A stretch of 64,000 nt of DNA from Mycosarcoma maydis (taxonomy: Eukaryota; Basidiomycota; Ustilaginomycetes; Ustilaginales): the NCBI RefSeq assembly GCF_000328475.2, contig NC_026489.1, positions 1-64,000 on the forward strand, read 5' to 3'. The notes beneath the pieces were generated by a model. The model made no database searches. It was not told the origin of the DNA and saw nothing but the letters and a program-made list of their open reading frames with translations. Below are positions 1 through 64,000 of the stretch, piece by piece (within the stretch, counting starts at the first letter, position 1; every line of letters begins with the position of its first letter). Both the position numbers and the translations under genes were made by a program.

Positions 1-3000
1 GATTATTTGTGGATCGCCATTTCTCCGAGCACTTTGCTTCAGAGAAATCGCCATCCGACCAAGACCTTATCCTTTCTCGTTTGCTCTCACAACGCCTGGC
101 TCCAGTACACCCCAATGAATGTCATCTTGCTGGCGCCTTGAGCTGTCTTCGCGAGTATCTCGAATCAGACACGCCCCTTTTCCCAGCTGCAGCACCCGCC
201 ACTCCCACCACTCCCCCCTCGACTAGCAGAGCGCTTCTTCCTACATTAGCTGATTCTCCTCGCACCAAACAGGCCAAAGACTCGGTCAAAAAGCTCAAGC
301 AGCTTGACTTATGGGATGGTCTTCAATTTTGCCACAGCAAGCTTTGCAACCTGGACCATCCTGGCTTCGCAGTGTACACCGCTAACTTTACCAATATCAT
401 TTGGGAATCGCAGACCGAGTTAAAGGACATCATACCTGAATTCGAGAGGATGACAGACAAATCGCGCGTAGACAAATCACGCGTAGAAATGGAGGTCAGC
501 AACGTTTACTCGAATCTCGCCGCAAAACTCGCCTCCTACAGTGATGTGGACGAGGCACTGTCGCTTGTACTTGTTCACCTTGCACGTTCATTCGCCCGCC
601 CCTAAGCTGGGCATGGAAGGAGTGGATGCTAACGTTCATTATCCAGAGCAATTTGGCCGTGACTATTACGGTAATGCGCCAGACCGCTTCCTGCAGTTCA
701 TCACTGAACACGATCAGAAGTTCAGCACGCCTTGATCCAAGCCAAGGAAAAATTTATTATCGAGGCACCCCCATCGTCCAGTCAAGCGGCACCGGCAAGT
801 CGCGCCTGGTCTACGAATGTCGACATCGAACTCCTCTTCTCTATGTCTGCGTCCGAAAACGTACTGCCGATGGATTGTCTATGAAAGGCTATCCCTTTCC
901 TGATCGTGGTGTACGTGCCTTTTTCGAAGAGGCTCAGAAGACCCACAAGGATCTGTGTAACCTTCAGATTGCCTGTTTCCTCGGCGCTTGGTTCTCGGAG
1001 CTTGCTCAACGCCTCGCCGAGCGGCCCACTCAGCAGCAAAAACACGACTATCTGATGCAGCTCAACCATCTCCATCTAAAGGATGGTATCAATGCTGAAC
1101 GCACCGACTTCTTCCAAACCGTTTCCGAGCGCGCTTCTGACACCCTCAAGCGTGCCGACAGCAGCTTTGACGAAAAGTCGAAACATGATGAACTCTTCAC
1201 CGCTCACCTCAAATCGCCGCTTGCCGCCCTCGAACGAGAGATGAAGTGTATCATAGCTCACATGCACCCGCCCAACGACCACGGCGGATCATCACCCAGG
1301 CCTCCTATCATTGTGGCCTTCGACGAGTGCGTCGAAACTCAACATCGAAAAAAACCCAGACATCAATCAGCTCAACAGCCTCCGCCGCGCATGGAATTGG
1401 ATCAATGCCCAACAAGCCAGCGCCAAGACCACGACGTTCTGGCTTGTGTTGATCAGTACCAGCAGCAGTGCGGCCGATTTTGTCAAGCATGCCCACCGTA
1501 ACGTGTTATCATTGGCACTGCCCATTTTCATCGGCGTTAGTTTTGACGTGCTGCTTTCACAGTCAACCCAGCCTTTCTTGCGCCTCGCAAGCTTCTGCGG
1601 ACTCTCACATCATTTACTACGGACGACCGCTGTGGAAAACATTCAGTTCTGGAAGCCTCTGGGTGATGGCCAGCCACAAATTGACGGGAGCTGAATTCTT
1701 TGACGTCAAGAGCCCCGCCCACTGCTTCAGCGTCTTGGCGTCTCGTCTCGCGCTAGGCCTTTCGCCGACTCAATCGCCCAACTCGGAAATCTTCGCAAGA
1801 CAGAAGCAATTCGTCGACAGCACAGTAGATCGCCACATGCGCATTGTCACGCATGTTACCAGCGAGGGTGTCATGCACGTTGAATCTCCATCAGAGCCTG
1901 TGCTAGCCATCGCTGCTTTCCAATATTATGCTGGATCCCCAACTCGAGGAACCTCAGAAAACGACAGCCTACAAGTACGCAGACATCCTCGAGAGTTTTC
2001 AGCAACGTTGCTTGCTCGACCCCGGGGTTCCCGTGCTGAAGGGCAGTTTCGGAGAACTTGCCTCGCGGATCATCTTGATGGTTGCTTGCGACGCCGTGAA
2101 GCGCAAAAAAATCGAACAAACCGAGCCAAAGGAATCGTCGGACACCCAGCACGTGGGCGCCAGCATCTACGCCAAGCCCGTACCTCTCGAAAAGCGTTCT
2201 TGAGAACCTTGCCGAGCTCGACGAAGCCAATCGCACTGCGCTGCGCCAACGCCTTGAAGATGTCTACGATGCCGGCTCGCGCACCGAACGGCATGCGATT
2301 CCGTTCAGAGATCAGTTGCAGTCGGCTTCCGCTACGCTGCCGATGTGGATCAACTTTACGCATTTCGACTTGCTTCCCGAAGAGATCAACGAGATAACCC
2401 CCGAATTTCTGTGGCACTGTTGGAAACGTGGAGTAGCCGTGCAAATGGCGCACACACAGCATGGCATCGATGGCATCATCCCGGTCTTTGTAGGTCATCT
2501 CGACCGACCCTTCGTTGATGGTTCATCCACCGATGCCTCTAACGCCAGCCTTGAGCCCAGAGAGGCCGAGATGCACGCTGCGCGCTACATGACCTACATT
2601 GCCTGGGAAGCAAAGAACCGAAGGGGTCCACAGAGCACCACAGTCCCTGCTAGGTCAGCGCCTGCCATTGCTGGACCTGTGATCGAGAGCGCCTCGATGG
2701 CACCGCCAAACGAGAAGCCACTGACCGAGCAGGCTCTGTTGATCGTGCTTTTCGACCTTGGCACAAACGCCGGATTCAAGAAATCGCAAGACGGCTCACG
2801 ACCGCAAGTGCAGCCGATTGCGGGCCAACAGTGTCCTCGGCTGTGCATTCGGGGTGTGCTCGGCCCGCACACTTACCCCTGTCTCGACCTTTTCGAGGTC
2901 CGTTCAACCTTGGAGAAGATACTGTCGTCTACCTCCGATCCCGCACCGCACCCACTCAACATCGTGGAAAAGCCCATGTGGAATGAGCAAATCCAGCCTA

Positions 3001-3173
3001 ATTTGCATTCCATTCTGAATGGTGCTCGATCCTCACCTGCTCTGGAGTCATTGCCAAAGATAACGTTCAACATCGTTCTTCAGGTCCAAGGCGCCAGCAC
3101 ACTCGATTTCATCTCTCTTCTGACCCTTTCCGCAGCTCTCTCCTGTTTCGTTTTTCGTACGCAATGGCAATGA
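1..3173 (+). pseudogene. Broken P-loop NTPase-family gene, left-truncated
   Basis: One continuous protein of roughly 1000 residues can be followed through the region, but only by changing frame at about 590, 720, 1345, 1590, 1945 and 2200. It contains a Walker A motif (SSGTGKSR, near 785-810), a Walker B-like IIVAFDE (near 1310-1326) and a YYGRPLW motif (near 1615-1635). The first stretch reads in from beyond the left edge, because the first possible initiator at position 9 is GTG. Motif order resembles the NTPase part of Crinkler/RHS-like multicopy proteins of basidiomycetes (inference). All six displacements move the frame by +1, so each fits one inserted base. At least one lies at a homopolymer (A7 near 1350). 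It is either a decayed copy or a poorly basecalled gene. It is not obviously part of the metabolic cluster. Confidence 0.7.
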
Positions 3174-3783
3174 ACATGTTTCCCTTTCGCTACGTTTCGT
3201 TTTGTTCGAGCCTTGCCCGCCACACAACGGAGACCTCAAGCGTACGGCTCTGACTGGGTGAACACTACCGTCCTCGTCACAAGCAGCGATGTCTCGGCTT
3301 ACGAATGTGTTTCTTTCTCTCCTTGCCGCCATATGCGCTTGAATTGGAATGAGAGTTGCTCCCCTTGAGAACAGTAGATTTGCTACATCTGGTTTCAGAC
3401 GGAAGATAACCGCGAACCCATTGCTCCGCGGCAAGGCGGCAGGGTTGAACAGTTCGAGCAAGTTGCGGCTCCTATGCAGATTAAATATGACTGCTGTCCT
3501 TCGTGCTTTATGTCGCGTTCCCTCCTTTTTTTGCGCTAGAGTGACCAACTACGGCTGGTCGTGAGCCTTGGAATAAGCACGCATGTTCCACGCCGCCGAA
3601 CGACTCTGCCTCTGACACGGAGTGATATGGCTGTCGCAGTCGTATGCGTACTAGCATCTGTACGGTCGACAACCGACATGCAGAGGTAATAAGCGCTAGG
3701 TTCAAGGTGGGCTACAAACGGGGAGACGATGGTCTCGAGCAGAAAAATATGGTATGCAGACAATACACTCTTCACATCAAATG
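3174..3783. other. Intergenic spacer
   Basis: No supported gene. It separates the broken P-loop gene from the 3' end of the carboxylate reductase gene. The short open frames have no recognisable motif. Confidence 0.5.
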
Positions 3784-6700
3784 TCAGGCGCTAGTCCGGC
3801 GCATCGGAGATCGAAGCCAGCCCTGTCCTTTCCAACCATCGAGATAGAGCTGGATGAGCTCATCGCTGATTGCTTGGGAGCTCCTGAGAGTGCGTGAATA
3901 GGACCTGGCTTTGGCCAGATCGAGCACCACCCCGCCAGTACCTAGCCGCAAGAAGTCTTGTTGCAAGAAATCAAGGATCTTGATGCACGGATTTGCGTCT
4001 ACTGGCGTCTGCGGAACACTGTCGTCGATCTGATTGCCGAGCTTTTGAACTGAGGCGAGCCATGCTTCCCACTCGAGTGTGTCGGCGCTGCTGAGGTTCA
4101 TATTCCGAGCAAAAATCTTGAGAATGTCAGCCCACGATCGTCGAGCTCCATTCTCCAAGTGGAGAATGTTGAACGGTTCTACTTGGTGTCGATGTTGCAT
4201 TGGTGGATTCGCGACTGCCATGACTGACGTTGGCTAGCTCGACCATGGCCTTTGCTGCTCGATCAACTGGTATCCATGACGCTTCCCCTGTGAGCCTTGG
4301 AAGCGCTCGAATCGTGTTGGACGACTGTGCTATCATCGCCATGTGTTCGGCCGTGGTCCACTCGCCTGTACACTCGGGTCCGCTGAGCTGACCGATACGG
4401 ACGACAACACTGTCTAGGCAGCTGGATCCTGACGCTTTCAGGTGTGCATCGAGCTTCTCGAGTAGATGCTCGCAAGCAAGCTTTGCATGAGCATATCCCA
4501 GACAAGCTGTCGAAGACAAATCTGCCATCCGTTCTTCTGGAACGACGGTGCCAAGCGTCTTTTGATCCCGTGCCTTCCAGTGTGCGACGACAGAGATGGA
4601 TGAAGCAAATAGGAGGCTTGATCGCTGCCCTTGAGAGCTCGCTCCAGCAAACTGGCCAAGAGAGGCTAGTCGGCCCAGAGCGCTGACGTGCGGCTGCAAA
4701 GACTCCAATGGACGGAGAAAGTCCATGGGCCAAGCACAGTGAAGGATCGTGAGCGCATTGCGGGTGAGAGCAGCGTACCTTGCAGCTGTGAGGCCCAGTC
4801 TTGGTCTGGATAGCTCGCATGGCCATATCGTGACCTTGCGTTCGTCTTCAGGCATCCAAACTACTCCTGCAAGTCGGAGGCAGTCGATAAGATGTTCTTT
4901 CTCCATTCCGCCTGACTTAGGTCGGACAAGACAGACTATCTTAGAAAACGCTTGAGCCAGGCTGGGCTGCTCTCGCAGATATGTCTTAAGCAAGTGTCGT
5001 CCAAGTGATCCGGTCGAGCCAGTGAGAACGAGGATACGACCACAAGAGTTGTCATCAAGCTTCCAAGGACTATCGTAAGACATAGCAGAGACTTCTTCCA
5101 AGTGGATCTTCTCTTCTTCAAATGCTCTCCAAGCTTGATCTATGCTGCCATTGAGCCTTTGCTCCTGGCATTGCGCTAGCTGGATGACACCATTTGTCTC
5201 TAGTCCTGACTGTCGCTTGTAGGATAACACCGCTTCTGCCAACTTTGCTACGGTAGGAAAGCGGTAGACGATGCCGCTTGGCATGATCAAAGAAGCGCCT
5301 GTCGTAGGGAATGACTGCTTCAGCCTTCGCTCGAGCTTGACTGCCCTGTATGAGTCCATACCGAGCTCGAAGAAGTCACGTTCGAGCAAGTCCGAGTAGC
5401 CCATAGTGCGACACGAAGGCAGTTGCTCCTGCACGAATTCGGCGATCTGTTTGCGTAGATGCTCTTCTCCCTTGGAGACTTCGAAGTGCGTCCCTTCCTG
5501 TGAATTTGCTGACCTTTGTACCGTGACTGACTGTAGGCTGTCATATGCCTTTTCAATCTCGAGCGCAAATTCTGCTTCACATCTCGCGCGTTGGGCGTTG
5601 CCCTTGAACGTACGTGGCAACGCTTTCGCCACAGGGTCAGTGAATAGTACCAAGCCCGGATCGACCTGTGCGTGGGCGTCAGCAGCGCTGTTAGCATTTT
5701 GTAGGATGTCTAGGATCTCCGCAGAGCATTTCCGAGACTCTGGATCCGGAGAATCACTCGAAGGCGGCGTGACTTGCTCAAAACGCATCTCCACCAAAAG
5801 ACCGATCTGGAAGCGGTTGGTGCCAAAGGCGACCACATCGCTGACAGCAGGATGCTGTCGGATGGCAGACTCGATTCCCATAGGGTTCACCTTTTCGCCA
5901 GTAGCTAGAACGATAATGTCGTCGATACGGCCCTCGATGCGTACTTGCGCCCGATTACCTCCAGCGTTGGGATTGTATTCCAGCGAATCCTGGAGCCAGA
6001 AATCCTTCGTCCATCCAAACGGCCGAGTCCCGATCTGCAGGTGGCTCTCGTCCGACGAATTCTGGATCCGCTCTCGTCGAAAGCGTAGAGGAATGTCACG
6101 ACGGATAAGAAGGTACTTGGGGTCGTATTTAAGCTCAGGTCCCGGGTGAACGATGGGGGCGAGCGCTCCGATCTCGGTGACGCCAAAGTGGTTCAAGAGC
6201 TCAACACCGTGCTCGACAAGGAATTCTGTCAGCTCAGTTCGCATGGGCGCACCTCCCACAACGACGAGCTTGAGGCCTTGAAGCAGCTTCAGTCCGCTCG
6301 ACTTGCCGGGCTCGTTGTCAGGTGCGATTGACAAGTGAGGATCATCCGCGGGCCACTCAAGACCACGTACTTCACCCAGGATGGATGGCACAGTGAAAAG
6401 CCTCGCAGCACGGCATTCAGCCAGCATTTGAGCCACTGAAACTCCGCTTGGGATCGTAGTTGCGGCCGGAAGGGCAATCGGCATTCCGATCGAGAGCGAT
6501 AGGCAGACGGCAAGCAGACCAAAGCCATGGTAGAGAGGCAGGGTCGACAGGGTCACGTCGCGCTCGACACCCAGGTTGGATGAAAGCTCGTGGCAGCTCG
6601 CGTATCCAAGCAGATATCTGTGGCAGTGTGGAATCAGCTTGGGCAAGCCGGTGGAGCCGGTTGAATGAAAGAGGACAACGCTACAGTCGTTTGGATCAAC

Positions 6701-7476
6701 CTCCTCTCCTTCCAGAGAGTCTTGACTAGGCCTCGTTGGCATTGCCCACTTCTCTCTATCAAGCCACGATATGAGCGAAGGCGCCGGTATCGGAAGGCAG
6801 CGCGTGTCTTTCGAATGAGGATGCGTAAGAGTGTCCAGATCGCTGATAAGGCTACCATGGCTCGCAGAAAGGCCCGCATTAGCCCACACTTGCTCGGCAG
6901 TCAATACAAAGCCAGCATCAGCTCCCTTGAGCAGATGCTCGACGGCCTCTCCGGAAAGCCTTGCTGACAGGAGGAGAAACTGAACCGGCATTCGCAAAAT
7001 TATCGTGGCAAGGTCAGCATCCGGGCAAGCTTTCTGCTCTCTTTCGAGCGTGCAGCGAAGGTGCGAAAATTCGATCCACTTACTGGATTTCCGAGTTTGA
7101 CGAGAGCGAGTATGTACACCATGATGTTGAGATCGCTACCGAGGAATATGGCAACGGGCCTACCGCGCTGCACCTGATGTGGGTCGTCGGATCTCATTCG
7201 TGAACGCTGGGCTATCTGCCTAGTCACCAACCACTCGGCACAGGTGTCGACTGCGCAAAGCAGGTCTGAATGCGTGATTTGTACTGCATCTTGAAGTTTA
7301 TTGTTGTGGGAGAATTGAATGGCGTAAATGTGTTGAGGGTTGTTCTTTGCGGAAGCCTGCAGCAGCTGGTACAGCGTCGTGATTCCTTGTGCGGGTTCAG
7401 TTCGCCGCGTTGCCACAAAGCCAGGCTCGATCGTCAGGAGGGGTCGTACGAATGGAGCAGGAGGTGATACAGTCAT
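3784..7476 (-). CDS. pks5: Adenylate-forming carboxylate reductase (A-PCP-R), Pks5-like
   Basis: NRPS-like reductase of about 1180 residues. Order: adenylation domain (core STGSTGLPK, about residue 240; further A motifs around 480-500), carrier domain (LGMDSYRAV, phosphopantetheine Ser, about residue 690), then an NAD(P)H thioester-reductase domain (VLTGSTGSLGRH, about 790). Exon 1 is 7476-7084 and ends at a perfect GTAAGT donor; the acceptor TTCAG ends at 6980, and joining restores the conserved ALVKLGNP/FLLLSARL stretch. The first in-frame ATG is 7476; a longer frame would start on TTG. The 3' part (after about 4228, continuing from about 4180) is in another frame, through either a short intron or a one-base insertion. 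It is divergent from the neighbouring secreted-protein gene. In U. maydis, Pks5 is reported to reduce orsellinic acid to the aldehyde, which this domain set fits; orthology is inferred. Confidence 0.85.
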
Positions 7477-8329
7477 CTTGCAAGTAGAGCAACGTCTTTG
7501 ACGTGAAAGAAGGCAGAAAGGATGTCTGGGCAAAGGATGACGAGCATTCAAAGTGAAGAGAGCGTCAAGTATAAGTGGTGATTCTTCCAGCTGTCAACCC
7601 TCTGAAAACGCCACACGCTGAACTCACTTGCTGGCTTTGAGTATCCGTCGCGATCAATTTACATTCGCTGCACAGAGTAGCGTGCTCAATCCGGTCTCGA
7701 TGAATACTCGTTTGGTCTCCCGACCATTGCTACCCTCGATTTGGGTAGAGCGCACAGGTGTTGGTTTTGGAAAAGGGTCGTTAGAAGCGCCAAAACGGGG
7801 TCGGGTAAGCAGCTGTCGGACAGCGCCAAAGTGATTTACCCCAGTTTCCCTAGTTTCCCTTCTTTTTGTGTTTCCCTAATCCCTTCAGTAAATCAAGTAC
7901 AGTAATCTGGAAACAACACAAAAAACAAAAAACAATAAACAATAAACAATAAACAAAAAAAACAAAAATCAAAAAAGGGGGCAGCATTTGAAAAATTAAT
8001 CTCGAATACTCGTGACTCTAACGATTCGTGCTTGTACAGCTGGAAACAGCCAACCCCGGGTAACTCAGACAAAATCTCTCATTAGACCCTGTCTTCTCAT
8101 ATCGACATTCGTGATTGTGTCGAAGAGGACGCTTCGTCGAAGCGAAACAAGGTAAGGTACATTGCCAGTACCCGAATAATGAATGCATTCAACCAGTGGC
8201 GTGGCGTCTATTGTCCCAAAGGAATCACCTGCCCATCTCCTTTTGTCTCTCGCAGGAGTCTCGATGCTTTCTCCCTCCGTCTTCCTGCTTGCCTATCCGA
8301 TCCATCGTTCTTGATCAGTAGTCGTCAGT
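7477..8329. promoter_or_regulatory. Divergent promoter region, pks5 / small secreted protein
   Basis: An 850-base divergent intergenic region. It carries GGGTAA-type elements at 7802-7808, 7835-7842 (reverse) and 8054-8064 (CCCCGGGTAAC), and a very A-rich tract of AATAAAC repeats at about 7917-7978. No gene is supported. Confidence 0.45.
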
Positions 8330-9085
8330 ATGTACTACCTGAGCCTTTTTGCCTGCTTCTATGCTCTGTTTGCTGCGGCAGCAGCGGTTCCAGCTTTCAG
8401 CGAAGAATCTATGGTGCTGCCACACCAATCACGAGCCGCCTCGGATGGTCCAGCATTGCTCTCGAGCAGTGTCAAGGTGATATCGCCTCCATTCAATTCG
8501 ACTTTCCGTTTTGGTGAGTAGCCGTTCACAATTTACCTTACCAGAGTGAGTGTGAAGAAGGGCCCTCATTGATGCCGCTCTCTTCCTGCCATGATGCGCT
8601 TCAGACGGACACCTTTTCAACTTTACATACGACGGCATTGGCGGCTCTAAATTCCACACCACAGCAGTCCAGGTTCAGATCACCACTCTCGGAATGGGTG
8701 AAGGATATAGAGCAACAGGAATGCCCAAGACGTTTAACGGATATGCGCGAACCACAGAGGCTACGATCGCCAACATTCGTCCGAACGCATTCCAACCCAA
8801 TTCCAGCCGTCTCGAATTGGACGGCAAGCTCTTCAATCGATACGAATACCAGTTGATGGCGCCAAAGATTCCAGAATGGCAACGGGATCTGCCAGGGTAT
8901 CTGGTTGTGATTGAATTCTACTCTACTCCGAGTGTACGTGTGACAGCTAATCTGCTCCTCTCAGACAGTAGCTACAGCCGATTGACGATTCGTTTTGTTT
9001 TTCATTTTCTTACCAGGATCAAGACTTGCTGTGGACCAACGTGCAGTATTGGCCATTGAAGCTCACATCGTCTACTCCTATTTGA
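8330..9085 (+). CDS. Small secreted protein, paralogue 1 of 3
   Basis: Three exons: 8330-8513, 8605-8933 and 9017-9085, giving 193 residues. Introns are 91 and 83 bases with donors GTGAGT and GTACGT and acceptors TTCAG and ACCAG. The N-terminus (MYYLSLFACFYALFAAAAAV) is a clear signal peptide. The mature part shares spaced motifs with the proteins at 29009-29656 and 41748-42392: DGIGG, RPNAFQPN, LDGKLFNRYEY, VIEFYSTPSDQDLLW. No known domain is recognised. The gene is divergent from the carboxylate reductase and convergent with PKS-A. Function is unknown; secretion and linkage to the melanin-type cluster suggest an extracellular role in product coupling or binding (inference). Confidence 0.8.
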
Positions 9086-9795
9086 TGCATCCGTTCGCTT
9101 GGTCGATGCTTGTGATGTGATCCGAGTCGCAAAGCTTTGACAGGTAGAAACACTCGCGACATTCCGAATGAAACTGTACGTTGCAGGCCTCGCGTTCTCG
9201 TTGATTGTGTTGAAGAAAGTGACCAATCCAACCGCCAGCAGACATGGAGTAAATTACCTTCCATACATGGCTCATATTGATGGTGGATCTCATACGAATA
9301 CTCAGATAGCTAAAAGCTGCACAAAATCAGGACAGACCTGTCCGCACTCATTAGTTTCAGAGTATAGAACTGTTTCTGCATCTTGAAGGACCTTCATCAG
9401 ATAGCAGTTACTTCCTCTGGGCTAGAGCGGGTCATGTTTGGAGATCATCTGGCAGTGCGCAAAACGAAGTGGCATACTATGTACTGCTTTACCATACATC
9501 TGCGGCCTGAGAGCTCGAGACTGAGCCTGTAACGAAAGCCGGGCAAGATCTGCATCCAACGATCGCGTACCATTTTCTATCTTCAACGCATGACGACAGT
9601 GAATCACCAGAATCATAGGGAGAGAACAGTGAAGCATTCCGCTTATATCCAACACTAGGAAGCAAGACATCCTCTACTCTAAAGTCGCTCGACTCACATG
9701 TATAAAAGGCGAAAACAATCAAGGAGGCCAAAGCTTCCGGACAAATGGTATTCACAAGAATGCTAATGACAGATGACCACAGAAAGAAGCGATGT
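9086..9795. other. Convergent intergenic spacer
   Basis: The 3' ends of the small secreted protein gene and PKS-A face each other here. No gene, repeat array or recognisable signal is seen. Confidence 0.5.
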
Positions 9796-12439
9796 CTATG
9801 CGCAAAGCATGGCGCCCCTCAAGGCAGGGAACATCTTGAGTAAAAATGCATCCGGATCTGGCCAGTGTTGGTTGGTCAAGGTGCTTCCACATTTGTCCAT
9901 CTGAGTGTCCGAGTACGATCCCGCCTCGATCCTACGAACCTCTTGCTCCAACAATGGAATGAGGTGGGAGAATGGCTGTGAACAAGAGTGCTGATCGATC
10001 CTGATATCTCCTGCTGCATTGATTTCGGCCAATTCTGGTGCAGAAACAGGTCGACCAGAGGGTTCGAGGTAGCGCTCACCTCCTCGGCCGCACCGTTGCT
10101 CCTGAAGATCATGCTGGTCCTTGGGCAAAGCTTGTGCGTGGAGCCCCTTGACACAGGCTCGTGTCAACACCGCCTCGAGCGATTGACGTCGAATCTTCTT
10201 GAAAGTAACGCTGCGCGCCCAGCCTAGAATATGCTCAGCCTTGTCGTCCATGAGATAAGCGTGAGTCTGGATTTCATCCCCGCTTTTTGCGTCAGCAGAG
10301 ACGTACAACCGAAGGCTCGTGTATGCACCTAGCCTGCTTCTTGGGACTAGCAGTACCTCGCCTACTTTTGCTCCGATAAACGCCTCGTCATCGTTCACCA
10401 AGTCAGACAAGCTGAGCAGGAGGCCTCCAGCGTGCAGCATCACGTCGTGAAGGATCACATCTGTGGTCGCAGAGCTGAGCATATTTCCAACATTGGCGTT
10501 GCAGTGGAGTGACGTCGGATGTTGGAGAACCGCACACGCCTGTAGTTCGCGTAGATCCACAGTGAAAGATTGAATCGTTTGAAAATTCAGGCAGTACTGT
10601 ACCCGCTTGCTAAACAGATCGTAAGCTTGGCGTCCGTCCAGGCAAATGATCGAAGCATTGTAGCCAGCTCGTTGCCTCTGTTGCAGATCACGGAAGAGTC
10701 TGGGCACAGCCGTGGCCTGCTTGTCTGACTCTATGCGAGCTTGACTATCAGCGTCTTCCAGGCCTGCAATGTGGCCCAGTACATAGGCGTCTTTGACGCG
10801 GAGCCGCATGTCGTTCGTCTGCGGCATGCACAATTGTTGGATTGCAAATGCCGTGAACCGCTCCTCTGGGTCGTCTGGAGTTGCTTCGATCGCCACTTGT
10901 AGGCGTGTTCTGGTCAAGTCGACTTGGGTGTCACCGGCGGAGTCGGCATCTGGTAGAACCAAAGGTGCTCTAAAGGTGAGCTCCTTGAGCAGAAAGCTTC
11001 GTTCTCCCTTGTCTTGGGCAAGAGCCATCAAGCCTTGTACTGCCAGTTCTCCATGAAGCGATGCAGAGAAAACCGAATGCCCAACCACCTTGTGGCCCGA
11101 TACTGTCTCCTGGAACAACGAAAGCGGTCTGGTGATCAGGCTCGCAACAGTATCACTGCGAGGCGTCGAGCTCAAATCGGGCTCGATCCAGGCTGAGCAA
11201 CCGGTGATAGGCTTCTGCTCTGTACTTTTGCCGTCGCTAATCTGAGGCGATAGCGCCGGTGAATGAAGACTATCGTCAAAGAGACAGCTTCCTCGAGATG
11301 CCTCAGAAGAGGACACAGCATCATTGCCACAGATGGCAGCCAGTCTTGCGCTTGGTGGGGGAGGAGAAATCTCGCTAACATGTGTAAGGAATGCCTCCCA
11401 AGATACGTGACCTCCAGAAGTCCAGATGGCTCCGAGACATTGCAGCAAGGTGGACCCGTCATCTGCATTCTTGCGCATCGCGGGTAAAGTCTGCAGCTTT
11501 ATTTGGCGATTGGTCGCCACAGCCTTGATCATGGGTAGACAGATGGGACTTGGGCCCACCTCAATCCAATCGGTGATGCCTCCCATGGGTCACAGCTTGA
11601 TCGATAGCAGTGGCGAAACGGACGGGCGAGCGCACATGCTCAGAGAGGTAGCTTGCATTGAACACGTCACGCTCACCGGGTTGAACCACACGACCGAGCA
11701 CGTTGGACGTAATCGCAATCTTTGGTGGTGAAAAGTGTACAAGCTCAGCTGCGCGAAGCATTCGCTCGCAAGCAGGCGAAACATGGCTCGAGTGGAACCC
11801 GAAAGGCACTTGCAGCAGCTTGGCTTTCAAGCCCGAGTCCTTGGCATGCTTGTACAAGCTCGTCAGATCCAGCTTGGTGCCAGAGAGCACGAGGTCGGTT
11901 GGACCGTTGTAGCATGCAATCGTTGCGTGCGATCCTGCGTGCGAGATCAAGTCGAGCGCCTGTTGCTCCGAAGCTGCAAGAGCAAGCATCTGCGAGTGGC
12001 TTCCAAGGCAAAATCGACGAAATAGCACAGACCTTCTTGCAACCAGATAGATGGCGTCCTCGAGGCGAAACACACCTGCAATGTAGGCGGCTGCATAGAA
12101 ACCAAGGCTATGGCCTGTCACCAGAGCGGGTCGCACCGACATGGACATGAGCAGCTCGGCCAACGAGACTTCGATAGAAAAGATAGCCAGTTGCGTAGTC
12201 TGATCCTGGTCGTCAAAGCTTGTGGGCGAATCCCCCTGTCTATCGCTTGGGCCAAAAGGGAGAGGAAGCCGGGGAAACCTTGAGCCACAGAAATGCGGAA
12301 TCNNNNNNNNNNNNNNNNNNNNNNNNNNNNNNNNNNNNNNNNNNNNNNNNNNNNNNNNNNNNNNNNNNNNNNNNNNNNNNNNNNNNNNNNNNNNNNNNNN
12401 NNAATTCGTTAGCCTACCCACCGCCACTCCGCTACTCAT
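9796..12439 (-). pseudogene. PKS-A: MAT-PT half of a polyketide synthase, with frameshift and gap
   Basis: Visible parts, in gene order: a likely N-terminus (ATG at 12439, MSSGVAVGRLTN) running into the gap; most of a malonyl-acyltransferase domain with active-site Ser in GHSLGFYAA and His in HSSHV; then a product-template domain with His (GHKVVGHSV) and Asp (LHDVMLHAGG). It stops at 9796 with no acyl-carrier or thioesterase domain. Between MAT and PT the frame is broken at a C3 run (11582-11584, plus strand): dropping one base joins AVTHG to GITDWIEVGPSP, a normal MAT-linker sequence, and there is no room for an intron. The ketosynthase, if present, lies in the gap. In the PT, the usual Pro and Tyr after the catalytic His are replaced, so this PT may be structural. 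It matches one half of the U. maydis Pks3/Pks4 pair. Whether the break is real or an assembly error is open. Confidence 0.8.
12303..12402. other. Assembly gap (100 N)
   Basis: Exactly 100 Ns, the usual placeholder for a gap of unknown length. It falls in the 5' half of PKS-A, where the ketosynthase and the start of the MAT domain would be. Any reading frame spanning it is arbitrary. Confidence 0.98.
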
Positions 12440-12542
12440 AGACACGGTCTTTCATGCAGCAGATTCGATCGGTGATTCAATTCGCAAACATGCTTCCAAT
12501 CCGAACAGCGTGCACGTTTCGAGTTGTTGTACATGCGTAAAG

Positions 12543-13468
12543 TTAGAACAAGATGAGAACGTGTCTCCTGCCAGCAGGCTGGAGAAACAGTAGAACAGTA
12601 ACAATCTGATCCGTCGTGTGCAAATACGGCGTTCTGGCCGGATCAACAAGCTCAGACTCGTGCAAGGCGAGCACAATGTCATCCGCACGTAGATGCGTGA
12701 GTCTCGACAAGTCTTCCACAGAGACTACCGTTGTACAAGCCGCATCGCCATCCATCTTTGACAGACCCGATGCTGGATGGATAGGCATCTCTCGGCTCTC
12801 ATGTGCGGCTGAGCCATCGGCTGCAACTCTCGAGGACCGACGGCCCGCTGCATCTTGAGCGTCCACGAAAGCTGCAGTAACAGCACCGTTCTGACTGCGA
12901 CGCGACAATTTGAATCGAGCTGGTGCACATCCTGCCCACCTTTTGAGTCTTTGCTTTCGCTTGTACAGCCCAGCCGCAGAGCTTGCTGGATTGTCTGAGG
13001 CGTCGGCTTCTGCTACCAGCTGTTGCAATTCTGCGCATGCAGCCTGGTGCGAGATCGATTCAATCGTTACTCCTAGCAGCTTGCATCTTTGTGTGAGGAT
13101 AAACCATGATCGCAGAGCATCTTGCATCTTGCCTCGCTTGTGCTGATCCATGCTCGCACGGTCTACCAGTTTGGTTGGAGATGAAGGCCTCCGCTGTCTC
13201 CCTTCATCGCTGTTACCCGTCTGAACTTGGAATGGACCATCAAAGCACCCAATATGGGCTCTGAGCAGCACAGCCGTCCAAAACGACAGATATATCCCTT
13301 CAAGCCTAGATCAGATAAAGGTCTCTCTGGCGTAGCCAACATCCCCTGCCCCGCCGAAAGGTAGTACGAAAAACTCGATCATCAACGTCCCGAAGCTCTT
13401 GCTCTGAAACGGAGGGAAAGTGACGATGCAAGCCAAGCCCCTTTCAAGATCTGTGAACTGACGCTGCG
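12543..13468 (-). pseudogene. Decayed MYST-family histone acetyltransferase fragment
   Basis: Three frames, read together, give the C-terminal half of a MYST acetyltransferase: LERGLACIVTFPPFQ and LMIEF (about 13450-13366), then SYYLSAGQGMLATPERPLSD and GLKGY, then LSFWTAVLLR, and near the end SVEDLSRLTHLRADDI (about 12700-12650), the helical segment found at the C-terminus of the family. The first frame change lies at a T5 run on the coding strand (about 13363-13367), the second at a TATAT stretch (about 13290). The acetyl-CoA motif (normally Q/R-x-x-G-x-G/A) reads QSKSFG, so the first Gly is lost. About 150 low-complexity residues sit between the two conserved blocks. No zinc-finger or N-terminal part is seen, so it is a truncated, probably dead copy between PKS-A and the cluster regulator. 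Confidence 0.65.
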
Positions 13469-14631
13469 TGGGGAAAACTCAGCTTTCTCGCTCTCGCTTG
13501 CTCGCTCGCTCGTTGACTTGCAGTGTAAAGCACTTTTGTGCACCCAAAACTGCAGCACAGACCCAGGATCGCCTCGGGAAGCAAACTTATGACTGTCTTG
13601 TTTATACTAGCGCCCCTACTTGTGGGTCTGTTGGTTAACATGCGCGAAATGTACCAGTTCTGTGTCGTGTTGTACCCTGGCGGTCAATTCTTCTATCAAC
13701 GACTTCTACAAGTTGTCACACTGTGCACACTGCTGTTGGCATCCGTTAAACACGCCGAACGAAGCTTTGCTGTGTATGTCGCACCCTTGCTGGTAGCTAA
13801 CATTACACGTCGGATTGAAGCTCCCACGTGCTCCATTGCAGCGGGTTGATTTGCTGAACGAGACATAGTTACTGAAAACTGGGTTGATGATAAGTATAGT
13901 CAGTATAACAGGCTGGGCCTCCTTGGGTGTGTGGGCAATAGCAGCTACGCCCTTGTTCGCAAACACACGAGCAAAACGAATCGCGTTGCATCAACAAGTT
14001 ACGTCGGGAGGCGAGCTATGCTCTCGCAGACGCCCTCGCCCTATCGCACGAGACGCAATCGTGAGTCGGACTTGGGTTGGAATCGTGAATGGAATCGGGT
14101 TCACCGCCGTGACGTGGGGCGTGGGGTAAAAAAACAACACGGACGTGGCAAAGGTGGTTCGTGCGGGATTTCGGCTGAATTTTGGCTGAGCCGCGTCGGG
14201 TCGACCCGACCGACATTCGTGATTCACGATTCGTGATTCAGTTGAGTATACAATCACGAATGCTCGGCCAAGATGCTTATAGCCGAGTCACGAGTCTCGG
14301 TGAATATCAACCAAACCGGAGATCCAATTCACAATCACGAATCACGAATCACGAATCACGAGTCACGAATGGTGATCTGCAAGCACTTATCACCGAAAGG
14401 TACACGGGCCACGCCTCACACAGAGCCAGTCACGTGTGAAGAATCATCACGGGGTTTTTCAGCCTTAACTTAGCTATTCTCAACTCGTTCATGGTCGTGA
14501 TTCTTACTGCATCCCACCACCCTCCATCATCGTCGACGACTTGGCCATGACCAAGGTAGGCTACTGCGAGCTCACTCAGCGCCGGGCCGCATAGAGTACG
14601 ATCTAATGCCGCAGTGCTCTTGTACTTTGCT
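13469..14631. promoter_or_regulatory. Upstream region of mtf1 with repeats
   Basis: It holds a GGGGTAAAAAAA element at 14123-14134 and two clusters of ATTCGTGAT-type repeats (14215-14240 and 14326-14370). A short hydrophobic open frame near 13588-13849 has no support. It probably includes the 5' control region of mtf1. Confidence 0.45.
14326..14370. repeat. ATCACGAAT short repeat cluster
   Basis: Five near-perfect copies of a 9-base unit (ATCACGAAT) in direct tandem with small variations. The same unit, in both orientations, recurs in other intergenic regions of the window. Confidence 0.85.
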
Positions 14632-17600
14632 ATGTCTTGCCCACAGGATCGCACCGAACCATTGATGGCCAGCTCGCACAGCTTGTCGACGATCGCTGGA
14701 ACCAAACGCAAAGCGCAAGATATAGCGCGCGATCACGTCGTCCAATCTACATCCGCTTGGTCCAATACACGATCCCATCACGCCGACGATTGGCCTTCAC
14801 AGCGCTACTGTGCCTCGCCCACTGGTTCTGTTGAACTTGGCGCGCCTGTAACGTCACGCCCCAGTCTCGTGCTGGCGCAACATAGCCAAGATGACGAACC
14901 GCGACACACCCACCAGGATGATACCGTTGCGGCCGGAGTCAATCACTCTGCCAACATCTCGCCAACCGCGAGTGCTTCAGCGAAATCCCCAGCCAGGCGT
15001 TGTCGTTCTACTTTGAGCTGCACAGAGTGCCGGAAATGCAAGATCAAATGCGATCGCAATGTTCCGCGATGCTCCAGCTGTGTCCGTCGCGGCGTGCCGT
15101 ACTTGTGTCGATGGGGCGACGCACGTGATGATTTGCACGAAATGCAGCACCCACACTCGCCCATGGCGGTCGCCTCTCACTCTCGATCCAGCAAACCTGC
15201 TTCTCCACATCCCAATCCCAACGCCCATGTCTCGACGCCTAATCACGACGCTCCGGTTGAACACGCGCACACCGTCACCAGCTCAGATTCGATCAGCAGT
15301 CGCAATAGTTTGCATGCGCGCGTTAAACGTATCGAAGCTAGCCTCGCCTCGGACGCAGCTGTAAGGCCTCAGTCTGGCGCGTCATTACCACGGTCTAGCA
15401 GTTTAGATAGTCGCACGCGTGGTCTAGCGCTGCTTCCCAAGTCGTCGGTGCTGCGCTCCCTTGTTGACTTCTACTTTGTCCACGTTGAGCCGGGCATCGA
15501 TGTTCTCCCTTCGCAATCGTCGTTTCTTCGTCAGATTCAGCCGCTCATCACGCGCTCGCAGCATGTCAAGGCAGCGCTCGGCCTCTCCGACACCAATATG
15601 TTGGCTACTATCAAGGCTCTGCCCGCCAAGCCAGAAAGCCATCCTGCCATCGAGAAAGTCGACCAGTCAGGCGCAACTGACGAGACGGGCATCACCGCCA
15701 CCCCCACCACCACCACCACCACCACCACCACCGTCGCTTTGTCCGGCGCGTCTAGTATTGCCGACGATGCTACTCGCAGCTCAAACGTGCAAAACGACCA
15801 TCTGTGGCAAGAAATCGACCTGATCGCCTTGTTGCTCGTCCTTCTACAGGGCGCCTTTGAGCATCTCACCATCAAAGAGCTTCAGCGTTACGGGCTTGAC
15901 GTTGAGAATCAGGCCGAACTTGATCGTGCCTCTCAAGTGTATTGCGATGCCGCGCTCGACCTTGTGCGTTTGGACTCGCGATTAGAAACGCCTACGCTCA
16001 CCTTTCTCCAAGTCGTTGTAAGCATGCGCCATTACTACCTTCATCGCGGTCGACACCGCACCTACGCCACATTCAACACCATGGCGATTCGACTTGCAAT
16101 CCAACTCGGCCTTCACCGTCTCGGCAGCCTCGGGCAGGATCTTGCCAACACGGAACTGCTCGAGCAAGCCAACACAGCACCGACATTGCCAGCCGCATCA
16201 TCGTCCACTTCGACGCAGCATGCATCCAACCTGTGGGGGCTCTTCCTTCCATCCACGCAGCGCAGACGTTGGCTCGATGCGTCGTACGCCAAGTTTGCTC
16301 CTCACGATCTTGTGTTGCGTGAACTAGGTCGTAAGGTATGGAACGTCCTCGTCTGCATGGACTGGTTCCAAGCCTCTCATTACGACGGCTACTACTCGGT
16401 ACATCCGGGTTCCTTCACTACAGCTCATCCAATCAATCTTTCCCAGAAACACATCGAGTCTGCTCTCATGTCTGGCACGCTGCCTCGACCTTTTCCGCAA
16501 GATCATCCGACCGAGTCGTCATTCCTTCCAATCCTCAGCTCGATCGCCCAATGCTCGCTCGAAATGGCTGATGCAGCCAACAAGGGTAGGTCTAGCTATG
16601 CCGATCTTTGCGTCATCGAAGCTCAGTTGCGCACCATTCTCGATCAACTCCCGCGCTTCTATCGCCTGGATGGTCACTGCGAGAATCTGGGCGAGGTGCA
16701 AGCATTCCACCGACAAGTACCACGTCTCACTTTTCAAAGGCTCTTGATCAACGAGACGATCCACCATCGCATCCTCAAGATCCATCGGCTCTATCTTTTG
16801 GTTGGGCTTCAATCTGAAGCTTTTCAACCGAGCGCCAAGGCTTGCATTTCTAGCTCGTTGCGCCTTGTCGAACTGGTAGACATGGCAGATGCTCGATCCT
16901 GGCCTGGGCTACGCTATTGGCACCTCAAGCTGCATCTCGCCGACGCGCTTTCCAACCTTGCGGTGGTACTCATTCATCGAGCTGGCCAGCCAGAGACGGA
17001 CGAGACTCGTCACTATCGCTCGTGTCTGAATCGCGGTGTTCAGATTCTGCGTAGTGGCATCATGACTGCTTATCTTAGCGCCAGCATTCAGGTGATCCGC
17101 GCCTTGGCCAGAGCCGAGCTCTCACAACGGCGTCGCAACAACGATCATGTGTCAAGCCGCCATCCGCTCGTCACTGCCGCCGACGATGATGACCAAGCAG
17201 CATGCAACAATCGCGAAGACTTGGACCAAGTGAGTGCACGCATTGGCTTGATGGCCGACACGCACAAAGAGGAGGATGGCGACAGCAGCTCGATTACAAG
17301 AGCATTGATTGCCGATGCCACTACCACTCGTTCCTCCACCACGTTTGTATCAGGAGCTATCGAAGCTTCGGGTGGTCACACACAGCCCGCGACGACTGCT
17401 TCGGCTTTGTCATCAGACGAGGTGTCGCATTATTCGTCTCCGGTGCAAATTGATCTCGACAACTTTGTGTCGAGGGTGATGCCCGGAAACACATTTGGAT
17501 TCTGGCAGCCGACTTCGGCCGCCGATACGTCGCTGGCGGAGCATACAATGGCTGGGCCTGCAGAAATAATGGCAGAGGATAGTGGTGCCAACTGGTCGAA

Positions 17601-17703
17601 TCTCACATACCCAGTTGATTGGACTGAGGTTTTGGCTCAAATCACCTCATCCACGGCTCAAAGACTCTCGGACCCAGTTGGCCGCCAACGCCCTTTTCAC
17701 TAG
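14632..17703 (+). CDS. mtf1: Zn2Cys6 transcription factor, Mtf1-like cluster activator
   Basis: Single-exon gene of 1023 residues. The ATG at 14632 is the first in-frame ATG (the frame opens at a GTG 18 bases earlier); an alternative ATG is at 14665. The Zn2Cys6 binuclear cluster lies at about residues 130-157: C-x2-C-x6-C, then C-x2-C-x6-C, ending at GVPYLC, with basic residues following the second Cys. The middle part (about 400-520) has the fungal-specific regulatory (fungal_trans) character, with ALLLVLLQGAF and AIRLAIQLGLHR. A Thr run encoded by ACC repeats (about 15703-15733) precedes it. It is transcribed away from PKS-A. In U. maydis, forced expression of mtf1 switches on the melanin cluster; the same role is inferred from position and type. 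Confidence 0.88.
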   Translation: MSCPQDRTEPLMASSHSLSTIAGTKRKAQDIARDHVVQSTSAWSNTRSHHADDWPSQRYCASPTGSVELGAPVTSRPSLVLAQHSQDDEPRHTHQDDTVAAGVNHSANISPTASASAKSPARRCRSTLSCTECRKCKIKCDRNVPRCSSCVRRGVPYLCRWGDARDDLHEMQHPHSPMAVASHSRSSKPASPHPNPNAHVSTPNHDAPVEHAHTVTSSDSISSRNSLHARVKRIEASLASDAAVRPQSGASLPRSSSLDSRTRGLALLPKSSVLRSLVDFYFVHVEPGIDVLPSQSSFLRQIQPLITRSQHVKAALGLSDTNMLATIKALPAKPESHPAIEKVDQSGATDETGITATPTTTTTTTTTVALSGASSIADDATRSSNVQNDHLWQEIDLIALLLVLLQGAFEHLTIKELQRYGLDVENQAELDRASQVYCDAALDLVRLDSRLETPTLTFLQVVVSMRHYYLHRGRHRTYATFNTMAIRLAIQLGLHRLGSLGQDLANTELLEQANTAPTLPAASSSTSTQHASNLWGLFLPSTQRRRWLDASYAKFAPHDLVLRELGRKVWNVLVCMDWFQASHYDGYYSVHPGSFTTAHPINLSQKHIESALMSGTLPRPFPQDHPTESSFLPILSSIAQCSLEMADAANKGRSSYADLCVIEAQLRTILDQLPRFYRLDGHCENLGEVQAFHRQVPRLTFQRLLINETIHHRILKIHRLYLLVGLQSEAFQPSAKACISSSLRLVELVDMADARSWPGLRYWHLKLHLADALSNLAVVLIHRAGQPETDETRHYRSCLNRGVQILRSGIMTAYLSASIQVIRALARAELSQRRRNNDHVSSRHPLVTAADDDDQAACNNREDLDQVSARIGLMADTHKEEDGDSSSITRALIADATTTRSSTTFVSGAIEASGGHTQPATTASALSSDEVSHYSSPVQIDLDNFVSRVMPGNTFGFWQPTSAADTSLAEHTMAGPAEIMAEDSGANWSNLTYPVDWTEVLAQITSSTAQRLSDPVGRQRPFH
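15703..15733 (+). repeat. ACC trinucleotide repeat inside mtf1
   Basis: About nine or ten ACC units coding for a Thr run between the DNA-binding and regulatory domains. Length variation between strains is likely. Confidence 0.85.
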
Positions 17704-20347
17704 ACTTGGCTAGTCGTGGGTCGACGATGCCCCCTCGGTGTACGGACAGTAGCCTTCCAGATGCCCTTTTCTTTTTTTTTCTTTTTTTTTCTCTCTAAAA
17801 ATTTTCGCAGCAGGCCATAAAACAAGCGTAATTTCCGCGTCACACAAGTCCAAGGAGAGCGGAGAGAGGAGATCATATTGTATGTGTGCACAAACGAGGT
17901 CAGTGGCAGATGAGAAAGGAATCGGGCACAAGTCGGCATACCGACGTCAAAGATCTGTATCGATCTTTTGCGCATACTAGTCGCATACTAGTCTGGAGTG
18001 CGAGCAGCGTTCCTGGCGCTTGACACGCGGCTGCCTGTAAGGCACACGCTCCCGTTGCACACACTCGCCCCGCCACGACTCGGAACAGATGCATGGCGGT
18101 GTTATGCTGGTGCACACGCCTGTCATGTCGGTGATCGCCTCTATCAGCGTCCGACCGACGGTCTCGGAGATGCTCGGCGGGGGATGAACGGATCAAAGCG
18201 CGAATCATGAATCGCATATCGACCGTGGACCGATGAATTAATTCACAGATCAACAATTCGAATCAGAAAAAAATATGAATAATTCCGCGGTTATTCATAT
18301 TCACGATTGTCAATTTAGAAGTACGAGAGTTGGTGGTTACAGTCACGAGTATCTCGTGAGTCTCGCGTGGAAATGGACATTTTCTTTTCAAGTCCTCATA
18401 TATGCACGCCCACTCTGATGTATTCGCGTCTAAAACAGCCGTAATTTTCTATGCACATTTTCCCACGTCCAACATAGCCGAAGTTTTAGAAGCTTTTTTC
18501 TCCATTTTGCAATTAATTGCAGTATTTTTGGCTTGTTTCTTGGCGAAACCAACAACGATTCGAAGCGAAACATCGCAAAAACATGGGCGCCAATCACGAA
18601 TGGCTTCTAGACCGCCGCCACGTACACCTCGGATCACGACGGAGGGTCTGTTGATCTGTTTTCATGTACAGTAACTTAACTGGGAACTGTTGGTTCATCC
18701 ATGTGGACAAGTGGCATGGCGCGGTGCGGGGTAGAAGCTTAGTTCACAATCGCATCCACATTGCCAAGTCCTGAATTCACCAACGGTGATGTCAGCGTCA
18801 GATGGAGCGCGAAGCTGAGTTCCAGCGACGAATGCTGACGGCTGAGTGCTGAGTATTGAGCCCGCACTGTGTCTCTCATGCCAGTAATCGTGGGGGCATG
18901 GTGGACTAGCATCTTTCGTCACATATTTACGCCTCTTCTGAACAGTGAACAGGGCTCGACCATTTCTAGGAACGCGTTGATTAGTGCCAAGCTGAGGATC
19001 TCCCTTGATCTGTCTTGTCGACTCTTGACTTGCCTGCTCCTTGCTTGGGATTCTCCACCTTCGCGCCTCGAACCTCGATAGAGTGAGCTTGCTGATTGCT
19101 GCAATACTCACGGCTGTCGGTCCATGCTCACAAGCACAACCGCACGCGCATTTGCATGGACGCATAAAAGTAGCATGCGCTTCGATTGCTGCGCTTCTCA
19201 TGCTGTATCATGATGCGTTCCGAATGAAACATAAAGTTTAGGCCAAAGCACCGTTGTCAATCAACGTCTTGTCGAGGCACGTTGCTGCGGCTTTCGAGAC
19301 GGCGCTCTCACTCACTTTGAGCACCTTCCTTCTTGGGCCGTCTTCGATTGTCTATGCAACTCCGAAGGCGGCGCGGATGGTGATCGAGGCGGCGGCAGCG
19401 GCGGCCGTAACGGTAGGTGGTCGTTGAAGCTGGATTCGCTTGCATTTTCTTGCGCCAAAAAAAAGCCATGCTGAGTCGTTGGATTCCCATATCGGAGCTT
19501 TGTTCAGTTGTCCCTCGCTCGTACCTTGCGCTCATTGTGCTTGCTTATGCCACCATGTCACCAAGTCACCAACTGCTTGAATGCGTGCAATCGTGAATAG
19601 AGCTCTTAGAGCTCACCTGCAGACATAACTTTAAAATTCCATCGTTGCCAGACAACCGAGGCAAATGCCATCACAAGAGTCGAGTCACCGCTTCCATTCG
19701 CGAAGCTCCACTGTAGGGATTCCGTAGGTGCAAGTCAAGTTCCAACGGCGGATGCACATGCGAGACTAAGCTTTCTTTGCAACTTGCATACTTTGATCTC
19801 TCGCGATGCGCTCTCTCTCGAATGCAAACCTCGCTATCTTCTCAGCAGCACAGTTACTGCTATACCAGTAGCCGCAAAGCCGTGCTTCGACGTCACCTGT
19901 TCGTCAAGAGCCGACGCCGTCTTCCCCGACTGAGCTTTGAGTCTCGAGGCTTGATTGCAAAGCTATCGTTTGCATCTGTCGTTTGGCGCTCAATGCCTGA
20001 GAGCTGGCTCGTGCCAGAACTGTGCCTGCTGCTTGTCGCTTGCAAGCAGCCACCATGTCAACGTGGGGTAAATGCGTTTCAACAAACAGGTACACTGCTC
20101 ACCAGATTCGCAACGCAGTCTACCCTACACTACCGAAGCTGAGTCCACCTGTCGCCACTCAACGCGCACGTTCGGGTGGTGTAGTAGCAACCCTTACTCT
20201 TACATATAGATCAAGCTCCGTGTCGGTTTCGTCAATCTGTGGCGACAAGCTGTGACTTGCCCACCAAACTCTAACTCTCCTCTTGTTTCTTGATCCCCTG
20301 GTCCTGTTTCTTGATCCCCTGGGTAGTTCGCTACTTGGCTCAACGCC
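17704..20347. other. Intergenic region between mtf1 and mtf2
   Basis: 2.6 kb without a supported gene. It contains a pyrimidine tract just after mtf1 (TTTTCTTTTTTTT, near 17768-17792) and a GGGGTAAA element at 20065-20072, about 280 bases before mtf2. Small open frames here have no motifs. Confidence 0.5.
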
Positions 20348-22213
20348 ATGGCTGGAAAACGTAATCGCTGGACACGAAATGAAGATGAAATTCTTAAGAA
20401 GGCGGTTCTTTCCAGCGCTAAGCCAAGACCAAGCTGGGCCATGATCGCCAAGCATATACCCGGTAGATCCAGCAAAGACTGTCGCAAGCGTTGGGAGCAC
20501 GGCCTCAATCAAAATCTATCGCGAGGCCCCTGGTCAGGATCCGAGGATGCACGCCTCAAAGCAGCCGTCGCAGAACATGGACTACACTGGGCACTTGTCG
20601 CTACAAAGGTAGGCAAACGTACTAGCGATCAATGCGCCAAGAGATGGTGTGACGTTCTCGATCCCTCGCTCAAAAAATCTGAATGGACCGCTGACGAGGA
20701 TTCAGCGCTGCTTGGCCTCTACCAGCAGCTCGGAACGGCTTGGGCCAAACTCGCTACGCATATCCCAGGCCGAAGCGCCCTTAGCTGCCGCAATAGGGCT
20801 TGCAAGATCCTGGTCCAACGCGGCGAGCCAAGACCAGGTTCGGTCGAGGCAGAAGAGCTTCGTCTCACAATGCTGGCGCAACAGCAGCCCAATAGCAACC
20901 CATCGAGTCCTTTATTGTCTTGTTCGTCACCTATGTCCGCGTCGGGTCTATCGGCAGCCGCAATAACAAGCCCTCCCCAGCTGAATTCTCAACCACAATT
21001 CATTCAGATGAGCGACAAGGATCTGAATTCCGTCTTGCCTTGGCATCGATCGCCTAGCGAAAGTGTCGGCCACATTTATAGCGAGCCCGGCGGCTGGCTA
21101 CCAGGCTCGCCAGGCGATGCAGTCCTCGACAGTCTTCTCGTTTCTACTCCTGGCGCCTGCGATGACTTCTCCCTGGGCATCGGCATGGCTCAAGGCGGCA
21201 GTCTTCTCCAGACCTTGTTCGAACCAGCAGCAACGACAAGTGCATCAGAGCTGCAGTTCGATCTTGCTCCGCTATTCGAATCTGCATCTGTCAGCAGAGA
21301 CCAAGCCACACCTGTCCCCGGATACATAGAGCCAGTCGACGGACGATCGGATCTAGACATGATCGATCTGACAAGCTATGCAGCGCCTTCAATGTCGAGC
21401 TGGACAGCCAACGAGAGTTTGACTAGCTCTTCTAGCTCCACAAGTCCTTGCACGCGTTGGTCAACCCCAGCCGAAGACTCTGGTCGCCTCACCTCAGCAA
21501 AGGAATGGCTGTCCTCTGGTGAGGCTAAGCCGAGTCCTGACAACGAGACCAGCTACACAAGTAGGCTCAACCACATGCATCCTCCCTTGCAAGCGTCGAG
21601 AGCTACGCAAGTATCAGCTAGGCGCATGTCGTTGCCGGCGCTCGGACAGATCATGACCATGGCTGGCGACCCGGCACGCGTGCTACAAATGCTGGCTACC
21701 GAATTCGATGCTGACCGCGTCTGCTGTAGAACAAGATCAACGAGCACCAATGCCGACGTGTCGAGCAAGACGTGCTCTGGCAGCGACGACGCGTGTCTCA
21801 CGTCTCGGAACGTGGACTCGAGCTCAAGCTCGAGCGCCACCACTTGGCAGCGCTCCTACACAGCTTCGGAGGCGTCGACACTACCAGTGTGGATGCACAC
21901 ACTGCTAGATACCGCCTCGCACTCGACAAACACTCTAGAGACCGACCAAGTCATCAGCGCCCACGCGTGCCAGACGATGCAACATCCGTTGCAGCTGTCG
22001 TCTAAGCCAGATATAGCCATGTTGCGCTTGCCCAATTTTTCTGGTGACCAAGTATGGCTCGACAACAGCCACAACCAGCACGGCAGCTCGAGACACGTTG
22101 TTGAGCTGTCCGGCTTGGTACGAAACATGGCAGATCTCATGGCAAACATGGCCACCTTAGCGCGTGCTATTTCGAGCGGGGGCACAGCCAGCGCCACTAA
22201 CACCGTGGTCTGA
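20348..22213 (+). CDS. mtf2: R1R2R3 Myb-type transcription factor, Mtf2-like
   Basis: Single-exon gene of 621 residues. Three tandem Myb (SANT) repeats occupy about residues 5-160, each with spaced Trp residues: RWTRNEDEILKKAV to CRKRWEHGL, GPWSGSEDARLKAAV to CAKRWCDVL, and EWTADEDSALLGLY to CRNRACKIL. The rest is Ser/Thr/Gln-rich and probably an activation region. It follows mtf1 on the same strand. A second, Myb-type regulator in the U. maydis melanin cluster is called mtf2; identity is inferred from domain and position. Confidence 0.87.
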   Translation: MAGKRNRWTRNEDEILKKAVLSSAKPRPSWAMIAKHIPGRSSKDCRKRWEHGLNQNLSRGPWSGSEDARLKAAVAEHGLHWALVATKVGKRTSDQCAKRWCDVLDPSLKKSEWTADEDSALLGLYQQLGTAWAKLATHIPGRSALSCRNRACKILVQRGEPRPGSVEAEELRLTMLAQQQPNSNPSSPLLSCSSPMSASGLSAAAITSPPQLNSQPQFIQMSDKDLNSVLPWHRSPSESVGHIYSEPGGWLPGSPGDAVLDSLLVSTPGACDDFSLGIGMAQGGSLLQTLFEPAATTSASELQFDLAPLFESASVSRDQATPVPGYIEPVDGRSDLDMIDLTSYAAPSMSSWTANESLTSSSSSTSPCTRWSTPAEDSGRLTSAKEWLSSGEAKPSPDNETSYTSRLNHMHPPLQASRATQVSARRMSLPALGQIMTMAGDPARVLQMLATEFDADRVCCRTRSTSTNADVSSKTCSGSDDACLTSRNVDSSSSSSATTWQRSYTASEASTLPVWMHTLLDTASHSTNTLETDQVISAHACQTMQHPLQLSSKPDIAMLRLPNFSGDQVWLDNSHNQHGSSRHVVELSGLVRNMADLMANMATLARAISSGGTASATNTVV

Positions 22214-23339
22214 GTGATAGATTCGATTGACCGTATTCTGTAATGTGACTGATTCTGCCTGGGTATTGTGTACATCTGTGGTTGTCCCCTGGTAGACCTC
22301 GGTAGCGTTTGCATTCAGACTGATACGCTGTTGATTCCTTTAGACACTGTTGTTGGTGCAGCGGAACCTCAACTCGGAGCGGAGCATTCGCGACTGAGCT
22401 AGTTTGCTCGGTAAGCGACGTAGCAAGCGACGTGCACTTCCGCTGCACGTCGATGCATGTGCTAGCTAGATTGCTGCATTCACACGATTCCGCCCACGTT
22501 CATCGCGACTGCTGCACGCAGTCTGGCTCGTGACTGTTTGCTTGTATGTGTGAGCGGTTTCGTTCGACGCTGCATTGCGCCGGTTCACACGTCTCTTCGA
22601 CCAGCTGGACAAGTGGCGGCGACCCTCGTGGTTCCATCTGCCCCGACCTCACGTTGCGCCTACCTACCGTCGTGCGGCTTCGGTTGCTTGCTTGCATCCC
22701 TGTCTTGGGCTCTCTATAGCTTGCGGCAGCTGAGACCCGGCGAGCTAGGTCTCGAACCCCTAGCATCTCTTGGCAACAGCAACCAGTCACAGATCGAGGA
22801 TTTTTGCGCGCTAGTTCTGCCCAACCATACTATACATTCGAGTTCAAACGAGCGCGATGACGTTCTGTCCATCTAGCGTGCTAGCTGGTGCCTGTTTTTG
22901 GGTACTCAGACATTCACGGTTCGCATTGGCACTTTGGTATCTGATCGCGTTGACGTGAGCACATTCGCCATGCGTTCCTAGATTCGTGATTCATGATTCG
23001 TGGATTCGGGTGGGTTGCTAAACGCCATTTTTCTCGCGATTCCCTTTTAGGAAGGATAAACCCACGCTAGTGCAAGCACTTGCGGCGCTGATGGATAGAT
23101 CATGGCAACGATTTTGATCAATCGTGGGTGTACACGCCACCGTGCCTGGCTCAGCTACGTGGTGACACACAGTGCGCTCTTGGCGTCGCTCCTTGACGCT
23201 GGCACGCGAGATGGATGGCAGCCAAGCAGGTCGTCTCTGCTCCGCCATTCGTGATTAGCTCGGCTTTGAACGGCTTCGGCTGCAGCTTCGGATGCGCTCG
23301 TCTGTTTACAGGATCACGTGCTTTGTACCTGGTGTGTTT
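22214..23339. other. Convergent intergenic region, mtf2 / aox1
   Basis: No gene is supported. A small ATTCGTGAT-type repeat group lies at 22981-23010 and a single copy near 23247. Confidence 0.5.
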
Positions 23340-25553
23340 CTACACGAAAAGAGCCGGGTGACGAGCTGAGTCGTCCAAGGAGCGCTTGGTCCGCGCATCT
23401 GTCTGCCATCCTTGGTGAGCAACATGTGCGGTCGGTCGCTTCTGGAATCGATCGGGGATAGCCGCGATCTCGTCTTCCCCCTCTAGGAAGACAACTCCCA
23501 TTCCTGCCATGTGGTGTGAAGTGACTGCAGCCAGATGCGCAATAGCGTCGCAATACAGAACCACCAACGTTGAGTGTGCAACACGACGAGTCAGCGCATA
23601 TCCGGATCCAAGAAAGAAAAACGCATCGATGCATCGATAGACTCACTGTGACAGTGCAGCATCCAAGCACCAGGATTGTCAGCTACAAAGCGCAATACCA
23701 ACCATCCCGCCGTAGGCAGCAAAAACGTATCGCGCTTGGGCGGGTTATCGAGGTTGAGCTGCACACCATGCGCCATAGCTTCGGCGGCACTTTGGAATTG
23801 CCAATCGTCATACTCGTTGGATCCCAATACCCAGAACTTGTGACCGTGCAGATGGATCGGATGCGGTGGTTCGGCGGGCGCTGGAAACAGAGCGTTCTGT
23901 GCATTTTGCAGAATCACATCCACCACGTCTCCCTTGGCGATGCGGATCAGCCAATCTGGATCGCGCGTACCAGTGTACTGGGACGAGTTGGAAAACAAGA
24001 CGGGCAAATTCAACTCTTCTACCATTCGAAGCGGGCGCGATGCGATCGAAAACACGGTTGGCTCGCTCTGGTTAGCGTGGAAGATCAATGTCCTGTCGAC
24101 CTTGGACGGTGGCGCGTCGGCGATGAATGGCATCGACTTGATGGGATCGTATGTGCTGGTACCCTCAGCAGGTGTAGCGTTGTACTTGACGTGCGATCGG
24201 CTCATGTCGCGCCATGGATCCGCGACCGAGACGCTGGTCTGCTCCGTCGTTCGTCGCTTCTGGTGCGGCGCATCTTGGTATCGCAAAATTCCAACGCCTC
24301 CCATCACCTGGGCGAATCCAGCGCTATTCGCTCGAATGTAGTAGTCGCCTCCGTCCGGCTTGTCTGTCCTGACCATGACTCCGTACCTCTGACCGATGCT
24401 GACGGGCAATGCCTGCACTTTTTCCGGAACAATGTAGTCTCCATCCGCTGAAATCACCCACAGATCGTGAGCGTCGATGCTGAAAACCCACGTCCACTCG
24501 CCTCCCACATTGGCAAGGTTGATCAAGGTCCACTCTGAATGTGTCGGAACGATCTCGAGCTGGCCAGTGCTGTTGCTGCATCCCATGGGCGACGTGATGG
24601 TGTGAGCACTGTAAATGCCCGAGCCTGGGATCACAAGGCATCCACGCGCATCCAACTTGCTCTCGAAGAAGGGCATAGCGTCGAACCGACCGCCCGCAGC
24701 TTGATTCAGCGTCTCGGCGCTAGCACAATAGATGCTACCTTTGCCGTTGAACAGCACACTGTCGACGCACGTGGTTGGACGACCGCTCGCAAAGAACATT
24801 GCCAGCGCCTCGTCCTCTTGCACGTGTTTCCAATCGTACAATGCCAAGTTTCGAGGCGAGTCTTCGGCTTGTTGCATAGCGGCCACTTGGTCTCCACTTG
24901 GATCGATCAGCTGGAACGGTCGTGGACGCTGCGCCGATGGTCGGATGTACAGCAGCCCTTTCACCCCATCATCCAGGTAGCCGCGCAGATGAGCGTGGTA
25001 CCAGTGTAGACCTGTTTGATTCGTCGGTGTAAACTTGTACGTGTAGTCGCCCAACGGAGGAATCGCCCATTGCGTTACTCCCGGAACACCGTCCATTTCC
25101 GGACTACCGATCTGCAAGATTCCGTGCCAGTGTATCGTGATATCCACTGGCAGGCTGTTGTGGATTGAAATCTCGACATCGTCACCTGTAGCCGCCTCAG
25201 ACCGACGCGTTAGCTCTCGTTACCTAAACCCATCAGGTCGCCGTTATCCAGGGCTGGCTACGGCTACTCACCTTGGTCCAATTCCAGCACTGGGCCAGGC
25301 GTATGTCCATTGATGCCAAACGTCATTCGATAATGACCATCTTCTCGAAAGCATGCGAGTAAGACCAACAAGCAACGTGAATCAGCCAAGGATTGTTTGA
25401 AAAGTGTTTCTTCGCCAGCTGTCAATTGTACACACCTGGTGCCTCGTATAGCGGTGAAATGGTCCAGTCATGCTGTACCGTCTTTGCAAACACCATCCAA
25501 GTGCTAGAAAGCACTAAAAGCGCTGTGAAAAGTGGTGATATGTAACGCTGCAT
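23340..25553 (-). CDS. aox1: Secreted multicopper oxidase (laccase / ascorbate-oxidase type), Aox1-like
   Basis: Four exons: 25553-25436, about 25343-25272, 25185-23647 and 23524-23340, giving about 637 residues. The N-terminus from ATG 25553 (MQRYISPLFTALLVL...) is a signal peptide. All four copper motifs are present: HWHG, HWYHAH, HPIHLHGHKFW, and, only after splicing the last intron (donor GTGAGT, acceptor CTGCAG), HCHITSHHMAGMG. Reading through that intron would lose the last copper ligand and stop early. The acceptor of intron 1 is uncertain by three bases (25344 or 25341). It oxidises phenolic substrates with oxygen outside the cell and could couple cluster products into pigment. In U. 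maydis the gene is called aox1; assignment rests on family and gene order. Confidence 0.88.
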
Positions 25554-26410
25554 CCTTGTACACAGTGGTGGTCGAGCGTAAAAAGGCGTCTTCCCAACCG
25601 TCAAAGCAACGCAGATATACGGCCAGCAAAACTCCGATGATTACTTTGTTGTGCCCACCACCGTGCAGTCATCTGCGAGCAAGGATCGGGTAGACGAGTT
25701 GCGCAAATCTGCAGCATGACCCATCTCGAGCTGGGCAACCAACTCGCGCAGTCTACTCGGTGCTAGTCGGGTATCGTCGCTAACGGGTAAGTGTCTACTT
25801 GACGCTTGTCACAGGCACGAGGTGCAGTCTCGACGCTCGAACCTCGCTAAAGTGTACTGCCAGAGCATTTGGCAGCCTCCGGCAGCGTTGCACGTTGTTT
25901 TCAACCGCGCATGTGCGCCAGGCTACCACTCCGTAACTGCACGCCTGCTACAAGCTGGGTCTTCTGGTGTGTGCGATCGATCGCGCAAACAAAAGCTTGA
26001 ATGGCACGAAGCGGCTCTACCGCTGATAAATGACGGCAAGCGGTATATGGACACAGTGGCTGGTGATATGGCTCTACGAAAGAGAACGCGAGTATTTGAG
26101 TCTTTTGGTTGGTGCGCCTCTCCTGTAGAGAACGAAACGTTACATGCAGGCGTGGCTCTGGTCCGCACCTCCTCGTCCGCAGGCTTCACAGATCGATACA
26201 CCGATGCTCTTAGCGATGGCCCGCCTGGTGCGAGCCAATACGCCGCTCAGGTCTCCAACACAAACATCATGATGCCGCGCCACGTCAAAGATTGTTGCAC
26301 CGATCAACGGTGTCAAGAGAAGACTTTATTGGACAACATTCGGAGCGAAAGGAGGTCTGAACCAAGTGCGCATTTGTGTACAGAGTAAAACTGCAAGTCA
26401 TATCCACGAC
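25554..26410. promoter_or_regulatory. Region upstream of aox1
   Basis: About 850 bases between the aox1 start and the 3' end of the GMC enzyme gene on the same strand. A CGGGTAA element is at 25784-25790. A 188-codon open frame on the other strand starts at GTG, has no motif and is not accepted as a gene. Confidence 0.45.
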
Positions 26411-28388
26411 TCAATGATGATAATGAGAAGAGCGAATGAGATGCGCAGCGCGTTCAGCAACCGCATAGACAGCGGACTGAATCTGCGTGGTGGGGATTTC
26501 GGGGAACACGCTAGCATCGACAATGCGCAGTCCATCAACGTTGAACACGTTGAGGTTTGTGTCGACCACGCCCTGCTCGCGTGTGCTTGCCATGCGTGCA
26601 GTACCGCAAATGTGGTGGATGGTAGCCAAGGATTGATAAATGGCCTCATCAATTTGGTCGTCGGTCTGGATGTCGAGACCAGGCGAATTTTCATCCACGA
26701 GAATGCTGGCTAGTGAGTCGGAAAGCATGGCTGCACGCAGCCTCTTGAAGCCCCATCGCAAGATGTTGAGATCCGCAGTGGACGACAGATAGTTTGGGTT
26801 CACCAGAGGAAGCTCTTCGGGACAGCTTGAATTGAGTCGAACGCTTCCTCGTGACTCGGGCGTGGTTAACACAGGGATCACAGTCACAAGCTGCCTCATC
26901 GACGAGCAGTATAAAGATCAAGAAAAGTTTGGTGAGCTGGGTGAGCTGATCGCCATCGTCTTTGCTGCCACAACGCTCTGCTCGCACTTACATTTTCGGT
27001 ATTGGATGGGTTAGCAAATAGCGCAGTGTTAAACAGGTACTGCAAGTGGTTTTGGTCTTTCGGCAATTGCTGGTGGTACGTAGCATTCCAGGCTTCGAGC
27101 AAGTGGTCGGGCACTCGCTCGGCAGCTTGTGAGCCGCCCAGATCCGAAGTGAGCTCGCCTTTGTTGCGCCTGTAGTCATTCTGCAGCTCTTCAAGGTAGG
27201 TTTCGTTCAGCCACTGAGCAGTGGTGGTGATGTTATCTCTAACCCGGTAGGTAAATACGGGAAAGACGTGATCAATTGCATGCGATCCTACGGCGGGCGA
27301 GTTCAAGATAGTTTTGATTCCGTGCTTTGCCAGGTGCCGAGCTGGTCCAATACCAGATAGCATGAGCAATTTCGGTGTCTGTACCGCCCCGGCTGCCAAG
27401 ATTACTTCTCGCCGAGCTTTCAACAAGACCTTGTTCTCTGGTTTCAAACAATGTTTGAGAAACGAATGTCAATACTTCACTCTTTGGCTATCACAACAGG
27501 TTTGCAAGACTCACTGGAAACAAGGTCGGTTACCCAGACACCGTCGGCGATTCGCATTTTGGAGCGAATGCGAATCTTGTCGGCCCGTGTTCGTGTAAGG
27601 ATACGGACATTCTTGCGGCTCTCGAGGAAGGGCATGTGGGCTGTTGCAGCCGAAGATCTGGTGCTGTTGCTAGGATCAATCGTCATTGTATGATAGGCGA
27701 CACCGATTGAGCTTCCTGCATTGAAATCGATCAGCGGAAATGAAGGTCCACCGTTTGTGCTATTCTGGAAAGCGGCGACAAAGTAGCTTGCAAATCTCTC
27801 TTGATTGTGCGGATACGAGACTTGTACGGGCCCCGTCGTGTTGACGTAAACGCTTGCATCATATGGAGAAACAGCAACGTCGGTGTCTAGCGGGTTGAAG
27901 TGCACCGACTTATCAAAGTATCTGACCATGTTCGACCAGGACCAAGCCGTGTCATTGAGCTGAGAAGCCCACTGATCGAAGACGGATGGAGCACCACGCG
28001 AGTAGGCCATGAAGTTGACACTGCTTCCACCACCCAGGCCAAAACCTTGCTGGTATACGATGCTGCGCTGCTTCGCATGTTGCTGGGGAGTGGTGGTAAG
28101 GTTCCAATCGTATTGGCCTCCGCTCAGTCTGGTCACGAAACCAGGGACGCTGACGTTGGTAGAGCCCCTGGGATCATCGCCAGCTTCAATCACCGTCACA
28201 GTGATGCTTGGATCCTCTGAAAGTCGCGAGGCGACTACCAGTCCAGAAATCCCGCCTCCGACGATAATGTAATCCGACGTCAGGTGCTTCACCGCTACTG
28301 CGTGCACACTGGCAATCGTGGCAAGTCCCACGAGCAACAGCATGCGCCAAAGATGCTTGTAAGAAGTCGCAGAGCTGCTTGAAGCCAT
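26411..28388 (-). CDS. vbs1: Secreted GMC flavoprotein, versicolorin B synthase-like
   Basis: Three exons: 28388-27515, 27437-26992 and 26890-26411, giving 599 residues. Donors are GTGAGT and GTAAGT; acceptors are CCAG and GCAG. The N-terminus has a hydrophobic signal sequence (LLLVGLATIASVHAVAV). Family hallmarks are the FAD-binding YIIVGGGISGLVVASRL, GLGGGSSVNFM, EVILAAGAVQTPKLL with SGIGP, the HHICGTARM segment, and the C-terminal RIVDASVFPEIPTTQIQ with YAVAE. In the last block the usual His near the active site is not in its normal place, as in non-redox GMC cyclases such as versicolorin B synthase (inference). In U. maydis vbs1 is needed for black pigment. It shares a divergent promoter region with a small secreted protein gene. 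Confidence 0.87.
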
Positions 28389-29008
28389 CTTGAAGAAGCT
28401 CAGATGTCTAGGTCAGCGCCGTGTATGTAAGGTATCTATGCTGAATTTCAGAAAGATATCAAAGTGTAGGTTGCAATATCACCCTTTTAACGCTTCTCGT
28501 CGTTGCGTTGATCTCCGGAACGCTCGCCACGACTTTCTATGAGGATTTACACCATAGCTACTAGTAAACAGCTGTCATGGCCCTACAGACGTCCCGAAGC
28601 AGACCGACGCCGTACGAAGTACCGTATGCCAAGCTGCCCCATTAGTGACTCACCAGGCAAAGACTCTTTAAAAAAATGCTTAAAAAAGATTTAACGCCGG
28701 GTAACGGCGAATCACGAAGCGTAAACGCAGCTCTTGTAATGAAGCTAGCTCGTCGTTTTACCCTGGGTCGCCATCGTCGCTGAACTCGGTCGGTCACAAT
28801 CACGAACGGCTTGCAAGTGAAGCGTGCCGTTCGTACTTTGTCCTTTCTGATAGTTTCCAGGTGAGAGCTTTTCCAATCGCGGGTAGATGCGGCTCAAAGA
28901 GTATTACATAGGCGGACGCAGCAATCACGAATCCTTGAAACTTCTGCTGCCTCTACCTCTTCGGCTGACGTTCTCCTTACTCGAACTTGTACAGCCCTCA
29001 ACGATACT
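28389..29008. promoter_or_regulatory. Divergent promoter region, vbs1 / small secreted protein 2
   Basis: 620 bases with two elements of the GGGTAA type: CCGGGTAA at 28697-28704 (inside a short palindrome, GCCGGGTAACGGC) and TTTTACCC at 28756-28763. No gene is seen. Confidence 0.5.
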
Positions 29009-29656
29009 ATGATTGGCTCACACATTCATAGCAGCGTGAAGAAAGCGATCATGCTATTGGTGCTTGTCATGATGGCTCTCTGCCACCATTGTGCTGCTCA
29101 GACGCAAAACCCGGAATTTTTGCCCACTGCTGGAACGGTTTCTGCGCCTGCTGCCAATGCCATCTTGAGAGCAGACGGTTCCAATATCCACATTTTCTAC
29201 AATGGTGTCGGTAAGTCTCTGCTCTGGTGATTAAGCTACGATTGCTCGATGATGATCCGTCTGACGGTTATGACGATCGAAATCTGTTCTCAACGGACAA
29301 CAGCTGCGGAAGGATTCGAAAGCACACGATTGGAGCTTTACCTGCTTACCACAACCAACGGTCTCTCTGCGCCTGGCGTGGGTAATATCTCGTCTGGCTA
29401 TCAGCGTTTTGGTGGTCTGCCTGCTTTGGCCAATTTGCCACCCAACGATTTCCAGAACGGCACTTCTGAATCACTTCGTAATGATCGTCGCTTCAACGCG
29501 TACAACTACACCTTGCCTCTACCCAACAACTCTGCAGCAGGAAAGGTGGCTGCTAACCTCACTTTCCTCGAGTTCTACCGTTCGCCCGACGACCAGGGCC
29601 TCGTTTGGGTCTCACTCAACTACCATCCAGTACTCATTGATGCCAGTGGCTATTGA
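29009..29656 (+). CDS. Small secreted protein, paralogue 2 of 3
   Basis: Two exons, 29009-29210 and 29304-29656, giving 184 residues. Intron of 93 bases with GTAAGT donor and ACAG acceptor. The signal region is MLLVLVMMALCHHCAAQ; translation may start at 29009 or at this internal ATG. Shared family motifs: FYNGVG, LPPNDFQNG, FNAYNYTLPLP, FLEFYRSPDDQGLVW. The intron lies about 10 codons later than the first intron of the other two paralogues. It is convergent with PKS-B. Function unknown. Confidence 0.8.
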
Positions 29657-30155
29657 AGCAACTCAACGTGGTCCATTTCAATATCAATCTATTGCGAACA
29701 AGAAGCAGTCGTGAAGAGTGCATTCAGCTGAAAGATGGTATGATTTGCGCTTGCAAAGGCATTCTTTCTCGGTGAATCCGAAACAGTGGACAAGAGCTCA
29801 CAGCAGACCAGGCCTGATGAGACAGTGCCTTCAGATCCAGAGTGCATAGCTATTGGAGTATGCGGTTTCCGAAGTCATTGCTGAGCTTGTCAGTAGTAGC
29901 AGCAGGCGACCCAACTGCCCAGGCAGCCTCCAAAGGCTTGTTTCGACGTCTGTCAGGCAACATTGGCTCGATCGTTTCTACTGTGATAGTGGCTTCGCAA
30001 TCTGCACCTAATGTTCAAACGAAGTTCAACAGGTTCAATGTTCAACGCTTGCTTGCTCGTCAAGGAGCCTTTGAATCTCTTCTCTATGTACATATGACTT
30101 GGTACAGATGTTGCGAAACTACGTAACAGCCGAGCGAGGAAGCGATGCTTCAGTG
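29657..30155. other. Convergent intergenic spacer
   Basis: Between small secreted protein 2 and the 3' end of PKS-B. No gene or repeat is recognised. Confidence 0.5.
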
Positions 30156-33100
30156 CTATGGCCCGGCCAAGAAAGAACACACCTTCTCCAGCTCGGTCGA
30201 AAGACTGGCTACATTGCGCTTTGCAAAAGGCGTAAAGTGGTTGCCTGCAATCTCGCAGCACATGGTCAATTGTCCGATGTGATCCCATCCCAACGTAGCA
30301 TAGTTCTGCTGCTCGCCACCATAGCAGTTGCGTTTGAGAAGCCAGCCGTGTCTTTCAAAGTCGCTCTCGCTGAGGTTGCAAGTCCAGTAGGATTCTCGAC
30401 TTCGAAGCAGGCACAAGTCCAAGGTGGCAGTACCGTTGGTCGATTTGTTCGACTCTAGGACGGATCCGAGCGCCGTATTCGCGTCAAGCTTAGCGCGCTT
30501 GGCATAGCCGACCATGGCAGCACCAGAACGAAGGAAGGACGCTTTGATGAGCTGGCGCGTCAGCCCAGAAAGACGATCGACCTTGTCCGAGTGACTGCGA
30601 TCGTCGACTCCATTTGGCGTGGAGCGCGTCTGAGGCATGAGCGAAGCAATGATCGTAGCGTCCAGGGGTGTGTGATCCAAAGGACATGGCGAATCGATGG
30701 CCACGGTGCCTAGAACACGCTCCGAGCCGGATCGGTCCTTGAGCTGGTAGCCAACTTCCCATGCCAGTACACCTCCGAACGACCAACCGCCCATGATCAA
30801 GCCACCGTCTCGATAGACCGAATCAATCCTATCCGCCAGCATTGAGGCATGCTCGACAATGTCCAAGGAGCCAGCCGACGGATCCCACATGCGCTCATGG
30901 TGCAGGATCCAGATGTCCCGAGTCTGATCCGCAGGAAGTGAGCATGTTGTAGTTGCGATCCCGGAGCCATCGGCGCAGAGGAACAGCGGTGCTGCTCCTG
31001 AACTGTTGCCAACACGGATACGTACCGGATTCTGCTCCATGCGAAGCGCTTTGCGCAGGAACTGTGCGTCGGTGCTCGAGATGCTGTGCCAGCTGTCTGC
31101 TGCGGTCGAGATCGGCACAGTAGGCTTGTGGTTCTGGTCGAGTGTGATCGCCTTCTTCCCGCCTTCGACTACAGGGCGCAGCGTGCTGGTCTGAGCGTGC
31201 GCAGTGGCCTTCACTGAAATATCAGCGTCTCTTATCGACTCTTGAGCTGCTTTCTCTGGCTTTGGCGGGCAAACAGCGCTCAAGTACTCCTGGAAAGTGA
31301 CGTCGTTCGAAATTAAGTCAACGTCGAGCTGTGCTGTCCCAAATTCTGTACGAAGGGCCTGTACGAGCTCAAGAATGCCAAGAGAGTCCAATCCTAGTTC
31401 TTCGAGGGTTGCGCCGTGCTGATCGGCCAGCCCAGCTGTTGACGTGCCAAGGATCCTGGCCAAAACTTCGGCAGCTTGAACTTCTGCAGCTTTGCTATTT
31501 TGAGTAACAACTTCCTTCTGAGGAATGCCAGGATACTCCATAGCTGCCGCTGAGCTGCTGTCAAATGCCTCGACCAGCGGTGTCGGTGATGCGCTTTGCA
31601 CAACGTCAGTGTCTCGATCCTTTGCTCCAAGGCCATCGTCTGAGCTGGCGAGTTGGGCGAGATCTGCAATGGTCAATCCGGAGTCGATTCCGATCTCTTC
31701 GAATCTTGCGGCAAACTGCTTACCAACGCTCTTGTTGAGGTACGAGATGAGTTCGATGAAGAGCAGCGAATCTACACCGAGCTCTTCGAGAGTGCTTTTG
31801 GGATCTATGCTATTCTCGTTGATGCCCGTCGCGAGTGCAATTGTGCTGATGATCTTTGGGAGCATGTTTGTAGGCCGGCCAGATACCTTCTTCGCATGTG
31901 GACTTGCGATCGTGTCTGAAGTGTTGGTGTCTGAACTGTTGCGTTCCGCTGCGCTTCGGCACACCGCCTCTGCAGGCATGGGAGCGACATGTGCAGCACT
32001 GATGCAGGTTGATCCGTTCAACACTGAAAAGAAAGACCGCTTGGAGAGCTTCTTGAAACGGATCTTATCGACCGAGACGATGACTCTGCCGTTCAGCGAA
32101 AGAGCCTGAGCACTCGCCAAAAACGATGACGTCCTAGCATCCCACTGTAGCTCTACTGCGATCTGCTGGACCGAGTCATGCTTGCTGGCCATGTCAAGAT
32201 ATCGCACCTTTCCAACACTTTGAGCGATAAAGACGACATTGCTCTGATACTGCGGTGATGTGTGCGCCATGTAGCCGCATGCGTGGAGAAGCGTGTCTTG
32301 CAGGATCGGACTGAGAACATACTCTCCAGACCACATCTGCTTGTGGATCCGCTCTTTCGCCTGATCGGTGAGAGTTGCTTCGCCATTCGTAGCATCCTTT
32401 GTCGTCCGAAGACTTGCAATTGTCTGGTACAAGTCGGAATAATCTACCACTCTGTCAGCAAATGTAGCGTATAGATCCTTCTGTGCAGTGGAAAGCACCG
32501 GTGGAGATGGTGTTACGATTCTCGCGACATCGATTGTCGAGTCGGCGCCCATCGGTTTCACAGCAAGAGACGCCGACGCGTGGCTGGTAACTTGATTCTT
32601 GCCGCTGCACGATAAACAAGAGGACAAGATCGTCACTGAGTATACCATCCCTCGATCGTTTTCGAGCTCAGTGATTCGTTTCAGCTGGCAGATGATCGAG
32701 CCTGGATTCGCTTCGTCGTACCGGAGAGGCGCCGAATAATGGACGTCGGCCAGCTCCAAGATGTTCGGATTGGAGTGTGCTGTTTCGCTACAGGCATTCA
32801 GGTGCTTCTCGGCGGATGCCAGCATCATCTCGTGGTAGACAGAAGCCGGGCACATCCCAACTCCTGCGACCTTGTGACCCAGTATCTCGTCCTTGACTTC
32901 ACGGACAGGCAAGACATAAGCTGAAATACCTTGTTCGCGCACAGAGTGTATCTGACAAGCCTCGACTTGATAGCGCTTTTTTGCGGTTTCCGTAGATGGG
33001 CTAGCTTGACCGTGGGCACTTGCTGCTGCTGCGACCAACGTCTCGGCGGAAGCACCATTCGTCTGGATTTGCTGCTTCTGTAATGCAGCCTGTGCCACCT

Positions 33101-35453
33101 TGGCCTGGTAGGACACCCAGTAGCGGTCCTTTGCAAACGAATGGAGCGGCAAATCGGATAGAGGTGAGACTTGCTGACCTGCGATAGCTAGGAGCTGTTC
33201 GAAATCGATTTGGGCTCCGTAAGTATACAGCGCTGCCAGAATTTCCCACATGGACATTGATTCTAGTTGGTCGAAAGCCTGGTCAAGTGCTTCTTGCGTG
33301 TCGAGCTTTGCGATCAGACCGACTTTGTTGTCTGTGAGAATGACGATACTCTTTGGTCTCGAAATCTGCAAGTCGGTGTCTATTTCGGCGGTTTTCAGCT
33401 TGTAGAGCGGTGCTAGAGCAAGGTCGGAGACGCTAGCCTCGATGTTCATGCTTTGCTCCAGCGCGTCCTGCAATGGGATAGCACCTGTGTACACTTTCCA
33501 TGCGAGTTGGCTCTCATGTGTGGGGGCTGCGATGCGCAGGTTGTCAACACTCCATGCGCTCCAAGTCTTGAGCGTGGCGATATTTCTTACGAGTGAGAGA
33601 GCTTTCTTCTCACGCCTTGAGGACGAGCAGAGCAGATCAGAGATGTACTGAGTCTGGCTAGTGGGAAGAGCCTGAACCGTTTCATCCCAAAATCGTTTGA
33701 AGAGCTTATCTGACCAAAGCCTCTGGCGGGCAAAGCTGGAAATGTCCAGGTGTGTGGAGAGGAGACCGACCACGGGTGCTGACGCTTTACCGATTCGCTC
33801 GAGCTTTTCGCCCGCATCGAACCGATCCAAGGCTGAAGCAAGCTTGCCTTCGATCATGTCCAAATTGGCGCCGGGAACCGAGAAAGCCAATCGGTAGTGC
33901 GGGTGGTGAATGCGCCTCGCGCAAGTCGAGTAGCATAGCCTGGATCCCAGTTCATCGTTGCAAGCATTTCTAGAGGCACGGATCCAGACAAGATAGTCGC
34001 AAATCAGCTTGTGCATACCATGGGACGTGCGGGCAGACAGGCAGAACAGCGAATCTGCATGCGCATTTTCTCTGGCTCTAAGAGTCGAAGACGAAGGCGG
34101 GACAGTAACGTGCTCCATCAGGATTGCGCTAGCATTGGAGCCAGCAGCTCCAAAAGAGTTGAGTAGCGCGACTCGTGGGGCTCCGTTTGGAGGTCGAGGC
34201 CATTCGGTCGCACTTGTAGGGATTTGCACCTTGTGAGTTTCGACCAGTGCTCGCAGTTCCGGGTTCAAAGTCTTGAGACTAACCTGGGGAGGAATCTGAA
34301 AGTGCTTGAGCATACCCAGAAGCTTGCAAAGTCCAGCAAAGCCCGCTGCCGCTTCAGCGTGACCGACGTTTGCCTTGACACTGCCGACCATCAACGGCAC
34401 GCGACGTCCCGCAGTGACGCCCGAGGCAGCTGGCTGGTTGCTCGTAGAACCGTATAAGCTGGTCACACTGGCCATCTCGCAACGATCGCCAGCTTTGGTT
34501 CCTGTTCCGTGCATCTCGACGTAGCCGACCTGATCCGGGGAGATGCGCGTATCCTGGTGGAGCTTTTTAAAGAGTGCGTGCTGGGTTTCAACGTGCGGAT
34601 GTGTGATAGATACGGCAAGTCCAGATTGGTTGAGAGCTGTTCCACAAATGACTGCCTCGATGCAGTCTTGATCATGGACAGCGTCTTGGAGCTTCTTGAC
34701 AACGAAAGCGGCAACGCCTTCCGCCCTACCGTAGCCATCTGCTGATGCATCGTAGGTCTTGCACTTTCCGTCTGGGCTGAGAAAGTGGCCCCTCCAAAGT
34801 CCCAGCATGGTGAGCGGACTTGAAATAATGTTGACTCCGGCCACCAGAGCAGCTCGACAGTCGCCCGTCTGAATAGCGCGACAAGCCATGTGAAGAGCTA
34901 CGAGCGACGAAGAGCACGCAGTATCCACCACGATGCTGGGACCCGACCAGCCGAAATGGTGCGAAATCCGACCAGCCATAAAGGCGCGCAACGTGGCAGG
35001 CGAATAGAAGACGTCAACCTCTTGACACTCGAGATTGGCAATGTAATCGTCGGTAGCTGCAGCCACATATACACCAAAAGTCTCTGGCGCATTGCTGACT
35101 AGATGAGACGTGTTGCAGTAGCCCGAAGCTTCAACAGCTTCATGCGCCACTTCTAGTAGCTTGCGTTGCTGGGGGTCCATTACGCGAGCTTCACGCTTGC
35201 TCATGCCGAAAAACGCAGCATCGAACGTATCTGCATCGTCTATCACGGCTGCATTGCGTACACCCATGCGTCGATAATCCCGGCCGCGCTCTTGGGACTC
35301 GGTGTAGAACTGTTTGATGTCAAAGCACCGTTCCGGGATCTCGTCGATCGCTTGAGCTCCCGCCATCAAGAGGCTCCAAAATGCCGACGGAGAATCAGCT
35401 CCTCCGGGAAAGCGGCAAGAGTGACCGACGATAGCAAAACTTTGACTTGACAT
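30156..35453 (-). CDS. PKS-B: non-reducing polyketide synthase half, KS-(dead AT)-PT-ACP-ACP-TE
   Basis: Single exon, 1765 residues, ATG at 35453, with a TATAAAA-like box about 75 bases upstream. Order: ketosynthase starting at the N-terminus with no starter-unit acyltransferase domain (Cys in DTACSSS, about residue 180; His in MHGTGT and in VGHAEAA); a shortened acyltransferase-like region (about 530-790) with no GxSxG serine motif but keeping the linker that ends DRYW; product template (His in LGHKVAGVGMCPASVY, Asp in LQDTLLHACG); two carrier domains (LGVDSLLF and LGLDSLGI); thioesterase (GGWSFGG). It cannot load malonyl units itself and needs a partner in trans; PKS-A has the missing MAT. 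In U. maydis, Pks3 and Pks4 are reported to act together to give orsellinic acid. Which of the two names applies here cannot be decided from memory. Confidence 0.93.
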   Translation of the reverse strand: MSSQSFAIVGHSCRFPGGADSPSAFWSLLMAGAQAIDEIPERCFDIKQFYTESQERGRDYRRMGVRNAAVIDDADTFDAAFFGMSKREARVMDPQQRKLLEVAHEAVEASGYCNTSHLVSNAPETFGVYVAAATDDYIANLECQEVDVFYSPATLRAFMAGRISHHFGWSGPSIVVDTACSSSLVALHMACRAIQTGDCRAALVAGVNIISSPLTMLGLWRGHFLSPDGKCKTYDASADGYGRAEGVAAFVVKKLQDAVHDQDCIEAVICGTALNQSGLAVSITHPHVETQHALFKKLHQDTRISPDQVGYVEMHGTGTKAGDRCEMASVTSLYGSTSNQPAASGVTAGRRVPLMVGSVKANVGHAEAAAGFAGLCKLLGMLKHFQIPPQVSLKTLNPELRALVETHKVQIPTSATEWPRPPNGAPRVALLNSFGAAGSNASAILMEHVTVPPSSSTLRARENAHADSLFCLSARTSHGMHKLICDYLVWIRASRNACNDELGSRLCYSTCARRIHHPHYRLAFSVPGANLDMIEGKLASALDRFDAGEKLERIGKASAPVVGLLSTHLDISSFARQRLWSDKLFKRFWDETVQALPTSQTQYISDLLCSSSRREKKALSLVRNIATLKTWSAWSVDNLRIAAPTHESQLAWKVYTGAIPLQDALEQSMNIEASVSDLALAPLYKLKTAEIDTDLQISRPKSIVILTDNKVGLIAKLDTQEALDQAFDQLESMSMWEILAALYTYGAQIDFEQLLAIAGQQVSPLSDLPLHSFAKDRYWVSYQAKVAQAALQKQQIQTNGASAETLVAAAASAHGQASPSTETAKKRYQVEACQIHSVREQGISAYVLPVREVKDEILGHKVAGVGMCPASVYHEMMLASAEKHLNACSETAHSNPNILELADVHYSAPLRYDEANPGSIICQLKRITELENDRGMVYSVTILSSCLSCSGKNQVTSHASASLAVKPMGADSTIDVARIVTPSPPVLSTAQKDLYATFADRVVDYSDLYQTIASLRTTKDATNGEATLTDQAKERIHKQMWSGEYVLSPILQDTLLHACGYMAHTSPQYQSNVVFIAQSVGKVRYLDMASKHDSVQQIAVELQWDARTSSFLASAQALSLNGRVIVSVDKIRFKKLSKRSFFSVLNGSTCISAAHVAPMPAEAVCRSAAERNSSDTNTSDTIASPHAKKVSGRPTNMLPKIISTIALATGINENSIDPKSTLEELGVDSLLFIELISYLNKSVGKQFAARFEEIGIDSGLTIADLAQLASSDDGLGAKDRDTDVVQSASPTPLVEAFDSSSAAAMEYPGIPQKEVVTQNSKAAEVQAAEVLARILGTSTAGLADQHGATLEELGLDSLGILELVQALRTEFGTAQLDVDLISNDVTFQEYLSAVCPPKPEKAAQESIRDADISVKATAHAQTSTLRPVVEGGKKAITLDQNHKPTVPISTAADSWHSISSTDAQFLRKALRMEQNPVRIRVGNSSGAAPLFLCADGSGIATTTCSLPADQTRDIWILHHERMWDPSAGSLDIVEHASMLADRIDSVYRDGGLIMGGWSFGGVLAWEVGYQLKDRSGSERVLGTVAIDSPCPLDHTPLDATIIASLMPQTRSTPNGVDDRSHSDKVDRLSGLTRQLIKASFLRSGAAMVGYAKRAKLDANTALGSVLESNKSTNGTATLDLCLLRSRESYWTCNLSESDFERHGWLLKRNCYGGEQQNYATLGWDHIGQLTMCCEIAGNHFTPFAKRNVASLSTELEKVCSFLAGP

Positions 35454-36349
35454 GCCGATAGATTACCAATGTGGCTAACGCTGGTTTACCGGAGAGTAAG
35501 CGAACGAGGACGACCAGTAGTTTGTTTTATAAAGCTCCAGGCTCTTACTCAGCCCGACGAGGCGAACCGACCCTGACAACGAACGAATACGGACCCGTGT
35601 CGACGGAAAACCAGTAGCAAGAGCTTTGCTTTGTCCAACTTCCAGCGCCGATAAGCGCCCTTTCCACACCGGGCACGTTCTCTGATCTCGATACACTGTG
35701 CTGTGAGCTCGAGCATAAGGGTACGTACACACGACAACAGCCTACCAGTGTCGCCAAAAGAGCGCTCGCTTTGGGCTTGCTGTCGAACAGCGCGAATCTC
35801 AAACGGCGGTCCACTCGTGACTACATCGGTTCCGCCAGCGTCACCGAGCATCCCAGATACTCACGAATGTAAATCCATCTAGTCCTACCGTGGTACCAGG
35901 CCAGCCAAGCTACAATCACGATTGACTCTCCTCACCTTTGCTTACGGTACGGTATCTACCCTGATCTGATTCACGATTGATGACGCCGGGTAAAAATAAT
36001 TATTAATAAAAAAAATAAAAATAAAAAAGTCTGGGGCTAAGGTGAGGTGAGGTGAGGCACGAGGTGAGGGGCGCCGAGGGAGGTAAAGGTTTCCTTGTAT
36101 CTCTCTAAGCTTGACCGACTGCAAGTCATCTGCTGACTGGCTCACTCGGCTCATAGTGAGGACCGTGTGCATTGGGAAGCATCCTTGATGTGAAGCACAA
36201 AAGTGTCTGATTTGTGAAATCGCGCTGGACGAGCAGCGAGCATTGCTCCGTTGGTTGATAAAGCTCCGCTTTCTTCCAGGCGAGAAGTCGTGCTCCAAGC
36301 ATTCGTCTACATCCCTTGTTTTCCTGAAAACTAGCCTCTTTCTTTGAGG
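35454..36349. promoter_or_regulatory. Divergent promoter region, PKS-B / omt1
   Basis: 900 bases with CCGGGTAAAAA at 35986-35996, followed by an A/T-rich stretch and a GGTGA tandem repeat (36040-36066). No gene is supported. Confidence 0.5.
36040..36066 (+). repeat. GGTGA pentanucleotide repeat
   Basis: Imperfect tandem GGTGA units in the omt1 upstream region. Confidence 0.75.
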
Positions 36350-37747
36350 ATGGCTTCTTGCCTCAACAGCAATCCAGATGGTGCGCCTGTCTTGACCACC
36401 GCTTCGAAAGTGGTCGGCGAAAGCTTTGCAGAGAGAGCTAAGAGCTTGCGTCAGCTTCTTGCTCTTATCCAACAGAGTGGCTCTGCTCTCCTCGAGAATT
36501 ACCAGCAGCTTGAAGCACGGCAAGAACACTCCTCGTCCAGCTCTCGTGGATCTGTAGAGTCGCATGACATCTACGAAAACACCCAGACGCTCTTGGGCGC
36601 CGCGGGCATGTTGGGCGAAGTGACGCAGGATCCTGGCCTCCGTTGTTTGCAGATGTGCGGCTCCTTCTTTGAAGCTCGAGCATTCCATATTGCCATCAAG
36701 CATCGCATCCCGGATCTAATTGCACGATCTCCCAAGGGACGTCTTTCTGCCGAGGCTCTTGGCAAAATCACCGGTGTCGAGCCACGTAAGCTTGCTCGAG
36801 TCTTGCGTCTGCTCGCTGCCAACCACATGCTAGCAGAGGTCGACGTGGACACGTACGCCAACAACCGTATCTCTGCTTGCCTCGTTGACAACCCTGGCCT
36901 TAACGCTTACATCCATCACTACGGTGAGGAGCCATACAACGCAGCCGGTGCTCTTTTCCACCAATTGGGCACTCCGAAAGGAGACTCGTACGATATTCTC
37001 GATGCGGCGTTCTCCGATGTGTATGGACGCAAGCCTCGATGGGAATGGCTCGAGGAGCACGATGAGAAGACTGGCAAGCCTAGAGAGCAGCTCGAACGCT
37101 TTGGCCTGGCTATGCTGGGAGTAGGCGATGTTGAAGTACCTGGTATCTTGGCCGACTACGACTGGGCGGGGCTGGGCCAGAACGCTTTAGTCGTCGATGT
37201 CGGTGGAGGAGTCGGTCAGATGAGCATGAGTCTAGCGCGAGCTTTCCCTAATCTCAGCTTTGTCGTTCAGGATCGTCCGCCGGTCGTCGAGCAAGGAATC
37301 AAAGTGTGGACCCAGCAGGCACCCGAGCTTGTATCTCGATGCCGTCTCGAGCCGCACGACTTTTTCCAACCGCAGCCGGTCCACAATGCGAAAATCTACC
37401 TGCTGCGTCATGTGCTGCATGACTGGGCCGATCAAGAGAGCATAGAGATCTTGAAGAACCTCAAGCCTGCACTCGGCCAAGGTTCGCGCATCTTGTTGGC
37501 AGAACAGCTCATGGTCTGCGCTACAGGAGACTCGCGCCTCCGCTCCGCTCCTACGCCGCTTCCTGCAAATTATGGCTATCCTGCCCGCTTCAGTCATCAG
37601 CGTGACCTGAACATGATGGGTCTCATCAACGGCATCGAGAGGACCCCATGCGAGTTTGATGCTCTGGCAAAAAAGGCTGGTCTTAGAGTCATTCGCTTCA
37701 TCAGCTGCAGAAGTCAGATCGGCCTGGTTGAGATCGGTTTGGCATAA
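36350..37747 (+). CDS. omt1: SAM-dependent O-methyltransferase (family 2), Omt1-like
   Basis: Single exon, 465 residues; ATG at 36350 (the frame opens at a TTG just before). The N-terminal half is the winged-helix dimerisation part typical of plant/fungal O-methyltransferases. The C-terminal half holds the SAM-binding motif VVDVGGGVGQMSMSLA (about residue 282), the acidic FVVQDRPPVV segment and RHVLHDWADQES, whose HD contains the catalytic His. It should methylate a phenolic hydroxyl. It is divergent from PKS-B and convergent with the phenol monooxygenase. In U. maydis omt1 is in the cluster but is not among the genes reported as needed for the black pigment. Confidence 0.9.
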   Translation: MASCLNSNPDGAPVLTTASKVVGESFAERAKSLRQLLALIQQSGSALLENYQQLEARQEHSSSSSRGSVESHDIYENTQTLLGAAGMLGEVTQDPGLRCLQMCGSFFEARAFHIAIKHRIPDLIARSPKGRLSAEALGKITGVEPRKLARVLRLLAANHMLAEVDVDTYANNRISACLVDNPGLNAYIHHYGEEPYNAAGALFHQLGTPKGDSYDILDAAFSDVYGRKPRWEWLEEHDEKTGKPREQLERFGLAMLGVGDVEVPGILADYDWAGLGQNALVVDVGGGVGQMSMSLARAFPNLSFVVQDRPPVVEQGIKVWTQQAPELVSRCRLEPHDFFQPQPVHNAKIYLLRHVLHDWADQESIEILKNLKPALGQGSRILLAEQLMVCATGDSRLRSAPTPLPANYGYPARFSHQRDLNMMGLINGIERTPCEFDALAKKAGLRVIRFISCRSQIGLVEIGLA

Positions 37748-38883
37748 GCACCTCTTGCAAGAACGCTATCGAGTTCTTCATTGTACTTCCTAGCTCCGTC
37801 ATGGTCCGAATAACAGAACTTTTGATGGATTCAGCTTGGTTATCCGTTGAAAACAGGAATGCCGCGAACTAGATGACACGCAACAAGCAGTGGATCGGTT
37901 CATCAAAGAAAACCATTCCCGTCTGGGAGCTGCCGCAAAGAGACTCGTGACTGTCTCTTTCGTGTTGGCAGCCTGCAGTATGTCTGTTCAAAACTCCATG
38001 TGCCAAGTCCACCACTGAGCCTCAAAAACCAGCCCAAAGAAGGTCGACTTCACAATTAGTGACAAGATTGATCCAGTCTATTCACGATTAATCAGAGTAG
38101 AGCTGGCTACAGTAAGGAATAGCAGCGCTTTGTTTGTCCTCCTTTCGTAGTGCAAAAGTGTCACATTCACGATGGTGCAATAGTAAGAGCGAATCAGAAG
38201 CCCCTTTCCGCCTCTTACAGCGAGTGTCGGTCAGTCGGCGAATAAGCCCTTTCGTGGTTCATTCGTGATTCGTGATTCGTGATCGGTGATTCGTGCTTAT
38301 TTGGCCAACTGGCCTTGTACAAGCACCAGGTGGTTGGACCCTTGTCTCGGCTATCTTGCCAAAAAGCATGGTCTGTCTCGGCTAGACGAAGACGCCGACC
38401 TGGTCAATCACGAATGCACTCCAAAGAACTACCGCTATGCTTCACGATTCGTGTCAATCACGAATGCCACGGCTGTGTTTCAGTTTAACACCAACAATCA
38501 CGAATCACGAATGCACAATCGGGATTCATGGATGCTAGTCTGTGAGTGTTGGCTTCTTCCAGTGACGTGTGCAGTTCCGTTTTCAAAGAGATGCTTGCTC
38601 AAATGGGGCGAGTTGGCTCTCTTGTTCAGACAGATGTAGAGTAGGGATGCTATCAAGCAACTTAACGCGGTCGATCTGCAATCGTGATTCTTCGTGATGG
38701 TCTCAGCGCACTCCTGCCAGATAGAGTGATACTACTTGGTGATGCTTGTCACCTGAACATGGATATTGACTTTGAAACAAAATGCAAATGGTGGATACGT
38801 AACGACTCTCTTGAACATAGGTGCGACCAAGTGCTTGTCTCGCGGACAGAGACAGGCGTGAGGGAAAAGCTTCAAGATTGTGG
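37748..38883. other. Convergent intergenic region, omt1 / pmo1
   Basis: It holds ATTCGTGAT-type repeat groups at 38261-38297 and 38496-38512, with scattered copies between. A short stretch at 38708-38754 (+) reads like part of a flavin monooxygenase (see findings). No intact gene is seen. Confidence 0.5.
38261..38297. repeat. ATTCGTGAT short repeat cluster
   Basis: Four consecutive copies of the 9-base unit, one imperfect, between omt1 and pmo1. Confidence 0.85.
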
Positions 38884-41028
38884 CTAAGCAAGACCTGGCA
38901 GCAGAGAAGCGAAAAACGCCTCGACAGCCTTCCACTCGTAAATGCTGCTGGTCACGAGCGCAACATGGCTGTCGGGGCGAACGACGACCAAAGCACCTCG
39001 GTTCGGATCAACGCGCCACTTTTCGTGTGCTGGATGGACGAGCATGCTCGGTTTGCCCATTTGGTCCGGGTACGGAGACAGACTAGCCCGATCATCGCAC
39101 ATCCACCAATCTGGATTGAACTGGACCACGTTGGCGTCGATGGCTCGCGTCGAGTAGCAGCATAAGTCGGTTTGACTGGCAGCAAGTTGCATCGATACAT
39201 GACTGTGCATTGTGATACCGACCAGCTGCAGCACAGGTCGATGTGGATCGAGCAGACCTGGCAACAGGTGCGATCTGTCAGGTTGTACTTCTGAAGCGGG
39301 ATGCTTTGATCGAAGCTGTTGATGGAGGCCTCCAGGCCTGGCAACGTGTTTCAGAAAGCCCAAGATCTCGCTGGTGGGCAGCAGACCTGTGCAAGCGAAA
39401 ACGGTAAAGCGAGCATCCGCGAAAGCTAACGACTCGAGTACCGAGATTGGATTGCAGTCTTTCCATCGCGTCACGGTGGCAGGAAGCAATCTTGCGCCAG
39501 CGAACAAGCCAAACGGCCCGCAAACCGCACCTGTCGTAGCAGCTTGGCCAGCAGACGACAGCAGCCACGCTAGTCTCGACTCGGCAGGCTGTTGATCGTG
39601 CAGTGCACTTGCTGCTGCGCAAGAGTCGCTTTGGTCAGTTCCAACCAGCTGACTGCGTGGGTAGAGGATCGAAACGCCGCTCTGATACGCTTCGTTGCGT
39701 CGCTGAAACACGGCAAGCGCATTCTCCTGCTCGGTGTTGCCGCCATACTTGCTTCCTCTGTCGTCCTTGCCTTTGTTGTGGATCGTTTGCTGGCGCTGAT
39801 GACGAGCAAAGAATTGGATCAGATCACGATCCATGTTGATCAGCTGTTCGGCTACCATACGTCGTTCCAGGTTGTAGGTGGTAAGAAGCGAGGCTGGCAT
39901 GCCATGTTTTTCGACAAGCGCCAATTTCAAGGCGAGATTGTGTGCATCCATCAAAGAAGTGTTCATGCCCAGACCGCCCTTTGGAGAGTGCAGATGCGCA
40001 GCATCTCCAGCGAGAAAGATGCGTCCTTGAACGTCCAACGCGGAAACCAGACGCTGGCTGACCGTATAGACGGTGAACCAGTGCACATGTTGAAAGCGGA
40101 TCTTGAAAGGCGAAAACGTGTCGTTAACGACATGTAACACTTGTTGCAGCGTTGTTACATCCGAAGACGCTGGCTCCTGGATAGAAAGCGGCATGTCAGG
40201 TAGTTGACAGTATAGCCGGACGCAAGATTGACCGTCGATGGATTCTCGAGGAATCACAAGTACGGTCGACGTTGTTCCATGAAGAATGGAAAGGTTGCGA
40301 ATGTCGGGGAAATCCGTTTCGACACCGATAACATCGACTGCCGCCCAGCGTGAATCGTGAGAGTCTCCCTCGAGAAGGATACCGTGGTAGCTACGAAGCC
40401 ACCGTCGAACGGCGCTCCTACCGCCGTCGCATCCGACCATGTAGCGCGCACGGATGGTTTGAGCATCGCCATACTCGGATTCAAGCCGAACTACCACGCT
40501 CGAATCATGGCTTTCTCGCATTTCGAGCTCTGCATCGACGAAAGACCAACCATAGTCGACCTGAGTCGAATCGGTCTGGTACAGCTTTCGTCGAAGCGCG
40601 TCTTCCACCACGCCCTGACGTACACCCAAACTGTAGCAGTCGTCGATATCAAACGTCGGAGAAAAGAAGGAGCTCCTCGAGATGCATTCCGGTTTCGACT
40701 GGCTTGTATCCCAGAAGGTTCGTGCAAACATCTTGACGCCTTGATCGATGATTTCTTGACCCACACCGACCATGCGCAGCACTTCGATGGTTCGGCATTG
40801 CAGTGCATCGCCACGACCCCTTTCGTGATGACTCGCGTGACCGGAATCGACTACACGGATTCGGAGACCAGCATGTGCCGCGCAAGCAGCGAGCATCAGC
40901 CCGGCAGGCCCTGCCCCCACGATCAGCACATCTATAACGTCATCTCTGTGGTTCTCACCGTCGGCCACCGACTGACGATCGTTTACGCAGTACGTTTCCA
41001 GATTCCTAGTTTCGGCGCTGGGAGACAT
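38884..41028 (-). CDS. pmo1: FAD-dependent phenol 2-monooxygenase, Pmo1-like
   Basis: Single exon, 714 residues from ATG 41028 (the frame extends further upstream only through a TTG start). FAD/NAD(P)H motifs: LIVGAGPAGLMLAACA (about residue 40), the DG motif MVGCDGGRSAVRRW and the GD motif FLAGDAAHLHSPKGGLGMN followed by DAHNLALKLAL. A C-terminal thioredoxin-like dimerisation domain, usual for phenol hydroxylases, is present. It hydroxylates a phenolic ring ortho to an OH group using NADPH and oxygen, probably a tailoring step on orsellinic-type products. It is convergent with omt1. Confidence 0.9.
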   Translation of the reverse strand: MSPSAETRNLETYCVNDRQSVADGENHRDDVIDVLIVGAGPAGLMLAACAAHAGLRIRVVDSGHASHHERGRGDALQCRTIEVLRMVGVGQEIIDQGVKMFARTFWDTSQSKPECISRSSFFSPTFDIDDCYSLGVRQGVVEDALRRKLYQTDSTQVDYGWSFVDAELEMRESHDSSVVVRLESEYGDAQTIRARYMVGCDGGRSAVRRWLRSYHGILLEGDSHDSRWAAVDVIGVETDFPDIRNLSILHGTTSTVLVIPRESIDGQSCVRLYCQLPDMPLSIQEPASSDVTTLQQVLHVVNDTFSPFKIRFQHVHWFTVYTVSQRLVSALDVQGRIFLAGDAAHLHSPKGGLGMNTSLMDAHNLALKLALVEKHGMPASLLTTYNLERRMVAEQLINMDRDLIQFFARHQRQQTIHNKGKDDRGSKYGGNTEQENALAVFQRRNEAYQSGVSILYPRSQLVGTDQSDSCAAASALHDQQPAESRLAWLLSSAGQAATTGAVCGPFGLFAGARLLPATVTRWKDCNPISVLESLAFADARFTVFACTGLLPTSEILGFLKHVARPGGLHQQLRSKHPASEVQPDRSHLLPGLLDPHRPVLQLVGITMHSHVSMQLAASQTDLCCYSTRAIDANVVQFNPDWWMCDDRASLSPYPDQMGKPSMLVHPAHEKWRVDPNRGALVVVRPDSHVALVTSSIYEWKAVEAFFASLLPGLA

Positions 41029-41747
41029 GTTTTTCAAGTGCCATATAATCGAGTAAACAGGATGGGTAAAAGAGGGAGAGGGAGAGGGAGAGTGTCTCAA
41101 GAAGCTTCAGTCGTTGCCTGTGCCCATGGCGATGCGTCAAAGTGGTTTGCTAGAAAAGCAAGAGAGCTCAATTTCTTTTATGCTCGTTCTCTGAAGCGCC
41201 AGAAACCGCTTCGGTCCGGACCCAGATCGTGAGTCGGGAACCTCTCTTCTCTTGGCCACTCACCTGTAACTTCCTGCCATGTGTAGCGCTGCTGATATCG
41301 ATGAGGGAGGTACACGGACCCCGAGACTTACGAGTATCCCCTTTTGGATGACCCCGGGTAAAAAATAAGCGCGCGTATCATGGCGAGTTTCCGTATTAGT
41401 CAACTTATTCGTGATTCACGATTCACGATTCACGATTCTTCATCGGTTGTGCAACTGGAAGCTTAGCCGCTGTACCAAAAGGAGGTCTAGACAACCAATC
41501 ATGAATCGGACTTGGGTTGTAATCTTCAGCTGTGGATGGACGCTCGAGCTGTCAAGTAGAGTAGCTCTCTGCGCTTCTGCCGACACTCGTCACTTTTACT
41601 CGTGGTACAGTTGGACTCAGAACATGTACAGTACAGTATTGCGACACTCGGCTTAGGGTTCTCACTATCCTCGTGCGCCTGCGGAAGGAGAATGAGATGC
41701 AAGGCTGACAGCCGAGGACTGAGGAGTGAGTCGATCAAGCGCGTGTT
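41029..41747. promoter_or_regulatory. Region upstream of pmo1
   Basis: It contains a GAGAGG-type purine repeat (41069-41092), CCGGGTAAAAAA at 41354-41365 and an ATTCACGAT repeat cluster at 41407-41439. No gene is supported. Confidence 0.5.
41407..41439. repeat. ATTCACGAT short repeat cluster
   Basis: One ATTCGTGAT followed by three ATTCACGAT units, making inverted-repeat pairs. Confidence 0.85.
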
Positions 41748-42392
41748 TCATGACGCAAGTACATGGATAGGAATCGCCTGTCGCGTGACCCTATCGAGGC
41801 CATGACCATCGGGCGAGGTGTACGATTCCAACAAGAACAGCGTAGCGTTGAAAGGCTGTGTCACCTGAGCGCGCGGGAGAGGCAGCTTCGGGTAGATGTA
41901 CGCGTTGAAGCTGCGCCCATCGATCTCTTGCTGCGTCGAACCAGGCTGGAACGCGTTAGGTGGCAATGTCATAAATGCGTCCAGACCGTACCTCTGATCT
42001 CCGGCGGCCATGGGCTGCTCGGTTGGAGAGCTGACGTTCTGCGAGGCGATCACGTAGATTCGGATCAACTTGGTGGCTAGTCCAGGGCTGCCTCCGATAC
42101 CGTAGTATTCGAGCTGGACGAGCGACGATCCGTCTGCCAACAAGATTCAGCCTCTTTCTCAAGTGATCGCATTGCCGAAGCGCTGTCGACCCATGTTCAA
42201 CACGAAATGCTTACCTCGCTTGACAGCCTGACCAGGTTCAGGCGAGATGACGGTGGCATATTGCAGATCAGGTGTCGCTGACGGATGCGAATCCAGCTGG
42301 GTTTCGCTCCAGGCGACGCTTTCCGCTTTGTTCACAGAGAGAAACGACAAGAGCACTCCGATCGTAGGCAGCAATCTTGATGCTTGCTTCAT
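41748..42392 (-). CDS. Small secreted protein, paralogue 3 of 3
   Basis: Two exons, 42392-42215 and 42133-41748, giving 187 residues. Donor GTAAGC, acceptor GGCAG. It begins MKQASRLLPTIGVLLSFLSV, a signal peptide. The intron sits just before the codons for DGSS, the same place as the first intron of paralogue 1 (before DGHL), which supports common descent. Shared motifs: YYGIGGSPG, LPPNAFQPG, IDGRSFNAYIYPKLPLP, LESYTSPDGHGL. It is divergent from cyp4. Function unknown. Confidence 0.8.
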
Positions 42393-43059
42393 GTTTCGTC
42401 TGCAGAAGAGCTGCTGTATACTCGTGTTGTGGTGATGTGAGGGTGAGGGCAAGCAAACAATGACAAGAGCTTTGCGTGTTGCATTGGATCTCTGATACTC
42501 GACTTTTCAAGGACGCATCTAGCAGAGCTCCCGGGTCTTTTTACCCTCTTTCTCGCAAGGCCATGCTAGCTTCAGACTTGCGCTTCCCTTTGGCCATTGC
42601 CTACGGATGGTGCAATAGCACTTCTCGAGCCGACCCGAAGTAGATGGTTGGCGTTCAGGGCTAGGGTTTTCCGCACTCTTTCTGTTTTAATACGAGGACA
42701 TTCGTCCATTTTTGAGCGTTTTGTGAGCGTTGAAAAAGACCAAGTGCACCGATACCCGGTTCTTGTCTTGTGTGGTCTTTACTCGGGTCCTCGGGTGCTC
42801 GAGTGCTTGGGTGCTTGGCTTGCTCACCGCTGCGTTTCCTCTCGGTCGATCTTGGCTGCTTGGCTCAATCATGAAGCACGAGTAAGGCCCCACAACTGAT
42901 GTGCATGATGAGCATATCAAACAGCGGACGGTGGGGTCTTGTGCGAGTACATAGTGTACATAGTGTGCCGCATGTGTCTCGACTTGAACCTCAATCGAGC
43001 TCGACAACCTCCATCTGGGCGTGCAAAACATCGCTGTGGACGTGTATTTGTTGATCGAC
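42393..43059. promoter_or_regulatory. Divergent promoter region, small secreted protein 3 / cyp4
   Basis: 670 bases; TTTTTACCC (reverse of GGGTAAAAA) at 42538-42546. No gene is seen. Confidence 0.45.
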
Positions 43060-44871
43060 ATGTTCGCTCTCGAGGTAGATGAGAGAAGCAAGCTGGGCTC
43101 ACTGCTGCTCGGATCGCGCTTCAAGCTGGCGGATTCTGTGCTGGCACGAGGGGAGTGGATCTTTGCAGCAACAGCGGCAGCTGCGGTGCTTGTCCTCTTG
43201 ACCTTGCGATTTCAAGCCGGCCAGAATTGCCAAGGCAGGTTCAAGCGAATTCCTGGTCCACGTCAACTGCCCATCATTGGCAACATTGGGCAAGTGGATG
43301 CAGCACGTCAGCATCCCAAGTTCCTGGAATGGGCACGACGCTACGGCGAGATCTACCAGGTTCGCTTCGGCAGCAACCGCATAGTGGTGCTCAACTCTGC
43401 CAAGGCGTCGATCGAGCTGCTGGATCGAAGAAGTTCGATCTACAGCTGTCGACAGGGACCGCATTTTGCACACGATCTGATGAGCGCTGGACAGCGACAG
43501 GTTTTTCTGCCATATTCCAAGGAATGGAAGGCGGCGAGGGCGTCGGTGCATCCATTCTTGATGGGCACCAAGAGTCAGGGCTACAAGACGATTCAGGAAC
43601 ACGAATCTGCGGTGCTAATCCACGATCTATTGAGGCATACGCAGCACTGTCTTTCGCATCGTCGAGATCAAGATCTACCGCTCACACACGAAACTGGCTG
43701 GGAGGCACACGTGCGGAGGTACACCACTTCGGTGGTGATGAACATCACGTATGGTCGACGCGTTACAAGCACGTATCGAAATCCGGAACTGCACAAGATC
43801 TACGATGTGCTCGGCAACCTGGCTGTGGTAGGCCAACCCGGACGGAACGCATGCGATGCTTTCGCATTTGTCCGAAAACTTCCTGACTGGCTCGCTCCGT
43901 GGAGAGTGCAAGCCAAGGCGATGCACAAGTGGGAGATGGAGCTCTGGGGTGGTTTGCTCGAACGCACCAAACGCGACAGGCAACACGGTCGACCCTGCCA
44001 AGGCTACGTTGCTAGTGTTCTTGACCGGCGTCAGCACGCACCAAGCTCAGCAAGCTTTGACGGCTCTGGACTCACCGCCGAGGGAGAGATGACCGACTTG
44101 CTGCTCGCCTACACGGCAGCGACGGTTCTGGAAGCCGGGTCCGATACAACCGCTTCCAGCATCTCGTTTTTCATCCTGGCGTGCCTGAATAATCCTAGGA
44201 TCTGGGACAAGCTGTTCAAAGAACTGATATCGGCATGCGGCGACGCTCTGCCGACGTTTGACAAGATTCAAGATATACGCTACCTGCGAGCATGCATCAA
44301 AGAGACGCTTCGTCGACGACCACCTACCATCATGGGTATCCCGCATCGAGTGATACGCGATGATGTTTACGATGGCTACCTGATCCGCGCAGGTACTGTG
44401 GTGATGGGCAACGTATGGGCGATTCACAACGATCCGCAACGATATCCGAACCCGGAAAAGTTTGAGCCGGAACGGTTTCTGGGCGACGATCTGAGCGCCG
44501 CGCAAAGCGCAGCTACCATGGACGCCGAACGGCGAGACCACTACACGTTTGGCTGGGGTCGTCGCGTGTGCCAGGGCATGCACATTGCCGAAAACTCGCT
44601 CATGATCGTGTTGGCTCGATTGGTGTGGTGCTTTGAGCTCTCGACGCCCGTTTCGAGCGATGGGACAACACCAATCGCTGTTCCGAGCATCGATCAAGAG
44701 GCCAACTTTTTGCCCGGATTCGTGAGCCAGCCAAAGGCGTTTGCATGTCATTTTGTGCCAAGGAGCGACCATGTGGTGCAGACTCTCGAGAACGCCGCAG
44801 CAGAAGCGCAGGAGTACTGGAGCGCCAACGATCTGGAACCGGATCAGCGCGATCACTACTACAAGGATTGA
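43060..44871 (+). CDS. cyp4: Cytochrome P450 monooxygenase, Cyp4-like
   Basis: Single exon, 603 residues from ATG 43060 (the frame opens earlier only at a GTG). An N-terminal membrane anchor (FAATAAAAVLVLLTL) is followed by the proline-rich RIPGPRQLPIIGN. Helix I has EAGSDTTASS, the ExxR motif is KETLRRRPP, and FEPERFLG precedes the haem loop FGWGRRVCQG with the Cys ligand at about residue 504. An ER-bound oxygenase. In U. maydis cyp4 is one of five genes needed for the black pigment. It is convergent with vrg1. Confidence 0.93.
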   Translation: MFALEVDERSKLGSLLLGSRFKLADSVLARGEWIFAATAAAAVLVLLTLRFQAGQNCQGRFKRIPGPRQLPIIGNIGQVDAARQHPKFLEWARRYGEIYQVRFGSNRIVVLNSAKASIELLDRRSSIYSCRQGPHFAHDLMSAGQRQVFLPYSKEWKAARASVHPFLMGTKSQGYKTIQEHESAVLIHDLLRHTQHCLSHRRDQDLPLTHETGWEAHVRRYTTSVVMNITYGRRVTSTYRNPELHKIYDVLGNLAVVGQPGRNACDAFAFVRKLPDWLAPWRVQAKAMHKWEMELWGGLLERTKRDRQHGRPCQGYVASVLDRRQHAPSSASFDGSGLTAEGEMTDLLLAYTAATVLEAGSDTTASSISFFILACLNNPRIWDKLFKELISACGDALPTFDKIQDIRYLRACIKETLRRRPPTIMGIPHRVIRDDVYDGYLIRAGTVVMGNVWAIHNDPQRYPNPEKFEPERFLGDDLSAAQSAATMDAERRDHYTFGWGRRVCQGMHIAENSLMIVLARLVWCFELSTPVSSDGTTPIAVPSIDQEANFLPGFVSQPKAFACHFVPRSDHVVQTLENAAAEAQEYWSANDLEPDQRDHYYKD

Positions 44872-45088
44872 ACCACACATCTTTCTGCAATAGGCAATGC
44901 GAATTCTTGTATGGATGCTGCTGTTGAATGCAAGCCTGTGCAAGCGAGCCGGCGCTGCATCGAGATCCGAATGCAGACGTACTTCAGCTGTTGTTCACAA
45001 ACAGGTTCCACTCTGCGCGCTACACCAACACAGTCTCTCTGAGGCATCAAGGTGATGGCGATTCAAACGGATAGCGTCGCACTGAATT

Positions 45089-45934
45089 TTACCAAGGAAT
45101 CTCAACATACGCTCCATCTTTCGAGAAAGGAGCATGGTTCCCAATCAGCTGGCCCGTCGGACCATTATCGGGAAGCGTGGCCAAATGCACGTAAACAGCT
45201 GCACCCTCTTGCAGTGTCCTCAAGCCTGTGAAGTTGTTGAACGGCGTCTTGACGTGTCCGGGAGAAGCGGCATTGACCTTGAGATTAGGCTTTGTGTGAG
45301 CGACCAAGTTTTTTGATTGCATGAGCGTGACCATGTTCAAGGCAGCCTTGGACGTGTTGTAGACCATCGCGCCGGTTCGCGCCGGTTCCAAGCCGCTGGC
45401 AAACGCGATGGAACCTCGAGCAGAGGAGACGTTGACGATTCGAGGGCGATCGGATTTGGCGAGAAAAGGTAGCAAAGCATTGGTCACAGCGACCGGAGCA
45501 GCGACGTTGGTGGTAAGCACATGGATCATATCGGCCGAAGTGGTAAGCTCGGTTTGGAGAAACATGTTGTCCGTGCGCTTACCACCACGACCTGGCGGAG
45601 CGCCGACGCCTGCATTGTTGATAAGCACATCCAAGCCGCCACCCTGCAGCGGACCAGCCGGATCGGAAAGATGCTCCACGGCCGAATCGATGGAAGCCTG
45701 ATCATCGACGTCGAGAACGAGGCCATGGATTCTGGCCGAGCAAGAACGAGCTTGCACCTGCTCGGTCAGCAATTTCACAGCACCATCCACCGCCTGGCTA
45801 CGCCTACCACTGAGGATCACGGAAAAGTTGTGGTCGAGAGCCAGAAGACGAGCAGCTGTGAAACCAAGCGCTTCAGGATCGGTGCTGCCTGTGACGAGAA
45901 CGGTGCGTGCCGTGTTCAAGCTTGTTGCCGACAT
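45089..45934 (-). CDS. vrg1: Short-chain dehydrogenase/reductase, Vrg1-like
   Basis: Single exon, 281 residues from ATG 45934 (upstream in-frame start is GTG). Classical SDR features: cofactor loop VTGSTDPEALGF, LINNAGVG, NVSSARGS with the active Ser region, and the catalytic YNTSK (Y-x3-K). The Gly-rich loop is odd: where TGxxxGxG is expected, the central Gly is replaced by a longer PEA stretch. A TATATAAT-like box lies about 80 bases upstream (46011-46018). It is an NAD(P)H-dependent ketone/aldehyde reductase or dehydrogenase; similarity to versicolorin reductase gives the U. maydis name. Confidence 0.85.
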   Translation of the reverse strand: MSATSLNTARTVLVTGSTDPEALGFTAARLLALDHNFSVILSGRRSQAVDGAVKLLTEQVQARSCSARIHGLVLDVDDQASIDSAVEHLSDPAGPLQGGGLDVLINNAGVGAPPGRGGKRTDNMFLQTELTTSADMIHVLTTNVAAPVAVTNALLPFLAKSDRPRIVNVSSARGSIAFASGLEPARTGAMVYNTSKAALNMVTLMQSKNLVAHTKPNLKVNAASPGHVKTPFNNFTGLRTLQEGAAVYVHLATLPDNGPTGQLIGNHAPFSKDGAYVEIPW

Positions 45935-47746
45935 TTCGTACAGCTTGCAAGATCGAGAAAGCGAACGTATTGGGCAAGCTGGGATGAGCACGCACCTCTA
46001 GTAGCTACAAATTATATACATATGGCCCACCAAAGCTTCTATCCCGATGATGACCTAGGGGATGGGGGAGAGAGTGAGTCACAAGTAGCGATGTTGACGT
46101 TCCATCACGGACGTAATCGGCCAACGTTTACTCGGCGTCCCGTGTTATTTAAGTTGTCTTTGCACGTCCTTCTCGCTTTCTCCCCGCCCGTCCGATCTTG
46201 TCCGCTAATCACCCATTCATCTCCGAACGCCAGCTACAGCCACATTCGTGATTCATGATTCGTGATTGATTTCAGTTTTTCGTGTTTCCACATTCACAGT
46301 TTACGCTTCACGCTTCTCTGTTCCACGCGTTGGTCGTGCGCGTTTCTTTTCTGCGCCATTCGTGATTCGTGATTCGTGATTCGTGAGTTGTGTGATTTTC
46401 GTGATTCATGATTCATTCTTTGCTTGAAATTCGTTTTGCTGACGCTGCCAGAAATCGTGAAACAAGGCGATGCAGCTGGTCACGTGCAGTGTGTTACAGT
46501 CACCGAACCCGTGCGAGAAAATGGGGAAAATGGGATTACTGGAATCACGAATAAATGGAGCAACATCACACATCAAGGTATATATATACATTCACGATGG
46601 AGGATCAAGACGGTGCTGAGGTGGCGCAGGGCGTCCCAGTGCAGTGGAAAAGTGCCGTAGAACGCTCGGCTCGGCTGGCTCAGCCAATTTAGGGTCCTAG
46701 CTGTAACGTTAGATAGAAAACCAGCCTTGGGCCAAACGTAGGGTGACAGTTAGTGCGCGGCGGTCATTGAAAAGGGTTAGCGTAGCGGTTGCTGCACTTG
46801 TCACTGCCAGACAGACACAGGAGCAGACGCACGGTCGACTGACTGTACACGCCAATGAATCGTGAATCGCCACCATTCGCCGGGGTTGTTGCGATTACGC
46901 TATCATATAATAGCACCACCGCTGATTGGAGCGTCGATCGCAAGCGCGCCTACCGTCTAAAAAGACTCGCCGTCCACGCGGTACACATGCAGCATGCAAT
47001 CACGAATCGTCTTAGTCGCTTCACTAGTGGGCCAATCATGTCGACTAAATTTCGTAATCAGAACCACTGAACAGGGTTACTGTAAGTTACTTGAGATGCG
47101 GCCCTTGCCGCAGGATAGTGCCGTAGGCGTATGACGCCGGCATTCATTCCATGCGGTCTATGCAGACGCCAAGACATGCTAGTGAATGCCCATGCTGCTA
47201 AAGTTGGAAGCATGCTGTCAGGACATGTGGGGTGGATCACGTTGTCCATGCAGGAATTGTGAATCGTGAATGTGTACAGCGTCAATATCTTGTCGATGCT
47301 CCGTGTCTCTCCATACTACGCGCTATCGATTGCGAACCAGTCGGCCGGGCGGTGCAATGCATTTGGGATTGTCTGTGAGCGGATGGCTGCCCCTCCTCAT
47401 CCTTGTGGTGATGCTTGGGATCCATCCTGATTTCTCGACCTGCTAGTACGTTTCTGTCCCCCACATGGACCGAACGCACTCGACCTTGTGGTCGCAACCG
47501 TGTGCCCACGCCACCTCGCGAGGACAGACAATGCTTTGGCAAGCGTCATTGCTCGCTACACTCGGCGCGTCTTTGATCTGGACTCGAGGCGATGTCGTCT
47601 TATAGCGAATGAGCATGTTCCAAAGGGCCAAGCAGCCTATACGCTCGGTCGTAAAAGGTATAAGAAGCACCAACGTCGGAAGCGGATCACTAGTCGACAA
47701 ACCATCCCTTGTCTCGCTACATACCACGCTCGGAAGCCTGTTCAAG
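45935..47746. other. Intergenic region, vrg1 / dioxygenase
   Basis: 1.8 kb with ATTCGTGAT-type repeat groups at 46243-46268 and 46358-46414 and a TATATATA stretch near 46578. No gene or GGGTAAAA-type element was noticed, unlike most other cluster promoters. Confidence 0.5.
46358..46414. repeat. ATTCGTGAT short repeat cluster
   Basis: Four direct units, then a degenerate stretch and two more related units. Confidence 0.85.
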
Positions 47747-48859
47747 ATGCAGTTTTTGGCTCGATTCATTTTGCTGGTCGCAGCAGTGGCAGCGATTGTG
47801 TCAGCACATCCCGGTGGCCACGCGCCGAGCACCACCAAGCTAGAGACAAACAAGCTCTACAAGCGCTCTGCGCATCAGCGATACACTCGCTGCGCTAGTA
47901 GCTCGGCCGTTCGACGTCGTCATGCACACGATGCACAAGTGCGTCGTCAAGAGCGCATCGACCAGCTTCGCGCTCGCACCTTGCGACGACGCAATCTCTC
48001 GGATTACGCATCCGAGATCCTCAACACTACACACCACTCGAACCGTACAGATCTCACCAACACCACCATCGCCTCGACTGGCAATGTCTTCAACAGCAAC
48101 CACACCGAGGCGTGCGTGTTGCAGCCTGAAGTCACCATCGGTCCTTACTGGGTGAGTGGCGAGCTGGTTCGTTCTAACGTCACCGACGACGAGCCTGGTG
48201 TACCTCTGTATCTGGACGCGCAGTTTGTCGATATCGACACTTGCGAACCAGTCAAAGATCTCTATTGGGAAATCTGGAGCTGCAACTCGACGGGCGTCTA
48301 CTCTGGCGTTCAAGCTCCGGGCAACGGCAACCAGGACGACGATTCCAATCTGAACGCTACCTTCCTACGTGGTGTACAGCAGACCGACGAAAACGGTGCT
48401 TCGCAGTTCCAAACCATCTTCCCGGGACACTACACGGGCCGAACCACGCACATTCACGTGGTAGCGCATACCAACGCTACGCTTCTCGCCAACAACACAC
48501 TTGCCAGCTCGGCCACAGGAGGCGCGATTCACATTGGCCAGCTCTTCTTCGACCAAGATCTCATCAGTCAGGTTGAAGCCATCGAGCCGTACGCCAGCAA
48601 CACGCAAAACGTCACCACCAACGCAGATGACTTTATCTTTGTAGAGGAAGCCGCCAACCAAGGTTCTGACCCGATCGTCGAGTACGTCTGGTTGGGTAGC
48701 TCGGTGCAGGACGGCATCTTTGCTTGGGCAACAATCGCAGTTGATGTTGGCGCTAACTATACCACGCAAGCAGCCGTGAGCTATACGGACCATGGTGGAG
48801 TGACCAATCAAGGTTCCCAGACTCCTGGTATGGGCATGGGTCGAGCTCCTCCTTCCTAG
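47747..48859 (+). CDS. Secreted intradiol ring-cleavage dioxygenase
   Basis: 370 residues from ATG 47747, chosen because it starts a signal peptide (MQFLARFILLVAAVAAIVSA); an upstream in-frame ATG (47609) would bury it. All four non-haem Fe(III) ligands expected for the family can be placed: Tyr134 in IGPYW, Tyr229 in GHYTG, His235 and His237 in THIHV. Many N-glycosylation sequons and a His/Arg-rich segment follow the signal. The family cleaves catechols and hydroxyquinols between the two hydroxyls. Lying next to vrg1, it may degrade or modify secreted cluster phenolics, but cluster membership is not proven. Confidence 0.88.
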   Translation: MQFLARFILLVAAVAAIVSAHPGGHAPSTTKLETNKLYKRSAHQRYTRCASSSAVRRRHAHDAQVRRQERIDQLRARTLRRRNLSDYASEILNTTHHSNRTDLTNTTIASTGNVFNSNHTEACVLQPEVTIGPYWVSGELVRSNVTDDEPGVPLYLDAQFVDIDTCEPVKDLYWEIWSCNSTGVYSGVQAPGNGNQDDDSNLNATFLRGVQQTDENGASQFQTIFPGHYTGRTTHIHVVAHTNATLLANNTLASSATGGAIHIGQLFFDQDLISQVEAIEPYASNTQNVTTNADDFIFVEEAANQGSDPIVEYVWLGSSVQDGIFAWATIAVDVGANYTTQAAVSYTDHGGVTNQGSQTPGMGMGRAPPS

Positions 48860-49079
48860 ATTCATCTCTGCAGCTCGCCCGAGAGAGTTGCGGTCGGATA
48901 GCCCGCTCAAGTGGCTCCTGCTTATATTTTGTTTCGGACTCGAACGTTGACTGTATACGATCGCATTCGTTTTTCACCGACATGACACGAAGCCATTGTA
49001 GACCTAGCAGCGCTAATCGTAAGCAATCTCATTTCGCCATTCATCATCAACATAGCAGATCCGAGCCAGACCCACTGCT
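48860..49079. other. Short spacer after the dioxygenase
   Basis: Nothing recognised. Confidence 0.4.
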
Positions 49080-49640
49080 TGAAGTCAAAGTGTTGCGTCC
49101 GGATCAGATGACGGCCAGAACAATGTTACGGATGGGTGAGCCAGATTTTCAGGATTGTGGGTGAACAATTGTGCCTGTGAAGTTGTCGATAGCTGTGATC
49201 TTGGTCTGCATCGGCTCGTCTTAGTCGTAGTCGTAGTATCCGCAGCAGCTCAAGTAGAACTTTGTGCGGTAGACGATCTTGTCTCCGGGCAGCACACTGA
49301 CCGACTTGATGGTCCAGAACTTGTCGTCGCTGCTCCAACTCGCTTGCATCACTTTAGTGTCGAAATGCATGTGAGAAGCAATGTGTACTGATCGGCAACA
49401 CTGTTGAGATACTCGAGAATCTCGCGAGTCCCAGCAATCGCGCGACCTTGCCGCGATTAGAACGTTTGCAAGTCCGAGTCGGAACGGATGCCCGGATACT
49501 TGAACAGATCCCAAGATCCACCAAGCGCATGTCGACCTTCGAGGATGGCGTACGACAGGTGCGGAAACGAGTCGGTCCAGCGACCGGCTGCGTTGATGCG
49601 CTAACTCCCAGCACCGACGACCAGGACATCGTAGATGCAG
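49080..49640 (-). pseudogene. Decayed Baeyer-Villiger-type flavin monooxygenase
   Basis: Reading several frames together gives IYDVLVVGAGS, then an in-frame TAG (49601-49603) inside the FAD GxGxxG motif, then RINAAGRW, LEGRHALGGSWDLFKYPG and IRSDSDLQTF followed by TAA (49457-49459). Further on come SHMHFDTKVMQASW, FYLSCCGYYDYD and DNFTGTIVHPQS in shifted frames, and a weak trace of the second Rossmann motif. These blocks, in order, are those of class B flavin monooxygenases (GxWxxxKYPGxRxDS, the CxGYYxYD signature and the HPQ segment). Everything after about 49080 is missing. It is a dead gene at the edge of the cluster. Confidence 0.75.
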
Positions 49641-50496
49641 CTCTTGTCGGCACCATCTTTTCGGCCGTGGTTCTGAATGGATCCCACAATGCATCAAGCT
49701 CGTCACAAGATGCTTGACACGCCAAACGAGACACGCTTCGAGGAAAGAGAGGCGATCCAGTCCACGACTGCGATGCAATCGTTGACAAGGCATTGACGAG
49801 TGATAAAGTCCGGGACTGGATGTGGCCAGCTCGGGTTCTATATACATTTGGCCACCTGGTCTCATAGTGCCACTCGAGCACATAACCTCAGCCGTGAGCT
49901 CCGCCATAGCTCGAGCTTGCATGGCTGATGATCTCCGGAGCATTATTCACTCGAGACCAACGATACGTTGCAAATGATACAAAGTAGTGATCTGATGTGT
50001 GTGGGGCGCAAGAGATCCGGTAACAAGCACGAAGGAACCGCTCAATCTCTTGCCTACAAATACTGTAGGTGTCCACCAAAGTCGGCCTCCATCAATCCTC
50101 AAGAACCCCAAGTTACCGCCGAATCGGTCAGAGATGAGGTCATGTTGCCACCAGCGTTCACATGGCTGTTCATCCGGTGCTAGCCATCTGTACCGGGAAC
50201 AAGTCACGAACGTAAACTGCCATGTCCTGCCGTTGTCGTATGGTGTATTCGTGATTCACGATTGATGGTGACAGGAAACCAGACACGGTCGAGGGTCATG
50301 GGTCGAGGGTCGAGTTTTTCGCTGTTAGGGCGGACGTTTTTAACAACCAGACACTTGAACTGACTCACGTGACCGATGAGCCGCGGTAGAACCGTCAAAA
50401 CGCTTTGCTGAGAACGATTGACGACGGTCCAACTTGTCCTTCGACGCTCATCATCAGTCAACTCCTCGTGGCTCGGCCGTCGCAGAGACCAACGAC
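49641..50496. other. Upstream region of the helicase gene
   Basis: It may contain the eroded 5' end of the flavin monooxygenase. An ATTCGTGAT/ATTCACGAT repeat pair lies at 50247-50264. No gene is supported. Confidence 0.4.
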
Positions 50497-53400
50497 ATGG
50501 CGCCGAGGAAGAAGAATCCGGCGATCAAGTCGAGCGGTACCACGTCGTCCAAGGCGTCGCCGCTGCCGGACTGGGTCAAAGGTGGAGGCCCCAAACCACC
50601 TCCCTCTTACACCAAAGCTGCCAAGCAGCAGCAAACACAATCGGCGGGCAATGACACAGCTATATCGGCTACAGGGTCCTCCTCTTCTTCTTCTCCGGTT
50701 GCTGCTGCTTCTTCCGCTGGTGGTGGTGGCGGTGGCGGTCAAGGACAGCCGAGAGAAATGCTCTTCCCACCTGGCAGCAAGACCCCCCTCAACATGCTGT
50801 ACGAAAGGGTCAACAAGCTGCCAGGATGGGAGAAACCCATCGTTGAACCACGCAGGCACAAGCAAGGCTACAGCTGTGCTGTGACGCTGAAAAAGGTCAA
50901 CAAGAAGGACGCCTCGAATCCGTTTACCGTGACGTTTGAACCCAAGGAACCCACGCTGCGACTCGAATGCCAGTCCAGCTTAGAGGCCAAGCATTGGGGT
51001 GCCACCTACGCCCTGTTTCGCATCTTCAACCACCTCTCGCTCAACCTTGCGCTCCCACCAGGACCTAGAGAGTACTGGGTCAAGATGGAGGCTTACAAAA
51101 AAACAGCACCTAGTCACCAGGACTGGATGTGGGCGTCGGATCCTTTCGAAGCAGCAGCAAAGAGGGACGCAGAAAAGGCGAAGAAGGAGCAAGACAAGCT
51201 CGCAGCGGCAGATGCAGCCAGCAGAGGCGAGGTGAGCATCATCAATGCCAAGCTCAACGGAGCAGCCAAGCCGCTCAGCAAAGCGTGGCAGGAAGCCAAG
51301 GAGGTGCGACTAGCCAGTTCGTTGCGAGAAAAGATCGAAGCCACCATTCGTAGAGCGATGAGCATATTTCCTTCCGCCAGCGCTGCACCGCTCGATCTCG
51401 TTGAAGAGGACCAAGATGCCGACACAGCAGCGCCAAATTCTACACCCAACATCGATGCTGCCGGTCTGGAGAAGGAGCTCACATCGTACGGCTTTCGCCG
51501 CGGGCATGCACGCAGCGCCATCTCTTGGCTCACCTCAGCGCGCATCGCGCTCAGCAATCCATCGAGCTCCTCGACAACAGCTGCAGCATTGGTAGATCCG
51601 ATGCTCGCTTCGGCTGCTTCGCTGGCAGACCGCGAAGCTGCGCTCGAATACCTCATGCTCTACACCCCCGAAGAGGATCTGCCGGCGAGATTCAAGCCAA
51701 GCACCACATCGGAAAGCTTTGTCACCTCGTCGAAAGCTGGTGCAAGTGGAGATGCGCTTGCAGTTGGTTGGGCTGTCGACAAGTTGTCCAAGCAGGCCGG
51801 CTTACCCAGAAAGGCGGTCCAAGCTGTTTTCAAGCGGATCGCTGCTGCAGAACATGAGCGAAACGTCGAGCTGCCGAGACTGGTCAAAGAAGGTCTGGCG
51901 CTGGAAATGATGCTCCGTCAGATGGCGGGCTGGGACTCGCCAGCGCAAGCAGAAGAACAGTGGACCTCGGATGCGATCCTCGATGCGGTGTTGTTCTTTC
52001 CGACCAGAGTCAATGATGCAGACAAGGAAGAGATCGAGATCAAAAGAGCCGACGAACGCATGGCTGTCGAGGCTGTGCTGGGCGATGATCGTGTGGTGGT
52101 CCCTAGTGAGCACCAACGGCTCGGCGTGCAAGACTACGACGTTACCATCGCTGGACCTGGCACGTCGGTCGGTGGAACAGAAGACGTTCGACTGCGTATC
52201 TCGTCGCATCCGCAAGCGCTCTATCCGTTGGCTCGCGACAAGACGCACGCGGTTGCTCTTCCCGCATTCTGCGTGGTATCCAAGACGTTACCGTCCTACC
52301 TCAAGCTTGCACTCACCCAGCACTTGCTTCGCGCCTTCCAGGGCGACAACCGGAGGATGGACTGGTACGATGCCATCGAGGCGGGTGATGGTGGTATTGT
52401 GTTGAGCCTGGTCGAAGAGTTGGAGAGCATGTGGTCCAAGATGATCGACGATCCTCCTCTGCTCAGCAGCGTGATGCAGTACCTCGTTGGTCCAGATTCT
52501 GCTGAATCCAGTGTGGAAGCTACACCGGAGACATCTCGAGCCGCTACACCCACAGGCCCATCCAGGATAGCCAATAAGCGCCGAACCGGAGGAGGGAGAG
52601 CCTTGCGACGTGATGCCGAGGTCGACGCACAACTGCAACGCCAGCAGAGGCAGTTGCACACGTCTCCGAGCTACTCCAAGATGGACGAGACGCGTAGATC
52701 GCTGCCTGCCGCTTCGGCTGCCCGTGAGATCTTGGGGCTGATCCGTTCGAACCGTGTGGTCATCATTGCAGGCGAAACGGGTTGTGGTAAGACAACGCAG
52801 GTGCCGCAGTTCATCCTGGACGAAGCGATCGAAGCTGGACGAGGAAGCGAGTGCAACATTGTAGTCACTCAGCCACGACGTGTGAGCGCCATCGGTGTCG
52901 CATCGCGTGTCGCGGTGGAGCGCGGCGAAAAACTGGACGGCAAAAAGAAGGCCGTGGCGCCTGGCAGTCTGGTAGGCTATGCGATCCGCGGCGAACGTCG
53001 AGCATCTCGCGAATGCAGGCTGCTGTTCACCACGACAGGAGTGCTGCTGCGACGACTGGGCGCGGGTGGAGACACGGACCTGAAGGGCATCTCACATGTC
53101 GTGGTGGACGAAGTGCACGAGCGCAACGTGGACTCGGACTTTTTGCTGCTCGAGTTGCGCGAGCTGCTGAGACGCAACAGCAGGATCAAGGTGGTGCTGA
53201 TGAGTGCCACGATCAACCAGGAGACGTTTGCAAGCTACTTTGGTAAAGCACCGTGCATCTCGATCCCCGGCCGCACGTTCGCTGTCGAGGATCACTACTT
53301 GGAAGACATTGTGCAGCAGAGCGGGTTCCGACCTTCGGGCAACGAGTGGCGCGGTAGCGCGCGAGGTGGCAAGCAGATCGAGCAAGAGATAGGTCAGCTG

Positions 53401-55200
53401 CGAGCGCATCTGCAAGCGCAGGGTGTAGACGAAGAGACATGCAAGGCGGTGGAGAGCCTCTCTCGGTCTGGAGGGAGAATCAGCTACGAGCTGCTCGGAG
53501 CGGTGGTGCGGTACGTGGTAGAACGAGCCGAGAACGAAGAGCTCAGCGGCGCTGCAGATGGCGATGTTGGTGGAGCGATCCTCGTATTCTGTCCTGGTGT
53601 CGGCGAGATTCGACAAGCGATCGATGCCATCACGACGTCGGTACGTGGGCAGAGCAAGGTGGAAATCCTGCCGCTTCACGCGAATCTATCTGCCGACGAG
53701 CAGCGCCGCGTCTTCCAGCCGGTGGGAGCAGGCCGTCGCAAGATTGTTGTCTCGACAAATGTCGCCGAGACGTCGATCACGATTCCTGATGTGTCGTACG
53801 TGGTGGATACAGGGAGGGTCAAGGAGACGCGCTTCGAACCGGAAAGTGGACTGACGCGCTTGGTGGAATGCTGGGCATCACGAGCCGCGTGCAAGCAGCG
53901 ACGCGGACGTGCTGGACGTGTGCGAGCTGGAGAATGCTTCCGGCTGTACTCGCGGTATGTGGACGAGAAGAAGATGGCAGCGCAGCAGACGCCCGAGATG
54001 CGACGCGTACCGCTGGAATCGCTTTTCCTCGAGGTGAAATCGATGCGCGAGGACGAAGACGTCAAGGAGTACCTCAACAAGGCATTGGACCCGCCGAGCT
54101 TGGCGTCGATGGACGCAGCGCTGACCAACTTGATCGAGGCGGGAGCGCTGCAGTCGGATCGAGGATACAAGAGCCGGCTGACCTCGCTAGGCAAACACCT
54201 GGCGCAGTTGCCTTTGGATCTGCGCTTGGCCAAGCTGCTGATCATGGGTACAATCTTTGGCTGCCTGGGACCCATGTTGACGGTGGCGAGCATCATGTCA
54301 TGCAAGCCGCTCTTCAATACGCCATTTGAGAAGAGGGAAGAGGCGAGCAAGGCGCGAGCAAGTTTTGCCGCTGCAGGATGCCGAAGCGACTTGCTCGCAG
54401 ACGCTGCAGCGTTCGAAGAGTGGCAGACGATGCGAGCCCAACGGAAAACGAATGGCGAGATCCGAGAATGGTGCGAAAGCCACTTTATCTCGCAGTCGTC
54501 GCTGAGGGACATCCAGACGAACCGATTGGACCTACTCTCGCATCTGCAAGAGATGGGCTTTGTGGCCCCAGACTACAGTGCGTTTGGCGTGTACGACGAC
54601 GAGAGGTACGACATGAACGCGCAGCATGCAGGAGTATTGCGATCAGTGATTCTGGCGGGACTGTGGCCAGCGGTGGTGCGTATCGATGTGCCATCGGCCA
54701 AATTTGATCAGTCGTCGAGCGGTACCGTGCAGAGGGAGGCGGAAGCTCGGCAGGTCAAGTACTTTGATCGCAACGGCCGCGTGTTTTTGCATCCGTCGTC
54801 GACGCTGTTCAGCTGCAAAGGGTTCGAGTCGTCGTACCTCACCACGTTTGCCAAGAGCTCGACTGGAGCTGGAGCGGATTCAAAGGTATACTTGCGCGAT
54901 GCGACCGAGGTGCCGCTGTTTGCGCTGTTGCTGTTTGGTGGCAAGCTCAAGATTAACCACTTTGCAGGAGGGATCGGTATCGGATCGAATCAAAGCGGTG
55001 GCGATGCCAAGGACGAGAATTGGGTTCGACTGCGTGCCAATGCTCGAATCGGTGTGCTGTGCGCTCAGCTGCGACGACTGCTGGATGCGGTGCTCGACCA
55101 CGCTATCGATGAACCGCAGGACATGTTTGCAGTGCCGGGATGCAAAGACGTGCTCTCGGTGATTGGCCAGGTGCTTCAACGTGATGGTCTTGCAGCGTGA
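50497..55200 (+). CDS. DEAH/RHA-type RNA helicase, DHX29-like
   Basis: Single exon, 1567 residues. ATG 50497 (MAPRKKNPAIKSSG) is the first in-frame ATG; the frame runs further back only to a TTG. N-terminal low-complexity and double-stranded-RNA-binding-like segment, then the helicase core: motif I GETGCGKTT (about residue 759), TQPRRVSAIG, motif II DEVHER (about 871), motif III SATIN, motif V STNVAETSI, motif VI QRRGRAGR. HA2 and OB-fold regions follow. Length and layout fit the DHX29/YLR419W group, which acts in translation initiation on structured mRNAs. It is a conserved gene just outside the cluster. Confidence 0.9.
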   Translation: MAPRKKNPAIKSSGTTSSKASPLPDWVKGGGPKPPPSYTKAAKQQQTQSAGNDTAISATGSSSSSSPVAAASSAGGGGGGGQGQPREMLFPPGSKTPLNMLYERVNKLPGWEKPIVEPRRHKQGYSCAVTLKKVNKKDASNPFTVTFEPKEPTLRLECQSSLEAKHWGATYALFRIFNHLSLNLALPPGPREYWVKMEAYKKTAPSHQDWMWASDPFEAAAKRDAEKAKKEQDKLAAADAASRGEVSIINAKLNGAAKPLSKAWQEAKEVRLASSLREKIEATIRRAMSIFPSASAAPLDLVEEDQDADTAAPNSTPNIDAAGLEKELTSYGFRRGHARSAISWLTSARIALSNPSSSSTTAAALVDPMLASAASLADREAALEYLMLYTPEEDLPARFKPSTTSESFVTSSKAGASGDALAVGWAVDKLSKQAGLPRKAVQAVFKRIAAAEHERNVELPRLVKEGLALEMMLRQMAGWDSPAQAEEQWTSDAILDAVLFFPTRVNDADKEEIEIKRADERMAVEAVLGDDRVVVPSEHQRLGVQDYDVTIAGPGTSVGGTEDVRLRISSHPQALYPLARDKTHAVALPAFCVVSKTLPSYLKLALTQHLLRAFQGDNRRMDWYDAIEAGDGGIVLSLVEELESMWSKMIDDPPLLSSVMQYLVGPDSAESSVEATPETSRAATPTGPSRIANKRRTGGGRALRRDAEVDAQLQRQQRQLHTSPSYSKMDETRRSLPAASAAREILGLIRSNRVVIIAGETGCGKTTQVPQFILDEAIEAGRGSECNIVVTQPRRVSAIGVASRVAVERGEKLDGKKKAVAPGSLVGYAIRGERRASRECRLLFTTTGVLLRRLGAGGDTDLKGISHVVVDEVHERNVDSDFLLLELRELLRRNSRIKVVLMSATINQETFASYFGKAPCISIPGRTFAVEDHYLEDIVQQSGFRPSGNEWRGSARGGKQIEQEIGQLRAHLQAQGVDEETCKAVESLSRSGGRISYELLGAVVRYVVERAENEELSGAADGDVGGAILVFCPGVGEIRQAIDAITTSVRGQSKVEILPLHANLSADEQRRVFQPVGAGRRKIVVSTNVAETSITIPDVSYVVDTGRVKETRFEPESGLTRLVECWASRAACKQRRGRAGRVRAGECFRLYSRYVDEKKMAAQQTPEMRRVPLESLFLEVKSMREDEDVKEYLNKALDPPSLASMDAALTNLIEAGALQSDRGYKSRLTSLGKHLAQLPLDLRLAKLLIMGTIFGCLGPMLTVASIMSCKPLFNTPFEKREEASKARASFAAAGCRSDLLADAAAFEEWQTMRAQRKTNGEIREWCESHFISQSSLRDIQTNRLDLLSHLQEMGFVAPDYSAFGVYDDERYDMNAQHAGVLRSVILAGLWPAVVRIDVPSAKFDQSSSGTVQREAEARQVKYFDRNGRVFLHPSSTLFSCKGFESSYLTTFAKSSTGAGADSKVYLRDATEVPLFALLLFGGKLKINHFAGGIGIGSNQSGGDAKDENWVRLRANARIGVLCAQLRRLLDAVLDHAIDEPQDMFAVPGCKDVLSVIGQVLQRDGLAA

Positions 55201-56003
55201 GGTACAGCAGTCATTGCTCAAATTTCATAGCGTCGCATTGGGCCTTTATTCTATAGAATGCTTTACAAACAAACACGTGCCAAGGATATGACTGTACTGC
55301 ACTGACGCATACAGCAGCGATTCTAGACTTGGGATGATGGTCTCGAGCAACGTCTATCTATGTCCACCCGCTGTCGATGGCGAGTCGAGGGGACGCATCG
55401 GTCATCGGGCAAACATCGGTCGATTCGGACCGATCGACATCGTGAGTGAATCACATAGAGCCACACGCTGTGACTCAGTCGTGAGTGTGACTGTCACTGT
55501 CACTGTCACTGTACACACGTGACAAGCAATCACGAATCATGAATCGCTTCACACTGTCACAGAGTGAGTAGAGTGTGACCTATCGGAAATTCAACGTCCG
55601 ATTCACGATTCAATTCACGATTCACGATTCGGGATTCCGTTTGTCGAATTTCTCCACAGCCATCACAGCCACAGCACAGCTGCTCAGTGCGATCGGCGGC
55701 GGATCGCGCAAGATGGCTTGTGCTTCCAGGAAGGCAGTCACAGTCACGAGTCACGAGTGAGTCAGTCAGTCAGTCAGCCAGTCACTTGGACCCTGCGATG
55801 ATATCACGTTTTGGTCCATCGGATCTGCCTATCTCGGATGGCCCTTGCTTTTCCTCCTGCTGCCATCACCATCGTCGCCTCTTTTCGTGCGACACCACCT
55901 CCTCGATCACTCGATCGGTCGGATCTATCCGGCAGGGACCGCTCATCCCTCATCGCACATCCCTCATCGTCCACCGTCTACCGTCCACCGCGCACCGCCC
56001 GCC
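55201..56003. other. Intergenic region, helicase / myosin
   Basis: It contains a TGTCAC tandem stretch (about 55490-55512), ATTCACGAT-type repeats (55522-55540 and 55600-55631) and a GTCA repeat (about 55760-55785). A pyrimidine-rich stretch precedes the myosin start. Confidence 0.55.
55600..55631. repeat. ATTCACGATT short repeat cluster
   Basis: Three units of the 9-10 base motif upstream of the myosin gene. Confidence 0.8.
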
Positions 56004-59000
56004 ATGGCTATCTCGAAAAAGGCTGGCGCCAAAAAGGCTGGCGCTGTTTCCAAGCCTCCCCCTTCCAAAGGTGCTTCATCCAAAGGCGGCGTTGCTAAGG
56101 CGGATTGGAGGGAAGGCTTCAAAAAGGCACAGGCTGGTGTCTCGGACATGACCTTGCTCTCCAAGGTCACCAACGAGGCCATCAACGACAACCTCCAGAA
56201 ACGCTTCCAGAATGCAGAAATTTACACCTACATTGGCAACGTGCTCATCTCGGTCAATCCCTTTCGCGATCTCGGCATCTACACTGAAGACATCCTCCAG
56301 TCCTATCGTGGCAAGAATCGTCTGGAAATGACGCCACACGTGTTTGCCATTGCAGAAGGCGCCTACTACAACATGAACGCTTACAAGGAAAACCAGTGTG
56401 TCATCATCTCGGGCGAGTCTGGCGCAGGCAAGACTGAAGCTGCCAAGCGCATCATGCAGTATATTGCTGCCGTCAGCGGTGGCTCCAATTCTGGCATTCA
56501 GGACGTCAAGGACATGGTGCTCGCTACCAACCCGCTTCTCGAAAGTTTCGGCTGTGCAAAGACGCTCCGAAACAACAACTCGTCCCGTCACGGCAAGTAT
56601 CTTGAGATCATGTTCAACGCACACGGAGAGCCGATCGGCGCCAACATCACCAATTACCTCCTAGAAAAGAACCGCGTCGTCCAGCAGATCCACGACGAGC
56701 GCAACTTTCACATCTTTTACCAGTTCACCAAAGCCGCCACCGCCACGCATCGCGAAAATTATGGCATTCAAGGGCCCGAAGCCTATGCCTACACCGCCAA
56801 CAGCCAGTGTCTAGACGTCAACGGTATCGACGACCACGCCGACTTTCGCGAAACCATCAGCGCCATGAACACCATCGGCCTCACCGCCGACGAGCAGGAC
56901 AACATCTTCCGCATGATCGCCGCCATTCTCTGGATCGGCAATGTCCAGTACGTCGAGAACCAAGAAGGAAACGCCGAGATCTCGGATCCAGGCGTACCCG
57001 ACTTTGTCGCCTACCTTCTCGAAGTTGATGCAGGCAACGTCACCAAAGCCTTGACCCAACGCATTATGGAGACCCAGCGTGGCGGTCGAAGAGGTTCGGT
57101 CTACGAGGTGCCACTCAACCCTACCCAAGCTGCCGCTGCGCGAGATGCTCTCGCCAAGGCCATCTACAACAACATGTTTGACTGGATCGTAGAGCGCATC
57201 AATCAGTCCATGAACCCCCGCACGCAGAGCTCCAACGTCATCGGCGTTCTCGACATCTACGGCTTCGAGATCTTTGACAACAACTCGTTCGAACAACTCT
57301 GCATCAACTATGTCAACGAAAAGCTTCAGCAGATCTTCATCGAACTCACCCTCAAAAAGGAGCAGGAGGAATATGCCTACGAGCAGATCCAGTGGACGCC
57401 GATCAAGTACTTTAACAACAAGATCGTCTGCGACCTCATCGAGGAGAAACGCCCTCCCGGCATCTTTTCGGCGCTCAACGACGCCTGCGCCACCGCCCAC
57501 GCCGACCCCACCGCTGCCGACAACTCTTTCATCCAGCGCACCGGCATGCTCTCCTCGAACCCACATTTCGACTCTCGTGGCACCAAGTTCCTCATCAAGC
57601 ATTACGCCGGCGATGTCATGTACAACGTTCAAGGCATGACCGACAAGAACAAGGACTCGCTCCTCAAGGACATTCTCGACCTTGTCGACTCGAGCACCAA
57701 CTCCTACCTGCAAAAGCTCTTCCCCGACCGTCCCGATCCCAACAGCAAAAAGCGTCCTCCCACCGCTGGTGACCGTATAAAGGCGAGCGCAAACGCGTTG
57801 GTCGAGAATCTCATGCGAGCGCAGCCTTCTTATATCCGCACCATCAAGCCCAACCAGAACAAGAGTCCCACCGAGTACGACAGCCAGGCCATCCTGCACC
57901 AGATCAAGTACCTCGGTCTGCAGGAGAACATCCGCGTCCGACGAGCCGGTTTCGCGTACAGAAACACGTTTGAAAAGATGGTCGAGCGCTTCTACCTCTT
58001 GTCGCCCAACACGTCGTACGCAGGCGAGTACACCTGGCAAGGTGACGCTCGGAGTGGCTGCGAGCGCATCCTCACCGATACCGGCATCGCGCGCGAAGAG
58101 TGGCAGATGGGTGTCACCAAGGCGTTTATCAAGAATCCCGAGACGCTCTTTGCACTCGAGACCATGCGCGATCGATACTGGCACAACATGGCTATGCGCA
58201 TTCAGCGCGCCTACCGCAACTACCTGCGCTACAAGGAGGAGTGCGCTCGGCGGATTCAGCGCATGTGGAAGAACAACAAGGAAGGCTTGCAGTACATCCA
58301 ACTCCGAGACTATGGTCATCAGGTGCTTGCCGGCCGCAAGGAGCGCAGGCGCTTCAGTCTGCTGGGCTTGCGTCGTTTCATGGGTGACTATCTCGACGTT
58401 GGTGGGGCTAACGGCAAGGGTGGAGGAAGCGCCGAGGGACAGATGCTTCGTCAGGCAACGGGTATGGCGGCTGGAGAGGCAGTCGCTTTCAGCAGCCGTG
58501 CTCAACTACTTGTGTCGCGTCTTGGTCGTTCCAGTGTTCGAAGTCCACGCTTCCTGATCCTCACCGACAAGGCTGTTTACATCTTGGTCACCCAGCTCGT
58601 CAACAAGCAGGTCTCCACCACGTGCGAAAGGCGCATCAATCTGGGCGCCATTTCCGCAGTGGGGCTGTCCAATTTGCGCGATGACTGGCTGGTGCTCAAC
58701 GTCAACAACGCCGAAGAGGCCGACCCAATCTTGCACTGCTACTTTAAGACGGAACTCGTCACGCATCTGCTACAGAGGACCAACGGCGCCATCAATGTGA
58801 TTGTCTCGAACAGTCTCGAGTACTCGAAGAAGAAGGGCAAAAAGGCGCAGATCACATTCAGGAAGGACGAGACGGTGCAAAAGGATGACGTGTACAAGAG
58901 CAGTGCCGTCTCGGTGTGCTCTGGTGAGCCTGCCAACAGCGTGTCGAGGCCAGCGCCCAAGAAGAAGCCTGGTCTGGTTCGACCGATCACCCAAGGAAAG

Positions 59001-59852
59001 CTGTTGCGCGCTGGAGGTCCGTCGAACGCTAACAACAAGCCCAAGCCGCGTGCCATTCCTCGCTCCACGCCTACTCCGGCCAAATTGCCTGGGAGTGGGG
59101 CTGCCGGTACAGCTCGTCCGGCTGCGGCGGTTGGTTCTGCGAGTGCTGGTGCCGGTGTCGGTGCGACTCGTTCGGCTCCACGACCACCACCTCCTCCTCC
59201 GGCAGCTGTTGCACCTTCTGAGCCTCAAGTTGCACGCTACAAGGCGCTGTACGTGTTTGCTACCGAGAATGCGGGCGAGATGGCGCTTGACAAGGACGAC
59301 GTGGTCGAAGTGACGCAGAAGGATGAGACGGGTTCAGGCTGGTGGTTGGTCAAGAAGAACGGGGTTGAAGGCTGGGCACCGTCCAACTACCTCGAGTTGA
59401 TCGTCCAAGCTGCGCCCAAGCCGAAGGCGGCGCCAGCGCCTCCTGTCAAGCGAGCAGCACCAGTGGCTCCCTCGGCGACCACGGCGAGCCAGCGACCTGC
59501 TGTAGCTGCCAAGCCTGCATTTGGTGGAGCGGCTGCTGGCGTTGTTCAGCCCAAGCCAGTGGTCAAGACTACGCCGGCTGGCGGCAAGCCGCACGAACGA
59601 GCTGCGGCAGTGCAAGCGGATGCGGCGGCGGCACCGGTATCGGTGATGCCTGGGCTGGGTGCACCTGGTGGATTTGCGGCTGTGCTGGCCAAGAAGAAGG
59701 CCGAGAACGCGGCTGCAGCTGCGGCTGCGGGGGCGGGTGCAAATGGTAAGGGAGCAGGTGCACCGCCAGCGGTAGCTGCGAAGCCGGTAGTGGCACCGAA
59801 ACCTGCGGGTAGTAACGGAAGGGCTATGCCGCCTCCTCCGCCACGTCGATAG
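56004..59852 (+). CDS. Class I myosin
   Basis: Single exon, 1282 residues. ATG 56004 lies in a good initiation context (GCCATGG); an upstream in-frame extension has no ATG-supported conserved sequence. Motor domain: P-loop GESGAGKT (about residue 137), switch [10 protein letters not shown], switch [10 protein letters not shown], and a TEDS-site segment [11 protein letters not shown] with a Ser that PAK-type kinases can phosphorylate. IQ motifs follow (about residues 730-760), then a TH1 membrane-binding tail, a Pro/Ala-rich TH2 region and an SH3 domain (about 1078-1135, [15 protein letters not shown]). It ends in a Pro-rich run (PPPPPRR) with no acidic Arp2/3-binding tail visible. It drives endocytic actin patches. 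Confidence 0.93.
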
Positions 59853-61822
59853 ATTGGAATGCAATGCAAAGGTAGAGGCTGTATACTTTGGTTTGCGACG
59901 GATCAACACAAAGCGCAAGATGATTCGTGATTGTGAGCTCGCAGCGGTGGCCGGTACAGGGCACGGGATGTTTGAGCGACGAGTGCGGCAGATGCGCATG
60001 CTTGATCGGCGAGCGTAAGAAGCATGGTCTGGCTTGAGCCACAGCATGGACGCGTGAGCAGCGGGACTCAGATGGACGACAGAGTTGAGGCGGGCAGGGG
60101 GGCACGGCTTGGTGCTTGGCAAGAAGGGCTGGATGCAGATGGGCGTTTGTTGGTGAATGCGTCCAGAGAGGCGCGATGGTCTTGTAAATACGTCCGGGTG
60201 TCTAGTGCGCCCGTCTGGCGAGTAGGCACAAGCGTGTGAGGCGGATATGGTCCGTATGCAGGATCAAGCGCTTGTAGATGGCATGCACGCTGTGTTGCAT
60301 CGTTGGAGGATGCGCGGATGAACCACTCCAGAATCGTGAATGGGTTGGACGCGTGTATAGCACCTGATGCAGTCGCGCGCCGTCTTGAAGCCGCCTGGCC
60401 GCGTTGGGCGGTTCGCTCGTAGTTGGGCTACTTGGAAGCGTTCACGTAGCAATGCGTGCGGGCGCGAAACTCGGTGCTGGGAGCGGGCAGATGCGAGCTG
60501 GTTTGCCAGGACATGCAACCGTGAGCATATCACGCTCTGGCATTGGTGCCGGGGGTGTCGCACACCTCGCAGCATTCGGCGTGATCGCTCTTGCGTTTGG
60601 TTGTGTCTGAGCACCTTTGTTTTGGACGACGCCTGGTCGGGAGGTTCGGCGTGCTGATGTCGAGGAGCGCAACGCGTGCTGTTGGCAATCAAGGGTTTTG
60701 CGGTCCGCGGCCGAGGCTTTTCAGCCTACCAGGGCGCAGCAAGCCGGGCGTGGTGTGCAGCCTTGACTGTTGGTATCTCTGCTTGGCTTCAACGCCTCCG
60801 CAATGGTTGGGCGTGTTCCACTTGCTCCTGCATCAAGAGGTGCTTAGAAGGAAGCGCATCCACTCTGTCCTTGTTGGAGATTTGACTCGCGACTTGCGAC
60901 TGGTAGCTACGTTGGCTGCGCGATCAGTCCAAGCCGGCCCGATGGCTTGTTGCCTCCCTCACATCCTGTCCAGTGCCATCTTTGAGACACGCCAAGTCAA
61001 GCTGCTTGGTCGAGCTAGCAGAGCCACACTGAAACCCGCAACACGCAAGAGTCAGCGCTTGTTTTCTTATCGCTTTCGCGCGCTATCTTGGTCTTCCTCT
61101 TGGTCTTCGGAATGGGGAATAGGCTTGAACTTGGCATTGTCTTTGCATGTCTTTGCTCGTACTGGCACTGGCACATGTCTCAACCGATCAAGCTGTACGG
61201 GACGCGTTCGAAACCGGTCGAATGGAGCTTCTCGCCGCGCAGACCAGGTGGACAAGGTGTGCGTGAGGTCGGCATATCGTGCGCGCTCCGAACACGCCAT
61301 GGTTGCCAAACCGAATGCCAAACACCAGCGCAGTGTTTCGGCGCCTCTACGCACGCATGCTAGAGCGCGCAACGAGCGCAGACGAACATCTACTGCCAAA
61401 GTACGCATCGCCGCAATTGGCAAGCCGAGCCAACTACACGCCAGACATGTTTGCTCGGATGTCGCGTGTGCTGCACGCTACAAGAGAGCAGGCTACACTG
61501 ACAGGGGAGCCACACAACGTGCGCCGTAGCTCTCAGACAAATCAAGCACGCATAGAAGGGAAAGAAAAGAAAGAACAGGCAAGCAAGGGAGGGAGCGATG
61601 AACGTGATGGATCTCGTGGCCAGCTGACGACCGGGATCGTAGCGTTGAGCCGCTTGGATCGTGATTGCGAGCGAGAACCACAAGCCACGAGCCAAAGCGT
61701 CAAGAGCGCCATGAAGCGTCCAACGACGATTCACGTAACGTACAAAGTGGAACGTGGGCCGTTTTGGACAGGTAATTGCATTTCTTGGCGGGTTTTAGGT
61801 GCATATCAGCGCAGCGCAGTGC

Positions 61823-61880
61823 ATCGCATCGCATCGCATCGCATCGCATCGCATCGCATCGATTCGATTCGATTCGATTC
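61823..61880. repeat. GCATC / GATTC tandem repeats
   Basis: About seven GCATC units run directly into four GATTC units; the array ends next to one ATTCGTGAT-type copy, so the short repeat family may have grown from or into it. Confidence 0.85.
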
Positions 61881-62418
61881 GTGATTGCTGGCATGGCACC
61901 TTTGCTTCCACGGTGGTTTTGCGCCAAGACCTCGCCTAGCATTAGCAACCACACAGAGAGAATTCTCAGAGTCGTGAGTGGCGTGGCTTGAAGCCAGCTA
62001 CTGTAACTAACGTTCAAGCGGCGGCATCGACGGATGTGCGGCTTCCGAGTGAATGCGCAACTGTGAACCCACTTGGGAACGTGCCATCACGCTTCGCCTT
62101 ACATGGTACCGTGAATTCGCACACACACGACATCCTTTTCGTTTCGTCCATCTGCGCTTGCTCGTCGGTCTTGTTGTTTTGCCACATGCACGATACCCAG
62201 ACCGTTCCTGAGAACCCGCTCATATCGTAGCATAACACTTTTTCGAGGCGAGAACGTGCTCCCGTTTTTGGATACCCGGACTAACTTGACGGATCCTTGT
62301 TCTGGTCGCTGGCGTTCGGCTGCGTTGACACGCCGACCAAGCTTGGTGCTTGTGCTCTTGACTCTCGCCGCTTGAGAACAAAGCTTGTTTGTTGACTCGC
62401 TGGTCAGCTGGGATGTGG

Positions 62419-62427
62419 TATAAAAAG
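62419..62427 (+). promoter_or_regulatory. TATA box of the alkaline phosphatase gene
   Basis: TATAAAAAG lies 93 bases before the ATG at 62512, a plausible core promoter. Confidence 0.55.
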
Positions 62428-62511
62428 GACCGTCCGTGTTGGTGCCCTGCCATGCCGATCCAGCAACATTCCACTCCTCGCTAACCCGCCTCCCTTACCG
62501 AATCGCACGAC

Positions 62512-64000
62512 ATGCAGCTTCAAGGATTGTTCGCTCAACTTGGAGCGCTCATGCTTGTGGCGCTGGCCGCCAGTGCCGCCCCGAACAACGGCGCCAAGTG
62601 GCAGCACAAGAAACAGCCCAACGTGATCCAGCTCATCTCGGACGGGTTTGGACCGGCTTCCGAGACGTTTGCTCGCTCGTACCTGCAGAGCTCCAAGAAA
62701 CTGGGCTGGAACGTAACCATGCCGCTCGACAGGCTGCTGGTGGGCGAGGTGCGAACACGATCGACCAACTCGTTGGTGACCGACTCGGCTGCTTCGGCAA
62801 CCGCGTATTCGTGCGGCCTGAAGAGCGTCAACGCATACATTGGTGTGGATTCCGACAAAAAGCCGTGCGGTACGGTGCTTGAAGGAGCCAAGGCGAAAGG
62901 ATACAATACGGCGCTCGTTACTACGTCGCGCATCACGCACGCGACGCCCGCTTCGTACTCGGCGCACATCGACGACCGTGATGCTGAAGACGAGATCGCC
63001 AGCCAGCAGATCGGCGACTACGTGCTTGGCCGCCAGGTCGACATCCTGTGGGGTGGCGGACTGCGTCACTTTTTGCCTAACACCACCAAGCCAGGTATCC
63101 GTACCGACAGCCGTAACCTCGTCCAAGAGGCCAAGCAGCGCGGATTTCACATTATCAACAACCGCACCGACTTTGACGCCCTCCAAGCCGGCAATGCGCT
63201 GAAACTGCCCTCGCTGGCGCTCTTCGCTTCGTCGCACATGGCGTACGAGATCGACCGAAACGCAACGCAGGAACCCAGCTTGAAGGAGATGGCCTTGACC
63301 GCGCTCAACGGCTTGCGCAACCAGGACGAGCCGTACTTTATCATGATCGAGGGCGCGCGCATCGACCATGCTGCACACAACAATGACCCCATTGGTCACA
63401 TTCACGATATCCTCGCGTACAACGACATGGTCCAGGCGGTGGTCGACTGGGTTGACGCCAACGCAGCCGCCAACCCGCACGAGCCCGAGACGGTGGTGTT
63501 TTCAGTCGCCGACCACGAGTGCGGTGGGCTGACGCTCGGTCTACAGAGGAGTGAGGATGAGGAGTCGTTCTACGGATGGTACCCGGACGTGCTCTTGAAC
63601 GCTACGCATTCGACCGAGTTCCTGGCGGCTCAGACCGCCAAGTGGATTGCCGCTGCCAACCGTACCGATGACGAGCTGAGCACCTACATCCGCGACAACG
63701 TGGTTTCCACCGGCCTCGGCATCAAGGATGTTCAGAAGGACGAGGTGGAGCGTGCCGTCCAACTAGCCAAGCTCAAGAATCAGATCCCCTACACCGTCTG
63801 GCTATCGTCGATCGTCAACTGGCGCGCACACCTCGGATGGTCCACGACGGGCCACTCTGGTGTCTCGGTCGGTCTATATTACCACGAAGCCAAACCGCAC
63901 AAGGTGGGTACACCCAAGTACAAGCGATACCAGCAGCGTCGATCTTCGGTGATCGGATCGCACGAAAACACGTGGATCGGCGAGTGGATCGCGTCGTTCC
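62512..64000 (+). CDS. Secreted alkaline phosphatase, right-truncated
   Basis: The open frame from ATG 62512 runs past the right edge (496 codons visible). It starts with a signal peptide or anchor (LGALMLVALAASAA). Alkaline phosphatase hallmarks: QLISDGFGPAS with a metal-binding Asp, VTDSAASATAYSCG with the nucleophile Ser92, TTSRITHATPASYSAHIDDR, IEGARIDHAAHNNDP, and VADHECGG; a late GHSG segment (about 63850) supplies another metal ligand. It releases phosphate from monoesters at the cell surface or in the vacuole. It is a normal flanking gene. Confidence 0.92.
   Translation, partial: MQLQGLFAQLGALMLVALAASAAPNNGAKWQHKKQPNVIQLISDGFGPASETFARSYLQSSKKLGWNVTMPLDRLLVGEVRTRSTNSLVTDSAASATAYSCGLKSVNAYIGVDSDKKPCGTVLEGAKAKGYNTALVTTSRITHATPASYSAHIDDRDAEDEIASQQIGDYVLGRQVDILWGGGLRHFLPNTTKPGIRTDSRNLVQEAKQRGFHIINNRTDFDALQAGNALKLPSLALFASSHMAYEIDRNATQEPSLKEMALTALNGLRNQDEPYFIMIEGARIDHAAHNNDPIGHIHDILAYNDMVQAVVDWVDANAAANPHEPETVVFSVADHECGGLTLGLQRSEDEESFYGWYPDVLLNATHSTEFLAAQTAKWIAAANRTDDELSTYIRDNVVSTGLGIKDVQKDEVERAVQLAKLKNQIPYTVWLSSIVNWRAHLGWSTTGHSGVSVGLYYHEAKPHKVGTPKYKRYQQRRSSVIGSHENTWIGEWIASF

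What the first reader, a model, noticed from the sequence alone, without database searches (positions are those of the whole stretch)
9796..35453. Two polyketide synthase halves with complementary domains
PKS-B (30156-35453) has active-site motifs for KS, PT, two carrier domains and a TE, but its acyltransferase region is shortened and lacks the GxSxG motif. PKS-A (9796-12439) keeps an intact MAT motif pair but stops after PT, with no carrier domain or TE. Neither can act alone; together they make one full iterative non-reducing synthase. This fits, and gives a domain-level reason for, the reported Pks3/Pks4 heterodimer that forms orsellinic acid in U. maydis. Trans-acting acyltransferases are unusual in fungal type I synthases.
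Basis: partly seen in the sequence, partly recalled or inferred. Interest (0 to 1): 0.75.

Follow-up and report, generated by a model that had tools for sequence, protein, structure and literature searches.

The report
Two half polyketide synthases, complementary domains
Two neighbouring fungal pigment genes each encode only part of a polyketide-making enzyme, and the parts that one has lost the other has kept, so the fungus probably builds one working machine from two proteins; a second gene pair in the same genome shows the same kind of split.

Summary
PKS-B (30156-35453, -) is KS-[decayed AT]-PT-ACP-ACP-TE without SAT. PKS-A keeps a malonyl transferase and a PT and ends without carrier or TE. 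The open question (a KS behind the 100-N gap?) is answered: no. Its 5' part lies at the edge of another contig of the same assembly (C20:2-1537) and encodes a SAT. An intact 99%-identical copy (P0121, 1439 aa) reads SAT-linker-MAT-PT, with no KS. So the pair partitions one set: SAT+MAT+PT against KS+PT+ACP+ACP+TE. Relatives in other data (P0002, P0122) show the same losses. The frame breaks in PKS-A look like sequence error at contig ends.

The locus matches the reported Pks3/Pks4 cluster, whose joint action ('heterodimer') is in print; whether the domain reason is too I could not check. Added here: the corrected architecture, weak decay remnants, a conserved C-terminal tail, and a second, differently partitioned NR-PKS pair on C23 (presumably pks1/pks2). 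As PKS-A has no KS, I favour a PKS-B homodimer served by PKS-A over a strict heterodimer. No biochemistry was tested.

The parts
30156..35453 (-). PKS-B (Pks3-type): KS - linker - decayed AT - PT - ACP - ACP - TE, no SAT
34275..35435 (-). KS domain, Cys and both His present
   Evidence: 515.5 bits to a KS profile of 36 NR-PKSs
33219..33818 (-). place of the acyltransferase: decayed, no GxSxG, no Pfam AT
   Evidence: 19% identity to P0002 here against 69% in the KS; hhalign score 29.1 against a shuffled maximum of 20.2, 0 of 100 as high, though hhalign's own probability is only 14.5%
32016..32957 (-). PT domain of PKS-B, catalytic His and Asp present
31290..31859 (-). two acyl carrier domains, both serines present
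30177..31034 (-). thioesterase domain, Ser, Asp and His present
9796..12302 (-). PKS-A (Pks4-type), 3' part up to the gap; frame changes inside; 5' SAT part lies at C20:2-1537 (-)
11588..12202 (-). malonyl-transferase domain with GHSLG (12101-12115) and GFHS
10162..11118 (-). PT domain of PKS-A, His and Asp motifs present, below the TIGR04532 cut-off
9799..9870 (-). C-terminal tail: 21 of 24 residues identical between P0121 and P0122 although the spacer before it shares only 20 of 87 aligned; possible docking peptide (inference)
12303..12402 (.). assembly gap of 100 N that cuts PKS-A
4127..7551 (-). Pks5: adenylation - carrier - reductase (carboxylate reductase); domains found in 4127-6997, no Pfam match in the 7000-7551 ORF, which is added by position only
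   Evidence: paper passages
14614..17703 (+). Zn2Cys6 regulator
20348..22213 (+). Myb-type regulator (Mtf1 by type)
   Evidence: PMC10532341 passages
23591..25147 (-). multicopper oxidase
26411..28388 (-). GMC oxidoreductase (probably Vbs1)
   Evidence: 27477-28388 and 26896-27447 match; the ORF 26411-26899 was not scanned
36344..37747 (+). O-methyltransferase
38884..41100 (-). FAD monooxygenase, phenol hydroxylase type
43021..44871 (+). cytochrome P450

Best explanation
PKS-A and PKS-B are the two halves of one split, iterative, non-reducing polyketide synthase. PKS-B holds the condensing KS, both carrier domains, a PT and the releasing TE; it has no SAT and its AT has decayed. PKS-A holds the SAT and a malonyl transferase with its catalytic residues plus a second PT; it has no KS, carriers or TE. 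PKS-A loads malonyl (and perhaps acetyl) groups onto the carriers of PKS-B; the KS of PKS-B condenses them to a tetraketide, a PT folds it, and the TE releases orsellinic acid or the shorter lactone TAL; Pks5 then reduces the acid to the aldehyde. Shown by sequence: which domains and catalytic residues each protein has, and that relatives share the losses. In print (passages seen): Pks3 and Pks4 act together to give orsellinic acid and TAL. Inferred: loading across proteins, docking through the linker, PT or conserved C-terminal tail of PKS-A, and a core made of a PKS-B homodimer, because KS domains work as dimers (recalled knowledge) and PKS-A has none.
For: Domain scans: PKS-B has no AT; PKS-A, its intact copy P0121 included, has no KS, ACP or TE. 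Catalytic columns against 36 fungal NR-PKSs: AT Ser in 36 of 36 references and in P0121 and P0122, absent from PKS-B and P0002; KS Cys in 36 of 36, PKS-B and P0002, absent from P0121 and P0122. Constraint follows function: PKS-B against P0002, KS 69% identical but the AT place 19%; P0121 against P0122, MAT 74%, SAT 65%, and only 53 of the 342 residues of P0122's KS place have a partner in P0121. The genome-wide six-frame AT search gave 5 matches over cut-off: PKS-A, two in very large frames (3744 and 3759 aa, probably fatty acid synthases), the C23 PKS, and a 41.9-bit one on C3. Joint action of Pks3 and Pks4 is reported (PMC10098057 passages).
Against: No biochemistry or interaction data here. 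The original 2021 paper was not held (the DOI tried was a wrong recollection; the right paper was tried by PMC id). A strict heterodimer is not supported by the missing KS. The PTs of both proteins and of both relatives score below the curated PT cut-off. The PT tree does not place the PKS-A and PKS-B domains as sisters, so an origin by duplication of one gene is not shown. The decay remnants are weak: HMMER sees neither (PKS-B AT place -4.4, P0002 -0.2; P0122 KS place 6.1 bits against a shuffled maximum of 7.4); hhalign gives them probabilities of only 14.5% and 25.2%, and its margin over shuffles is thin for P0122 (33.7 against 31.9).
Confidence: 0.85

Rival explanations
1. Assembly artefact: the missing AT of PKS-B and the missing KS of PKS-A are losses of sequence, and both are really complete synthases.
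For: The window does have a gap and frame breaks in PKS-A, and the SAT part was assembled elsewhere.
Against: P0001 (28 member sequences, another source) agrees with PKS-B at 1724 of 1736 positions with no insertion. P0121 (159 member sequences) spans the gap without a KS. P0002 and P0122 from other sources have the same losses.
Confidence: 0.03
2. PKS-A is a dying pseudogene, and PKS-B takes malonyl units from another transferase such as that of fatty acid synthase or the mitochondrial one.
For: PKS-A is broken in this assembly. Other AT domains exist in the genome.
Against: P0121 is intact. MAT 74%, SAT 65% and the tail 21 of 24 are kept between P0121 and P0122. A review reports that Pks4 acts with Pks3. 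The MAT piece is only 95% like P0121 while the PT and SAT pieces are 99%, as expected of poor sequence at a contig end.
Confidence: 0.05
3. A variant of the best explanation, not exclusive with its core: a strict 1:1 heterodimer in which PKS-A takes the place of one PKS-B protomer, as reported in print, held by the PT and linker regions.
For: Reported as heterodimer. Both proteins keep a PT and the KS-AT linker region.
Against: PKS-A has no KS, so the KS of PKS-B would have no dimer partner. On C23 the partner keeps a KS-like domain without catalytic residues (272.7 bits), which suits a heterodimer better than PKS-A does.
Confidence: 0.3

Closest known systems
Ustilago maydis Pks3/Pks4 melanin cluster (Reyes-Fernandez et al. 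2021; paper not held, seen through passages of PMC10098057, PMC10532341 and PMC13208730)
   Same: Matching cluster content (regulators, oxidases, O-methyltransferase, P450, Pks5), two partial PKS genes, reported joint synthesis of orsellinic acid
   Different: None found: this is almost certainly that locus. The domain-level split and the C20 location of the SAT half are what I add; whether the paper has them is unknown to me
Basidiomycete orsellinic acid synthases (ArmB, HerA and kin; SAT, KS, AT, PT, ACP, TE in one chain; PMC10064546 passages)
   Same: Same domain kinds in total; HerA also has two carriers; product orsellinic acid
   Different: Here the set is divided over two proteins, and the PKS-A and PKS-B domains sit on long branches apart from the 13 basidiomycete references (phylum labels mine)
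SAT-domainless basidiomycete NR-PKSs (CoPKS, CrPKS; PMC10401856, abstract and passages)
   Same: A KS-bearing NR-PKS without SAT can be functional
   Different: In what I read those lack the SAT only; PKS-B has lost its AT as well
Bacterial trans-AT polyketide synthases (recalled)
   Same: Works like them: a condensing enzyme without AT is loaded by a transferase on another protein
   Different: The transferase here is a SAT-MAT-PT protein of NR-PKS type, not a stand-alone AT; the best solved-structure match of its MAT is norsolorinic acid synthase (115.7 bits), ahead of DisD (78.2; a trans-acting AT as I recall)

Membership tests
Fungal non-reducing PKS (as a pair) | SAT, KS, MAT, PT and ACP (TE) present | tested here: met
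   Together all are present with catalytic residues; neither protein alone has them all
Fungal non-reducing PKS (PKS-B alone) | functional AT in the chain | tested here: not met
   No Pfam AT, serine column lost, no GxSxG in the AT place
Fungal non-reducing PKS (PKS-A alone) | KS and ACP in the chain | tested here: not met
   P0121: no KS, ACP or TE by Pfam and by profiles
Fungal PT domain (TIGR04532) | curated score of 168 bits | tested here: not met
   PKS-B 94.9, PKS-A piece 85.9, P0121 79.8, P0122 86.7, P0002 113.1 bits, although catalytic His and Asp are kept; the C23 gene in L027 reaches 193.5
Pks3/Pks4 orsellinic acid system | cluster gene content | tested here: met
   against the gene list in PMC10532341 passages
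Pks3/Pks4 orsellinic acid system | location at the end of chromosome 12 | tested here: inconclusive
Pks3/Pks4 orsellinic acid system | both proteins needed for orsellinic acid; physical heterodimer | not testable with these tools
   reported in review passages only
Trans-AT polyketide synthase (bacterial family) | AT-less KS protein plus discrete AT of the trans-AT clade | tested here: inconclusive
   AT-less: yes. Best solved match of the MAT is a fungal NR-PKS, ahead of DisD; the AT tree held only fungal NR-PKS rows, so clade membership was not tested. Works like one, not filed as one

The most novel reading that the evidence does not exclude
Splitting of a non-reducing PKS into two obligate partners by reciprocal domain decay happened more than once in this lineage. 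Besides PKS-A/PKS-B, the two other NR-PKS genes of the same genome, on C23 (presumably pks1 and pks2 of spore melanin), are also complementary cripples with another partition. One is SAT-dead KS-no AT-no PT-ACP-ACP-TE, with the residues at all three KS catalytic positions replaced; the other is dead SAT-KS-MAT-PT-no ACP-TE. There the dead KS may act as a non-catalytic dimer partner, like the KS-beta (chain length factor) of bacterial type II synthases.
Probability: 0.55. Interest if true: 0.75.

Novelty: new variant of a known kind. Interest (0 to 1): 0.55.

Why it matters
Fungal NR-PKSs are usually treated as self-contained one-chain machines, and genes that lack domains are easily written off as dead. 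A pair that supplies loading and condensation from separate chains is a natural trans-loading fungal system, useful for asking how type I iterative synthases recognise carriers and partners. If the C23 pair works the same way, this one genome offers two differently partitioned cases. It would explain why one gene of a pair does not replace the other, and would warn against reading single incomplete PKS genes as pseudogenes.

Tried and rejected
Considered and rejected: that the gap hides a KS (P0121 spans it without one); that the neighbouring ORF 12546-13310 is part of PKS-A (no PKS domain by Pfam or profile); that PKS-A has a small intron at the frame change (P0121 is one open frame with the residues contiguous there). 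An acetyltransferase-like look of that neighbouring ORF was a passing guess of mine; Pfam gave no support. A shared promoter word CCGGGTAA was found after the fact; it is in 6 of 8 stretches (two of them share one site), and in random sets of eight stretches some 8-mer reached 6 in 14 of 200 sets, so I make no claim. Domain trees did not settle whether PKS-A and PKS-B arose from one duplicated gene: long branches, no sister relation of the PTs. The KS of PKS-B and P0002 fell among 8 ascomycete rows (97% SH-aLRT), not with the basidiomycetes, on a long branch; I did not follow this up. The AT place of the C23 gene in L026 showed no AT remnant (15.8, reached by 26 of 100 shuffles). A telomere repeat search gave 58 overlapping matches, all at one place on C4, and did not help. 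Literature searches; in the listings and passages that I saw none stated the domain-level split, but most listed papers were not opened and the original paper was not held. In one search, of 200 shuffles per protein only those that scored at all (55 to 111) entered the stated maxima. Rows dropped: the 36 reference NR-PKSs were chosen by hand from the fungal SAT-bearing hits among the 120 listed; others of that kind were left out.

Full report
What the window is. The genome (19.66 Mb, 27 contigs, no name given) and the gene content fit Ustilago maydis chromosome 12; that naming is inference. Between Pks5 and a P450 lie a Zn2Cys6 and a Myb regulator, a multicopper oxidase, a GMC oxidoreductase, an O-methyltransferase and an FAD monooxygenase. 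This matches the melanin cluster described in PMC10532341 and PMC10098057 (passages read). PKS-B is then Pks3, PKS-A Pks4, and 4127-7551 Pks5, an adenylation-carrier-reductase protein.

PKS-B. One open frame of 1765 aa. Pfam finds KS, two carriers, PT-type and TE domains, no AT and no SAT. Against 36 fungal NR-PKSs picked by hand from the 120 listed hits, the KS, PT, ACP and TE catalytic residues are in place, while the AT serine and histidine columns are lost. The AT place is also the least conserved part against the relative P0002 (40% identical overall): KS 69%, KS-AT linker 38%, AT place 19%, post-AT linker 42%, spacer 21%, PT 41%, carriers 35% and 32%, TE 46%. P0002 lacks the AT serine too and has no Pfam AT. 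HMMER does not see an AT in either protein (-4.4 and -0.2 bits). A profile-profile alignment of both finds a remnant over 111 columns that run across the old serine site: score 29.1, while 100 column-shuffled controls reached at most 20.2; hhalign's own probability is low, 14.5%.

PKS-A. The assembly cuts it at a 100-N gap (12303-12402) and breaks its frame twice. Searching with the PT piece brought two full-length relatives out of a collection of 5.77 billion proteins (2 hits among 7991 scored candidates). P0121 (1439 aa, 99% identical over the piece, 159 member sequences) is plainly the same protein, intact. P0122 (1679 aa, 49% over the piece, 58% overall) comes from a 51.7-kb contig of another source. 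Both carry SAT and AT and no KS, ACP or TE. P0121 residues 1-512 match C20:2-1537 of the same assembly, with one in-frame stop near the contig edge, and residues 614-1439 match C12:9799-12277, so about 100 residues are missing between the two contig edges. A KS, about 400 residues, does not fit. The SAT has its GxCxG cysteine and histidine; the MAT has serine and histidine; the PT has histidine and aspartate (P0121). Between P0121 and P0122 the SAT is 65%, MAT 74%, PT 53% identical; a C-terminal spacer falls to 23% (20 of 87 aligned) and is followed by a tail with 21 of 24 residues identical. I read the tail as a likely docking peptide; that is inference. In P0122 the KS place still holds about 340 residues. 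HMMER does not see a KS there (6.1 bits, shuffled maximum 7.4); profile alignment gives 33.7 against a shuffled maximum of 31.9, 0 of 100 as high, probability 25.2%, with the active-site cysteine gone. So P0122 may show a half-decayed KS that P0121 has deleted; the support is thin.

Rarity. A further search with the alignment of P0121 and P0122 gave 124 hits, 120 listed, among 7993 scored candidates; the two queries are the only ones listed with SAT and AT but no KS by precomputed Pfam. A 2026 survey (PMC13208730, section 3.6 and passages) reports no pks3, pks4 or pks5 homologues in 15 other Ustilaginaceae and suggests horizontal transfer. P0002 and P0122 show that relatives exist elsewhere. 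Their organisms are not named; amino-acid make-up differs (GARP/FYMINK 2.29 against 1.52), so they are probably from different species.

How it works. PKS-B has everything to condense, fold, carry and release, but nothing to load extender units; PKS-A has the loaders and nothing to load onto. The simplest mechanism is transfer from the SAT and MAT of PKS-A to the carriers of PKS-B. The other AT domains over cut-off in the genome are two in very large frames (probably fatty acid synthases), one in the C23 PKS and a weak one on C3. Mushroom NR-PKSs can dispense with SAT (PMC10401856, abstract), so the malonyl transferase is probably what makes PKS-A necessary. The word in the review is heterodimers. 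Since KS domains act as dimers (recalled knowledge) and PKS-A has none, I favour a PKS-B homodimer with PKS-A docked to it; this is not shown.

A second pair. The genome's other two NR-PKS genes, on C23, are complementary too. The frame in L026 (cut at its 5' end by my fetch) has SAT (69.7 bits to my profile, Cys and His kept; 60.1 bits to Pfam SAT), a KS-like domain (272.7 bits) with E, S and A at the Cys and the two His positions (a cysteine lies one position after the first), no AT beyond a 3.6-bit match inside the SAT, no PT (-2.6 bits), two carriers and a TE. The frames in L027 have a SAT-like stretch below cut-off (15.5 bits, cut-off 22.8; my own SAT profile gives -0.7), KS, MAT and PT with residues kept, no carrier, and a TE. 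PMC13208730 already suggests from a deletion phenotype that pks1 and pks2 may together form one complete system; I saw no residue-level argument in the section and passages that I read, and its figures and tables were not available. That these are pks1 and pks2 is presumed. I had no protein searches left to test conservation.

Assembly. C12:1-12302 and C20:1-12335 are both edge contigs closed by 100-N gaps. The intact gene shows that C20:1 and C12:12302 are neighbours in whatever strain P0121 comes from, and presumably here. Either the C20 piece belongs in the C12 gap or the C12 piece belongs on C20; I cannot decide. The MAT piece is 95% like P0121 while the PT and SAT pieces are 99%, which points to poor sequence at the contig end and would explain the frame breaks.

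Limits. No structure prediction was possible. The original paper was not held, so the domain-level split may already be in print. The trees do not show that PKS-A and PKS-B are sister copies. No interaction or activity was tested.

Noticed in passing
L026 (C23:164000-173000) and L027 (C23:179500-188500): The other two NR-PKS genes of the genome are also reciprocally defective, with another partition: SAT-dead KS-no AT-no PT-ACP-ACP-TE against dead SAT-KS-MAT-PT-TE without carrier.
   Followed up: partly
C20:2-1537 (L014) and window 12302: The 5' SAT half of PKS-A lies at the very edge of contig C20; C20:1-12335 and C12:1-12302 are both edge contigs bounded by 100-N gaps, so one of them is probably misplaced.
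   Followed up: partly
window 12420-12597: 89% identical to C20:3043-3224, about 1.5 kb upstream of the PKS-A start codon on C20; the match does not extend further.
   Followed up: no
window 8056, 28697, 35986, 41354; C20:1989: CCGGGTAA occurs upstream of pks5, the GMC oxidoreductase, pks3/omt1, the FAD monooxygenase and pks4, and nowhere else in the window, in C20:1-10000 or in 38 kb of other fetched DNA; found post hoc and statistically weak, a candidate site of the cluster regulator.
   Followed up: partly
window 9799-9870: Conserved C-terminal tail of PKS-A after a poorly conserved spacer, in the place where a carrier would be expected.
   Followed up: partly
P0002, P0122: Relatives of Pks3 and Pks4 in unnamed assemblies, contrary to the suggestion in PMC13208730 that the cluster is specific to U. 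maydis 521.
   Followed up: partly
window 34275-35435: The KS of PKS-B and P0002 falls among 8 ascomycete NR-PKSs (97% SH-aLRT), not with the 13 basidiomycete ones, on a long branch; relevant to the published suggestion of horizontal transfer.
   Followed up: no
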